Part shown: positions 1 to 64,000 of the stretch, one piece after another
How positions within the stretch are numbered: the stretch's first letter is position 1
Layout of the letters: each line of letters opens with the position of its first letter
Assembly: GCA_963971425.1 (NCBI GenBank)
Contig: OZ020517.1
Coordinates: forward strand, 2,048,501 to 2,112,500
Length of the DNA: 64,000 nt
Reading direction: 5' to 3'
Origin: Bryoerythrophyllum caledonicum
Lineage: Eukaryota; Streptophyta; Bryopsida; Pottiales; Pottiaceae
The notes under the pieces: model-generated
What the model was told of the DNA's origin: nothing
The model's input: the letters and a program-made list of their open reading frames with translations, nothing else
Databases searched by the model: none
Program-made: the position numbers and the translations under genes

Positions 1-1195
1 ACCCCTGACATAGGTCCCAATAGATTTTTGGATATATATCTCAAGAATCAAGAGTTAATTAACAACTTTGATCTAATCTCAAAAAATTCGCCTAATATAG
101 ACAAATGGACCGGTAACAACGACATTGATAATGAACTTTCTACGATTTTTTAGAAAAATCCAACAATTACAAACTCACCAAAAACAAGTACACAACAATA
201 TATGGGAAATGCCCGCAAACAACTTTTCTTAGGAATAAGACAACTTCCATTCACAACATGCCCAATATGCACTTCCACAAACCCGGACACATGGCTACAC
301 GAACTCTCCAAATGCCAAAACCATCATATACCCTCTCTACTTGTCAAAAGGCACAACAAAGCGGTATGGAAAATCCGTAAACTAGTAATATCCTCCAATA
401 AAATACGGTGCTTTATATTTAAGAATGCCAGAACCTTAGACAACAAACCACAAGATAATACAATCTCTTCATGGCTACTTCGATGCAAATGTGAAACCCA
501 AAGATGTCACTATAATGTCAGATTTAAACCAAACATACTAAGCGTCAAATGACTACCATATAAAGACCCCCCACCGAACTACATAAATAAAAACCTTACT
601 ATCCGATTTATTGAATTCAAATACTTTAATGACAGATTTTCCTCAGAAACAATTGAAAACAAAATTAATAAATACCAACCACTTATTAATGACATTGCAG
701 CCCTTGGATGGAAAGTTGACCCCCTTATTGTCATTGCCGTTGATGGTAGAGCCACTACCTTTATCCCCTCTATGAAAAGTCTCAAAAAAACAATCACTAT
801 TTCCTTTAACCCAATTAAAAGACATTCACAAAAACCAACACCATCACTATCCAACATGCAATGTCCATACTTCTCCACAAGCGAAAACTCCAAAATAACC
901 AACCTCTCCCAGAAATACATGATAGTATCTCGTAAAACCTATCAAAAACACTCATATAATATTTATAGATCACCTCTTGGAACTGAGCCCTCTGGCTTTG
1001 GTTGATCCTTTGTTCTCGGCTACTGGTTATTGGTTATTGGTTTCTAGTTCCTTGGTTACATAGTGTCTACCCTTGAGAGGGTGAAATAGTTCCATACTAC
1101 AAAACCTTTCTCCGGTTGACATGGATTTAGTGGTGGAACAAACAAACACTTTACTCACTTTGGCCCCTCCACTTTGAGGACTGGAGCTCTTCTCC
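1..1195 (+). mobile_element. 3' fragment of a LINE with restriction-like endonuclease (copy 1)
   Basis: Frame 1 reads through the C-terminal part of a non-LTR retrotransposon polyprotein. At about 259-330 there is a CCHC motif (CPIC, then TWLHEL and SKC), and at about 610-790 a restriction-like endonuclease signature (IRFIEFKY, NKYQPLINDIAALGW, VDGRATTFIP). CCHC followed by this endonuclease is the C-terminal layout of R2-like, CRE-like and Dualen-like LINEs. In-frame stops lie near 150 and at 550-552, and the frame decays after about 800, so the copy is dead. The TGA at 550 is shared with the copy at 40476, so it predates their separation. Roughly 1000-1195 is 3' flank shared with the other copies and ends in a CTT-rich tract. 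The 5' part lies outside the window. Confidence 0.7.
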
Positions 1196-1472
1196 TTCTA
1201 GATGGACTCACCCTCATTTGCTTTTGAAATTCTCTCTTTGAATAAGATCCTATAAGACTATGCTCCAAAAATCCTCCATACCTTTCAAATTGCCAACAAG
1301 AACTCCCAAAATCCACCCGCCATCCTTGAGCAATGGATATGGCCATCATCATCATTTGGACATTTTGTTGAAATATTGTAAGTTTTTGCAATGCCAAAAT
1401 GCCCATTGTAACATACTTCATTATAGTGAAAGCCGAAAGTACAACAAGAATACGTTCCCTTCTAGAATCCAT
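1196..1472 (-). pseudogene. PIF/Harbinger-like transposase N-terminal fragment (copy 1)
   Basis: A minus-strand reading frame starts MDSRRERILVVL at 1472 and continues to GGFLEHSLIGSYSKREFQKQ and MRVS near 1196. A GGFLE...GSYS...EF..QMRVS stretch is what I know from the N-terminal region of HARBI1/ALP1-like nucleases. The frame runs out where the LINE 3' end begins, so only about 90 codons remain. The same start and sequence recur at 13113-13326 and 41893-42164. The family call rests on this short motif alone; an unrelated plant ORF is possible. Confidence 0.4.
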
Positions 1473-1752
1473 GGTAAAAGAATAAGAGAGAGGAAATTTT
1501 CAAAGAATTGATCCATGATTCATGTAGTAAGAAATGATTGGAATCTTTACAAATGGTACGGGGTTTGGCCTTTCGACTTGTCTTTGGGGCTTCACACCAC
1601 GACCGGCCAAAGGCTTCAATATATATACTTTAATGTTTTTTTTTTAGCAAAAAAGTTTGGGCCCTCGCCATTGTTTGGGCTGAAATTTTTGACAGGCAAT
1701 CGCTCAACTTGGCCAAGTGTGAAGCGGCCCTCAAGGAAGGTGGGGGCCTTAA

Positions 1753-2104
1753 GGTAAGCCCCCCCATAACCAAGAAAAACCCATAGCCAACGCTTATAAA
1801 ATTGGGGTATATCCAACCTTCTTCCATCCCATTACCACCAACTGAGTTCCAAATGGAGGTTTGCTACTGGACAAGACCCTTACTTTTGGTCGTTGGTTAT
1901 GGGGGGTACCTATTGGTGGCCACCCAATAAACATGGCTGCAGAGTTTGAAAATTTATAACTAATTTAGTTTTCATGGAAAAAATATGAAATCACTTAGGT
2001 TTGAATTGTAATTCTATTAGCTATCACTGAAAAATAATAGTATATCTATCTCCTCACTCCAGATATGCACGTTCCTTAACTTGTCAGTTTTAGGGGGGCT
2101 TACC
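1753..2104. mobile_element. TTAA-flanked MITE, GGTAAGCCCC family (copy 1)
   Basis: The ends are inverted repeats: GGTAAGCCCCCCC on the left and GGGGGGCTTACC on the right, each flanked by TTAA (1749-1752 and 2105-2108). Length is 352 bp with no coding capacity. A TTAA target duplication is characteristic of piggyBac-type transposition, but the ends do not begin with the usual CCC, so the superfamily is tentative. Four related copies lie at 11117, 13623, 42460 and 57919. Confidence 0.75.
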
Positions 2105-3084
2105 TTAATGCTTAAACGCTCAAGCAGCCAGAAATTGGCTTCTTGGATGACATTGTTGGATGATATTCAACGTAAACAACTATTTTTCATCCAATTTTTT
2201 TTTAGGAGAGTTCCTTGAATGTACAAGCATTAGATGGTTATGAAATTGGCCTCATTGAGGTAATCATGTCTTATTTAAGAAAGAAAATGCTTGTGACACG
2301 GATCTCAAGACAATGAAATTGAGAAACTTCTAGCTTTAGCTCTAAATATGAATTCAAGCCATCCAAATGATATTTTTTGAATTTGAGTCCAACTAATGAA
2401 ATGAAGCAATTGATGTCTACTCTCCATACCATTTTGAAAATTAAAACAATATGTAAAATTGAATAAGTTGTTGCAATTTGAACTTGGACCTACAACAATG
2501 GTTCTAATTTTAGCCGAACACGGAACTTTCATTTACACCAAAAGTTTTGGCACTATAATATCCACCTTTAGTGAAATTTTCAAAAAAAATTTAGCATAAT
2601 TTGTAATTAATATGAATTTTCTTCACTTTTTTTTTAGAAATGACAATAAATCCAAATTTCCACATAAAAAGCTGTGATTTTTGTAACATAATTGAGACAA
2701 ATGATCTCATCTCTGAATTTTTAAAAAAAAAAAATCCACTTGCATCTGATGAGAAACTAGAGCATACAGTTGATAGATTGATGCCACGGTCATAGGCTCC
2801 GTCGTTAAAGGGTTGAATCACAGAACTCCCAAAATGAAGACACTGGTCACCAACTTCAGAGAATTGGAAGCGATGTAGCCACAGTAGCACGTCGTGAACC
2901 CGAAAATCATGCACAGCATTCGAGGCTTCTTGTTGACGTAGCGGTCTTCGCTCCTTCTGACGGAAGCACCCGACGAGGTGGGAGCAGACTAGACTTTCAA
3001 TGGACAGTGCAATATTGCCGGCAGTCTGTTTCGGGTGTGGGTGACCTACTCGCCCTGAAAGTCATGCACGCTACCGTGAATGAG

Positions 3085-3093
3085 TATAATATA
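3085..3093 (+). promoter_or_regulatory. TATA-like box upstream of HET gene 1
   Basis: TATAATATA sits just before a GC-rich block (from about 3120) that looks like a first exon, ending at a good splice donor (CACAA|GTGAGTG near 3388). The site is kept in all three cassettes (14262, 59239). Transcription is not shown. Confidence 0.35.
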
Positions 3094-4212
3094 TCGCACG
3101 TTGACTGAGAGGAGGGAAATCACCGGGCCCACATAGCGCCAAGCAGCGTCGCCCAGAGGCGCCGAACGTCATCTCTTCTTCCTTCTCTGGATTGACTCTG
3201 GAGGTCAGCCCGCTCCATAAGTATTAGAGGAGCGCTTCGTGTGCCTACGCGCTCGGCTTGCCCTCTACCTTGCATCAGCTGCTCTTGCTGTCGGGTCGAC
3301 CTTCTGTATTTTCGTCTTGGTGGCGCTGTTCGGAGGCAGGTTGGCAGTGGAGATGCTGGACATCGGTCGCCGTCTCTTTGTGGCACAAGTGAGTGTCTTC
3401 TGAATCGTGATGAAATGTCGACAGTTTTGGGTGATGAATGACCCTCTGATCTTTGTTGATTGAGGTATAATTGTAGTGAATTTTCACAGTGGGATTGTGT
3501 AGAAGTCGGTGATTGTCATTGCGAGGAATGTCTCTTTTGCCTTGGAACTGTGAGCACGGTGATTGTTTTAGGATTCGAATGAACGTTATTCTGCCACCTC
3601 AGTGAGGGTTGGTTGGATGGATCTAATATGCACGGCTCATATGTAGCAAGTCTTTGTATCTCAATACTTTGAATCTGCATACATGTTCATTCTTAATGAG
3701 GGTTTGGACAAGTTCCGCATGTTCTTTGGCTGCTCTTTTTTATCTTCCGAAATATCTTTGGTAATATATTAATACCACTGAGCTGGGAATATGATCCTTC
3801 AGTTATACGTGTTATCCAGATACAAGTGGCTGACTTGACTGTTAAGGCTGTGCGTGGTTTATCAGGAAGTCGTTCTAGAGCTTCAAGATACACTCCGTTT
3901 TTGACACACGTTTTTGACACCGTTTTTGACATTCCGAGCATTTTGCGCCATCTTGAGGACTATCTGGGCCAGCTTTAACTGCAAAGGATCTCCATCATGT
4001 ACGAGATCTCAGTATCAGTTTTCTGGTACGTCTGGCAGTTTCAATCCTATCTTTCAGTCGGAGGAAGCTGAGCACATGCATATATTCTTGTATGAACGTT
4101 TATTGGCATTGACCCTGGATAGGTCTGAAAGATCATGGAAAGTGGAACAGGCGATATTCGCTCTCACACCAAGCCTTCCACTGCTGCTGTTGTTGCGCCA
4201 TTGACCGGCCAG

Positions 4213-6474
4213 ATGTTAAGAGAGCCTGGAATACCGGAGATCCCAGCAGAAATGGAACGTAGTTTGGAAAATATCTGCGAATTATGCAGTCAGTTCGATT
4301 TCGATTCACTAGGCCTTAAACCTTGGAACTTCTCGTTGCCTCACAGTGCTATAGAGAGATGTTATACACCGACTATCTTGGAAATGAAGGGAAGGGCTGG
4401 GACATGTGTTATCTGTAAGGAGGTGTTAGGGTTTTATAAGCAATGGATAACCCAAAACAAGGCTCTCTTAGATCCCAGTCGTTACAGGATGAACGATTGT
4501 GCTGACTTTTGTATAGATGAAATAGAGTTCAGTCCGACACAAGATGAACTTCACAAGGTGGTCCGAATGTTTGTTTACCTGGTAATAAAAAATTCGCCTG
4601 GTGAATGTGAGAGTTATTGGCCTCTTTTTCAGTTTCACAAATGGACTCCACAGTCTAGAGAAGGGAATGGGAAAAGTGCAGTAGAGAAACCTTACAACGG
4701 TCGTGAGAGGGGGGTACTAGTAAACCAAACACAACTTCTCGATTGGAAGAAAGTTTGCGACAAAAACCATGGTAACTCCTGCAAGTCAAACTCCAATATC
4801 ATGGATCACCTTGATTTCATTCGACTCATTGATGTACAGCAAAGGTGTGTTACAGTGAAAAAGGGTGGCGAGCTTGCGAACCTGGAGTATGCCGCCTTGA
4901 GCTATGTATGGGGTGATAAGAACGCGCTTGGTCGGTGTAAAATGCCCAAGCTTATGAGACGTGGAGTGAACCGTGAAGCGGCCTTGCGGCAACGAAGGGC
5001 TCTGACACCAAAGAAAGTACTTCGAACCATTGACGATGCCATGACGTTCGTAGGTAAAGGGCTTAAGTTAAAGTATCTTTGGGTTGATTGCCTCTGCATC
5101 TTGCAAGCTGGTGATGACAATAATGGCGACAAAGATACTGAAGCCGATCAAAAAAAGTTTATTAATGCCATGGACTCCATTTATGCTTGTGCGTCGGTGA
5201 CCATTGTTGCAGCAGCAGGAGACAATGCGAATGCAGGGCTTCCCGGTATCAACTCACGCTATGAAGGAGAATGCATGAAACAGAACCCTCTTCTTATCCA
5301 TAAAAGAGATAAGCCGATGGTATCAATAGTCCGAACACTTGACCTAGAGGGCTCCGGTGAGATACTACTTTCTAATTATAAGTATCTTGGAGGATCTACA
5401 TGGAACACAAGAGGTTGGACCTTCCAAGAGAAGATCTTTTCTCGAAGAACGTTCATATTTACCAAGATGCAAGTATATTGGGAATGCCAAGCAGCCACAT
5501 GGTGTGAAGATAGCATGTGGGAGACCACGGAACCTTCATTTTATCGTCATTGCTTTAATGCAGCTGAATTTCGCCTGCCCTGGAACACTATAGATGTAGA
5601 CAAATTTAGTGATAAATATCGAAAGCTGGTTGAGGAGTACAGTGAGCGGAAGTTGACACGAGAGAGCGATGGTCTGGATGCATTTACGGGTATTTTGAAT
5701 GCCTTAGGAAGAGGAACAGGTGTTCCCAAACTAGAGTTCAAGTGGGGTCTACCGTTGTCTTTCCTAGCCAATGCTCTGAAGTGGCGCTGTCCTGATCCTT
5801 TTCCGGTAACTAAATCCTGTGAGAGAAGAACAGAGAAACATCGCATTTCTAATGCCCGTAGTTGTCCATTTCCAAGCTGGTCATGGGTTGGATGGGTGGG
5901 GAAGGTACAAATGAGCATATTGGGAGTGCTTATGCTCGATTTGCATTTTTATTACCACGATGACATTGCGAAAAAACTTGTCGAGGTTGAGTGTCGTACA
6001 AGGGATCTCGATGGCATGATTCAACAAATCAGAAAAGATGATGACGAGATCGACGTTCACATCGAAGACAAAAAAGTTGAAAAAGCCTTGCGCAAGTCTG
6101 TTGCTTCAAACATATTATTCTTTTGGAGCAGCGCCACAAGATTCCAAATCAGAGTTTTACGAACTGTCGGCCATGTAGTTTGTCGTCGTGAATTAGCCAT
6201 GGGTGACCCCATTAAACTGATCATTCAGCGTCCGTGGCATGTGCCGTTACTTCCTCCAGAGTCAACACATGTTGAATATGAGCTTGTTGTCATTGGGACA
6301 GCTGAGAATAGGACTACACCATTTAAAGGGGATGAAGATGAAACTGAGTTAGCTGTGCTAGTATGCTCTGAAAATAAAAGTGAAGGTGTAGTATATCGGA
6401 TGGGACTCGTCGAGATCCCTCTTAGAGAGTGGAAGAGATGCGAACCGGAATGGAAATTGATTTGTCTTGGCTGA
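4213..6474 (+). CDS. HET-domain protein 1
   Basis: Intronless frame of 753 codons from the ATG at 4213. The frame is open upstream to an ATG at 4135, but the other two copies have no ATG there, while the ATG of MLREPG is kept in all three. Two N-terminal CxxC pairs (CELC at about residue 19, CVIC at about 69) resemble fungal HET proteins. The HET domain (PF06985 type) shows YAALSYVWG (about 225), YLWVDCLCILQ (about 289), SIYACASVTIVAAAGDNANA (about 321) and STWNTRGWTFQEKIFSRR (about 395). HET proteins trigger incompatibility cell death in fungi; the role in a plant is unknown. Compared with copies 2 and 3 this one carries an acidic insertion after LCILQ (5107-5150) and many local differences concentrated in patches. 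No membrane segment is seen. Confidence 0.88.
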   Translation: MLREPGIPEIPAEMERSLENICELCSQFDFDSLGLKPWNFSLPHSAIERCYTPTILEMKGRAGTCVICKEVLGFYKQWITQNKALLDPSRYRMNDCADFCIDEIEFSPTQDELHKVVRMFVYLVIKNSPGECESYWPLFQFHKWTPQSREGNGKSAVEKPYNGRERGVLVNQTQLLDWKKVCDKNHGNSCKSNSNIMDHLDFIRLIDVQQRCVTVKKGGELANLEYAALSYVWGDKNALGRCKMPKLMRRGVNREAALRQRRALTPKKVLRTIDDAMTFVGKGLKLKYLWVDCLCILQAGDDNNGDKDTEADQKKFINAMDSIYACASVTIVAAAGDNANAGLPGINSRYEGECMKQNPLLIHKRDKPMVSIVRTLDLEGSGEILLSNYKYLGGSTWNTRGWTFQEKIFSRRTFIFTKMQVYWECQAATWCEDSMWETTEPSFYRHCFNAAEFRLPWNTIDVDKFSDKYRKLVEEYSERKLTRESDGLDAFTGILNALGRGTGVPKLEFKWGLPLSFLANALKWRCPDPFPVTKSCERRTEKHRISNARSCPFPSWSWVGWVGKVQMSILGVLMLDLHFYYHDDIAKKLVEVECRTRDLDGMIQQIRKDDDEIDVHIEDKKVEKALRKSVASNILFFWSSATRFQIRVLRTVGHVVCRRELAMGDPIKLIIQRPWHVPLLPPESTHVEYELVVIGTAENRTTPFKGDEDETELAVLVCSENKSEGVVYRMGLVEIPLREWKRCEPEWKLICLG

Positions 6475-6503
6475 CAAATACCCAAATTAAGAAGTATCTA
6501 TGC

Positions 6504-6701
6504 TTACATGAGTTTTAGGATAGCATGTGCTCCTACACTCATGTATTTTCCATAGTTTGTTGTGAATACGTAGTTCAATTGTACTTCTTCTGGCCTGGTT
6601 TGTTTCTTGAAAAATTGAGTGTCATCCTTGCAAGTATGATACTTCTCAACTAGCTTGTCCATTGTCAAAGGCTTGAATCTACAGGCTCTAACAAATGGCA
6701 A
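6504..6701 (-). CDS. Small convergent ORF downstream of HET gene 1 (hypothetical)
   Basis: A 65-codon frame runs toward the HET stop codon. It begins MPFVRACRFKPLTMDKLVEK and ends in KLM. The same frame is open at 17644-17898 (with an N-terminal extension) and at 62620-62817, with a few amino-acid changes. I do not recognise it. It may be only the reverse strand of the HET 3' untranslated region. Confidence 0.25.
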   Translation of the reverse strand: MPFVRACRFKPLTMDKLVEKYHTCKDDTQFFKKQTRPEEVQLNYVFTTNYGKYMSVGAHAILKLM

Positions 6702-7429
6702 GTTATGTAATAGTGAGGTTCTAACGGATGAACATGACTATTGTAGCAATTTGAGCAATCTAGAAGTGTAAGGAATCTTACATTGTTTTGAATGATATAA
6801 TTAGCTCCCAAATCTTCAATGTATATTTTCAATTTTGCATGAAATTACTTATGTTGTCACAAATAAAATACATCAACATTTGAACGTTGCTAATTGTTCA
6901 AGACATTACTTATCTACAAAAGACATTATGTTGATTATATCTTATGTTAAATCTTTGTTGTAGCATAGAGCTCAATTCCAACAACTTTGAAAGTTGATGA
7001 GTGATGCTTTGATCTTTGTTTCAGGTGTTGTTTCTTAATCTCTAGGTATGATAGTGAAGTTTTGTGGGATTGTATGGGATTTTTTTTTGGAAAACCTTTT
7101 ATTTTTAAAGGTAAGGGTGTACTCAACTCATTTGTCCAATTAACTATTAGAACTACTTCCTTAATTACATTTAATATCTGACAATTGCATTAAGAAACAC
7201 ATCCTTTGCAAGATCCATGCTAATGTTGTGGTGTTGCCAGTTCATATGGAGAATATATTGGAAGCCACTCTCACAAGAAATTTGATCCATGCTAATGAGT
7301 TATCAGATCTATTCAAATAAGTGATTGAGCCCATCTCTACAAAATTATTGGTACTATTTCAACAAGTACTTAACTAATACAACTATGTCCATGATTATCC
7401 CCTGACTAATCTGTCTACTTAATGACTAG

Positions 7430-7640
7430 CCTAACAATCATTAATATGCTTCCATAATTCCAATATTCTTCTTTGGGGACATTTATACTTGTTAAGATGT
7501 CTTCCAAGTATTCTCCACAAATGCTCAATTGGATTGAGGTCATGGGAGTGTGCTTCCCATCAAAGAGGATCAAAATTCCGTACCTACACCATCGGAATGT
7601 TCTTTTGCATTCTCTACAATTGTATTCCCTTGTTTTAAAA
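7430..7640 (-). pseudogene. Tc1/mariner-type transposase remnant (copy 1)
   Basis: On the minus strand, ENAKEHSDGVGTEF (about 7620-7580) resembles the DNA..H segment around the second catalytic Asp. After a frame change, W-EAHSHDLNPIEHLWRILG (about 7560-7500) matches the DLNPIEHLW signature of Tc1-like DDE transposases. LNKYKCPQRRILELWKHIND follows. Only this C-terminal third is visible and it is frameshifted. The same remnant is at 45240-45470. Confidence 0.6.
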
Positions 7641-7799
7641 TCATAAATGTTGAATTGATATTATTCCTCTTCACCATTCCATGAAATCTCTTTGTAAGAA
7701 TTCTTTATTTTGATGATGAATTAATCCTACACAACATGCAAAAGCTTAACAACGCCATTCATCATGAAAACATCACCAAACAATATTAACATCTCTTAA

Positions 7800-8441
7800 C
7801 CCCAAAAGGCCCAATGTCCCCTCGGGGACATTTTGAGTTTGGTAGGGTACCATGTTCTCATTTTTAAGCATGATTTTCTGAGATTTTTTAATTGAACGAA
7901 CAACTATTTATTAGCTTCCTGTAGACATGATTTTTTTTAGAAATCAGACTTATTGTTCAAAAGTTACAATTTTTTTTGCAAAATCTACAAATAGTACAGT
8001 GGTTTGGTGTGACATATAACAAATATTGCAGCAATACTTTAATTAACTCTAAATTGGAATGTATTGTTGATTCTTAGCACATAGTTGCATTGCAGGATTT
8101 TTAAGAACGTCTTCTTCCCCTCTTCTACTTCTAAAATTTGATGTTAAATTAGAAAATCATGGACCGTACAGCAAAAAAATGCCCTAAAAGATGGTCGAAG
8201 TTTGATGAAGGTATTTAGTATGACCTCAAGAAGAGTTAATGTCTCACTTCAAAGGCTAATATCTTTCAATCTGTGATGTCAAACTAAACAAAACTTCTAC
8301 CACATACACTTGTACAATCTTAGTACAAGATCCTGTAGTTAGATATGTAAAAATTGGGTTTGTTTGCATATTGTGTTGAATGCATTGAAACTAGCAATTT
8401 TTTGCAAATTTGCGTGCTAAAATGCCTTAGGCCTTTAGGGG
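7800..8441. mobile_element. TTAA element A, CCCCTAAAGG family (copy 1)
   Basis: The left end is CCCCAAAAGGCCCAATGTCC after TTAA (7796-7799); the right end is GGCCTTTAGGGG followed by TTGA (8442-8445). Inverted CCC ends and a TTAA target fit piggyBac-type elements. It is 642 bp and non-coding. The right flank has one mismatch to TTAA, shared with the copy at 45645, so both copies derive from one insertion duplicated with its surroundings. Confidence 0.6.
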
Positions 8442-8742
8442 TTGAATATGTCTTGAATCACAAGGTTGTCCATCACAAATTCAACATTGTTTAACTTAAG
8501 TGCATATAGGAACGCTGAAGAACGCTGGCAAGAAAGTGGTGAATCTGTCACGTCGGCGTGTCGTGTGAAAAGGACATCGGGTCGGCCGACGGAGCTGCAG
8601 ACAGTCCCAAGGGATTGGATTGAAGAGTAGAGGAGAGGAGAGGAGAGGCGTCGCATCGACGGAGACTCACATCTAGCATGTGTGTAGAGAAAGTGCACCG
8701 TGAGGGCTGCCAATTGCATCTGTTCGTCGTGGAATTGCATGC

Positions 8743-11011
8743 ATGGCCATAGCCAGGGCCGCTCTGCTGCTCCTCCCTCTGCTGCTTGTGGGTTGCACTC
8801 CTCTCGACGACTACGTCCACAAGCCCGACGCCCACTACAGGCCTGTCACCCCCTCCGAACCACGTCTTCTTGCCTGGATGCTTGGTTTGGGAGTGAGAGC
8901 GAGAGGGTTGGTTTTTGCAGATGGCGCGACACTGGGGCTCGATTGCGGGGGAGCTTTGGGAGGTGGGAGGGCGCGGTGCTCAACATGACCAGTCAAGCGT
9001 GGCTCTCCTCGGCGGATGTGGATCGCCCCGTCTGGACTCACCATCTCGTCATTGTGGTGAGCCTCGCTGTTGTAGTAGGGTGATGAGAGACCCATTTTTT
9101 TTATCGTCCTTTTCCGCTCCTGGTGTGACTTTACAAACAGGAGTGAAAGCGGTGATCATGTTGCAGACGCCCAGGAAAATGGACTACGACTCTGAGACAG
9201 CTTTTCTTCTCATCGGCGGAGGCAGCAACACAGGCGAACCGCCGTCCGCTACAGACGAGCTTCTGTTGCTGGCTGCTGCGTAGGTCCAAAACTGTTTGAT
9301 TCGTGCAAAACAGAAGAACAGAAAACACTGTGTAGAAGTAGTAGTGTGTTGCGTGAGCTTGTGAGCGTGGTTCCCTATATTGATTGTTTCTCAGTTTGGC
9401 AGTGAAGACGAGGACTCTGGCAGCTGTTCTGTATCAGGTTCCCAATCAGCCCTTGCACTTCTCAGGTGACAAGCTTCATGCCTCGAGGTCCGAGGACGAC
9501 ATTATTGCATGTAAGGAATGTTCACATCCTTTGGTTAGTTTGTTATCAACCTATTTATCGTATCTTTGACGGTGCCAGAATGGCTACACAAGTTTCTTCT
9601 ATTCCTACATGCATCCACATTTTTCTTTCATCCACATGTATACACAATTGGCGTTCTGATCCACTGTTTCTCAGTTTTGCATTTTTTTAATTATATAAAA
9701 AAATATTGTTGTTTGTTTTTCTACAGATACTTGGGCACAGTTTTTTGAAGATACCAGGAGGACGGAATGGCCGGCCCATATTCCAATGACCAAAGCAACC
9801 ATTCGTGCTTTAGATACGGTGCAAGCTTATGCTTCTAGTCACCTGAAGCTGCAGGTTGGCCGTCTTTCAACTTTACTAGAGTTATTTTTACGGTCACCCA
9901 AAGTTTCAATAAGATTCTGTTTCCTCCCTCTTAGCACCCATTAGATGAAGAACGGAAGAGTTTGGTGGTCTCTAAACTCCAGTTTGAAGTAGTTTTAGCA
10001 TGATGTACGATGAATCTTCGCCTCCTTTTTCCTCTTTGAGTGGATTACAGATATTTAGAGCTATTTGGGGCTGATATTGATAGTTCTAAATGAGAAAAGG
10101 GGTAAAACAATCTTGGTATCGTCGGGTCTCACTTGACAATCAACAGTTTTGAAGTAACTGTGCTTACTGTCGGGTCATTTGAATGTATCTTGGCAGATAC
10201 AATCGTTTGTTGTCGGAGGTGCCAGTAAGCGGGGCTGGACGACATGGTTAACAGGTGCTGTAGACAAGGTGAGATCATACTGCCTACTGATTGGTGTTTT
10301 TATGGTCCTCAAGTAGTCATAGCTATATGACGATCGAGGTTATTTAGTTTCTGATCAATCTATCTTTGGTACACATTTGTTTTGGTTGTTCGGATAGGCA
10401 TGATGGTTACTTTAAAGAATGATGCGGAAATCTTGACTGATCTGAGATCTGAGCTGATGTACAGCGTGTGGTGGGAGTAGTGCCTATGGTCATGGACCTG
10501 CTCAACTCCGTGAAGAATCTGCACCACTTTTACCGCTCACTAGGAGGCTGGCCTCAACCCTTCCAGCCTTATTATTTGCTGAATGTAACTGCAAAGCTGG
10601 ACTCAACTGAGTTCGACAAGCTTATGGTAAGTGGTGAGGTTTGCCCTGTTTGAATTCACAAGGTGAGAATTCTTATCCAAGGTCTTTTTTGGATGCAGCC
10701 AGATTGGCGATATGGAATATAATATTATAGCCAATTTAATGAACATTCATCTGAATGTCGCCAAAGCTTTGTAAAAGAGGCAAATCATTTGGTGAAGAAA
10801 TGTTTAGTGATGTCGCCAGATTTGTGGTTTTCATGTTTAGAAATACACCCTGTGGTCTTTTCTTGTTGGTCACGTACATGCCGTATGATTTGACGTGCTT
10901 TAGCTGTGATGGACAGGCAATTGTGGACCCTTATGTTTACAACCATCGCCTCACGATGCCGAAGCTCATTGCCACGTCTTCAAACGATGAGTTTTTCCTG
11001 ATTGACGACAG
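8743..11011 (+). pseudogene. PhoPQ-related (PqaA/AprA-type) gene, 3' truncated
   Basis: The protein starts with a signal-like stretch, MAIARAALLLLPLLLVGC, then TPLDDYVHKPDAHYR, typical of family PF10142 (bacterial PqaA, Dictyostelium AprA). Exons with clean GT-AG borders: to 9056 (NMTSQAWLSSADVDRPVW), 9167-9279 (LIGGGSN), 9395-9510 (LYQVPNQPLHFSGD), 9727-9854, 10197-10268 (GGASKRGWT, with the likely nucleophile Ser), 10465-10626 and 10917-11011 (SNDEFFL). Phases agree from 9056 onward. Within exon 1, between about 8884 and 8921, the frame changes, implying a very short intron or an indel. After 11011 the gene stops at a repeat (11053), so roughly the last third, including the expected catalytic His, is missing. 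The promoter and 5' untranslated region are probably in 8510-8742. Confidence 0.8.
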
Positions 11012-11052
11012 GTCCCTTCGAAATCCATAGTCTTCTTAAATTCGCAGCTTCT

Positions 11053-12424
11053 TTGACGGACGGTCGCTCAACTTGGCCAAGTGTGAAGCGGCCCTCAAGG
11101 AAGGTGGGGGCCTTAAGGTAAGCCCCTTATAACCAACAAAACCCATAGCCAACGCCTATAAAATTGGGGTGTATCCAACCTTCTTCCATCCCATTACCAC
11201 CAACTGAGCTCCAAATGGAGGTTTGCTACTAGATAAGACCCTTACTTTTGGTCGTTGGTTATGGGGGGTACCTAGTGCTGGCCACCCACTAAACATGGCT
11301 GCACACTTTGAAAATTCATAACTAATTCAATTTTCATCGAAAAAATATGAAATTACTTGGGTTGGAATTGTAATTCTCTTAGCTATCACTGAAAAATAAT
11401 AGTATAACGATCTCCTCTCTCCATATATGCACGTTCTTCAACTTGTCGGTTTTAGGGGGGCTTACCTTAACCCTTAAACGCCAAAGCAGCCAAAAATTGG
11501 CTTCTTGGATGACATTGTTGGATGATAATCAACGTAAACAACTATTTCTCATCCAATTATTTTCTTAGGAGAGTTCCTTGAATGTACAAGCATTAGATGA
11601 TGATGAAACCGGCCTCATTGAGGTAATCATGTTTTATTTAAGAAAGAAAATGCTTGTGACACGGATCTCAATACAATGAAATTGAGAAACTTCTAGCTTT
11701 AGCTCTAAATCTGAATTCAAGCCTTCAAAATGATTTTTTTTGAATTTGAGTCCAACTAATGAAATGAAGCTAATGATGTCTAGTTTCCATACCATTTTAA
11801 AAACTAAAAAAATACGTAAAACTGAATAAGTTGTTGCAATTTGAACTTGGTTCTATAACCGTGGTTCTAATTTTAGCCGAACACGGAGCTTTCATTTACA
11901 CCAAAAGTTTTGGCACTCTAATGTCCACCTTTAGTGAAATTTTCAAATTTTTTTAGCATAATTTGTAATTAATATGAATTTTCTTCACTTTTTCTCTAGA
12001 AAATCACAATATATCCAAATTTCCACATATTTATCTGTGATTTTTGTAACACAATTGAGACATATGATCTCATCTCTGAATTTTCACTTATGTTTGATGA
12101 GAAACTAGAGCATACGATTGATTGAAAATTTAGATTGATGCCACGGTCATGGGCTCCGTCGTTAAAGGATTGAATCACAGAACTCCCAAAACGAAGATAC
12201 TAGTCACCAACTTCAGAGAATTGGAAGAGACGTAGCCACAGTAGCACGTCATGAACCCGAAAATCATGCATAGCATTTGAGGCTTCTTGTTGAAGTAGCG
12301 GTCTTCGCTCCTTCTGACGGAAGCACCCGGACGAGGTGGGAGCAGACAAGACTTTTAATGGACAGTGCAATAATGCCGGCAGTCTGTTTCCGATAACGTA
12401 GTCGCCCTGAAAGTCATACACACT
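11053..12424 (+). repeat. HET cassette leader fragment without a HET gene
   Basis: This matches cassette 1 from about 1690 to 3055: the TTGGCCAAG segment, MITE, AT-rich spacer and the start of the leader. It then breaks at about 12390-12424 and joins a LINE fragment. It lacks the TATA-like site and the whole HET frame. It truncates the PhoPQ-related gene on its left. Confidence 0.8.
11117..11466. mobile_element. TTAA-flanked MITE, GGTAAGCCCC family (copy 2)
   Basis: GGTAAGCCCC on the left and GGGGGGCTTACC on the right, flanked by TTAA at 11113-11116 and 11467-11470. It shares both flanks with the 1753 copy, so it moved here as part of the larger unit. Confidence 0.75.
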
Positions 12425-13110
12425 ACCATACAATGACCCCCCACCTAACCACATAACCCAAAACTATACCATTCAATTCATTGAATTTACATACTCCAAT
12501 GATAGATTTTCCTCAAAAACAACAGAAAACAAAACTAATAAATACCAACCCCTTGTAGATGACATCATTGCCCTCGGATGGAAAGTGGATCCCCTTATGG
12601 TAATCACACTCGGCGCTCGAGCCACCACCTTCATCCCATCTATAAACACCCTAGAAGATACCTTCAAAATTCCTATTAATACAATTAATAACACTTTCAA
12701 GAACATTAACGTCATTGCCATACAACATGCTATGTCCATCCTTCTACATAAACGCAAAATTGAAAATAACCGAACCCTTCCCAATACACGAGACCCCTCG
12801 TAAATCCACTTCTCTACTATATCGTAAACCCTAATTTTACAAAAATACACCCCCTCTCCATCCTCCCCTCCGCTACGATCTTTTTTCCTCTTTTCCTCCT
12901 TTCTCTCTCTCCCCTCCCCTTGCATCCTCTCTTGTTACTCCTATGGTTGATGGGTTCACTGGTTTTTGGTACTCGTTACATAGTGTCTACCCTCGAAAGG
13001 GGGAAGTAGTCCCAACTTACTAATTCCCTGTCCGGTGGGCATGGTCTTAGTAGTGAAACGAACAGACACTTTATTCACGTCAACCTCCAACTGGGACTGA
13101 CGTTCTTCTT
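12425..13110 (+). mobile_element. 3' fragment of the RLE LINE (copy 3, most diverged)
   Basis: Starting at about 12470 the endonuclease part is readable: IQFIEFTYSNDRFSS, NKYQPLVDDIIALGWKVDPL, LGARATTFIP, and downstream NVIAIQHAMSILLHKRK to a stop at 12800. The CCHC region is absent. The 3' flank with TAGTGTCTACCCTCGAAAGG (12980-12999) is shared with copies 1 and 2. The frame from about 12585 to the stop is open here, unlike copy 1. Confidence 0.65.
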
Positions 13111-13112
13111 CT

Positions 13113-13326
13113 TCTGCTCCAAAAATCCTCCATACCTTTCAAATTGCCAACAAGACCTCCCAAAATCCACCCCCCGTCCTTGAGCAATGGATATGGCCAT
13201 CATCATCATTTGGACATTTTGTTGAAATATTGTAAGTTATTGCAATGCCAAAATGCCCACTATAACATACTTCATTACAGTGAAAACCAAAAGTAGAACA
13301 AGAATACGTTCCCTTCTAGAATCCAT
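13113..13326 (-). pseudogene. PIF/Harbinger-like transposase N-terminal fragment (copy 2)
   Basis: Same MDSRRER start (13326) and IFQQNVQMMMMAISIAQG segment as at 1196-1472. It lacks about 60 bp at the LINE junction, so the GSYS...QMRVS end is gone. Confidence 0.35.
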
Positions 13327-13622
13327 GGTAAAAGAATAAGAGAGAGGAAAATTTCAAAGAATTGATCCATGATTCATGTAGTAAGAAATGATTGGAATCT
13401 TTACAAATGGTACGGGGTTTGGCCTTTCGACTTGTCTTTGGGGCTTTACACCACGACCGGCCAAAGGCTTCAATATGTATACTTTAATGTTTATTTTAGC
13501 AAAAAAGTTTGGCCTCTTGCCATTGTTTGGGCCCTCGCCATTGTTTGGGCTGAAATTTTTGACGGACGGTCGCTCAACTTGGCCAAGTGTGAAGCGGCCC
13601 TCAAGGAAGGTGGGGGCCTTAA

Positions 13623-13973
13623 GGTAAGCCCCCCCATAACCAACAAAATCCCATAGCCAACGCCTATAAAATTGGGGTATATCCAACCTTCTTCCATCCC
13701 ATTACCACCAACTGAGCTCCAAATGGAGGTTTGCTACTAGACAAGACCCTTACTTTTGGTCGTTGGTTATGAGGGCTACTTATTGCTGGCCACCCACTAA
13801 ACACGGATGCACAGTTTGAAAATTCATAACTAATTCAATTTTCATCGAAATAATATGAAATTACTTGGGTTGGAATTAAATTATATTGGCTACCACTGAA
13901 AAATAATAGTATAACTATCTCCTCTCTCCATATATGCACATTCCTCAACTTGTCGGTTTTTTGGGGGATAACC
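13623..13973. mobile_element. TTAA-flanked MITE, GGTAAGCCCC family (copy 3)
   Basis: The left end GGTAAGCCCCCCC follows TTAA (13619-13622). The right end is altered (GGGGGATAACC) but TTAA follows at 13974-13977. It is 351 bp. Confidence 0.65.
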
Positions 13974-14261
13974 TTAAATCACGTCTAATCGAAGCCCAGA
14001 ACTCCCAAAATGAAGACACTGGTCACCAACTTCAGAGAATTGGAAGAGATGTAGCCACAGTAGCACGTCGTGAACCCGAAAATCATGCACAGCATTCGAG
14101 GCTTCTTGTTGAAGTAGCGGTCTTCGCTCCTTCTGACGGAAGCACCCGGACGAGGTGGGAGCAGACAAGACTTTCAATGGACGGTGCAATAATGCCGGCA
14201 GTCTGTTTCGGGTGTGGGTGACCTACTCGCCCTGAAAGTCATGCACGCTACCGTGAATGAG

Positions 14262-14270
14262 TATAATATA
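14262..14270 (+). promoter_or_regulatory. TATA-like box upstream of HET gene 2
   Basis: TATAATATA in the same place relative to the GC-rich first exon-like block as in cassettes 1 and 3. Confidence 0.35.
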
Positions 14271-15382
14271 TCGCGCGTTGACTGAGAGGAGGGAAATCAC
14301 CGGGCCCACATAGCGCCAAGCAGCGTCGCCCAGAGGCGCCGAACGTCATCTCTTCTTCCTTCTCTGGATTGACTCTGGAGGTCAGCCCGCTCCATAAGTA
14401 TTAGAGGAGCGCTTCGTGTGCCTACGCGCTCGGCTTGCCCTCTACCTTGCATCAGCTGCTCTTGCTGTCGGGTCGACCTTCTGTATTTTCGTCTTGGTGG
14501 CGCTGTTCGGAGGCAGGTTGGCAGTGGAGATGCTGGACATCGGTCGCGTCCCTTTGTGGCACAAGTGAGTGTCTTCTGAATCGTGATGACATGTCGACAG
14601 TTTTTGGTGATGAGTGACCCTCTGATCTTTGTTGATTGAGGTATAGTTGTAGTGAATTTTCACAGTGGGATTGTGTAGAAGTCGGTGATTGTCATTGCGA
14701 GGAATGTCTCTTTTGCCTTGGAACTGTGAGCACGGTGATTGTTTTAGGATTCGAATGAACGTTATTCTGCCACCTCAGTGAGGGTTGGTTGGATGGATCT
14801 AATATGCACGGCTCATATGTAGCAAGTCTTTGTATCTCAATACTTTGAATCTGCATACATGTTCATTCTTAATGAGGGTTTGGACAAGTTCCGCATGTTC
14901 TTTGGCTGCTCTTTATTATCTTCCGAAATATCTTTGGTAATATATTAATACCACTGAGCTGGGAATATGATCCTTCAGTTATACGTGTTATCCAGATACA
15001 AGTGGCTGACTTGACTGTTAAGGCTGTGCGTGGTTTATCAGGAAGTCGTTCTAGAGCTTCAGGATACACTCCGTTTTTGACACACGAGGTTCTGCAGGAC
15101 ATTCCGAGCATTTCGCGCCATTTTGAGGACTATCTGGGCCAGCTTTAGCTGCAGAGGATCTCCATCATGTACGAGATCTCAGTATCAGTTTTCTGGTACG
15201 TCTGGCAGTTTCAATCCTATCTTTCAACCGGAGGAAGCTGAGCACATGCATATATTCTTGTATGAACGTTTATTGGCATTGACCCTGGGTAGGTCTGAAA
15301 GATCAGGGAAAGTGGAACAGACGATCTTCGCTCTCACACCAAGCCTTCCACTGCTACTGTTGTTGCGCCATTGACCGGCCAG

Positions 15383-17614
15383 ATGTTAAGAGAGCCTGGA
15401 ATACTGGAGATCCCAGCAGAAATGGAACGTAGTTTGGAAAATATCTGCAAATTCTGCAGTCAGTTCGATTTCGATTCACTCGGCCTTAAACCTTTCGACT
15501 TTCCGTTGCTTCACCATTCTTTGAAGAGTGTCAGATCGGGAATTTGGGAAATCGAAGGAAGGGCTGGGATATGTGTTATCTGTAAGGAGGTGTTTGGGTT
15601 TTATACTCAATGGATAACCCAAAACAAGGCTCTCTTAGCTCCCAATCGTGATTCGAAGCTTGATGATGCTAATTTTTCTATAGTGGAAGTACAGTGCAGT
15701 ACCAGTGGGAGTTACTATAAACGTAACAATTTGATCCGAATGTTTGTTCAACTGTTAATTAGTGAATGGCATCTTGGAGGTAGAAGTCATCGTCCTCTTT
15801 TTCAGTTTCAGAAATGGACTCCACAGTCTAGAGAAGGGAATGGGAAAAGTGCAGTAGAGAAACCTTACAACGGTCGTGAGAGGGGGCTACTAGTAAACCA
15901 AACACAACTTCTCGATTGGAAGAAAGCTTGCGACAAAAATCATGGTAACTCCTGCAAGTCAAACTCCAATATCATGGAGCACCTAGATTTCATTCGACTC
16001 ATTGATGTACGGCGAAGGTGTGTTACAGTGAAAAAGGGTGTCGAGCTTGCGAACCTGGAGTATGCCGCCTTGAGCTATGTATGGGGTGGTAAGAACGCGC
16101 TTGGTCGGTTTAAAGTGCCCAAGCTTATGAGACGTGGAGTGAACCGTTTAGGGGTCTTTCGGCAACCAGGGGCTCTGAAACCAGAGAAAGTACTTAGAAC
16201 CATTGACGATGCCATGACGTTCGTAGGTGAAGGGCTTAAGTTAAAGTATCTTTGGGTTGATTGCCTCTGCATCTTGCAAGATACTATAGCCGATCAAAAA
16301 ATGTTCATTAATGCCATGGACTCCATTTATGCTTGTGCGTCGGTGACCATTGTTGCAGCAGCAGGAGACAATGCTAATGCAGGGCTTCCCGGTATCAACT
16401 CACAGCATGAAGGAGAACGCATGGAACAGAACCCTCTTCAAATCCATAGAAGAGACAAGCCGACGGTATCAATTGTCCGAACACTTGACCTAGAGGGATC
16501 TGGTGAGATATTAACTTCTCAATACAAGTATGTTGGAGGATCTACATGGAGCACAAGAGGTTGGACCTTCCAAGAGAAGATCTTTTCTCGAAGGACGTTC
16601 ATATTTACCAAAATGCAAGTATATTGGGAATGCCAAGCAGCCACATGGTGTGAAGATAGCATGTGGGAGACCACGGAACCTTCATTTTATCGTCATTGCC
16701 TTAATGCACCTGAATTTCGCCTGCCCTGGTACAATAGATATGAAGGCGAATTTGCTGATAAATATCGAAAGCTGGTTGAGGAGTACACTGAGCGGAAGTT
16801 GACACAAGAGTGCGATGGTCTGGATGCATTTACGGGTATTTTGAATGCCTTAGGAAGAGGAACAGATGTTCCCAAACCAGAGTTCAAGTGGGGTCTACCG
16901 TTGTCGTCCCTAGCCAATGCTCTGATGTGGTGCTGTTTTGATGATGATCTACATTTCAATACCCTTGAGAGAAGAACTGAGAAACATCGCATTTCTAATG
17001 CCTGTAGTTGTCCATTTCCAAGTTGGTCATGGGTTGGATGGGTGGGGAGGGTAAGTATGGTGTTGACATTGGGATATCTAATGCTCGAATTGCATTTTTA
17101 TTACCACGATGACATTGCGAAAAAACTTGTCAAGGTTGAATGTAATACAAAGCGTCTTGATGGCATGATTCTTCAAATCAGAAAACCTGATGACGGGATT
17201 GACGTTCACATAGAAGACGAAAAAGTTGAAAAAGCCTTGCTCAAGTCTATTGCTTCGAATATATTATTCTTTTGGAGCAGCGCCACAAGATTCCGAATCC
17301 GAGTTGATCAAACTTCCGGTACTGTATATTGTCGTCGTGAATTCGCCACGGGTGACTTCATTGAATTGTCCATGTATAATCGGTGGCATATGCCATTACT
17401 TCCTCCAGAGTCAACACATGTTGAATATGTGCTTGTTGTCATTGGGACAGATGATGTTAAATATGAACCATTTGAAGAGAGAGCTAGGGTAGTTGTGCTA
17501 GTATGCTCTGAAAATAAAAGTGATGGCGTAGTATATCGGATGGGACTCCTCCCGATCCATCTTAGAGACTGGAAGAGATGTGAACCAGAATGGAAATTGA
17601 TTTGTCTTGGCTGA
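15383..17614 (+). CDS. HET-domain protein 2
   Basis: Intronless frame of 743 codons from the MLREPG ATG, the first in-frame ATG. N-terminal CKFC and CVIC pairs are kept. The HET core is intact: YAALSYVWG, YLWVDCLCILQ, SIYACASVTIVAAAGDNANA, STWSTRGWTFQEKIFSRR. Long runs are identical to copies 1 and 3, yet patches are quite different: 15640-15790, 16144-16190, 16730-16760, 16930-16970 (CCFDDDLHFNTLE against CPDPFPVTKSCE in copy 1), 17050-17095, 17300-17390 and 17455-17490. Leader and TATA-like site are shared with the other copies, so similar expression is likely. The short LQDTIADQKM segment lacks the acidic insertion of copy 1. Confidence 0.88.
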   Translation: MLREPGILEIPAEMERSLENICKFCSQFDFDSLGLKPFDFPLLHHSLKSVRSGIWEIEGRAGICVICKEVFGFYTQWITQNKALLAPNRDSKLDDANFSIVEVQCSTSGSYYKRNNLIRMFVQLLISEWHLGGRSHRPLFQFQKWTPQSREGNGKSAVEKPYNGRERGLLVNQTQLLDWKKACDKNHGNSCKSNSNIMEHLDFIRLIDVRRRCVTVKKGVELANLEYAALSYVWGGKNALGRFKVPKLMRRGVNRLGVFRQPGALKPEKVLRTIDDAMTFVGEGLKLKYLWVDCLCILQDTIADQKMFINAMDSIYACASVTIVAAAGDNANAGLPGINSQHEGERMEQNPLQIHRRDKPTVSIVRTLDLEGSGEILTSQYKYVGGSTWSTRGWTFQEKIFSRRTFIFTKMQVYWECQAATWCEDSMWETTEPSFYRHCLNAPEFRLPWYNRYEGEFADKYRKLVEEYTERKLTQECDGLDAFTGILNALGRGTDVPKPEFKWGLPLSSLANALMWCCFDDDLHFNTLERRTEKHRISNACSCPFPSWSWVGWVGRVSMVLTLGYLMLELHFYYHDDIAKKLVKVECNTKRLDGMILQIRKPDDGIDVHIEDEKVEKALLKSIASNILFFWSSATRFRIRVDQTSGTVYCRREFATGDFIELSMYNRWHMPLLPPESTHVEYVLVVIGTDDVKYEPFEERARVVVLVCSENKSDGVVYRMGLLPIHLRDWKRCEPEWKLICLG

Positions 17615-17643
17615 CAAATACCCAATTTAAAAAGTATCTATGC

Positions 17644-17898
17644 TTACATGAGTTTTAGGGCTGCATGTGCTCCTACACTCATGTATTTTCCATAGTTTGT
17701 TGTGAATACGTAGTTCAATTGTACTTCTTTTGGCCTAGTTTGTTTCTTGAAAAATTGAGTGTCATCCTTGCAAGTATGATTATTCTCAACTAGCCTGTCC
17801 ATTGTCAAAGGCTTGAATCTACAGGCTCTAACAAATGGCAAGTTATGTAATAGTGAGGTTCTAACGGATGAACATGACTGTTGTAGCAATTTGAGCAA
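17644..17898 (-). CDS. Small convergent ORF downstream of HET gene 2 (hypothetical)
   Basis: 84 codons. The last 65 correspond to the small ORFs after HET genes 1 and 3, with changes such as DRLVENN for DKLVEKY. The N-terminal extension starts MLKLLQQSCSS. Not recognised; may be non-coding. Confidence 0.25.
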   Translation of the reverse strand: MLKLLQQSCSSVRTSLLHNLPFVRACRFKPLTMDRLVENNHTCKDDTQFFKKQTRPKEVQLNYVFTTNYGKYMSVGAHAALKLM

Positions 17899-18229
17899 TC
17901 TAGAAGTGTAAGGAATCTTACATTGTTTTGAATGATATAATTAGCTCCCAAATCTTCAATGTATATTTTCAATTTTGCATGTAATTACTTACGTTGTCAC
18001 AAATAAGATACATCAACATTTGAACGTTGCTAATCGTTCAAGACATTACTTATCTACAAAAGACATTATGTTGATTGTATCTTATGTAAAATCTTTGTTG
18101 TAGCATAGAATTCAATTCCAACAACTTTGAAAGTTGATGAGTGATGCTTTGACCTTTGTTTTAGGTGTTGTTTCTTAATCTCTAGGTATGATAGTGAAGT
18201 TTTGTGGGATTGTATGGGATTTTTTTTTT

Positions 18230-18870
18230 GAAAATGTGGTGCTAATTGTGAATATTGTAGTCCATGTCCTTTGGTGTGGAGCTGAAAGCATGTTGTTTGT
18301 TTTGAGTTCAAATTAGCGTTATCAGGGTTTGGGTCTTTCTCTATTCTATCCTTCATCTTCCTAAACGTCTTTGATATTTGAGGAATAGCATAGAGCTGGG
18401 ATCATGATTCCTCAACTGTACCTTAACCAAATACAAGTAGGTATCTTGAAGGGTGGGATTGTGGGTGGAGAATTTGAAGGTTGTTTTGAGAGCTTTAAGT
18501 TATTTTCATGTGTTTGACATGCGTAGATTTTGTAAGAAGTTGTCATTTTGGGCCCCAAGGATGGTTTGTTTCAAGGTTTGCTGCAGAACACCCCCGCAAT
18601 CGTAGTTAACAAACTTCTTGTAGAATTTGAAGTACCTTCACATGTAAACCGTAATCCTAAACTCTCCCTACACTACTTAGTAACTAAATAAACTACAGTA
18701 CGCTACACACACTACACTAATGTATCATGAACCCTTCTCCTCACCCTCACTCTCATCATGCAATAAATGCCACTCATCAATTCACATTATACTGAAGCAT
18801 GTCCTCTAGATATTCGGGAGTTGCTAGACTAGTTGCAAACATCTCTGGCCCGAGGATGGGTTGCTTGCGG
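18230..18870 (+). repeat. 3' flank of the HET cassette containing a diverged copy of the HET leader
   Basis: Shared with 63190-63830. The part at 18350-18550 aligns by eye, at low identity, with the leader just upstream of HET gene 2 (14900-15090): ATCTTCC..., GAGCTGGGA..ATGAT.CCT, CCA.ATACAAGT.G, TTGA..G. It may be the leader of an older, lost HET copy. No HET frame follows. Confidence 0.45.
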
Positions 18871-18984
18871 GGGCTGATACCCGTGGGAGAGGATACCCAT
18901 GCAGAGGGTACGAGTTAATGCCCGCTAACTTGGCGGGGACCCGCGGAGATGAGTGCCGTGCGGAATTAGACGTCGGGCGTGCGC

Positions 18985-19183
18985 TAGGTCGCCCTCGCCA
19001 CTAAGGGCGGGTTGAAATAAGGGGAGCGCCTATCTGCCTGCCGCACTCACCTACCCGATGCTCCTTTCCTGCTCAAGCCTCCTACCTACGCATGATATCC
19101 GCCTCTGCCCGATACCCTCATGACCGACCGGGGCGAGCACTAGGGGGTCACAGGTATAGAGTCGGGACGTCGACGTCGTCGGG
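18985..19183 (+). repeat. Left inverted repeat of the Pack-type element
   Basis: GC-rich arm, inverted relative to 21196-21392 with scattered mismatches and small indels. Confidence 0.65.
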
Positions 19184-20199
19184 TTGGTGTGAATGGCCGT
19201 TGCAAATACTGTCGTGGGAAAGAGGCTAGCTCACCTGCTCGCAAGGGCGACACCAGTCGTCGCCCAAACGCAGGAGCTTGTCGCGGGCAGGAAACTTTCG
19301 CAACTACCCTGCACATAGGTCGCCTTTCTTTGAATTCCTCATCCGTCCTCTCGTCCGCGCCGCCTTGCCTAAACCCGCCACCATCTCCCACTCTTCTACA
19401 TCCCGCAATCCTAGTCTAATTATGTTCTAGATAACTGCCATGTGATGTTTTGTGGTTTATGCATCCCAGCTGACCGCATTCTTGAAGAGGCCCAGAGGTC
19501 ACATTCAAGCACAGGACATCACACAACGACCCATCGACAGACCTGTAAGCTCTACTCTCTATCATTGTGAGCAACCTCTCTGCTGTACGTGAAGATCGTA
19601 TGATGTATGAGACTTTGATATATTAGAGATATCTGTATAGTTTGGTTGCTCATTTTTGTTTGCTCATTGAAGTTTTTACTTGTGATTGGTGTGGAGCCTT
19701 TGCTGTAGGAGATTTATTGTGGAGGTTAACAATTATTTCCTGTGTCCACTACTCCGGTAGTTTTATGGGAGTTTGAGGCTCAAACTATACTACATTTTGA
19801 TGTTTACAGAGGACTGGATTGTCAAAGTTACAAGAAATTGCCAATTATGTGAACTGCTTCATGGGAGTTTTAAGGCAGTTTCGATAATACCCCTGGTTTT
19901 CATGTATTTTCTAACCGAACCAACTTAACTGGTAACGGTTTTGGTGATGATATCATCGGGTACATGTGTGAACGTAGCATTTTGCATCACATTCATTTGT
20001 TGTTTGTATAATGAGTTTGTATGATTATGGTGTGGCTTTATGTTGGTTTGCTGTTGCTCGTAAAGTGTGGGTTTTTGTTCCTGTTTCCATTTCTTCTCTG
20101 TGCAACAGCTTACATATGATAACACATCTTGTGATGCAGACGTGAATAGTATCGTGAAAGAGACAGCCAAAGGAAGGAGGATTTGGATACAGAAGTGCC

Positions 20200-20993
20200 A
20201 TGGCGGACCCTAAAATTCCATACCACAAGCTCTTCAAGCAGGGCGAGGTGTTCGGGAGGGCGTCCACAACTGACGAGAAGATCACGAACATAGCTCCGGA
20301 CTACAGGGGCCACGTCATGACGCCGCAAGAGAAAGCTGACGACAACAAGGCCTAGATTCTCAAAGGCCACTCTGATCTCCCTGACGTCGACGACGCCAAA
20401 CCTCAACCTGACACCTACGCCGAGGAAGTGAACAAGCGTTTGGGTGCATTCGCCTCTGTCAAAGACAAGGAAGCAGATGGCCTGGAAACAGCCATGGACA
20501 AGATGTCACGATTGATTGATACCAAGAACTCATCCGGAGTAAGCTCACCTTGATCTCCCATCATGTCTCTTTGCATGTGACCAATCTCTGACATGTCAGA
20601 CCACTTTGTTTTGCCAGAGTGAATTTTCGCAGTACACGCATGCGTAGTGGGAGAAGATAAGCACAATGAAACCCACAATTGGAGTGCAGCAGCAAGACAA
20701 GCCCAAAGTTGAGTGCACACTTAACGAGTGTCGGAGATTTAAGAGAAAGGTCAGCATGACACGAACGTTGCCGCGGAGAAGGCGAAGGAGTCGATGCTCA
20801 ATTTGCCGAATGTGGCGGAGAAGGTCCACATCTTGGATGCAGACAGGGATGACGTCCTTAAGATTTTGGCGGATGGAAGGTCGACATAGGGCGATCCTTT
20901 GAAGGCGAACATGAGAGTGACGACGGAAATGCTGGCGTAGATTTTCCAGATTGTGTACAATCTCTTCTTAGTCAAAAAATGTGAGAGTTTTGT
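20200..20993 (+). pseudogene. Captured host gene fragment, unidentified hydrophilic protein
   Basis: Exon A (20200-20538) starts MADPKIPYHKLFKQGEVFGR and ends before a GTAAGC donor. Exon B (20755 on, after TCAG) continues in phase with HDTNVAAEKAKESMLNL and VHILDADRDDVLKILADG. In-frame TAG codons occur after DDNKA in exon A and twice in exon B (after DGRST and after TEMLA), so it is not translatable as one protein. The product is charged, without membrane segments, and I do not recognise it. Its place between the inverted repeats suggests capture by the element. Confidence 0.5.
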
Positions 20994-21195
20994 ATAGTTT
21001 TGGGGGCTTGTTCCATTGCAGGCTTGTTGAAAATTTTCATTTCATGAATATATTCATTACTTTGGCATTGTTATGGAAGTCAAAATAAGATTTTTAAATG
21101 CAGTTTATAAAGAGCCTCCTGAATTAGAATTGCAAACTTGCTTGAAACTGCTACAATAATGAGAAACTCCATTTTGTTTAATGCACTCGTGTTGA

Positions 21196-21392
21196 TTGAC
21201 TTGTCGACATCCCGACTCTACACCTTGGACCCCTAGTGCTCACCCCGGCCAGGCTGGTATCGGGCGGAGGCGGGTATCAGGCGGAGGTGGGAGGTTCGAG
21301 CAGGAAAGGGGCGCCGGGCAAGTGAGTGGGGCGGGCAGACATGCGCTCCCCCTGTTTCGACCCGCTCTTAGTGGCAAGGCCTAGCGAGGAGG
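21196..21392 (-). repeat. Right inverted repeat of the Pack-type element
   Basis: Reverse-complement partner of 18985-19183, from GTCGACATCCCGAC to about GGCCTAGCGAGG. Just beyond it are three short direct repeats of TATGTGATACCCA-type (21445-21500). Confidence 0.65.
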
Positions 21393-21420
21393 GAGGCCCG
21401 GCTCATATATAGGAGGGAGG

Positions 21421-24350
21421 CCCGACAATACATGTGACATACATATGTGATACCCATAGATACTTATGTGATACCCACAGATACTTATGTGATGCCCGTG
21501 GATATCATTTGACAAGGTGGCTAAATACTTATGATGCTAGTCAACATTCTTGCTAAATTTCATAATTCTTTTCAAATTTTCACAATATACTAGTAGCAAC
21601 CATGCTTTTCTTGTAGCTTTTCAACTAAATTTAGCCCATATTGGAAATGCTGTTGGAGAGGCTTTTCACTACACCCAATTTTTTCAATAGTATGCACTTA
21701 CTATCTCTGTATGCAAGGTTATACAATGCTACATATCCTTTAAAGGACCAAGGCATTTTAGAAGAATCTCTACTCCATTGATTAGAAATTGGCAAGATTA
21801 TATTTTTGAGAATGTAATCGTAGGATCTTCTTATGAACTTATATGAGATGATCTTGTGAATATTTTGTACATTTTGACCATACATATTGAACAATGATTG
21901 CAGTTGAAAATATAAAATTGTCCCCCAAATGGACACTTGGTCCTTTAGGGATTAAATAGCTTGCATTTACTGTCTAGTTATGCAAGGTTATATAATGCTA
22001 CTTGAATGGGGACTTTTTACCTTTAATATATTTAGAAATTAGAATTAGAAAATCACTTTGACAAATATGCCTAAGCTTTTGGTAGATAAAAAATAAACAA
22101 TAATATGTGGTGTAGTCTCCACCAAGATTTATCCTTTAAATGTGCAATGTCACGCTATATTATTTGAAATGGCTATGAATTTTTTTACCTTTGAAGAGGA
22201 TTTTATTGAGAGCACAACCATCTAAGCTATTAAAAAAGGTTGATCATTGTCAATATAGTTGTTAAATATAATCATCAAGAGTAAAAGCTCATGGCATTTA
22301 TAAATCACATAGAATGTTTACACTAAACATCATATTCCATTTAGTTTAGTTCATTGAAGGATTCAAAAACAAGCTCTAGGTCAATGTGAAAGACACCAAT
22401 CTCTAAGAATATTTTTGATATATAATATATTAATAAATATTTATACCCAATGACTAGTTTTGGAATTTCAACTCTTGATAAAAAGTAGTAGTCCCGTACT
22501 GCTCACTTAGTATGTCATTTGAGTACACTGAGCTGTGGGATCATAGTACACAAAGGTTACTCACTTTTGGGCAAAATCGAAGAATTCAATAAAAACCTGG
22601 AAAAATATTCTTCTACATTTTGGTTGATTAGTGGAAGAAGATAACTTGATTTACATGTGGGCCTAGTTTTTTTGAGATTGAATTAACTCCCTTCTACAAG
22701 GAAATTTTTAGGTACGCTAAATTTAAGCAGAGAGACATTGTGACACTAAAAATTTATAATTTTGAGTTCAAATTTATCTTAAAGATGAACTAATTTATCA
22801 AAAAAATTGTACACTAGTAGAACCTTGTTAGCTTCTTCTACCAATCAACAAAAGTGTAAAAAAATAAATTCAATTTTTTATTGAACTCCTTGTTTTTAGA
22901 GATTACAGTGAATATATTGATTACAAATGGGAAATTTCCCTTGGACCCTAGGATCCATTAGTAATGTCAATCATTACACCAAATTCAATAATGTAATTTT
23001 CCTCATTTATGTAGCCTTAAAACAAATTTATTTGAAATATGGGACAATGTGACATCAAAAGTGGGGTACCTTTGTGTACTTATACCATGTGGTATACCAA
23101 ACTAACACTTTATTCATGCCAAATTCCTTTGGAGACCAAAATCAACAGTAAATCTTCATTAACGCAATATTTATTGTTTGAATTAACACCAAAGTCACCA
23201 TTTAACATCAACTTCATAGTAAAACAATAGAGAAGAAGGAACCAATAATAAATTTTCCATATTTTCTGGGAGAAATACATATCCATGAATTTCTTACATT
23301 TGACCAAACATTAACCCTTTTATATCCACGTGGCCATACTAATATGGTTGTTAGGACATAAAAAATGGGCTTTGATGAGGATTTGTAGCAAAGTAGATTT
23401 TGGAATCAAATGAATTTTACATTTAAAGTAATCCCGTACTTATCTATTGCAACAATTGTCATTCAATGTGGACTTCAAAGACACCTATTTAAAAAGGAGA
23501 GCATATACAAAGCTCATATAAAAAATATCATATTCATATATTACATAGTGTACAAAAAAATTGTAGAGAATTTGTTACTTTGAGTTCGTGAAAGGTGAAA
23601 AAAAATAATAGAGAGCCATGTCAAATTTTGAATCTCTTATAATGCTTGGAAAGCTTAGTTACATTATTTATACTATATGTAAGAGATGTTGTCTTTTTTG
23701 TATATGTGATTTTATGAATATAGCAATATTCTAAAAATCTTTTGAAGTTTTTTCTTCCTTTTGTTTATATGTTTTTCCATAGATGTATATTCTAAGGATG
23801 GCAACATGTATAGATTTATCCTCTAAAGAATAATGCAGTAATTTCTTTTGTTATTATTAATCTCTATTACATCTATGCGATGTCTTGTTATGCAATGTCT
23901 TGTTAGAAGTGGAGATTTCGCAGCAAGGATTTGAAGCACGTATGGTAAGTTGCATTTCAGTCACAAATTGAAGGTGATGTGATACAAACCTAAGTCATTG
24001 TTGTACCACAATGTTTTGTGCTCATCACATCACAACTCTCATGATCTAATACATGTTACACGAAACAGTCAATGAAGACCATTTCAATGTATGGAGGGCA
24101 TTTCAAAGTTTCGGTATATTCTAAAATAATAAGCTGAAGTAAGAAGTTACTGAGAAAAGGCATTTTGAAAAGCTTCATACGTTTTACTGGATGACAGGTC
24201 CCTGCAATTTCTACTATGTTCAGGTATTTTTGAAGTGTTTTTAGAATATCCACACATGCTGGCATTGTAAGTATAAGATTTCGTCTCAATACTAATATAC
24301 CGTACTTGACGTGATGTTCATTTTGAGCAAGTTTATGTGTCTATTACACA
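21421..24350. other. AT-rich stretch without recognised genes
   Basis: No frame with family features on either strand. Notable only: GGACACTTGGTCCTTTAGGG followed by ATTAA (21931-21955), which is the reverse complement of the left end of TTAA element B (46345), so it is an orphan end of that family. No matching second end was found nearby. Confidence 0.5.
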
Positions 24351-25800
24351 AAACTACAAGTGCTTGCAATGAAAAGTGTCCGCCAATCTAGAACATTTGA
24401 TTGCAAATACACGAGCATTTGCTCCAATGCGTAGTTGATTTTCACATATAACTAGCTCATATAAAATACCATCATGTTTCACTCCTGTAGGACACAATAA
24501 ACTCCGAATATTACCCTTGAATGTGGCGCTGCGGGAACAATCAGCAGACAGGGCAGGACTCTTCAAAACTTGGTTCCTTGCACACGCATCCATGACCTTT
24601 ACTGACAAAGAGACCACTTCAAGTCTCAGTCCCTTGGGCCTGCACGACCATGAGTGACAAAGATAACTTTTCATTCACGCGCCAACAGCAACGTCAGACG
24701 GTCAACAATGATCTCACTCATATTACACTCAACAGGATGGCAACCAGCTCAGAAAACACCCAAAGTAACTAAAGAAGAAAGCGACAACATAACAAGAAAA
24801 GAACTCACTGCTACAACTCATAACTTAAAAGTAACGCACAAGACAGGGTATGTATTAGGCCTTTTGTTTTCGTTTAGACCTGATAGCTATAATGGCTGCG
24901 ACAGGTTTAGGACTGTAGCGGTTTTGGCATCCACTGCTCTGATGAAGGAAAAACATTTGGTCTTAAAAGGGTAAAAAAAAGGCAAATTGGCCCCTTCTAA
25001 GAAAATGAGAATGAATATAATGGCGATTTTTTAGAAAATTAGAAATATCCATTTGGTTATTCATAAGTACGAGCATGGTGCAAATTGGCTCTTGCAACGA
25101 CTTTGTGATCTCTGAAGAGGCGATTTAGTTGGGAAAAAAAAGTCCAAGTGGCTATGAAGGAAGAAAAAACATGAACAAATGAATTTGGCTTCAAAGTGGC
25201 GTATAGAAAGGCTTTTGAATCCTCCGAAAATCACAATCATGCAACCACAGTACTCATGCCACTCTAGCATCCCACCTCCATAGCCATTTCAAAGGTGGCC
25301 CAAATAAAAGGAAAAAAACACATACATGTAATGAACTAAAACATGATGCCCCTCCCAAGGGGCTACAACATACATAGACAAGTTTGTGCACCTCTATCAA
25401 ATTACAATGATGGAGAAATGAAGAAAAAAACCATACTTGAAGTGAATTCAAACCCTTTACACCTTCCAAGCAGTTGCAGCATCCATACACCATCTTGTGC
25501 ACAACCTCAAAATACAATGAAGGAGAAATGAGAAAAAAAAAAAAAAAAAAAAAAAAACATGTAACGCATACATGGAAGGCTTCCAGCTACTCCACAGTAG
25601 CTGCAGAGGCCTTCCATAAGTCATTGTCTACCATCAGCCATTCTCTGGAGCACAAGCAGAGAACATCAAAAATCAAGTAACAATTTCGAGACATAAAATT
25701 TCACAAAATATTTATAAACCAATATCAATGTTCAATGCACATAGAGTGCATGACATAAAACTGAAGGAAAAGAGTTTTGAAGAGAAACTATGATCTACAA
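24351..25800. other. Intergenic stretch, low complexity, no recognised gene
   Basis: Contains frames up to about 106 codons on both strands without recognisable motifs. At 25385-25530 there is a diverged direct repeat (ACAATGA.GGAGAAATGA twice) ending in an A-run at about 25531-25557. Confidence 0.4.
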
Positions 25801-25807
25801 TAAGGAC

Positions 25808-28570
25808 CTATTTCTCGCCACCATAACGTCCGGCACCGTCCGAGCTACTATACCAATGATCATAAGCCTTTCCGTATGGGAAAGTCTCTACATCAAACAA
25901 CTTCTGGGAGTACATCCCAACCACAATGCCAAGGTTAGTATCTAGAGAACTTCGCACTTTGGACTTCAAAAATGACAAGGAACTGAAGACACGCTTGTCT
26001 TCCACTGAACCCAACACCATCACAATCGCCACCTCAACAACCTTCATGTATGTGGAAAATCGGCCCATTAGATTGGGCAACCCGCCATATCTTCGTAAGT
26101 GGGTTCAAGTCAAATGGAGGCTCACATGCACGTTGAAAGTTACTTCGCATGAAGAGTTTGAACAGACTTTGCTGAGACTCAAGATCATACCCATTTAGTA
26201 GTGCAGGCACTACTATCCTCGGAGCAGCTGCCCCATTACCTTTGATTTCCTTGGTCTCACAAAAAAATGCTTCACAATCTCGAGATGTTGTGGAAATGTG
26301 TCCAAACAATCTGGCGTTGCCCACTACTGCGGATACACTATGCCAAGGGCATTAAGCGTATCTATAGACGGGAATCGACGTTGCAGCTCTTCAGTGAGAT
26401 GCACTGCTGCCCCTACAACCAACAAACATCAAAATCAAGTGAGTTCAATGAATGCATACCAAAACCTCAAAGGAAATTAAAATTCAAAGTGGAAAGAGAA
26501 GTTACCTTTGCAATCTACTTGAATGGCCATTGCCATTTCTGAGAACATTGTTCTGTGAATGGGTTTGCCCTTGTAGAGGGCGGGCACCTCAGTGACATGG
26601 AGCCTCCACATCAAACATTCAGTTTGAGTGTTCAAGTCCACATCCCATCGAAGAAATATGTTGTAATGCGCCAACTCCATCAACGCCTTGAAATTATTGA
26701 AGTCATCAGTTGCAAACGCCGTAGATGAATCAATGTACAACTTGAACAGCTCCAACTCACATGTGCCAAGCGCAGCTACGAAGTCCTGTATGAACACGTT
26801 CTGTTTCTGAGCAAAGTTAATGAGAACATCAATGGTCTCCACCAACGGGATTAAGGCAACTATGCCTAAAAGGACACTAGGATCAACCATTTCATCGAAA
26901 CAAGCCTGAAAAATACACATAAGAACACACAAAATTAGTACAACTGAACTTGAATTCGAAATGCACTCAACCACAATATTGCTAATACATAAAGAGAGAG
27001 AATGATGAGATAAGCACCTGAGCAACTGCCTCTGAAGCCTTCGATTGGTACATTTTGGTTAAAACCAACCTATACTATGAGACCAACCGGCGGAGAGGGT
27101 CTAGCAAACTAATCCACCTCGTGGATACATTGCGCAAGAGCTTCAAAACTCTACACTCCATTGTCTCCGCGAGTTCCTTGAAGTCTTGAACTCTCCTCGG
27201 GCTCTTGCTAAAGTACAAGTACGTGGATGCAAGGACTCTCTCAATGGCTTCCATCACCTTCAGTTGGCTGAGGCTCTTGAAAGCCAAGTTACACTTGTGA
27301 GCAAAACAATGCACTGCTTGTGCAAAAGGCGCATGAGATTCACGAAGCTGTGTAGAGACTCCGGTAACCTTCCCTTGCATCACCGGTGCTCCATCCGCTC
27401 CAAAACTAACCAACTTGCGCTGAATCTTTAAGGTATTCAAGCCTCCAAACTCCTTAAGGATGCTAACAAGGACATCAAGAAGGTCATCTGCCCTCGTCCC
27501 ATCCACAACTTTGTGGACTTTCAACAACAAGGGCAAACGTTGCCAATTATGCATCACATATGCATAAATTGACATCCATGAGGTGGTATCATTCGCAGTA
27601 ACTTCATCGCAACTAAGCGCGACGAAGTTAGCAGCGCTAACCTTGTCCTTGATGTGTCCTTGCAGCTGCAAACACATTGAGAACACATTAGAGAACATGT
27701 AGAGCCTTTGTGTCCACAAAAGCAAACTATTGCAAATTACATTCATGACAACCCAACTCAAAGACCTAAACTGAAAGACTTGCAAATTATTGTCATGAGC
27801 CCAACTAAAAGTCCTAATGTCAAAGACAAAAGAAGCTATTCCCAACAAAAAATTCATTCATTGTTGATTGACAAAAGCTGACATCAACAAACATACCACA
27901 TCAAATATAGACGCTGCCATGTTCCAACCCGAATAGTAGGTCCAATGCATCCGCGGGATTTCAGGGAACTCCAAGTAATTGAATAAAGCCTCCATGTCTT
28001 GAAAGTCTTGCATGGGCCTCCCCTTCTGAAGAACTTGCAAGAGGGTTGCAAATTGAATTTTCTTCTTCTTCCGAGTAGATCCATTGATATTGTTCGCTTG
28101 TTGTAAGACTGGCTCAAGAGGTTTCTTTGCAAACAGGGTAGCATTTTTCTGATGGCGACAATTCTTTGCAAGGAAGTTGTCTCCCTTCTTCAGCCCCTTG
28201 GCCAAATTATCTTTTTTAGCCTGCATACAAACAAGCATATTAGAATTGTTTTCCACGAATTATAGTGAAGTACCACAAGGATATGTGAATGTACCTTGCG
28301 GTTACCCTCATGCTTGAAAAGTGTGTCAGTCTTCGCCGCCATCAGCTTGGGCCGACCCTCAATTTTAGTGCACATGATGCACTCCACAAAGTCATAGCCA
28401 TCTTGCATAACCTCTTCTGCCCATGGAAACCGTGCTGCCCACTCACAGTGGTAGCATCGGTTCTTATCATATTGCCGGGTCTTCCGCTTGGCTGTTGGTG
28501 GAGTCTAATCAAAGTCGGAGTCTGACGACTCTTGAAGCTCATCGTCAGAACGGCCCTGCAATCCAACAAA
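25808..28570 (-). pseudogene. hAT-type transposase gene (ZNF862-like), broken
   Basis: Read on the minus strand from 28570: a zinc-finger-like segment (CYHCEWAARF, ECIMCTKIEG, DTLFKHEG); an exon with FLAKNCRHQKN and FNYLEFPEIPRMHWTYYSGW (about 28222-27897); the catalytic-type exon (27668-27012) with FVALSCDEVTANDTTSW, LVSFGADGAPVMQG, HCFAHKCNLAFKSL and NVSTRWISLLDPLRRL; an exon to about 26510 with FDEMVDPSV; LTEELQRRFPSIDTLNALGI (about 26400); and the C-terminal hAT dimerisation-like part SVEDKRVFSSLSFLKSKVR ending at 25808. In-frame stops occur in the first segment (after SDSDFD), after LRRLVS and near 26330, and a frame change near 26080. GT-AG borders are visible. It could be a decayed domesticated gene or transposon; no terminal repeats were identified. 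Confidence 0.75.
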
Positions 28571-29279
28571 GAATGAATCAGATTTGATATTTAGAACAAG
28601 TTAAAAACACCACAAAGCATGTCACATATGTTCAATAGTGCAATATCACCTAAAAATGCTATATTCACAAAGCTCATCTTCTTTTGTCACCATGTGAATC
28701 ACACCTTGCTACTATCTGACATATGGTTTCCTCTTCTTGTTTTTGGCCCAAATAAAAGGGAACTGTTCCTCCTTTTTCTTTCCATTTTGGAGAAAACGTT
28801 GGTGAATGTGGGAAATTCTAAACATAGTGGTAGGATATCGTGTCATGGTTCAATTCCCGGCTCCTGTTGACAAGGATCAGCTCGCTACTGTATGTCATTG
28901 AAAGCTGTTTGATCCAAATTAAGACCCTCCTTGAAAGTTGACACCACACTGATTTTGATATTTAGTGTTCTGTACAATAAATGACTTGTGAATGCTATAA
29001 CTTTTTACTCTCAACGAATGTTATTACCAGCCATGTCTACAATGATCCCCCTCTTTGAGTTGTAAATATTGTTGTTCTTTTTTTTAAAATTCATTAGAAG
29101 CAAAAACTTATAACAAACTGAAACTGTACATAACTGTAGATACCAAAATCAGTACATTTCTGTTGCAAGTGCTAAATTTGGGCCTTCACAAAAGTTTCAT
29201 TGGCAGGAGTTATAGAAACTGCCGCATCGTATACTATTTCGCTCAAATCAAACCAAGAGCAAAACCTAGCGCAAAATCG
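28571..29279. other. Intergenic stretch with a tRNA-like fragment
   Basis: Nothing coding is recognised. AGTGGTAGG (28826) followed by GGTTCAATTCCCGGCTCC (28848-28865) resembles the A-side and B-box/T-arm of a tRNA-Gly-like sequence. No full cloverleaf closes, so it is a tRNA-derived remnant or SINE head at most. Confidence 0.35.
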
Positions 29280-29469
29280 CAGTCCTACGGTCAGAACCTC
29301 AGCATGAGAAACCTACAGTCCTACGGTCAGAACCTCAGCATGAGAAACCTACAGTCCTACGGTCAGAACCTCAGCATGAGAAACCTACAGTCCTACGGTC
29401 AGAACCTCAGCATGAGAAACGGTTTAGCACAAAAGGCAGTCCTACGGTCAAAACCTCAGCATGAGAAAA
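29280..29469 (+). repeat. 36-bp tandem repeat array
   Basis: Four near-perfect units starting at 29280, 29316, 29352 and 29388 (CAGTCCTACGGTCAGAACCT then CAGCATGAGAAACCTA), plus a fifth diverged unit at 29442 after a short spacer. The period of 36 keeps a reading frame, and the frame around it is open from 29163 to 29516. Confidence 0.9.
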
Positions 29470-29921
29470 TGTCTTCAAATTCAATCAGTCGATCCCCAAA
29501 GCTCATCCAAACCTGACCAAATCCTCCGCATACTAAACACGCACGAGAAAATTCCCCTCACACAGAAAAAAACCATTCACGACCAGAGGACTACGAAACT
29601 CAGTGACACCAACCTAAATGACCTCAAACAAAAAAAAAGACCCCCGGAAGCACATCCAAACCCTACCAAATCGTAATTACGCACGAGAAAAGTCTACCGT
29701 CACAGAAACAATCAATCAGCGCAGGCCACATACCACTGCAGAAGAAGCCTCCGACTCAAGCATGACTCCGAGCCAACATATACAACACTCCCACCCGACA
29801 CATACAAGACTCCACTACATACTCATAGAAGACTGGCAATGAAAAAAAAATTCCTACCTGGAGGGGATGGGGCGCTACAGACGTTGAGCCTTTCAAATCC
29901 GGTGCGGCCTTCTTCCTCTTC

Positions 29922-32097
29922 ACTTCCTAGTCGCAGGCGCCGTGACTGCCGCCCGTTTTCCCTTGTCATGAGACGGGAGTGCAAGCAGACGGACAACAGG
30001 ATTGCTCCGGGGTGGGGTGACAGAAAGAACGACTGTGTCTTTGGGTGAAGCAGAGGTAGAGGCATCTGCAGTGGGTGTCGATGTTGAGGCACTCCATGGA
30101 AGCGGACTGTCACTGAATGTGTTTCTGGACGATTGAAAATACATGTTGAGCGTCACGGCTGCCTTGGTTGCTGTCCTCGCAGCTTCTTCGGGTTCCCGCA
30201 AAGTCCGTCTCTTGTCCACAGCCTCTTCAAAGTCCTCCTCTGAATTCGACGTTTCTCCCTAAGAAGAAGACGTTGAACAGCAACAGTTGAAGGATCCAAA
30301 CTGGCGCACATACCTCCACCATCATTGCTGAGTGTATGGATGCCACTCAATTGTCCTCCTTAAAAAGCAGCGCTCATTAGTCCTGCACCCAAATCAGATC
30401 GTCCCACTTCCTTGCCGGCAAGGATCACAACACGAGCACCAGAGCGCAGATCTGCATGCAAAGAACAACAACAATGAGAATGAAGACTGCGAATTCTCAG
30501 AAGAGCACAGGTTCTACTTAGAACAAATCAATCACCTCTAATAATTCTGGGGTCATGTTAGAGCTGCCAATTCCATCCAAATGCCTTGTAGATGATGAAG
30601 AGGTAATATTCCAAGTGGACAGCAAGCAAATAAGTAAAGAAGCATGGTACAACTCCCACAAGCCTGTTCTCAATCACGAACAATAACCACTACAGTAGTA
30701 CTGATATTCCATTGAACAAAAAATTGTGTACATACCTTACAAATAAAATAAGAACTCTCATGGATTTTTGTGTATGTTCCTTCTTGTTTGTATTTTCTGT
30801 AAATTTAAAAAATTTATCTAGAGAGAACTCCCCATGTTACCTTATAAGGTTTGGTCAAAGCAGACCCTCATGATTTTATTTTATTTGACAGTAATAAATA
30901 GTGTAAATCATCAATTCCAGTTTGATACGTCCTCAAGATCTTTCTGGTAGGAAGAGAATCATCTCTGGCAAGTTCAAATGCTTACCTCCTATTTTGCACT
31001 GAAACAATTGGCCTGCAGAATATGCAAGAATGAGAGACTTGGGTTCTTATCCTTGTCCTCACCTCTTTGGCTATGTTCTGCACCTTGTGCATGTCTTGCA
31101 TCTTTGGTCGATGCCCTTGGATGCACTTGTCCTCCTTCAAAAGCAGCGCTCGTTAGTCCTGAATCCAAATCAAATCGTCCCACTTCCTTGCCGGCAAGGA
31201 TCACAGCAACAGCACCAGAGCCCAGATCTGCATGCAGAGAACGACAAGAATGAGAATTACCGGTTCTGCTTTTAAGTGTAGTGTTTCCGAAATTTGATAA
31301 CTTCTCTAAGTTCATCGACATTGTGCGCCTTGCTTCTGAGGGAATTTTTTCGGTTGGGCAACTACATTCCAACTCTGTGCGGAAAAGATTCACTGATCTT
31401 TTTCTGATCTTGCACCAGTCCCACAAACCACATTCCTTTATGTCACATATCACAACAAAATATGCACCTTCACATAAAACTTTACCACTATCCTCATCAC
31501 TGCTGAAAAAAACTTCAAAATGATCATTGGTAAATTACTGCTTAAATTCCAAGCAGAGAAGAACAAAAATATAATGGTCATCTGAACTTGCAACTTGAAT
31601 TGTGACTGCCTGTGCAGAAGGTCAGCAGCTGACTTTAAATTGATTATTCTTAACCCTTAAGATAACAAAACAAGATTTCTTATGGAATTAACAAATAGCA
31701 AAACCCTAAATCTACATCATTAGTGAGACTTACTATTGCCACAGCTGAATTGCCTGAAGCTCAAAGTGGTGCCTGCAGCACTTGCACCTCCACTCGGATG
31801 ACCACCGCGATGATTTAACCCTAAACTGCTTGCAACACCAGCATCGCCGCCTGATTTCTCTAGATCGGCGTAGGGGCCATCGAGACTCTTCTCTTCACGA
31901 CTTTCTGTGGCACGTGAGGTCTCGGGCGTGCCGTGTCCGCGATCTGGAGCTTTAGCAACAGAGCTTCGCCCGACGTCCAACGCTGCTGCAGCATTTGGTA
32001 ACTTCGGTGACAGACAACAACCCTCCGAAATGTGGTCTGATGCATCTGTGAGGGCGCCTTAAGCCTCCGCTGCAACCTCTGATGGTGAAGACGTCAT
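29922..32097 (-). pseudogene. Unidentified multi-exon gene with a duplicated exon
   Basis: Apparent first exon from the ATG at 32097 (MTSSPSEVAAEA, then an in-frame TAA, then SVAKAPDRGHGTPETSRATE ... SFRQFSCGN) to a GTAAGT donor near 31731. A middle exon (about 31535-31265) contains GAYFVVICDIKECGLWDWCK and RTMSMNLEKLSNFGNT. An exon after GCATGCAG reads DLGSGAVAVILAGKEVGRFD (31235 down). A second version of that exon lies at 30460-30335 (DLRSGARVVILAGKEVGRSD), with a stop. The last exon (30263-29922) is Ser/Thr/Pro-rich and ends TAPATRK. I do not recognise the family. The stop in exon 1 argues for a pseudogene, unless translation starts later. Confidence 0.45.
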
Positions 32098-32099
32098 GC

Positions 32100-33424
32100 T
32101 GCGCCAAAAAAACACCCCGCGCCAGCCTCGCACCATCAACCCACAGAAGAATTCGTCACTAACAGCACCAGAGGATTTTCCACTCCCACAAACAACTAGA
32201 TCGACAATGTGCTTAGCAATATCGTGAAGACAACATTATCATTCAAGTCCTTAGACATCACAAAGGACTTTACATCGGGATCTACAGAGGGGAGTTTCAA
32301 TAATGAGGTACCTCATCAACAGCCGCCACCGCCTCCCTAGAGCTCCATGCAACAACGTTGGCGGAATACGAAACATGAAAGACGTCATATTCAAAAAAGG
32401 AAACCCTCACCCTCAGGATTCCTTGAAGTCACAAATGCAATTGAAGTTGTTGAGATGTTGAGATCTGCTGAGTTTCCTAGGCCCATCAAGGTGGCGCAAA
32501 GTGCAAGAGAGACACAACCACAAAGACAAAATTCCAAAACAACCTAGGCGAAAGTTGCTCAACAAACATCGCAGAGAAGAGACAGAGAGGTCAGGCGAGA
32601 AGGTTGTTGGCGGGCAGTGCTCTCTGGCGAGAGTGCGAGGGCAACGGCAACAAGGGATGGCAATGAATGCCATGATTTCAGCGCGTGTCGTGGCGATTCT
32701 CCAAATGAAGAAAAATAAATGTGGGCGAGCGCCAAGACACTGCAGGCGCGCTTTGGCGCAGAAGGAAAAACAAGATCCAGAGATTGGCGCGCAAGGCGAC
32801 GGGTCCCACTAAACTTTAGTTCCCAGTGGCCCCACCGTCCCCCATACCTTCGCCATCAGGCACCCATGCTATTCAGTGAACCAACAGTTTGGCTTCATTT
32901 TTTAATTTCCTCAGACTTCTTCTGAAGACCAATTCGCCACGTAATATATTATTTCGTTATATGGCTGTAGGTCGCCAAAAACAAAAGGCCTGGTATGTAT
33001 GACTTGACCCGATCATTAAACCCAATCAGAAAACGAAGACCATGATAGGAATTATCCCGGACGCAGCATGTGAAAGGGATAGGTACACAAGCATACAAAG
33101 GAGAGAAAGGTGTGGTGACGAGGTTCGTTGACATACTGCTACTACGACTAGAGATTGTACACATCAAAAGACATATCTAGACTAAAAAGGATTCAGAACA
33201 CGGTGCATATGAATTAGTCCGATGAGCAAAAGAAGGCCATGATATTGATAACGAAAAATCCCAGATAAACTTGTTTACGAAGCACGTGAAAGGAGTGATG
33301 GCATCAATACACAAGCTCTCAGACAACAGGCCTATAAGCTACCCAAGTCTGTCGCACTAGGCAAATTCTCAGAGAGATTTGTACGAGTGTGATGATGCTA
33401 GAAGTGCTCTAAACTTAGAGGAAC
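32100..33424. other. Stretch without recognised genes
   Basis: Several frames of 60-100 codons on both strands without known motifs. 32101-32900 is relatively GC-rich and could be the 5' region of the gene at 29922-32097. 33180-33424 is the 3' flank of the eS25 copy. Confidence 0.4.
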
Positions 33425-34540
33425 TTAAGTGTTGGTGGCCCTGGTGTAAATCTGCTGGTTGGCATGTGCGGCAACCAGTCTGATGGTACCCTTCGCCATC
33501 AATTCCTTGATGGCCTTCCTCGCCAAATACCCGGTAATCTGCGTATTCACACTCACTAATCAAACAAAAGTCTCGAAAAGTATATTATACCTCACCAAAG
33601 CTCTCAAGCAGTCACACAGTTTTTAGGAATGAGAAACGGAAATCAAAATAAAAAAAGTGGGAGCTATCCAAAAAATATATGTCCGCAGTTTTCAGCATCA
33701 ATTTATGCTCAAGAGAAATAAAAAATCCATTTGGAAGTTAGATTAGGGCATCCAACAACAGAGAAATTTAACCAAAATACTTACACGCAGACGGTCGGAC
33801 AACACAGACGGAGTCACCAACTTGAACATGGGCACCTCCGACAGCAACTTGTCATAAGTCGCCTGGTCGAACAGGACCATGTTGTTCACCTTCTCCTTTT
33901 GCTTTCCCTTGCTTTACTTCTGCAAACCTTAAAACCATACCAACATTCAAAAATCCGTCTCCCATACCAAAACAAAGCCCCGAAAACCAAACCACATTCA
34001 AATCCCATATTCCACCCAACCAAAAAAAATAAAAAAAAACAGACCCCAGGAACTCTAACCCTTAAACGTCAGGAGGTCACATTATTCTACATATATAGTG
34101 TCTTATTTCAACATGATAAGGTTCACATATTGAAACGACCTTCAAATGAAAGATGTTACTCGAACAATCTTCAATCCAAAGGAATATGTCTTGCTTGCAT
34201 TTTTTGTATTCTACAGAGTACAAAAGTGCCTGTATATTCAGTTCCCGACTAAAACCACATCCCAAACCCCGTCTTCCACTTCCACAAACCAAATCAAACC
34301 ACAGAACAGAGAAGACATTAACGAACTCGACTACTTGCCAAAACCCTAAAAACATTCAAACCCCGTCTCTCACACCAGACCAAACCCTAACGACATCCAA
34401 AACCCCGACTCCGACACCAGGCCAAACCACAGAAACAGAGAGGATCCGCCACACGAACTCACCTTCTTCTTCTGCTTGCCACCGCCGCCGCTCTTGGCGG
34501 GCTTGGTCGAAGCTGGCGGCAACGCGGACTTCTCCCGCGT
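33425..34540 (-). pseudogene. RPS25: Ribosomal protein eS25 gene, decayed copy
   Basis: Three exons on the minus strand match the cytosolic small-subunit protein eS25. Exon 1 (about 34540-34463) has the basic ASTKPAKSGGGGKQKKK tail before a GTGAGT donor. Exon 2 (33919-33785) reads [20 protein letters not shown] and [13 protein letters not shown]. Exon 3 (33538-33425) reads [20 protein letters not shown] and ends [10 protein letters not shown] with TAA. Where a start ATG is expected the sequence is ACG (34540), and exon 2 begins AAG TAA where the family has Lys-Trp. The splice sites are intact, so it arose by DNA duplication rather than retroposition. The introns carry C/A-rich, internally repetitive sequence. 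Confidence 0.85.
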
Positions 34541-34952
34541 TGCCGTCTGCGTCGGCGGACTGTGGGGCGCCCGAGCGTTGGCGGACAGTCGGGCGCCCCA
34601 GTTTTGGCAGACAGTCAGGCGAGATGGAGATAACCATATACCCACTATCGCCTTGTATACCGAGCCCCAAACTCGTCGTTCATCGTCATTCAGTATTCAA
34701 CTCCCAGGAGCCGGAAGTGCACATCGCAGTGGAGGTGGCGCCGTCGATTTTGGAGAGGAGAAATGGAAAATTGTTAGGCTTAGGAAGTGGAATATTCTTG
34801 TTTTTGTTTTCCTTCTTAATTGTCGCGACCTGGAAAGTGAGGGAAGGAACTGCCGTGAGCTCCAATCTGAGTCTTGACTTTAGCTTGTGTGAGGAAAGGG
34901 AATGTTAAGGACTGTTGAGAGGGAGTTCGTTCTTTGGATTACGGGGTTTCAC

Positions 34953-36186
34953 ATGTCGGCTGCGCATTTAGAAGCGAGCAGCGCTATGCTCTCGATACCT
35001 CCGAAACTCTCACCGTCTGAACAAGGGATTTATCAGAAGCTCGTTGATATTGCCGAAGAGCGCAAGAAGGCAGGGCAGCACCCTCGACCGATCGTGGTTA
35101 TCACGGACGTGGGGAAAGACTATGACGATCTGGCTGCATTGGTTTTTCTCACGGAACTTCATTGCATCGGGCTTTTGTTATACTACACGCCGTGGTGGCC
35201 AATCTGATGCCATCAGAGAGGAGAGCACACCTCGCCAAGGCCGCGCTTCACTCCCTGAATGTGCGAGATGTTCCAGTAGCACGCGGCACGCGAGGGTCGC
35301 CCGAGGATTATGAAGTATTTGACCACGAATTTGACAGAGCGGAGTTTAGCAGGGGTGAGTTTGAGGCGCTAGAGGATGGACAAGATCTTCTACTTCGGAT
35401 CTATCAAAACGCCAAGAAAAAAGGTGAGAAGTTGCACTTGCTTTGCTTGTCATCTCTGCAGGACATAGACGAATTCGCATCCAGGCACGAGCGTCTGGTC
35501 GCGGAATGGACAGCAGATGTTTACATGCAGGGTGAAAATCGTTTGTCAGAAAAGCACGAACTAGTGCCTGACGAGGATGCCGCCAACAACCGCTTCAATA
35601 TCGAAGCTGCTAAGCAATGGCATTCGTTCATACAAACACACAATATCCCAAGCCACACCTACACCAAGAGTGCTGTTTTTTTTGTGCCCCTTACCTCCGA
35701 AGTGTTCAAGGAGCTGGAGGCGACGGGCCACTCCATCGGTGCGTATCTACGGAGGGTTCAGGTTGAGCAGGATCTCGCATTTTACAAGCGGGCCTGCGAA
35801 AGTGACCCAACGAAGCGGTTTGCACCCTTATGGACCAGAAATGGTTCCTCGCCAACAAGACCAATTATCATGTGTCTGAAGGAGACAATCCTCCCACAGG
35901 CGAGGAAATCATCCCATATCTCACAAAGACCGTGCTCTACGATGTGCATGCGGCTTTGGGCATTGCTGGCGATGATGTTGGGAGTAAGTTGGGTATGTTC
36001 TTGGAGAGGAAGGATCAACCTACTGAAGCAGAGCCGAAATCGCAAGGCGAGGGGGCTATGGTGCATCATTATATGTATGACAATGGTTTGAGCCAAGCGG
36101 TTGCGGACGACATATCCCCGGCGATATCGTCTCTCCTTAAAGGTGCCCTTCTAAGAGGTTCACGTCAGTTGGCTCTTAGGATGTGA
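34953..36186 (+). pseudogene. Nucleoside hydrolase-like gene with two frameshifts
   Basis: The start MSAAHLEASSAML leads into PIVVITDVGKDYDDLAALVF (35083-35142), the Asp-rich metal and ribose-binding loop of inosine-uridine nucleoside hydrolases, which split nucleosides into base and ribose. HAVVANLMPSERRAHLAKAA and LNVRDVPVARGTRGS follow in another frame (from about 35165), then the frame changes again near 35828 for MDQKWFLANKTNYHVSEGDN and GEEIIPYLTKTVLYDVHAAL. No introns are needed. Either single-base indels disabled it or the assembly has errors here. It lies head to head with the eS25 copy about 400 bp away. Confidence 0.7.
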
Positions 36187-36289
36187 GCTACTCGATGGGG
36201 AGGGCTTTGTGCAACGAGGAGGGTTTGCTCTCATTTCGGGAGATTCGTTTACAAGAGTAAGTCTCTCCTGGCGCCACACTTGAAGGAGC

Positions 36290-36925
36290 TTCACACGCCA
36301 AAATCTTTGGGGAAGGAAAAATGTGAGATCTTTTGTGGGAAGGGCCTGGAGGCGCGAGATGAGGGGCGAAACGCTGCCTGTGAGGGCGTTGTCGTTGACG
36401 TAGAAGCTCTGGAGTCCCGTGAGCTTGTAGAGAGATGGCGGGATGGTGCCGGTGAGGCGGTTGTCTCCCAAGTATATGTACAATAGCTGGTGCCCGATGT
36501 TGCCTAATGTTGATGGAATCGCATTTGAGAATCTGCATCAGGGTTAGGGTTCGTTAGGGTTTCCCAATGAAGAAAAACGAGGCTAATATTGAGTGCCGTT
36601 TGTGCTATCTGTTTGTGATATCAACAAGCGTGTGAGGTTGAAATGTACGTCGACTTTGCATCTAGAGCTCGTGCTAAAACAACGAATGCTTGCTTGTGGA
36701 TTTTGGGGACTCACTTGTTTTCGCCGAGTTCTAGCCAAGTGAGGCTGGTGAGGCCGCCGAGAGAGGACGGAATCGAGCCCGTGAGCTGGCTCCTCCGCAC
36801 ACTGAGATACTGGAGGTGTTTGAGGCCACCGAGCGCTGCAGGTAGCAATCCCGAGAGCTGCTTCAGGCTTGCGAGGTTCAATCTCTGGAGGTACGTGAGT
36901 TTCGCCAAGGCCGGTGCAATTGTGC
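36290..36925 (-). pseudogene. Leucine-rich-repeat gene fragment
   Basis: Exon 36925-36715 follows a TTGCAG acceptor and reads LTYLQRLNLASLKQLSGLLP, GGLKHLQYLSVRRSQLTGSI and LTSLTWLELGENK. It joins in phase (GTGAGT donor, GATGCAG acceptor) to the exon from 36532: FSNAIPSTLGNIG, LYIYLGDNRLTGTIPPSLYK, LQSFYVNDNALTGSV. These are plant-type extracellular LRRs (LxxLxLxxNxLTGxIP). No signal peptide or earlier repeats are found to the right, and the frame loses the LRR pattern after about 36345, so both ends are missing. It may be part of an LRR receptor or a polygalacturonase-inhibitor-like protein. Confidence 0.75.
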
Positions 36926-36959
36926 CTGCAACATTGCGTTAGAGCTTGCTCAAATCTGA

Positions 36960-38799
36960 GTTTCTGGCTACATTTCTGTGGAAACCAGCTTCCGAGACTC
37001 AATTCCCAATACATGCGATTCCTGCTTTGTTGATATCATTTCTGTATTCTGAGTAGACACTGTTGTGTAGACGCAGCAGGGCTATGTCTGATTCATCACA
37101 TGAAAGTGTAGCCACTGTATGAAACATCACCTTCCCACCTTGCAAGTAGTAGTTGTCGTGTTGAATGTACCCATTTTGAAGATGAATTTATGCCTAATCT
37201 ATTACACTTGTAGATTCTCCCATGCTCCGACGGTCTACTTAGGCATCAAAAGATTATGGGCAACCAATAAGGGAAAGTGGTCCAAGATGGCCGTCAACAA
37301 AACAAAACATTGCATGTAGCAGTGTCTTTTCTTTTTGGCACCACCTGATTGGTCTAAGCCAATGAAACTTGCTCCCTCCAGGTCTAGTCCACTACTCTCT
37401 CATCCCTACACATCTCGAGATAACTAACCAAGAGATTGTTGATGCCATGTAGAGTTGTGCCAGTGACTATTTAGGGGTCGGTACAGGATGCATCTAGATC
37501 TGTTTTTTTGGCAGGATTTCAAGATCTGCGCCCTTTGTTTGTGGTGTTCTAACAACTAAGAAATATTCTGATAGGACGCTTCTCTGTGTGTAGTTTTTCT
37601 CTTCCATCTCTAAATTTCAAGCAGAAGGAATGAGCTTGGAGCATTTGGAGCGACTGGGACGAAAACTTGAGTGGGTTGCATATTCATCTTTGATTATTTT
37701 TGAAAATGCTAAATTTGTAAGTTTTGAGCTGCAATGAGACATCCTTCTTTTTTGAGTTCTCGTTATGAGGTTCATTCGTTAGGATGTAGATATAGAGTTA
37801 GCTTTGTCGGTTCTGACTTTGTCTCTTTTCTTGAAACAACAAGAACGATTTGTCACTGGACGATTTGGCCTCTGCTACACGTCACGAAGTAAGTTCTGTC
37901 CGATCTTTACTTTAGGCTGTCATTAGAATATTTTTTTCCACAATGGCTCTCTGCTGAGGACATGACTTCTCGTTTGTTTATTGAAGCATGTTGTAGTGTT
38001 ACCAGGAGCAATTCTGGTGTTTGTTGGCGATTTTAGTGTTCGTCTCTAATTTATTCAGCTGTATTAATATTTTATTGAGAATTGATGGAACTCTTTAAAG
38101 CAGACTGACCCTAAGTTTTTAAATGTCTCGAATTGTGCAGGGAAGCGACATCATATGAGTTCGGACAGAAAGAGACCCCCTCCTACTCACAACCTTGAAG
38201 GAGAGATTTTTGGAATTTGACAGGTTCTAGGGTCATGCCATCTCACGGCACTAGTTCTCCTGAAACCCTGTTCTGGCCCATAGTTCCGTGACCAGAGAGG
38301 CAAACTGGCAAGCCGAGGCATGGACGCAACCGGGATGGATACGTTGTGATCGGAGGGGTTCGGGCTGTGATTTGGTTGCTATTTTGTATGTTGCGGCTGC
38401 CTATGCAAGGTGCAAATTTCGGAGGTTGATTTATGCTTGATGTTTGTCAATGGATGTCGCATTTGTTATAAAATGTGGAGCTACTTTCGAGGTGTGGTGT
38501 TTGTTATGATGTATTGACGAGAGGCTTGTTTCAGAGGGAGTTGTAAGGCCGGATGGTTGGGGAGTATGAGATTGGAGAGAGCCGGGATGCTTGGAGGATG
38601 AGATATAAGATTGGCTCTGCAAGTGCATGCATTTGACAGACGGGTCGGTAAGGCGCGGATTACAGGTTTCCAAGCTCTGGCTTTGGCATTTCTGAATTGT
38701 GATCTTTGCGTGCTTAAATTCTATAAGATATAAGGGTTTGAGTCTGTGATTGTATTCAACCTTTTAGTCCGTTCTTGTTGTTGTGCAATTGGCTTATAG
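36960..38799. other. Stretch without recognised genes
   Basis: AT-rich with T-runs and some donor-like sites (for example CACGAAGTAAGT near 37888), which suggests intronic sequence of an unidentified gene, but no conserved exon was recognised. Confidence 0.35.
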
Positions 38800-39270
38800 C
38801 TAGGGCGTTATCTCCTTTGGCATATTGCAAAATTGACCTCCCGAGCCTCTTTTGCACATGCCAAAGACCTACTTTGGAAACAGTTGTAATGCATTACTTT
38901 CACGTGAAAGAGAAGCTTGCTCTTGAGGTTCCTGTGAAGAAGGTAAGCCTTTTTCCAAGTCGTACGTTATTTTGGCAACTTCGGCCTCCCCCTGTTTGTG
39001 TATAATGGATTTAAATAGTAATATGTTACGTTGTGTTTTGATTGCAATCTAGAAAGGCTTCCTTTGGCATTTCTCTTGATTTTATGCATTTGGCCTTAAG
39101 AGTAATACATTAGATCTTGTATTTTGTTTCCTTCGACATGTAAAGATATAGAGAGTCTTATCAGTTAGCAAGGGTGTTGTTAGAGGAATTGAAATCCCTG
39201 GAACAGTATATGAACCTCTGTCTTACGATTCCTGAGTCTGCCAAGATATTTAGGCTGTCTATACCTGGAA
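38800..39270 (+). other. Possible exons of an unidentified gene
   Basis: A frame ending MHYFHVKEKLALEVPVKK stops at a GTAAGC donor (38943). Another frame, LARVLLEELKSLEQYMNLCL then TIPESAKIFRL (39165-39265), looks coding. No family is recognised and their connection is a guess. Confidence 0.2.
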
Positions 39271-40475
39271 TTGCAATGTGCTTACTATATTCCAGGAGAC
39301 AAAGGCGGTCAGCGGCTAAATGCAAACATACTGAACATGGGAGAGCGTTATTTGTCATGAAACGATGGTTGGCTCCCGTTGCACTGGCGTTGGTCTACAC
39401 AGGACCTGAGTCCCATCAGTCTGGTTTCACCCGGGCGGGGTAACTCTAGCGTGGGATCAATGTTCCTAGGTGATCAGATCGCGAAACACGAGTGAAGGTC
39501 CTATTCTGGCCTAGGTCCTGATCAAGGGACTATTGTGTCATCTCATCCGCCCAATGTTCCACCATGCCAATGCTGGCATGCACATGCCCGTCATGGCTCG
39601 ATGTACCTTTGGCAACGTCCAACATGCATCCATGCATCCTGTATAGAGTATAGGGTTCAAGGAGTGGGATGTGGCGTTAGTAGGGTTTTGTTCGCCGTCG
39701 TTGCGAAAGCATACAATGTTTGAGACTTCTCTTCTCTACCCGTAAGGTTGGCCAAAAAGTAGAAATTGTGTGCCTTTGAGACGAGTTGGAAATTTTCAAA
39801 AGTCAGTACAACCGGTCACAGTTTCAAAATTTTTGATTCAATGTTTTAAATCTAGGGCTCGGGCTGCTTTCGTCACACTCTTGTACATGCGCACCACAAT
39901 TTATCCAACGTTTGAGGCATAGAATTCATTTTTCCTACATAGAGGTCTTCTATGTTAATCTTCTTCGGAATATTGAATATTTTCTATTTCTCATAAAGGT
40001 CACGGATAAACGACAAAGATTTTGCTATGTTACGATTTAGGATCCGGTTTTACGGGCTTTGCTTGTCAAGTCACATTCATTTCATTGCACCTTATTATTG
40101 TGCATTACACTCTCGTGTGCATGTGCATTGCATTGCCTATCCTCCGTGCTGCAATTATTCCAAACCGAACTCGATGTGTTTCAGGAATGATTGACAAAAG
40201 ATGGTTATATAGCAACATATCTATTTTGTGATTATTGCTGACTCAATGGGTACAATTGAGCCACCGCCAGCTAACTAATGCACTCGTACGCCAAAAGAGC
40301 GGCTGAATCTGTCGGCAGTTGTAGCATAGTCCAACAATAATCACATGGCCCCCTTTATAAATGCATTGCATCTCGTGTGTAGTACTTCCAAATGGTTCGT
40401 TAGTTCCAAATGTGAGTGCGCTTGTCGATTATTGACAAGGCCGTAGAGGTTTTTATCGAATTTCTGTGGAGATTT
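39271..40475. other. Stretch without recognised genes
   Basis: Short frames only. No repeat shared with the rest of the window was noticed until the LINE begins near 40476. Confidence 0.4.
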
Positions 40476-41890
40476 GTAGTGCTCATATAGAAAATCGCAC
40501 AAAAACCACAACACTACATAAAGTTAGAGCACATGTCAACATTGAAGGAAACAAACAAGCGATTAAACTAGCTAAATAAGGACTAAGTATATCCCATAGA
40601 AATGCCAAACACCCACATGATCATGCCCACGCCACTCCATACTACCTCCAAAGAGAAAGTTGGTCCACTATGGAAGACACCCCAGACAAAGGTCCCATTA
40701 GATTTTTGGATATATATCTCAAGAATCAAGAATTAATTAACAACTTCGATCTAATCTCAGAAAAATTCCCTAACATTGACAAATGGACCGGTAACAACGA
40801 CATTGATAATGAACTTTCTACAAACTTTTGGAAAAATCCAACAATTACAGACTCACAAAAACACGCCTAATCAAATTTCGTAATTGACAATATATGGGAA
40901 ATGCCCGCACACAACTTTTCTTTGGAATAAGACAATCTCCATTCAAAACATGTCCAATATGCACTTCCATAGACCCGGACACATGGCTACACGTACTTTC
41001 CAAATGCCAAAACCATCATATACCGTCTCTAATCGTCAAAAGGCACAACAAAGCGGTATGGAAAATCCGTAAACTAGTAATATCCTCCAATAAAATATGG
41101 TGCTTTATACTTATGAATGCCGGAACCTTTGATAACAAACCACAAGATAATACAATCTCTTCATGGCTACTTCCATGCAAATGTGGAACCCAAACATGTC
41201 ACTATAATGTCAAATTTAAACCAAACATACTAAGCATCAAATGACTACCATATAAAGACCCCCACCAAACTACATAAATACAAACCTCACTATCCGATTT
41301 ATTGAATTCAAATACTATAATGACAGATTTTCCTCAGAAACGATTGAAAACAAAATTAATAAATACCAACCACTTATTAATGACATTGCAGCCCTTGGAT
41401 GGAAAGTTGACCCCCTTATTGTCATTGCCGTTGGAGGTAGAGCCACTACCTTTATCCCCTCTATGAAAAGCCTCAAAAAAACATTCACTATTCCCTTTAA
41501 CCCAATTAAAAAGACATTCACAAAAACCAACACCATCGCTATTCAACATGTAATGTCCATACTTCTACACAAGCGAAAACTTGAAAATAACCAACCTCTC
41601 CCAGAAATACATGATAGTACCCCGTAAAACCTATCAAAAACACTCATCTAATATTTACTGATCACCTCTTGGAACTGAGCCCTGTGGCTCTGATTGGTCC
41701 TTTGTTCTCGGTTACTTGTAATTGGTTATTGGTTTCTAGTTCCCTGGTTACATAGTGTCTACCCTTGAGAGGGTGAAGTAGTTCCATACTACAAAAGCCT
41801 TCTCCGTTGGACATGGATTTAGTGGTGGAACAAACAAACACTTTACTCACTTTGGCCCCTCCACTTCGAGGACAGGAGCTCTTCAACTTC
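40476..41890 (+). mobile_element. 3' fragment of the RLE LINE with RNase H remnant (copy 2, longest)
   Basis: This copy starts further upstream than copy 1. At 40480-40590 it reads IENRTKTTTLHKVRAHVNIE and GNKQAIKLAK, the C-terminal signature of a type I RNase H (kvkaH.ni.GNe.AD.lAk). In the same frame it continues through ESWSTMEDTPDKGPIRFLD to a stop at 40868. The CCHC part (CPICTSIDPDTWLHVLSKC) is at 40950-41010, and the endonuclease part (IRFIEFKY, NKYQPLINDIAALGW, VGGRATTFIP) at 41290-41460. So the order is RNase H, CCHC, restriction-like endonuclease. It is 5' truncated, with stops near 40589 and 41240 and small indels. Confidence 0.7.
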
Positions 41891-41892
41891 TA

Positions 41893-42164
41893 GATGGACT
41901 CACCCTCATTTGCTTTTGAAATTATCTCTTCGAATAACACCCTATAAGACTATGCTCCAAAAATCCTCCATACCTTTCAAATTGCCAACAAGAACTCCCA
42001 AAATCCACCCGCCATCCTTGAGCAATGGATATGGCCATCATCATCATTTGGACATTTTGTTGAAATATTGTAAGTTTTTGCAATGCCAAAATGCCCACTA
42101 TAACATACTTCATTATAGTGAAAACCGAAAGTAGAACAAGAATACGTTCCCTTCTAGAATCCAT
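41893..42164 (-). pseudogene. PIF/Harbinger-like transposase N-terminal fragment (copy 3)
   Basis: Starts MDSRRERILVLLSVFTIMKY at 42164 and reaches GGFLEHSLIGCYSKR before a stop, then the LINE junction near 41893. Same element as 1196-1472. Confidence 0.4.
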
Positions 42165-42206
42165 GGTAAAAGAATAAGAGAGAGGAAAATTTCAAAGAAC
42201 TGATCC

Positions 42207-42689
42207 ATGATTCATGTAGTAAGAAATGATTGGAATCTATACAAATGGTACGGGGTTTGGCCTTTTGACTTGTCTTTGGGGCTTTACACCACAACCGGCC
42301 AAAGGCTTCAGTATGTATACTTTAATGTATATTTTAGCAAAAAATTTGGGCTCTTGCCATTGTTTGAGCCCTCGCCATTGTTTGGGCTGAAATTTTTGAC
42401 GGACGGTCGCTCAACTTGGCCAAGTGTGAAGCGGCCCTCAAGGAAGGTGGAGGCCTTGAGGTAAGCCCCTCCCATAACCAACAAAAACCCATAGCCAACG
42501 CCTATAAAATTGGGGTATGTCCAACCTTCTTTCATCCCATTACCACCAACTGAGCTCCAAATGGAGGTTTGCTACTAGACAAGACCCTTACTTTTGGTCG
42601 TTGGCTATGGGGGTTACCTACTGCTGGCCACCCACTAAACATGGCTGCAGAGTTTGAAAATTCATAACTAATTCGGTTTTCATCGAAAT
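42207..42689 (+). repeat. HET cassette leader fragment ending inside its MITE
   Basis: Matches cassette 1 from about 1515, with the TTGGCCAAG segment near 42415. The MITE starts at 42460 (after TTGA in place of TTAA) and stops at 42689, about 120 bp short of its right end, where RINT1/MAG2 coding sequence begins without a gap. Confidence 0.8.
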
Positions 42690-44659
42690 GGGTACAGAAT
42701 TGGGTACAGAAGCCTGAGCTTGTTTGTCAACTTGCGCACACCATGTGTCAAGGCTATGTGGATACAGTTGATGTGTTGCTGCAGCCGGTCATTAGTGATG
42801 CTGGTCTTACGGGCTACAACGCAAGAGAGGAGTGGGTTCTATGCTTCTCATTGATGGTTCAGAACTTCTTCAAATCCTCTGTGTTTCCTGGTTTAGCTGA
42901 GGATGTGGAAGAACGGTCTGAGGCTTCACGGCCAGCCACTTCTCTATGGTTGCACATCCTTGATCAAATCCTGGCATTTGACACGAAGATGAGATCTTTA
43001 CTAGTGCAGAATGCTGGCATTGTTCAGTTTCGATCCGGTAGCGATTCCATCATACAACATGGAATCATAGAGAAGTCGAAGAAAGGACTTGGAGTTGTCC
43101 ACCTGTTTGCCGAACGACCTCATTGGCTTGATGTGTGGGCTCACATCGAGTATGCAGATGCATGGGAGAAGCTGATGCTATCTTTAAATAGCGAAGATTC
43201 CTGGGTTGTGAAGAGAAGCAATCGAACAGTTCTTGAGAAGGGAATCCCTTCTGGTGCAACTGCGGTATTGGCAGCTATGTGGTCTGTCATTGATAGGTGT
43301 CGTACTCTCCCTGAAGTCAAGCTCCGACTGGCCTTCGTCAGAAAGGGAGCTGTTCCCATTGCTGACAAGTATCATGAGGAACTCCTCTGGAGATGCGACC
43401 ATGTTGGGGGCTTTGCGGGTCGCGCCGCAGATTTGGATGTTCGTAAAGTTGCACTATGTATAATCGCTGCTCGCCATTGCGAACACAAATTACAGGTACT
43501 ACCTTCAGATCTGAATGTGCTTTTTGAGTAAATATCTAGGATGGCTTCCATGTATAAATTTGGACTTGGTACAGTTTCGACCACACTGAAACCGGTGTCT
43601 CTTTCCCGTTTCATTCTTGAGAGACGCGATTCTGAAATTACATGACCCCTGCCAGGTTATGAGCTGCAATAACGGAGTCCCAAAATGGTTATATCTGCTC
43701 CTGTGGCAGGTTGGAATATCGAAAGTGCTGTATTAAACAACGTACCTGGTTTTGTTATGTGTTGCAGGAATGGTCAGAAGATTACTTTTTCCTGGAGCTT
43801 CGTTTGGAAGAGGTTTGCCAAAACATCGAAGACAATCTTGAGGTTGATGAAAACTCGAAAGACGTTGGGATTTCTGGTCTTGAGGGCACCATTTTTGACG
43901 ACGTCATCAACCTCTATGCCGGCTTCAGTAAAGAACAGATCACCAAGCTGCTCTCCTTCATTTCTGAGAAGTTTGAAAGGTGTTGCAAGAATTATACCAG
44001 CAGCCTGACATCTTGGCTTGTTGATAGATTCGATTCTGTTAATGGTAAGCCCTGCATTTCTATTTTCCGCCTCTTTCTTCTTCCTGTATCCTGGAAAGAA
44101 CACGCTATGTTTTGGGCTTGAGAGATGCAGACTGTTTGATATCACTCCCAACATGTTTAATTGGAAGTGATAAGTTCAGTCTGTAATGTGACCCCTTGAT
44201 GTCTCAGTGCATCTGCAACAAGGGTGGACGTGATATTTTATTAGATGAAGTGAGCTAGAGTATCGCATTTCACCTTTCAAAGCGGCTGCTAATGTGAACT
44301 CTCTGCGCTGCAGGCGCTTCCGAGAGCCACCCCTTCCACGAAAGTTCCACGAAACCAAGCAGCGTGTCCAGTACTTTGGTGGAGGCACTCTTCATGCTTC
44401 AGCAGGAGTTGAAGGTACTAAACGATTCCTTGCAGGACGACGATTTTACAGAATTTTGTTGGAACCTGATGATGAGGTTGGATGAGGTGTTTGTTACCGC
44501 GGTGCTCCCGTCGAGCGGACGATTCTCCAGAAGTGGGACGCAGCAGTTGATGGTCGATGCAACGGGCCTCTTCCAAGTCTTCCAGCCTTATTGTGTGCGC
44601 CCTGCAAGTATATTCAAGAGGTTGACAGCTGCGATCAAAGAGGCTCGTCGCATTGTAAA
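42690..44659 (+). pseudogene. MAG2: RINT1/MAG2-type vesicle-tethering gene, 5' truncated
   Basis: The C-terminal half of a RINT1/TIP20 family protein, a subunit of the NRZ/Dsl1 tethering complex for Golgi-to-ER vesicles (MAG2 in Arabidopsis). Exon 1 (42690-43495) begins at the repeat junction with WVQNWVQKPELV and contains EEWVLCFSLMVQNFFKSSVF. Exon 2 (43768-44044) reads EWSEDYFFLELRLEEVCQNI. Exon 3 (44314-44659) reads LVEALFMLQQELKVLNDSL and ends EARRIVK before a GTAAGT donor. In plants the protein ends soon after this motif, so only a tiny last exon may be missing. All three exons are open. The first half of the protein is absent, so it is a fragment even though the remainder looks intact. 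Confidence 0.8.
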
Positions 44660-45239
44660 GTAAGTTCCGCGTCGCGCTTTGTTTTTTGTCACAGTTTGTT
44701 GTATAGACTGAATGTATAGTACTTTCCCCAGCTACTGCCCACGTTATTTTCTCTGAAAAAATAGTGGTAATGCCTCCATCTGGAGTTGAAGGTGCATAGT
44801 TTGTGAATAATTGTGAGGATCCACTTGTATGCTTTCTCATAAAATGTCTGGTAACATGACATGGTAAGAGGTACCAAGCACATGTCCCATGACTTTGTAG
44901 TCTTGTTTATGGGTTTGAGATTTTATTTTTAAAGGTATGGGTGTACTCAACTCATTTGTCCAATTAACTATTAGAACTATTTCCTTAATTACATTTAATA
45001 TCTGACAATTGCATTAAGAAACACATCCTTTGCAAGATCCATGCTGATGTTGTGGTGTTGCCAGTTCATATGGAGAATATATTGGAAGCCACTCTCACAA
45101 GAAATTTGATCCTTGCTAATGAGTTATCAGATCTATTCAAGTAAGTGATTGGACCCATCTCTACAAAACTATTGGTACTTTTTCAACAAGTACTTAACTA
45201 ATACAACTATGTCCTTGATCATCCCCTGACTAATCTGTC

Positions 45240-45470
45240 TACTTAATGATTAGCCTAACAATCATTAATATGCTTCCATAATTCCAATATTCTTCTTTGG
45301 GGACATTTATACCTGTTAAGATGTCTTCCAAGTATTCTCCACAAATGCTCAATTGGATTTAGGTCAATTGGATTTAGGTCATGGGAGTGTGCTTCCCATC
45401 AAAGAGGATCAAAATTCCTTACCTACACCATCGGAATGTTCTTTTTACATTCTCTACAATTGTATTCCCT
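45240..45470 (-). pseudogene. Tc1/mariner-type transposase remnant (copy 2)
   Basis: Same minus-strand segment as at 7430-7640 (DLNPIE..W region near 45360). It is further disrupted by a 14-bp tandem duplication (CAATTGGATTTAGG, 45350-45378). Confidence 0.5.
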
Positions 45471-45644
45471 TTAAAAATCATAAATGTTGAATTGATATTA
45501 TTCCTCTTCACCATTCCATGAAATCTCTTAGTAAGAATTCTTCATATTGATGATGAATTTTCCCTTTAATCCTACGGAACACGCAAAAGCTTTGCAACGT
45601 CATTTATCATGATAACATCACCAAACAATATTTACATCTCTTAA

Positions 45645-46291
45645 CCCCTAAAGGCCCAATGTCCCCTTGAGGACATTTTGAGTTTGATAGGGTACCATGT
45701 TCTCAATTTTAAGCATGATTTTCTGAGATTTTTTTTTAATGAACGCACAACTTTTTATTAGCTTCCCGTAGACATGTTTTTTTTTGGTAGAAATCCAACT
45801 AATGGTTCAAAAGTTACAATTTTTTTTGTAAAATATACAAATTGTGCGGTGGTTTGGTGTGACGTATAACAAATACTGCAGCAATACTTTAATTAACTCT
45901 AAATTGGAATGTATTATTGATTCTTAGCACATAGTTGCATTGCAGGATTTTTAAGAACATCTTCTTCCCCTCTTCTACTTCTAAAATTTGATGTTAAATT
46001 AGAAAATCATGTATCGTACTGCAAAAAAATGCCCTAGAAGATGGTCGAAGTTTGTTGAAGCTGTTTAGTATGAACTCAAGAAGAGTTTATGTCTCACTTC
46101 AAAGGCTAATATCTTTCAATCTGTGATGTCAAACTAAACAAAACTTCTACGACATACACTTGTACAATCTTAGTACAAGATCCTATAGTTAGATATGTAA
46201 AAATTGGGTTTGTTTGCATTTTGTGTTGAATGCATTGAAACTAGCAATTTTTTGCAAATTTGCGTGCTAAAATGCCTTGGCCCTTTAGGGG
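45645..46291. mobile_element. TTAA element A, CCCCTAAAGG family (copy 2)
   Basis: TTAA (45641-45644), then CCCCTAAAGGCCCAATGTCC; right end GGCCCTTTAGGGG then TTGA. It is 647 bp, non-coding and collinear with 7800-8441. Confidence 0.65.
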
Positions 46292-46725
46292 TTGAATATG
46301 TCTTGAATCACAAGGTTGTCCATCACAAATTCAACATTGTTTAACCCCTAAAGGACCAAGTGTCCAAAAAGGACTTTTTGAAAGTTTGGTCAAGTTCCTA
46401 TGGTGTCAATTTCCAACATTCTTCTTTGAAGTTTTACTACAGAAAGACATTACCAAGATCTTAGTGGAAAAACAATTTTTTCCTAAATTGGACATTTGAT
46501 GAAAAAGTTATAGGGTTTTGAATTTCAAATGGGGAGGGCGGGCACCTCGGGCACCTCCAAAAACTTTTGATAGGACACTCTATTGAAAGTGAGATTTTCA
46601 GTACTCGCAAGTAATATTATTTCCCTTCATATTGTCAAAAAAAAGTTTTTGTCTTTAGTAAAAAATAGCACACCAACCCAAGTCAAACATTTTCACACAT
46701 TGTCACTCATTGTCGGGCAAGGTAC

Positions 46726-46994
46726 TGATAGGACGTTTTTTGTATTATCTATATGAAATTACGAAATAGTCATAGTGAAAACTCGGTCATAGGTATAGAC
46801 CACTAGCATACAAGGCATAGGAAATCAGTTACTATCAACTTTGTCAGTTAAGTGTAGACCAAAGAGAAGAGCAACCGTTTTTCTAGGAGCCAGAGAGGAT
46901 AAAAGCAGGGACGACCATGTAACTTTCAGGTTTTCATGATTAATATACGCGTATTCGATTTACATTCAAGAGCAATTTGTTTTGTCTCGTTTCA
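46726..46994 (+). repeat. 5' LTR of the Ty3/gypsy element
   Basis: 269 bp beginning TGATAGGACG and ending CTCGTTTCA, with two mismatches to the 3' LTR. Confidence 0.95.
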
Positions 46995-46996
46995 TC

Positions 46997-47014
46997 TGGT
47001 TCCGTTGCCGGGAC
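46997..47014 (+). other. Primer binding site, tRNA-Glu type
   Basis: TGGTTCCGTTGCCGGGAC, two bases after the LTR, is complementary to the 18-nt 3' end of plant cytosolic tRNA-Glu (…GTCCCGGCAACGGAACCA), recalled from memory. Confidence 0.75.
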
Positions 47015-48149
47015 CTCGGAGAATTTGTCGAAGGGTGAGAGCCGTTTATGTATCCAAGCGCAAGAGCACAGACAACTTCGTGATTGACAGCTTTTCGCAG
47101 ACAACCGAAAAATTACCCGAGCAGAAAAAACGCGGCGGAGTTCAACCACGCGATCACCTTGTTTCCGTAACTCTACACAGAGCGGGAAGTGAAGTAACTC
47201 TATCGCAGCTGCACTTGAAACCAGGCTCCTTCGGATACCTGGCAATCTCGGTGGGACCTCCCTGTCGAAATCTTCACAAGCAATCCGCAGGGAATACAAG
47301 CGTCCTCCAGAGATCCCTGGTGCGGTGATGATTATGCAACCTTTCTATTCCTGATTCGCACGAGTGGATTCTACAGTCAATACCCATAAGTTAAAATATC
47401 ACAACGGCTATCTGAAAATATGGTAGTTATAGTCTGTGCGATGAAAAACCAATAAACTGCATTCTTGTTAATAGTCCTCGTAAACTCATGCCAGGAGTGC
47501 GTCTGCGAGGCCTGAGATTTAGGTTACATATCAGAGCAAGTTTGATGAGAGTTACCTTCTATGAAGGACAGATACTCCTCCGTGAGAACCTTCCCCCAAC
47601 GCACCGTCACGAGAACTCATTGAAACCGATCCTTTCTGAAAAAGAAGAACTCTTGATATTGGAATCAGCGGAGCTAGCAGTCTTGAAAGCCCTGATAAGT
47701 AACTGTTTGGACTCTGATGAAAGAAGCGTTCTGCTAGAGGAATTCGGTAGGCACCACTTCAGCAGAGAACAAACGAAGAGCAAAGTTGTGATGCAGTCAC
47801 CGCTTACAACACTTCTCCTGTCCGTAATCCAGAAATAATACCATGGTAGAAAAACTTTGCCAAAGCCCTGTCAACGACCTTGAGCTATTCGATTTCATAA
47901 CTCACATCGGACGGCTGAAGAGAACTTGCAGGGAATTAAAACAGAACTCTCAAGGCAAGAAAGATTTGAGCACTTTGTTAGATTTCATGAGACATGAAAA
48001 ACGCACATGGACAATACTCCAAGAATTAAGTTACAATCGCTTGGTTTCCTATGCGATTGCTTGCCACTTCGGTATTATCAAGACCTTGTAAATTTTGCTG
48101 AAAAAGTGAACTTTGAAATGAAAAACGATGAGTTTTTGGAAACTCAATT

Positions 48150-48483
48150 TTGAGCAGGCGTTATATTAGAGAGTCCCGAAGGTACACGGGAAGTATATCA
48201 TCAATATCTCGGAAAGAACTTGACTTGTAACCAGTCGGAATATGCTGCATTGCTTATAGGCCTTGAGATCGCAGAAGAAAAGAACATACGTCGTCTGCTA
48301 ATTTACGGTGATTCGAAATTGGTATGCAATCAAGTTGCCGGAAATTGGGAGGTACGCGCTGAAAATCTAAGACCTTACTACGAAGCAGTGGAGAAGTTAA
48401 AAGAAAGTTTTGAATCAATCGAAATACACCACATCCCTAGAAGAATGAATCAGTACGCAGATGAAGCAGCAAGGATCGAGTAA
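48150..48483 (+). mobile_element. Extra RNase H-like segment of the Ty3/gypsy element, upstream of gag
   Basis: Coding-like sequence with ILESPEGTREVYHQYLG, SEYAALLIGLEIAEE, RRLLIYGDSKLVCNQVAGNW and IEIHHIPRRMNQYADEAARI. The YGDSKLV.NQV and N..AD.AA motifs are those of the archaeal-type RNase H found as a second RNase H in some plant Ty3/gypsy lineages (Tat/Ogre group). Here it lies between primer site and gag rather than near integrase. The element is a fossil. Confidence 0.65.
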
Positions 48484-49397
48484 GTATTCACGTATCTTAT
48501 AAAACGTCATCGAATCTTTGAACGCTGGAAAATCACGACGCAATCGAGATACTGGACCTCTGTGAAGTTTTCGTACTGTACCAGTTTTCGTCAACTGGAG
48601 CTCGAGCAATTTTCACTTGGCTACAGAGAAACCAGTCGTACGTGAACTCTTACTTGGAAACAACATCGTTGCATCCACGACTTGAAGAGCTGCAACTGAT
48701 AATTTTGATTTTGGAGCAAGATCGACGGATCGACAGATAATATCTGGATCCTCTTTAGCCTGTCTGGATCACCAAAACCTACAAATGTATTAGCACAGGA
48801 GGACGGCAGAGCTAAAACATATCATAACACAAGCTGTTGACGAGATAAGTGCGAAGTAGAAAGTTGCGTCGAAGACCAGGTTGACACCTTACTTGATGCG
48901 CTGATCATCTCAGCAGAAATTGGTTATGAGAGATATTCGAAGCTGCTCTAAATGAACTTGGTGTTGATGCATCAGTTGCTGTGCATGTTGGCGAGACCCA
49001 CTTTCTACCAAATGACCCAACGAATGACAAGCGAGGTGCCCTGGCTGCAGGTTTAGAATCGTGGCTTTGGAAAGTGGATGTCAAGTCTACACGACATGAA
49101 GCAGACTAAGCCGACTTAACCACCGTAGTCTTAAAGTCTTTGATAGCGTTTGAGATGGTGGTGGAGGTCCCAGCGTGATTTTCGGTCTCTGGTGTTCGGG
49201 CCTGCAGATCATACACCCAGTTTATACACAGGAACCGTCGCTTCAGTGAACATTCATATATTGCTAAGATAATGGAACTTTATGGATGTTAAACAGAGAT
49301 TTACGGACGTGTAGCAGAATTTTATAGACGAGTGGAAATTACACATATTTCGTATCATGCAGCACAATCAAGTAAGTCTTGATAAAAATAAATACGT

Positions 49398-51650
49398 ATG
49401 CATAGCAGGTATAATCTAGAAAGAGAGGAGTCCTTGACCACACATTTCGAAGCAACGTTGTGGACACAATTTTTGCATCGACGTGAGCAAGAGTCTCGTC
49501 AAGACTATCAAAAGTTAAAAGAACAACGAACAAATCGTATCATCATGGTTTCTATACCAGTCTTCACGGGAAAAGAGAAAGAGGATCCAGAGCGTTTCTT
49601 GAAACAATTTCAGAGAGCTTGCATGGCGAATGGGGATCGAAGCGAACAAAGCTGGTTAGAGTTGCTACCCATTCACTTCGACGATACATCATCATTCTGG
49701 TATGAACGGCAAACTCAACAAACCCGGTCAACATGGGACATACTCACGACGGCGCTTATTTCAGAATTTCAAGAGAAAGAGAGCTACCAAACGCTCCTAG
49801 GCACTCTCAGCCTCATGCGGCAGCGTGAAGAGGAGACAGTACGTCAATTCAGTGAAAGAGTGAGAGAAATTCAATCCCGAATACAACGAAGCTTGAGAGC
49901 AACCAGTGTTACGCATGATGGAGTAAAAGTGGGTGATGAGGACCGTACTTCAGCAACCATCTCCAGCATCGATGTTTTAGCATTAAGAAGTTTTATTGGT
50001 GGTTCGAAACCCACAATACAAGAAATAGTTGCCTGGAAGGAGCCTAGCACTTTTGAAACGGCCCTTGTGCTTGCGCAGAAGAAAGAAGCGAATCTAATCA
50101 GCATTGCGCAACCACAAATACTCACAGCAGCTGTTACACCTGTCGTGACCCGGTTGGTACAGACAACTCCTGTTATAACTGAAGCTATCAACGACTTATC
50201 CGCCAAGAACAATGACATTTCTCAGCTTGTTTCAGAAATGAGAGATTTAAACTTATTCATGATACAAGGTCAGAGTTCGTTGCGCTCTAAATGCCCAGTT
50301 GCGGACAATAGACCAAACATCAACAAGAACGTCCAATTTGTTACATGCCATAAGTACCGAAGGAAAGGTCATTATCGGTCGGATTGCCCCGACTTGGATA
50401 AAACCCCAGCCGTTTCTACAGCTAAGTTGGCTGAGGTAAATCTGCTACAAGTAATGCCCTCGTCACGAGTTCAAGAATTGGATCCTGAAGTAATGATGGC
50501 TAAAAGAAGCCGGCCACACAAAGAACCTGAGGAGCATACGAAACATATGCATATGAAACATAGAGACAAGCGTTTCCGAGCTGACAAACGAGAATCTACC
50601 AAGAGACCACGGCGCAAAATCGGCATTGATGGCTTATTGCTTAGTAGAGGTCAATCAGAATACTCAATAATCCAAGACTTAAGTAAACGAACGGCAAATA
50701 TTACTGTTGGTCAATTGGTAGCGCGATGTCCCTCATTACGGCGCGAATTACGGGAAGGCATTAGTACGAGAAGACGCAAACAAATTGCAGAGGTCAACGT
50801 GGCTGAGAAAGCAAGCGGGGATTTAAGGTCGCCGCAGGTGGAAGCAATGGTTAACGGATGCGAAGTTAGTGGTTGTCTAATAGACGGTGGCGCGGCAATT
50901 AATGTGATATCAAGTTGGTTCATGAATGCAGCCGGACTTGAGCCAAACAAACTATCATCGATACGACTAAAGGTTGTCGATCAAAGATGCGTCCGTTCTT
51001 TGGGGCAGATAAGCCAAATCCCAATGACTGTAAACGGAGTTACTGTGAAACTTGATTTCCATGTACTTGATATTTCATCAGGAAAGGGTGGATACCCCAT
51101 GATCTTGGGCAGAGCGTGGCTCAGACAAGTCTGCGCGGTTAATTATTGGGATAAAGGCAAGATGAAGATTGGTACTTCACACAATCGCGTCAGTATACGT
51201 GTAATACCGGATGCATGTGCAAGTTCGTTGGAAACTAGCTCATCGGAAGATTGTTCAAGTTCTGAGGGACAGGAAGACTCGTCATGGAAGTCCGAACCTG
51301 ACGATAATTCAAGCGTCGAGAGTGACATTTCAGAAGCTGAGCTATACGCTTTAGATGTCCTTCCACAAGTTGTCAGCGATTCAATGCAGTTCATTGACGA
51401 CCAAGATGTTGAACAAACTGGGCAAAATGAATTATTGAATAAAGTCAAATTTGGGCCAACATTAACGATTCAAGAAAGAACAGATTTAGAAGGATTGGTA
51501 TTAGAATATTCTGACATTTTTGTAACCAGACATTGCGATTTACCTGCAATTACTGTGGATGAGCATCAAATCGAATTAACCGAAGCTGCTCGACCAGTAA
51601 GATCGAAACAAAAGCGCATGGCTCCTGAAAAGATGAGTGTATTAAGAGCA
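49398..51650 (+). mobile_element. gag and protease region of the Ty3/gypsy element
   Basis: The gag core is visible at about 49550-49900 (FTGKEKEDPERFLKQFQRAC, FSERVREIQ). A zinc-knuckle-like segment (CHKYRRKGHYRSDC) lies near 50346, and the retropepsin active-site region (GCLIDGGAAINVIS) near 50873. Part of a fossil element. Confidence 0.8.
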
Positions 51651-52779
51651 GTTGGATCGTTTACTGGAAGGAGGTTTTATCACAGAAGTAAAAAACACCG
51701 AGTGGGTCTCGCCAGTTGTAATCGTGCCCAAGAAAGGAGGGAAGTGGCGAGTGTGCGTAAATTACAAAGCATTAAATAAGTTTACAAAGAAGGATCGGCA
51801 GCCATTACCTCATATTGATGAACTTTTAGACGAGGTAGCGGGGCATGAAATGTTTACTTTTTGTGATGGCTACGCCGGATATCATCAAGTGAAGGTGCAC
51901 AAAGATAGCATCTTATATACTACCTTCACTACTCCGTGGGAATCATATGCTTATTTAAGAATGCCTTTCGGTTTGTGTAATGCCGGAGGCACTTTTCAAA
52001 GAGTGCAGCTAAAAATTTTTGGTCCTTACATCAGTCAATTCATCCACGTTTATCTTGACGATTTTGCTGTATATGGCAACCGAATCAAACACGTGCAACA
52101 GGTCAGAGCTGCCTTTCAAAAATTGCGTGAACACGGATGTTCTTTGTCTCCTGAAAAATGCAGAGTCGGTTTTGAAGAAGGTCCGCTTCTCGGGCATATA
52201 GTGTTTGCTGGGGGCATACGAGTGGATCCAGATAAAGTGAAACGAATAAAAGAGATGACTCAACCCATCTCACGCAAACAAGTCGCAAAATTGTGGGGAG
52301 CCACGATTTATCACAATCGATTTATACCAAATTTGGCAGGTATTGGGCGCCCCATAAGCGCACTAATCAGCAAAGCTTCTCCCTTCATATGGGGCGACCA
52401 GTGTGAGCAAGCATTCTCATATATTAAAGAAAGATTGGCGAGCGATCCAATAGTCAAAAATCCCATATGGGACAAAGAATTCATTGTAAGTCCATCCGCC
52501 ACTGAACATGCAGTCGCGGCAGTACTACTTCAAAATGACGAGGCTGGAAGGGCACACCCTATTTATTACGCAAGCAGGCTATTGACCTTATGTGAGCAAA
52601 AGTATGCTCCTCTCGAAAAGCTAGGACTAGCTTTGTTATTCGCGTGTACAAAATTCAAGCATTATTTGCTCTCGAGCAGCCAATCAATCTTAGTACAAAG
52701 TGACGTGGAAGGTTTGAAGCAGTTGTTACAACAAAAAGATCCTGAAGGAAGAAGTGCACGATTAATGGCCGCTTTGTAG
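51650..52779 (+). mobile_element. Reverse transcriptase and RNase H region of the Ty3/gypsy element
   Basis: RT motifs WVSPVVIVPKKGGKWRVCV, MPFGLCNAGGTFQRV and HVYLDDFAVYG (near 52046) are followed by the connection and RNase H part (VAAVLLQNDEAGRAHPIYYA, near 52510). Typical Ty3/gypsy spacing. Part of a fossil element. Confidence 0.9.
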
Positions 52780-52794
52780 AACTACGACCTGGAG

Positions 52795-53392
52795 GTGAAA
52801 ACTGTCAAAGGTACGCGGACTTCTCACACAGGGCTACTCCTCGAACTGGGGAATCCACCACAAGAAGACCTTGGAGCTTTGTCGGATGATGTCGAGTGTT
52901 TTGTTTTGGCCACAGAGGCCGAACCGGACATTTTTGGTTATGAAGGAATAAAGTTGTACCTTAAAACATTGAGTTTCCCCGAAGGCTCTGAATCAAGACA
53001 AAGACAAAAAATTCGAAGGCAGAGTCAGACATATTCACTCGTTGGGGAGGACCTCTGTAAGAAAGGCAAGGACGGTGTCTTAAGGCGAGCTGTGACAGTC
53101 GAAGAATCGAGAGATGTACTTAAACAATGTCATGAGGGTTTATGCGGAGGACACTTCTCTACCGAGACAACTGTAAGGAAGATACTACAAGGTGGTTTTT
53201 TCTGGCCTACTATTTTTCATGATAGTAATGAATATTGTCGCAGCTGTTATCAGTGCCAAGCTTACGGCAAAAGAATCATACCCTACACGGAATTGCAACC
53301 AATATATCCAACTAGAGTTTTTGAGAAATGGGGAGTGGATTTCGTCGGACCCCTACCTATGACGGCCAAACGAAATGAATATTTGATTGTGG
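52795..53392 (+). mobile_element. Integrase N-terminal region of the Ty3/gypsy element
   Basis: The zinc-binding HHCC part (HEGLCGGHFSTETTVRKI, CRSCYQCQAYGKR) lies near 53130-53270 and the start of the catalytic core (WGVDFVGPLPM) near 53330. The solo LTR follows. The rest of the core and the C-terminal region are at 55537-56350. Confidence 0.85.
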
Positions 53393-55536
53393 TGTGAGCC
53401 GCAAAAACGGCTCACGGTGATGAATGGACCTCACATCGGGTCCATTAAGGCTAATGAGTGGTGAAAATGGGTTATCCCATTGGTTAGCTCGTGGTCTTTT
53501 GATCAAAATGGCTAAATAGCCTTCCATGCGCTAATTTCTTAACTAGGACCCACTTATTGGCAATCCTGGAATTTAGGTAGTTAGCAAAAAATAAATAAAT
53601 AGAAAGGAAAAAATGAAGACAAGACAAAAAAGACAAAACAAAAAAAACAATAGAAAAGATTAAAATTAATAGTGGTGGAGAAGAATTTACCTCCTACCAA
53701 GTTGTAGACCGTAATTGGTCACGATGAAGAAATCACGAAACCAAAAAAAAAAAAAAAGGAAGAAGAAGAGAGATGATGGTGAGGGGAAGAAAAAAAGAGG
53801 AGGCTTAAAAGCCCTTTTAAAAATAGTGGAAAAGGTCCAAAAGGCTTGGACAAACCCCCATCACTCGCTAAGTAAAATTAGGAATTACCCCAAGCAAGGG
53901 GAATTCAATCTAGGTAGATTAAATTAGAGTTAGCATCCTTGGAAATTAGCCAATAGCTCACTTATTGAGATCATGCGCACCCATGTGGCATGGAGTTAAT
54001 GTTTAGATTTAGATATTCCTTGGTTAGTGGGACACCCACTCTTGTTAAATGCAAGGGTGGCACGGAATTAGTAGTCATAGGGTTAGTAGGGTTTGTAAGA
54101 GGGAAGCCATTTATGGAAGAAGGCCAAAGGCGGCAGGGAACTTCTTTGGGAACTCAAGGAGAGCAAGGGTTGGGAGGTTACCCCCTGGAGAGGTCTCATT
54201 CGGGTGTGTGCAAGAGTGTGGGAGAGACTGAATTGTGGGAGAGACTGAATTGCGGGAGAGACTGATTTGTGTTGGGGGAGAGCTGGAAGCCCCAACCTCG
54301 AACTAGTTCACGAGCTGGAGCAAGATCACACGACGAACAAGAGGAGGAAGATCACACGACGAACAAGAGGAAGAAGATCGCACGAGCTGGAGCAAGATCA
54401 CACGACGAACAAGAGGAGGAAGATCACACGACGAACAAGAGGAAGAAGATCGCACGAGCTGGAGCAAGATCACACGACGAACAAGAGGAAGAAGATCGCA
54501 CGAGCTGGAGCAAGATCACACGACGAACGAGAGGAGGAAGAGTACACGAGCTGGAGCAAGATCACGAGACGAACAAGAGGAAGAAGATCGCACGAGCTGG
54601 AGCAAGATCACACGACGAACAAGAGGAGGAAGAGCACATGAGCTGGAGCAAGATCAGACGACGAACGAGAGGAGGAAGACCACACGAGCTGGAGTGAGCA
54701 GTTCGAAGGCTAAGGATGGAGGGTGAACCGAATTAAATCAGGGAGCCCTTTCCTCCCTCGGACCTCTTAAATTCCTTGTGTAGGACGTGAAACCTAATTT
54801 TTTAAATACAAAAAAACACGCGGAAGCGCTGCCAATTTTTTGGTAGAATTAGGGTTTGCTATATATTCAACTAAACAATCGATTAAAACGCCATTAGCAA
54901 GTGAACGCAGCTGGAGGCTCATTCTTAGTAAGGCTGGAGTGGATTCTTGTGCGAATGGATGTGGTATATGCGTAGGAATGTGGTGCACGAACTTGAATAA
55001 AATCACATGTTGAAGGTGCACTGCTGGTCGCTGGCTGTGAGGTCCAGGGTCGAGTCAATTGACCAATTGAATGCTGCCATCATGTTAAGCACAAAAAACT
55101 AATAAGAATAAAAAAAACAAACATAAGAATCGGAGTTAGAGTCAAGGAGATAATTAGGATTATAAGTTTGTAGAAAATAGGGAAGCCTGTCTGCTGCCAA
55201 CTGGTTCCAGGGTCACACCTAAGCCTGAAACTGATCACTAAGGGTCTAATCAAGTTTGGGATGCTGAATTGAACCCATAAGAGTTGAAAACGTTGCATTC
55301 GGGGCCCTAGAGCAAAAGTTACGCTTGTTCAAAGGTGGGCTCAATTAAGAGGCTGGATTAAGTCACCACCTCACTAATCAACCACAAGGAACCTAAGTGA
55401 ACATGAGATGTGTCACCATGCTTGTATGAGTCGTGTATGAATGGGCTAAGGATTGGTTACACAAGGAACTAGGCCCCGTATTAGGATCTTGTGTTCAAGA
55501 TAAGCCACCCTATAGGGGCGGTTTATTTGGCTCACA
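53393..55536. mobile_element. Solo LTR inserted in the integrase region
   Basis: 2144 bp, beginning TGTGAGCC and ending GGCTCACA, flanked by the 5-bp direct duplication TGTGG (53388-53392, 55537-55541). TG...CA ends, inverted tips, a 5-bp duplication and no internal domains or repeated ends indicate a solo LTR of an unrelated retrotransposon. It is younger than its host element. Contains the GA-rich array below. Family unknown. Confidence 0.75.
54309..54690 (+). repeat. GA-rich tandem repeat array inside the solo LTR
   Basis: Two alternating motifs, AGCTGGAGCAAGATCACACG and ACGAACAAGAGGAGGAAGAT, repeat about seven times with variable composition. The array stays open in two forward frames, a consequence of its composition rather than evidence of a gene. 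Confidence 0.85.
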
Positions 55537-56350
55537 TGTGGCCACGGATTATCTTTCAAAATGGGCAGAAGCAGCACCTGTAAAGAGATGCAACCAGAAA
55601 ACGGTAGCTGATTTCATGTACAATCAAGTTATTTGCCGATATGGTTGTCCGTTGGAAATAGTCACGGACCGTGGGACTCATTTCGTCAACGAGTTACTCT
55701 CGACGCTCATGTAAAAGTTGTCGGTCAAGCATCGACGCGCCAGCCCTTACTATCCTCAGGCAAACGGTCTTGTGGAGAAGACGAATGGGATTCTGACTGG
55801 GATCATCGGAAAAGTCGTTTTGGAAAAGAGGCGGGAGTGGGATCTGCACGTGAACGAAGGCTTGTGGGCCTATCGAACTGCTCACAAGAGCGCTACAGGA
55901 TATACGCCATTCTAGTTGGCATATGGTTTAGAAGCCACAATACCTATCGAGCTGGAATTAGTTTCACTACGTACAGCAGCCAAGCATGGGATGGACGATG
56001 CAGGGTCGCTAAAGGCCCGCGTTCTTATGCTAGAGAAATTAGACGAGTCACGACGACAAGCTTTATTTCATTGTGAAACATTACAAAATCGAAGGAAAGC
56101 GAAGCACGATGCGGCCAAGAAAACGGTAATGTTCAACCGTGGCGACTTGATTTTGATGATCGATAATTGGTTAATCAAGCAACATGGGCAAAAATTCAAG
56201 CCCCGGTGGTTAGGGCCTTATGTAATTCATAATCGCTACTCCAACGGTTCTTACCAATTAAGCACACCAAGTGGTGAAGTTATGCCAAAGTTATACAACG
56301 GTTCAAAATTAAAACTATATAAGCACAGAGAAGATCATAGACAGCCTTGA
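55537..56350 (+). mobile_element. Integrase core and C-terminal region of the Ty3/gypsy element
   Basis: DYLSKWAEAAPVK and CPLEIVTDRGTHFVNELL (near 55640) belong to the DDE core; the SPYYPQANGLVEKTNGIL-type segment is near 55750. The C-terminal part (FNRGDLILMIDN, KFKPRWLGPYVIHNRYSNGS) ends at 56350. No chromodomain is evident. Part of a fossil element. Confidence 0.85.
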
Positions 56351-56370
56351 TTCACCAAATCAGGTTCTCA

Positions 56371-56385
56371 AGATTGGGAAGGAGA
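56371..56385 (+). other. Polypurine tract
   Basis: AGATTGGGAAGGAGA directly before the 3' LTR, the usual plus-strand priming site. Confidence 0.75.
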
Positions 56386-56654
56386 TGATAGGACGTTTTT
56401 TGTATTATCTATATGAAATTACGAAATAGTCATAGTGAAAACTTGGTCATAGGTATAGACCACTAGCATACAAGGCATAGGAAATCAGTTACTATCAACT
56501 TTGACAGTTAAGTGTAGACCAAAGAGAAGAGCAACCGTTTTTCTAGGAGCCAGAGAGGATAAAAGCAGGGACGACCATGTAACTTTCAGGTTTTCATGAT
56601 TAATATACGCGTATTCGATTTACATTCAAGAGCAATTTGTTTTGTCTCGTTTCA
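56386..56654 (+). repeat. 3' LTR of the Ty3/gypsy element
   Basis: 269 bp, same ends as the 5' LTR, followed by GTAC. Confidence 0.95.
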
Positions 56655-57243
56655 GTACCAAAAAAACTTCTTCTTTTCCACATAAAACCTAGGTATCTTT
56701 ATATTTTTCACTTTTTATTTTTTCCACAACAATATGTAATGTAAACCTTCTTATTAACCATTCGGATTATCAATCAAAACCATATTAAATTCAAAAAAAA
56801 ATAAAGTGTGAATTAACAAATTTCGAGCCTCCACTCCTTGCACACTTGTTTTGAACATGCAACACCCCGTCTCTACCTCTAAAAATTGGTGTGTAAGGAG
56901 CTAACATCATGCTTAACAAAATGTAATGGATTTAGACCTTGTGTAGTGAAATTTTTTGACACCAAGTGAAGTCAAAGTCTGCTGATCCACTAAACGCAGG
57001 GAAGAAAATGAACCATTTTCTTGACTTCAAACACTATAATCTTTCAATCCGTGCGGTCAAAGTTTGTGAAACTTCGTACATGTATTACTTAATAAGCGTT
57101 TATTGAGATCCTACGGTCAGAACTAAAAATTAAAGTTTTTGTTTCCTTCTTTGTTCATTGCACTAGAATCCAACAATTTTGAAGTGTTTTTGGTGTAAAA
57201 CTGTCTTGGTACCTTAGGGGTTAACTTAAGTGCATATAGGAAG

Positions 57244-57865
57244 TTCCTATTTCTATTTTTAAAGGTTGAAAATGATTTTTCATTTTTAAGCAAAAAAATT
57301 TAGGAATCTATAGTACCTTTAAATCATTCAAACCAAATAAATTTTGTAAAAAAATTGTTTATTTTCGATGTCAGTAGTATTCTTTCTTATTGTATTCTAT
57401 CACTACACCGTTCACTGAATATAGTGTGGAGGTATAGGTAATGTGGATGAAAATTGAGGTGGACCACATCAATTTTGGTTATTATATAATATTAATATGT
57501 TATTATTATATATGTTATTATGTAATTATGTAAATATTATGTTATTATAATATTATTATGTTATGATCTTATGCTAATATTATATTATAATATTATGTTA
57601 ATAATCTTATGTTATAAAATAATATTATTATGTTCTATTATATTATAATATTATTATTATATTATGTTATATTATTTTATTATGTCATTATATTATTATG
57701 ATACTAGAGTGTTACCTGTGTCCTCCGGACACAACATTTTTTTGTGTTGAGTCCCCACCTCCCCAACCCCTAGCCCTTTCCCTCCAATCCATCGTCCCCC
57801 CGTCTTTGTCCCCTTTTCCCCATCCCCCATCCCCCGTCCGCATCCGCCTCCGCGTCCCCAGACAG
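57244..57865. other. AT microsatellite-like stretch and pyrimidine-rich tract
   Basis: 57477-57705 is almost only A and T (degenerate TTA repeats). 57740-57860 is pyrimidine-rich with many CCCC runs. HET cassette 3 begins directly after, at about 57866. No gene is seen. Confidence 0.6.
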
Positions 57866-57918
57866 TCGCTCTACTTGGCCAAGTGTGAAGCGGCCCTCAA
57901 GGAAGGTCGGGGCCTTAA

Positions 57919-58266
57919 GGTAAGCCCCCTACAACCAACAAAATCCCATAGCCAACGCCTATAAAATTGAGGTGTATCCAACCTTCTTCCATCCCATTAC
58001 CACCAACAGAGCTCCAAATGGAGGTTTGCTACTAGACAAGACCCTTACTTTTGGTCGTTGGTTATGGGGTACCTAGTGTTGGCCACCCACTAAACATGGC
58101 TGCACACTTTGAAAATTCATAACTAATTCAGTTTTCATCGAAAAAATATGAAATCACTTGGATTGGAATTAAATTAAAATGGCTATCACTGAAAAGTAAT
58201 AGTATAACTATCTCCTCTCTCCATATATGCACATCCCTCAACTTGTCGGTTATAGGGGGGCTTACC
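57919..58266. mobile_element. TTAA-flanked MITE, GGTAAGCCCC family (copy 5)
   Basis: GGTAAGCCCCC after TTAA (57915-57918); GGGGGGCTTACC before TTAA (58267-58270). 348 bp. Confidence 0.75.
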
Positions 58267-59238
58267 TTAACCCTTAAACGCCAAAGCAACCAGAAATTGG
58301 CTCTCGGATGACATTGTTGGATGATAATCAACGTAAACAACTATTTTTCATCCAATTATTTTCTTAGGAGAGTTCCTTGAATGTACAAGCATTAGATGAT
58401 GATGAAACCGGCCTCATTGAGGTAATCATGTTTTATTTAAGAAAGAAAATGCTTGTGACACGGATCTCAATACAATGAAATTGAGAAACTTCTAGCTTTA
58501 GCTCTAAATCTGAATTCAAGCCTTCAAAATGATATTTATTGAATTTGAGTCCAACTAATGAAATGAAGCTAATGATGTCTAGTTTCCATACCATTTTGAA
58601 AATTAAAAAAATACGTAAAACTGAATAAGTTGTTGCAATTTGAAATTGGACCTATAATCGTGGTTCTAATTTTAGCCGAACACGGAACTTTCATTTAAAC
58701 TTGAAGTTTTGGCACTATAATGTCCACCTTTGGTGAAATTTTCAAATTTTTTTAGCATATTTGTAATTAATATGAATTTTCTTCACTTTTTCTCCAGAAA
58801 ATCACAATAAATCCAAATTTCCACACATTTATCTGTGATTTTTGTAACACAATTGAGACATATGATCTCATCTCTGAATTTTCACTTATGTTTGATGAGA
58901 AACTAGTGCATACGATTGATTGAAAATTTAGATTGATGCCACGGTCATAGGCTCCATAATAAAGGATTGAATCACAGAACTCCCAAAACGAAGACACTGG
59001 TCACCAACTTCAGAGAATTGGAAGAGATGTAGCCACAGTAGCACGTCGTGAACCCGAAAATCATGCACAGCATTCGAGGCTTCTTGTTGAAGTAGCAGTC
59101 TTCGCTCCTTCTGACGGAAGCACCCGACGAGGTGGGAGCAGACAAGACTTTCAATACACGGTGCAATAATGCCGGCAGTCTGTTTCGGGTGTGGGTGATC
59201 TACTCGCCCTGAAAGTCATGGACGCTACCGTGAATGAG

Positions 59239-59247
59239 TATAATATA
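59239..59247 (+). promoter_or_regulatory. TATA-like box upstream of HET gene 3
   Basis: TATAATATA in the same position as in cassettes 1 and 2. Confidence 0.35.
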
Positions 59248-60358
59248 TCGCACGTTGACTGAGAGGAGGGAAATCACCGGGCCCACATAGCGCCAAGCAG
59301 CGTCGCCCAGAGGCGCCGAACGTCATCTCTTCTTCCTTCTCTGTATGGCCTCTGGAGGTCAGCCCGCTCCATAAGTATTAGAGAAGCGCTTCGTGTGCCT
59401 ACGCGCTCGGCTTGCCCTCTACCTTGCATCAGCTGCTCTTGCTGTCGGGTCGACCTTCTGTATTTTCGTCTTGGTGGCGCTGTTCGGAGGCAGGTTGGCA
59501 GTGGAGATGCTGGACATCGGTCGCCGTCTCTTTGTGGCACAAGTGAGTGTCTTCAGAATCGTGATGAAATGTCGACAGTTTTGGGTGATAAATGACCCTC
59601 TGATCTTTGTTGATTGAGGTATAATTGTGGTGAATTTTCACAGTGGGATTGTGTAGAAGTCGGTGATTGTCATTGCGAGGAATGTCTCTTTTGCCTTCGA
59701 ACTGTGAGCACGGTGATTGTCTTAGGACTCGAATGAACGTTATTCTGCCACCTCAGTGAGGGTTGGTTGGATGGATCTGATATGCACGGCTCATATAGCA
59801 AGTCTTTGTATCTCAATACTTTGAATCTGCATAGATGTTCATTCTTAATGAGGGTTTGGACAAGTTCCGCATGTTCTTTGGCTGTTCTTTATTATCTTCC
59901 GAAATATCTTTGATAATATATTAATACCACTGAGCTGGGAATATGATCCTTCAGTTATACGTGTTATCCAGATACAAGTGGCTAACTTGACTGTTAAGGC
60001 TGTGCGTGGTTTATCAGGAAGTCGTTCCAGAGCTTCAGGATACACTCCGTTTTTGACACACGAGGTTCTGTAGGACATTCCGAGCATTTCGCGCCATTTT
60101 GAGGACTATCTGGGCCAGCTTTAGCTGCAGAGGATCTCCATCATGTACGAGATCTCAGTGTCAGTTTTCTGGTACGTCTGGCAGTTTCAATCCTATCTTT
60201 CAGCCGGAGGAAGCTGAGCACATGCATATATTCTTGTATGAACGTTTATTGGCATTGACCCTGGATAGGTCTGAAAGATCAGGGAAAGTGGAACAGGCGA
60301 TCTTCGCTCTCACACCAAGCCTTCCACTGCTACTGTTGTTGCGCCTTTGACCGGCCAG

Positions 60359-62590
60359 ATGTTCAGAGAGCCTGGAATACTGGAGATCCCAGCAGAAACG
60401 GAAAGTAGTTTGGAATATATCTGCGAAGTATGCAGTCAGCTCGATTTCGATTCACTTGGCCTTAAACCTCGAGACTTTCCGTTGCCTCACCGTTCTTTGG
60501 AGAGTGTCGATTCGAAAATCTCGGAAATCAAAGGAAGGGCTGGGACATGTGTTATCTGTAAGGAGGTGTTCGGGTTTTATACTGAATGGATAACCCAAAA
60601 CAAGGCTCTCTTAGGTTTCGAACGTTACCGGAAGGACGATATTGCTGAGTTTTGTATAGATATATTACAGTACAGACCGGATTCCTTTAAACGTAACAAG
60701 TTGGTCCGAATGTTTGTTCAACTAGGAATAAAAATATCGCCTGATGTACGTGAAAATCATCGTCCTCTTTTTCAGTTTCACAAATGGATTCCACAGTCTG
60801 GAGAAGGGATTGGGAAAAGTGCAGTAGAGCAACCTTACAACGGTCGTGAGAGGGGGGTACTAGTAAACCAAACACAACTTCTCGATTGGAAGAAAGCTTG
60901 CGACAAAAACCATGGTAACTCCTGCAAGTCAAACTCTAATATCATGGAGCACCTTGATTTCATTCGACTCATTGATGTACGGCCAAGGTGTGTTACAGTG
61001 AAAAAGGGTGTCGAGCTTGCGAACCTGGAGTATGCCGCCTTGAGCTATGTATGGGGTGGTAAGAACGCGCTGGGTCGGTGTAAAATGCCCAAGCTTATGA
61101 GACGTGGAGTGAACCGTGAAGGGGTCTTGCGGCAACCAGGGGCTCTGAAACCAGAGAAAGTACTTAGAACCATTGACGATGCCATGACGTTCGTAGGTGA
61201 AGGGCTTAAGTTAAAGTATCTTTGGGTTGATTGCCTCTGCATCATGCAAGATACTATAGCCGATCAAAAAATGTTCATTAATGCCATGGACTCCATTTAT
61301 GCTTGTGCGTCGGTGACCATTGTTGCAGCAGCAGGAGACAATGCTAATGCAGGGCTTCCCGGTATCAACTCACGCTATGAAGGAGAACGCATGGAACAGA
61401 ACCCTCTTCAAATCCGTAGAAGAGAGAAGCCGACGGTATCAATAGTACGAACACTTGACCTAGAGGGATCTAGTGAGTTAATATGTTCTGAATATAAGTA
61501 TGTTGGAGGATCTACATGGAGCACAAGAGGTTGGACCTTCCAAGAGAAGATCTTTTCTCGAAGAACATTCATATTCACCAAGATGCAAGTATATTGGGAA
61601 TGCCAAGCAGCCACATGGTGTGAAGATAGCATGTGGGAGACCACGGAACCTTCATTTTATCGTCATTGCTTTAATGCAGCTGAATTTCGCCTGCCCTGGA
61701 ACACTGTAGATGAAGGCGAATTTGATAGGAAATATGGAAAGTTGGTTGAGGAGTACACTGCACGGAAGTTGACACAAGAGAGCGATGGTCTGGATGCATT
61801 TACGGGTATTTTGAATGCCTTAGGAAGAGGAAGAGGTGTTCTTAAACTAGAGTTCAAGTGGGGTCTACCGTTGGCTTTCCTAGCCAATGCTCTGAAGTGG
61901 CGGTGTCATTTTTCTTATCCGGACCACAAAACCCTTCGCAGAAGAACTGAGAAACATCGCATTTCTAATGCCCGTAGTTGTCCATTTCCAAGCTGGTCAT
62001 GGGTTGGATGGGTGGGGAAGGTAGAAATGAGCTTTATAGTGAGAGCACTAACGCTCGGTTTGCATTTTCATTACCACGATGACATTGCGAAAAAACTTGT
62101 CAAGGTTGAGTGTCGTACAAGGGATCTCGATGGCATGATTCATCATATCAGAAAAGATGATGAGATCAACGTTCACATCAAACACAAAAAAGTTGAGAAA
62201 GCCTTGCGCAAGTTTGTTGCTTCAAACATATTATTCTTTTGGAGCAGCGCCACAAGATTCCGAATCGAAGTTTTTCAATCTTTCGGCCTCGTATTTTGTC
62301 GTCGTGAATTCGCCACGGGTGACCCCATTGAACTGGTAATTTATAAGCCGTGGCATATGCCATTACTTCCTCCACAGTCAACACATGATGAATATGAGCT
62401 TGTTGTCATTGGGACAGCTAAGACTATGTTGAGACCATTTAAAGGGGATGAAGATGAAGCTGAGTTAGCTGTGCTAGTATGCTCTGAAAATAAAAGTGAA
62501 GGCGTAGTATATCGGATGGGAGTCGTGGAGATCCCTCTTAGAGAGTGGAAGAGATGTGAACCAGAATGGAAATTGATTTGTCTTGGCTGA
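60359..62590 (+). CDS. HET-domain protein 3
   Basis: Intronless frame of 743 codons from the ATG of MFREPG. CEVC and CVIC pairs at the N-terminus; HET core motifs YAALSYVWG, YLWVDCLCIMQ, SIYACASVTIVAAAGDNANA and STWSTRGWTFQEKIFSRR are intact. It resembles copy 1 in some patches (FKGDEDE near 62440, CRTRDLDGMI near 62110) and copy 2 in others (LQDTIADQKM-like near 61245, ALKPEKVLRT), so it looks like a mosaic. It is unique in others: 60605-60760, 61475-61490, 61903-61945 (CHFSYPDHKTLR) and 62265-62345. Leader and 3' flank match the other copies. Function in plants unknown. Confidence 0.88.
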   Translation: MFREPGILEIPAETESSLEYICEVCSQLDFDSLGLKPRDFPLPHRSLESVDSKISEIKGRAGTCVICKEVFGFYTEWITQNKALLGFERYRKDDIAEFCIDILQYRPDSFKRNKLVRMFVQLGIKISPDVRENHRPLFQFHKWIPQSGEGIGKSAVEQPYNGRERGVLVNQTQLLDWKKACDKNHGNSCKSNSNIMEHLDFIRLIDVRPRCVTVKKGVELANLEYAALSYVWGGKNALGRCKMPKLMRRGVNREGVLRQPGALKPEKVLRTIDDAMTFVGEGLKLKYLWVDCLCIMQDTIADQKMFINAMDSIYACASVTIVAAAGDNANAGLPGINSRYEGERMEQNPLQIRRREKPTVSIVRTLDLEGSSELICSEYKYVGGSTWSTRGWTFQEKIFSRRTFIFTKMQVYWECQAATWCEDSMWETTEPSFYRHCFNAAEFRLPWNTVDEGEFDRKYGKLVEEYTARKLTQESDGLDAFTGILNALGRGRGVLKLEFKWGLPLAFLANALKWRCHFSYPDHKTLRRRTEKHRISNARSCPFPSWSWVGWVGKVEMSFIVRALTLGLHFHYHDDIAKKLVKVECRTRDLDGMIHHIRKDDEINVHIKHKKVEKALRKFVASNILFFWSSATRFRIEVFQSFGLVFCRREFATGDPIELVIYKPWHMPLLPPQSTHDEYELVVIGTAKTMLRPFKGDEDEAELAVLVCSENKSEGVVYRMGVVEIPLREWKRCEPEWKLICLG

Positions 62591-62619
62591 CAAATACCCA
62601 ATTTAAGAAGTATCTATGC

Positions 62620-62817
62620 TTACATGAGTTTTAGGATAGCATGTGCTCCTACACTCATGTATTTTCCATAGTTTGTTGTGAATACGTAGTTCAATTGTAC
62701 TTCTTCTGGCCTAGTTTGTTTCTTGAAAAATTGAGTGTCATCCTTGCAAGTATGATACTTCTCAACTAGCTTGTCCATTGTCAAAGGCTTGAATCTACAG
62801 GCTTTAACAAATGGCAA
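62620..62817 (-). CDS. Small convergent ORF downstream of HET gene 3 (hypothetical)
   Basis: 65 codons, MPFVKACRFKPLTMDKLVEK to KLM, nearly the same as the ORF after HET gene 1. Not recognised; possibly just the antisense of the HET 3' untranslated region. Confidence 0.25.
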   Translation of the reverse strand: MPFVKACRFKPLTMDKLVEKYHTCKDDTQFFKKQTRPEEVQLNYVFTTNYGKYMSVGAHAILKLM

Positions 62818-64000
62818 GTTATGTAATAGTGAGGTTCTAACGGATGAACATGACTATTGTAGCAATTTGAGCAATCTAGAAGTGTAAGGAATCTTACATT
62901 GTTTTCAATGATATAATTAGCTCCCAAATCTTCAATGTATATTTTTAATTTTGCATGTAATTACTTATGTTGTCACAAATAAGATACATCAACATTTGAA
63001 CGTTGCTAATTGTTCAAAACTTTACTTTTCTACAAAAGACATTATGTTGATTGTATCTTATGTAAAATCTTTGTTGTAGCATAAAACTCAACTCCAATAA
63101 TTTTGAAAGTTGATGAGTGATGCTTTGATCTTTGTTTGAGGTGTTGTTTGTTAATCTCTAGGTATGATAGTGAAATTTTGTGGGATTGTATGGGAATTTT
63201 TTTTTGGAAATGTGGTGCTAATTGTGAATATTGTAGTCCATGTCCCTTGGTGTAGAGCTGAAAGCATGTTGATTGTTTTGAGTTCAAATTAGCGTTATCA
63301 AGGTTTGGGTCTTTGTCTACTCTATCTTTCATCTTCCAAAACGTCTTTGATATTTGAGGAATAGCATCAAGCTAGGGTCCTGATTCCTCAATTGTACCTT
63401 AACCAAATACAAGTGGCCATCTTGAATTGTGGGATTGTAGGTGGAGGATTGGAAGGTTGTTTGGAGAACTTTAAGTTATTTTCATTTGTTTGACATGCAT
63501 AGATTTTGCAAGAAGTTGTCCTTTTGGGCCTCAAGGATGGTTTGTTTTAAATTTCGCTATAGAACACCCCCCGCATGCGTAGTTTACAAACTTCTTGTAG
63601 AATTTGAAGTACCTTCACATGTAAACCCTAATCCTAAACTCTCCCTACACTACTTAGTAATTAATTAAACCACATTACGCTACACACACTACAATACACT
63701 ACACTAATGTACCCTAAACCCTTCTCCTCACCCTCACTCTCATCACGCAATAAATGCCACCTATCAATTCACATCATACTCAAGCCTGACCTCTCTAGAT
63801 GTTCGGGAGTTGTTGGACTAGTTGTAGACATCTATAGCCCGAGGATGGGCTGCTTGCGGGGGCTGATACCCCTGGGACAGAATATCCATGCGGAGGGTAC
63901 AAGTTAATGCCGGCAGGCCTGGCGGGGCCCGCGAAGATGAGTGATGTATGGAATTGGGCGTCGGGCGTGCACTAGATTGCCCTCGCCACTAAGGGCGGGT

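Follow-up and report, generated by a model that had tools for sequence, protein, structure and literature searches.

Positive selection on short variable patches around a near-constant HET domain in a clustered moss gene family

Three paralogous HET-domain genes of the moss Bryoerythrophyllum caledonicum, here called c1, c2 and c3, encode proteins whose long similar stretches are broken by about ten short patches of difference, and in the larger group of genes to which they belong these patches have diversified under positive selection, with gene conversion between copies. We regard it as probable that the family combines a constant death module with diversified patches into an NLR-like repertoire for the recognition of microbial ligands. 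Moss HET genes as such have already been published: genes of fungal origin, in regions named FR1 and FR2, were described in Physcomitrium patens (Sun et al. 2020, New Phytologist, as cited in passages of PMC7911284 and PMC11228847), and the initial annotation's view that plant HET genes are a novelty fails as such. What appears to be new here is diversifying selection on a clustered plant HET family; in searches of open-licence PMC papers, we found no report of diversifying selection, conversion or clusters of plant HET genes.

Results

HET genes in the window and in the moss genome

The window, a stretch of 64,000 nucleotides at positions 2048501-2112500 of a 32-Mb contig (C4), holds three intronless forward-strand ORFs: c1 at 4213-6474 (753 codons from the common ATG), c2 at 15383-17614 (743 codons) and c3 at 60359-62590 (743 codons). 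The ORF list and matches to the HET profile PF06985 (E-values of 7.1e-24, 3.8e-27 and 4.6e-27, respectively) confirm all three where they had been claimed; the scores of 85-96 bits compare with a curated cut-off of 22.5, and the matches cover profile positions 1-146 of 146 in each protein. An ATG is also present at 4135 ahead of c1, and the Ceratodon relative begins at the same Met as the 4213 start. Eighteen columns are invariant across 65 HET rows, c1-c3 among them. In a Pfam profile search of c1-c3, no family other than HET passes its cut-off; a single match of c3, to VMAP-M8 (E 0.12), falls below threshold. NACHT, WD40, NB-ARC, TIR and LRR give no match in the three proteins at E-values up to 1, and repeats are absent. 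A sequence search for a solved relative gave nothing convincing (two matches, E 0.7-0.8), Rfam gave no match, and no relative was found among plasmids, phages and viral contigs.

The three genes were duplicated together with their surroundings, as blocks of 4-5 kb that are 91-92% identical. The noncoding DNA duplicated along with c1 lies upstream at 2815-4212 (13991-15382 for c2, 58966-60358 for c3), with a pairwise divergence of 2.5-3.4%, and downstream at 6475-7094 (17615-18234 for c2, 62591-63210 for c3), with 3.6-4.5%. Every gap among c1-c3 is in frame and all three copies are free of stops, a state that survived in only 0.0025-0.011 of trials when 110-150 changes per copy (an estimated share) were placed by random substitution.

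A six-frame HET search of the 437-Mb moss genome (894 contigs) returned 74 matches, all above cut-off, on 12 contigs; the same domain had no match in 14 control genomes. Eleven matches lie on C4 (1.76-2.26 Mb), 25 on contig C1 (6.96-7.53 Mb), five on contig C2 (near 38.3 Mb) and 33 elsewhere. An uninterrupted frame of at least 550 aa is found in 50 of the 74; the other 24 are broken, short or partial, which we count against our preferred explanation. The C4 set analysed below comprises nine copies (c1-c3, L009, L010 and L012-L015), two fragments having been excluded; 16 of the 25 copies were taken from C1 and all five from C2. One C4 member, L013 (2727-4971), is a decaying copy that loses its frame just short of the common C-terminus, and it was masked near the 3' end where this happens. 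Two others on the minus strand, L014 and L015, lack the common Met-x-Arg-Glu-Pro-Gly start and their frame opens just ahead of the common sequence; their start or first exon may differ. On C1, the 25 matches are packed into 0.57 Mb (C1:6960627-7530447; L018-L028 and L034-L038), L022 being the same as L034, and with other copies broken.

When a database of 5.8 billion proteins was searched, the best HET match among the top 120 of 784 came from the moss Ceratodon purpureus (66% identity), and none of the others in those 120 exceeds 45%. The window also carries a fragment of the plant gene MAG2, which shares 74% identity with its Physcomitrium patens counterpart and 81-87% with six metagenome proteins, about 60% of the query being covered. 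Given this fragment, the Ceratodon relative and the 32-Mb contig, the HET cluster resides on a moss chromosome. In a quick tree, the HET protein of Ceratodon chromosome 10 groups with seven of the nine C4 copies and leaves L009 and L010 outside (SH-aLRT 98); part of the duplication thus predates the Ceratodon split. Some other HET proteins of the moss genome fall near fungal proteins, on long branches, in the same tree, a hint that the genes may have several origins.

Variable patches in otherwise similar proteins

The protein comparison of c1-c3 bears out the initial annotation's picture of about ten short patches in otherwise near-alike proteins. In c1 coordinates (with c2 and c3 in brackets), they lie at 4333-4380 (15503-15547, 60479-60523), where 13 of 16 columns are variable, at 4474-4563 (15641-15736, 60617-60706), with 27 of 32, and at 4582-4620 (15755-15793, 60725-60763), with 12 of 13. 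Further along are the patches at 5584-5613 (16730-16759, 61700-61729; 9/10 columns), 5785-5823 (16931-16969, 61901-61939; 12/13), 5908-5934 (17054-17083, 62024-62053; 8/10), 6151-6174 (17300-17323, 62267-62290; 6/8), 6214-6234 (17363-17383, 62330-62350; 6/7) and 6301-6354 (17450-17494, 62417-62470; 15/18). The patch at 5785-5823 had been put forward as a 12-codon example, rightly so, since 12 of its 13 residues vary between near-unchanged flanks. The patches previously listed at 4471-4620, 5580-5625, 5905-5945, 6150-6240 and 6300-6350 were likewise recovered, the one at 4974-5010 being weaker (8 of 20 codons variable). The patch at 4333-4380 had been missed, as had a nine-codon stretch of c1 at 5107-5133 that is missing from c2 and c3 and found in L009, L010, L013 and Ceratodon P0001. 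The sameness outside the patches had been slightly overstated: long stretches are indeed alike, with 0.081-0.085 substitutions per site over the three copies.

Counted in windows of 10 residues, variable positions of c1-c3 have a dispersion of 1.98, compared to 0.71 after shuffling (z 11.6), and the clumping is thus far beyond chance. Variable residues make up 35% of the N-terminal part, 18% of the HET domain and 29% of the C-terminal part, and all nine C4 proteins have the identical pattern of constant stretches and patches. An origin of the patches in alignment shifts was rejected, most of them being free of gaps. Among 11 other pairs of HET proteins, ten have z values of 0.5-7.4; the remaining one is a pair of paralogues on Ceratodon chromosome 2 (z 11.9, differing at 47 of 679 columns), in which identical runs of more than 100 residues are separated by differences in patches and one gene model has a doubtful stretch. 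For the closest relatives, the positions of the patches agree well (rho of 0.73 and of 0.69); the agreement with most other pairs is weak (rho 0.02-0.43), which again counts against our preferred explanation.

Positive selection outside the HET core

Among c1-c3, there are 0.172 substitutions per site at zero-fold sites (243/1411), 0.099 at fourfold sites (25/253) and 0.048 in the nearby noncoding DNA. Inside the patches, the three codon positions change at 0.407, 0.391 and 0.270 per site, and outside them at 0.081, 0.085 and 0.085. Second positions in the patches are changed about threefold more than fourfold sites (97/248 vs 9/66, p 6e-5). When site classes are defined from the entropy of 61 further homologues, and thus independently of c1-c3, pN/pS among the three copies rises from 0.31 through 0.99 and 1.28 to 1.60 from the conserved to the variable classes. 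Two observations count against selection as the sole cause: synonymous change is itself raised about twofold in the patches (15 of 117 same-residue codons vs 24 of 386, p 0.03), and beyond the patches the mean dN/dS of c1-c3 is close to 1. Of the expectation that dN/dS exceeds 1 in the patches and falls below 1 elsewhere, the first part therefore stands, while values below 1 are confined to the most conserved quartile (0.31) and to one class of the site models on nine C4 copies (omega 0.05-0.34).

The noncoding flanks were dropped as a neutral yardstick. Their divergence is too uneven, at 2.5-4.5% close to c1-c3 and 4-9% in further duplicated blocks, and ranging across the nine C4 loci from 2.4 to 26.5% upstream and from 3.3 to 38.8% downstream; synonymous sites were therefore used instead. 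Of the 36 pairs of C4 copies, 23 have a dN that exceeds dS. We wrote codon models for the present analysis that allow free synonymous-rate classes and multi-base changes, and compared fits in which omega is at most 1 with fits in which it is free. For the three copies, the log-likelihood improves from -4817.22 to -4808.09, and for the nine C4 copies from -9011.28 to -8971.79 (2dlnL 79.0); the free fit assigns 13.7% of codons to a class with omega 6.2 and 24.7% to one with omega 1.45. By part, and with each outer part on its own tree, 2dlnL is 41.6 for the N-terminal and 39.9 for the C-terminal part, and 5.7 for HET. In 20 null simulations of the C4 set, generated on part-specific trees and hence including recombination, the same statistic reached at most 11.4. 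The diversifying selection suggested in the initial annotation is thus supported by omega values above 1 that go beyond null simulations with recombination. The classical M1a/M2a comparison was dropped as evidence: it gave 135-271 in all 20 null replicates, which contain rate variation and recombination and no omega above 1. This inflation is why we prefer the rate-variable test, even though the M1a/M2a value observed on nine copies, 373.0, lies above all 20 null values.

A posterior above 0.95 under M2a, which shares the null inflation of the M2a test, is assigned to 78 codons of the nine C4 copies: 32 of 225 in the N-terminal part, 4 of 172 in HET and 42 of 348 in the C-terminal part. HET thus holds far fewer than the remainder (4/172 vs 74/573, p 1e-5), and its four selected codons lie within 376-380 of c2, at the far edge of the domain. 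The rate-variable model gives 46 codons with a posterior above 0.9, spread as 14, 4 and 28 over the same three parts. Positive selection is thus found outside the conserved core, as it is for fungal-type allorecognition (het) genes, here between paralogues. Selected sites also tend to alternate at lag 2, an excess that local shuffling equals in 44 of 3000 trials when posteriors are used, in 113 of 3000 when diversity is used, and in 396 of 3000 for the C-terminal part alone; such weak alternation is only suggestive of exposed strands.

The signal recurs in other clusters. The C1 cluster represents another HET subfamily, in which 14 copies could be read as ORFs, 11 of them full-length and 10 distinct; it has a pooled pN/pS of 1.03, a patchiness z of 9.6 and a rate-variable test value of 58.0. 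Its upstream 1.2 kb, compared in nine copies, has a mean divergence of 23%, which exceeds that of the coding sequence, so that the notion of coding DNA evolving faster than noncoding DNA fails for C1. For C2, where three of the five copies are full-length, the corresponding values are 1.51, 4.5 and 11.9; the last is about the largest C4 null value, and the C2 signal is weak by itself.

Gene conversion and other sources of change

Gene conversion, also proposed in the initial annotation, is supported by the comparison of c3 with L012. Over the first 1200 columns of their alignment, in which patches are included, the two have 6 differences, compared to 114 over the last 1300, and their upstream DNA is alike near the start and diverges by about 5% further out. 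A near-identical, conversion-like tract with divergent DNA on either side provides firm evidence for conversion. The trees of the separate parts of the C4 genes conflict, with c3 beside L012 for the N-terminal part and beside L015 for the C-terminal part, so that N-terminal patch sets can end up joined to different C-terminal sets. A mosaic test on the three copies is clear on all sites; when sites are thinned to 6, 12 and 20 bp the median p is 0.0, 0.02 and 0.05, which we call weak. A PHI-like test on the nine copies is marginal to clear: out of 500 shuffles, 39 match the observed value at k 5, 17 at k 10 and 1 at k 20.

We also considered that mutation itself is directed to the patches, by a retroelement- or deaminase-like diversifier or by the copying of cassettes, with selection in a secondary role. 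The packing of changes into short tracts is what such a process would produce. It would also be expected to leave base-specific changes and nearby donors, and neither is seen within the window: no base is preferred (patch rates of 0.35 for A, 0.40 for C, 0.44 for G and 0.33 for T), and matches of the patches to potential donor copies within the window are no longer than for shuffled codons. We give this possibility hardly any credence.

Discussion

The explanation we favour would work as follows. The HET domain, which the literature links to TIR domains and to the execution of cell death in fungi, stays near-constant at the centre of the protein; positive selection after gene duplication has diversified short patches on either side, and conversion between paralogues reshuffles them. 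The patches would bind varied non-self, microbial ligands, and recognition by the flanks would release HET for death or defence signalling within the same cell. From the sequences we infer ligand binding, cell death and an immune role for the moss HET proteins, and a fungal origin for the C4 subfamily.

Parts of this scheme have precedents. According to excerpts of PMC10890737, PMC10197012 and PMC12881547, the fungal HET domain is held to be distantly related to TIR and able to trigger the death of cells. In the Podospora anserina het-B (BH) protein, as presented in parts of PMC10890737, HET is more constant than the remainder and specificity is set by the variable non-HET part; in BH the HET domain is N-terminal and a lectin fold forms the C-terminal end, whereas the moss HET is central. 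A central HET in a long non-NLR protein is found in Neurospora crassa pin-c/het-c, and pin-c shows positive selection and haplotype recombination (sections of PMC2988816), although its variation is between alleles at a single locus and that of the moss between paralogues of one genome. HET paralogues that diversify through positive selection and exchange are reported in the Podospora hnwd (HET-NACHT-WD40) family, from which c1-c3 differ by lacking the NACHT and WD40 matches and the repeats. The P. patens genes of FR1 and FR2 are also PF06985 genes on moss chromosomes; as far as the cited passages describe them, they have a truncated HET and occupy two regions, in contrast to the full-length copies, 74 clustered matches and diversifying selection seen here. 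Plant NLRs share with the moss family the clustering of paralogues, patch-wise positive selection and conversion, but c1-c3 give no match to their NB-ARC, TIR or LRR domains at E-values up to 1, and HET takes the place of the TIR or CC module. One point of the fungal comparison counts against our explanation, namely that most fungal HET genes are, as far as known, not recognition genes (PMC10890737 and PMC12881547, in part).

The same selection signature is predicted by an arms race of allorecognition or internal conflict, in which the patches would be matched to the moss's own proteins, for instance when kin are recognised at fertilisation, when hybrids are incompatible, or within a selfish killer-and-rescue pair. 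Fusion of vegetative cells is not known in mosses, so that microbial ligands seem likelier than self, and dozens of copies in several subfamilies are more like a repertoire than a single mating or killer locus. In favour of such a role, the fungal HET genes with comparable signatures, pin-c and het-B, are allorecognition loci (PMC2988816 and PMC10890737, in excerpt). We consider it possible and rather unlikely. It is also conceivable that novelty is not selected at all, and that the patches of weakly constrained duplicates are mutation hot spots or older tracts spared by conversion. The dN/dS near 1 outside the patches, the raised synonymous change inside them, the presence of conversion and the broken copies are all in keeping with this account. 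Against it stand the much worse fit of models with omega at most 1 even when synonymous-rate classes are free, beyond anything in the null simulations with recombination, the threefold excess of second-position change in the patches, and the small chance that c1-c3 would remain stop-free under random change; we judge this account distinctly improbable. Finally, the protein could be a diversified defence or regulatory protein without death signalling, in which the HET fold has taken on a new use as an enzyme or scaffold bearing binding loops that vary. Our literature searches gave no function of a moss HET protein, and the mode of action of HET is stated to be unknown in the part of PMC10890737 concerned. 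The combination of a constant HET with variable flanks nevertheless matches fungal recognition proteins (same source and PMC2988816, in part), and we find this reading very doubtful.

NLRs are regarded as the main basis of intracellular recognition in plants. Whether the moss HET genes, with dozens of clustered copies on several chromosomes, a conserved death module resembling TIR, and patches that evolve separately at the N- and C-terminal ends, constitute a further innate recognition repertoire of mosses, a plant receptor class drawn from a fungal kit, is in our estimate an evenly balanced question. If they do, a receptor class that combines a TIR-related module with variable surfaces of its own would have reached plants from another kingdom, and moss HET genes would make a role of HET beyond fungal incompatibility testable in genetically tractable plants.

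Other features of the window

Several further features lie between the HET genes. On the forward strand, at 35126-36186, the ORF 35126-36088 has no Pfam match and aligns over 187 aa, at 43% identity, with the N-terminal portion of P0022, a HET protein; a second, overlapping frame is 44% identical to P0010. The region is a frame-broken relative of a protein that precedes HET in the P0022 and P0010 models. By resemblance, it may belong to the HLP (HopQ1-like) family named for the P. patens regions. The MAG2 fragment, a 3' portion at 42689-44663 (forward strand), lies between blocks at 40679-42688 and 44921-46345 that also flank the c1 unit (1-1980 and 7097-8495) at 92-93% identity, so that the flanks are alike and the contents differ. 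Adjoining ORFs on the reverse strand at 26477-28259, two of them without a Pfam match at E-values up to 0.1, resemble, by eye, the remnant of a hAT/ZBED-type transposase. The forward strand at 49398-53397 carries ORFs of a Ty3-type retroelement (gag and protease, reverse transcriptase with RNase H, and the zinc-binding part of an integrase), and tandem-like repeats at 54305-54694 have open frames on the forward strand.
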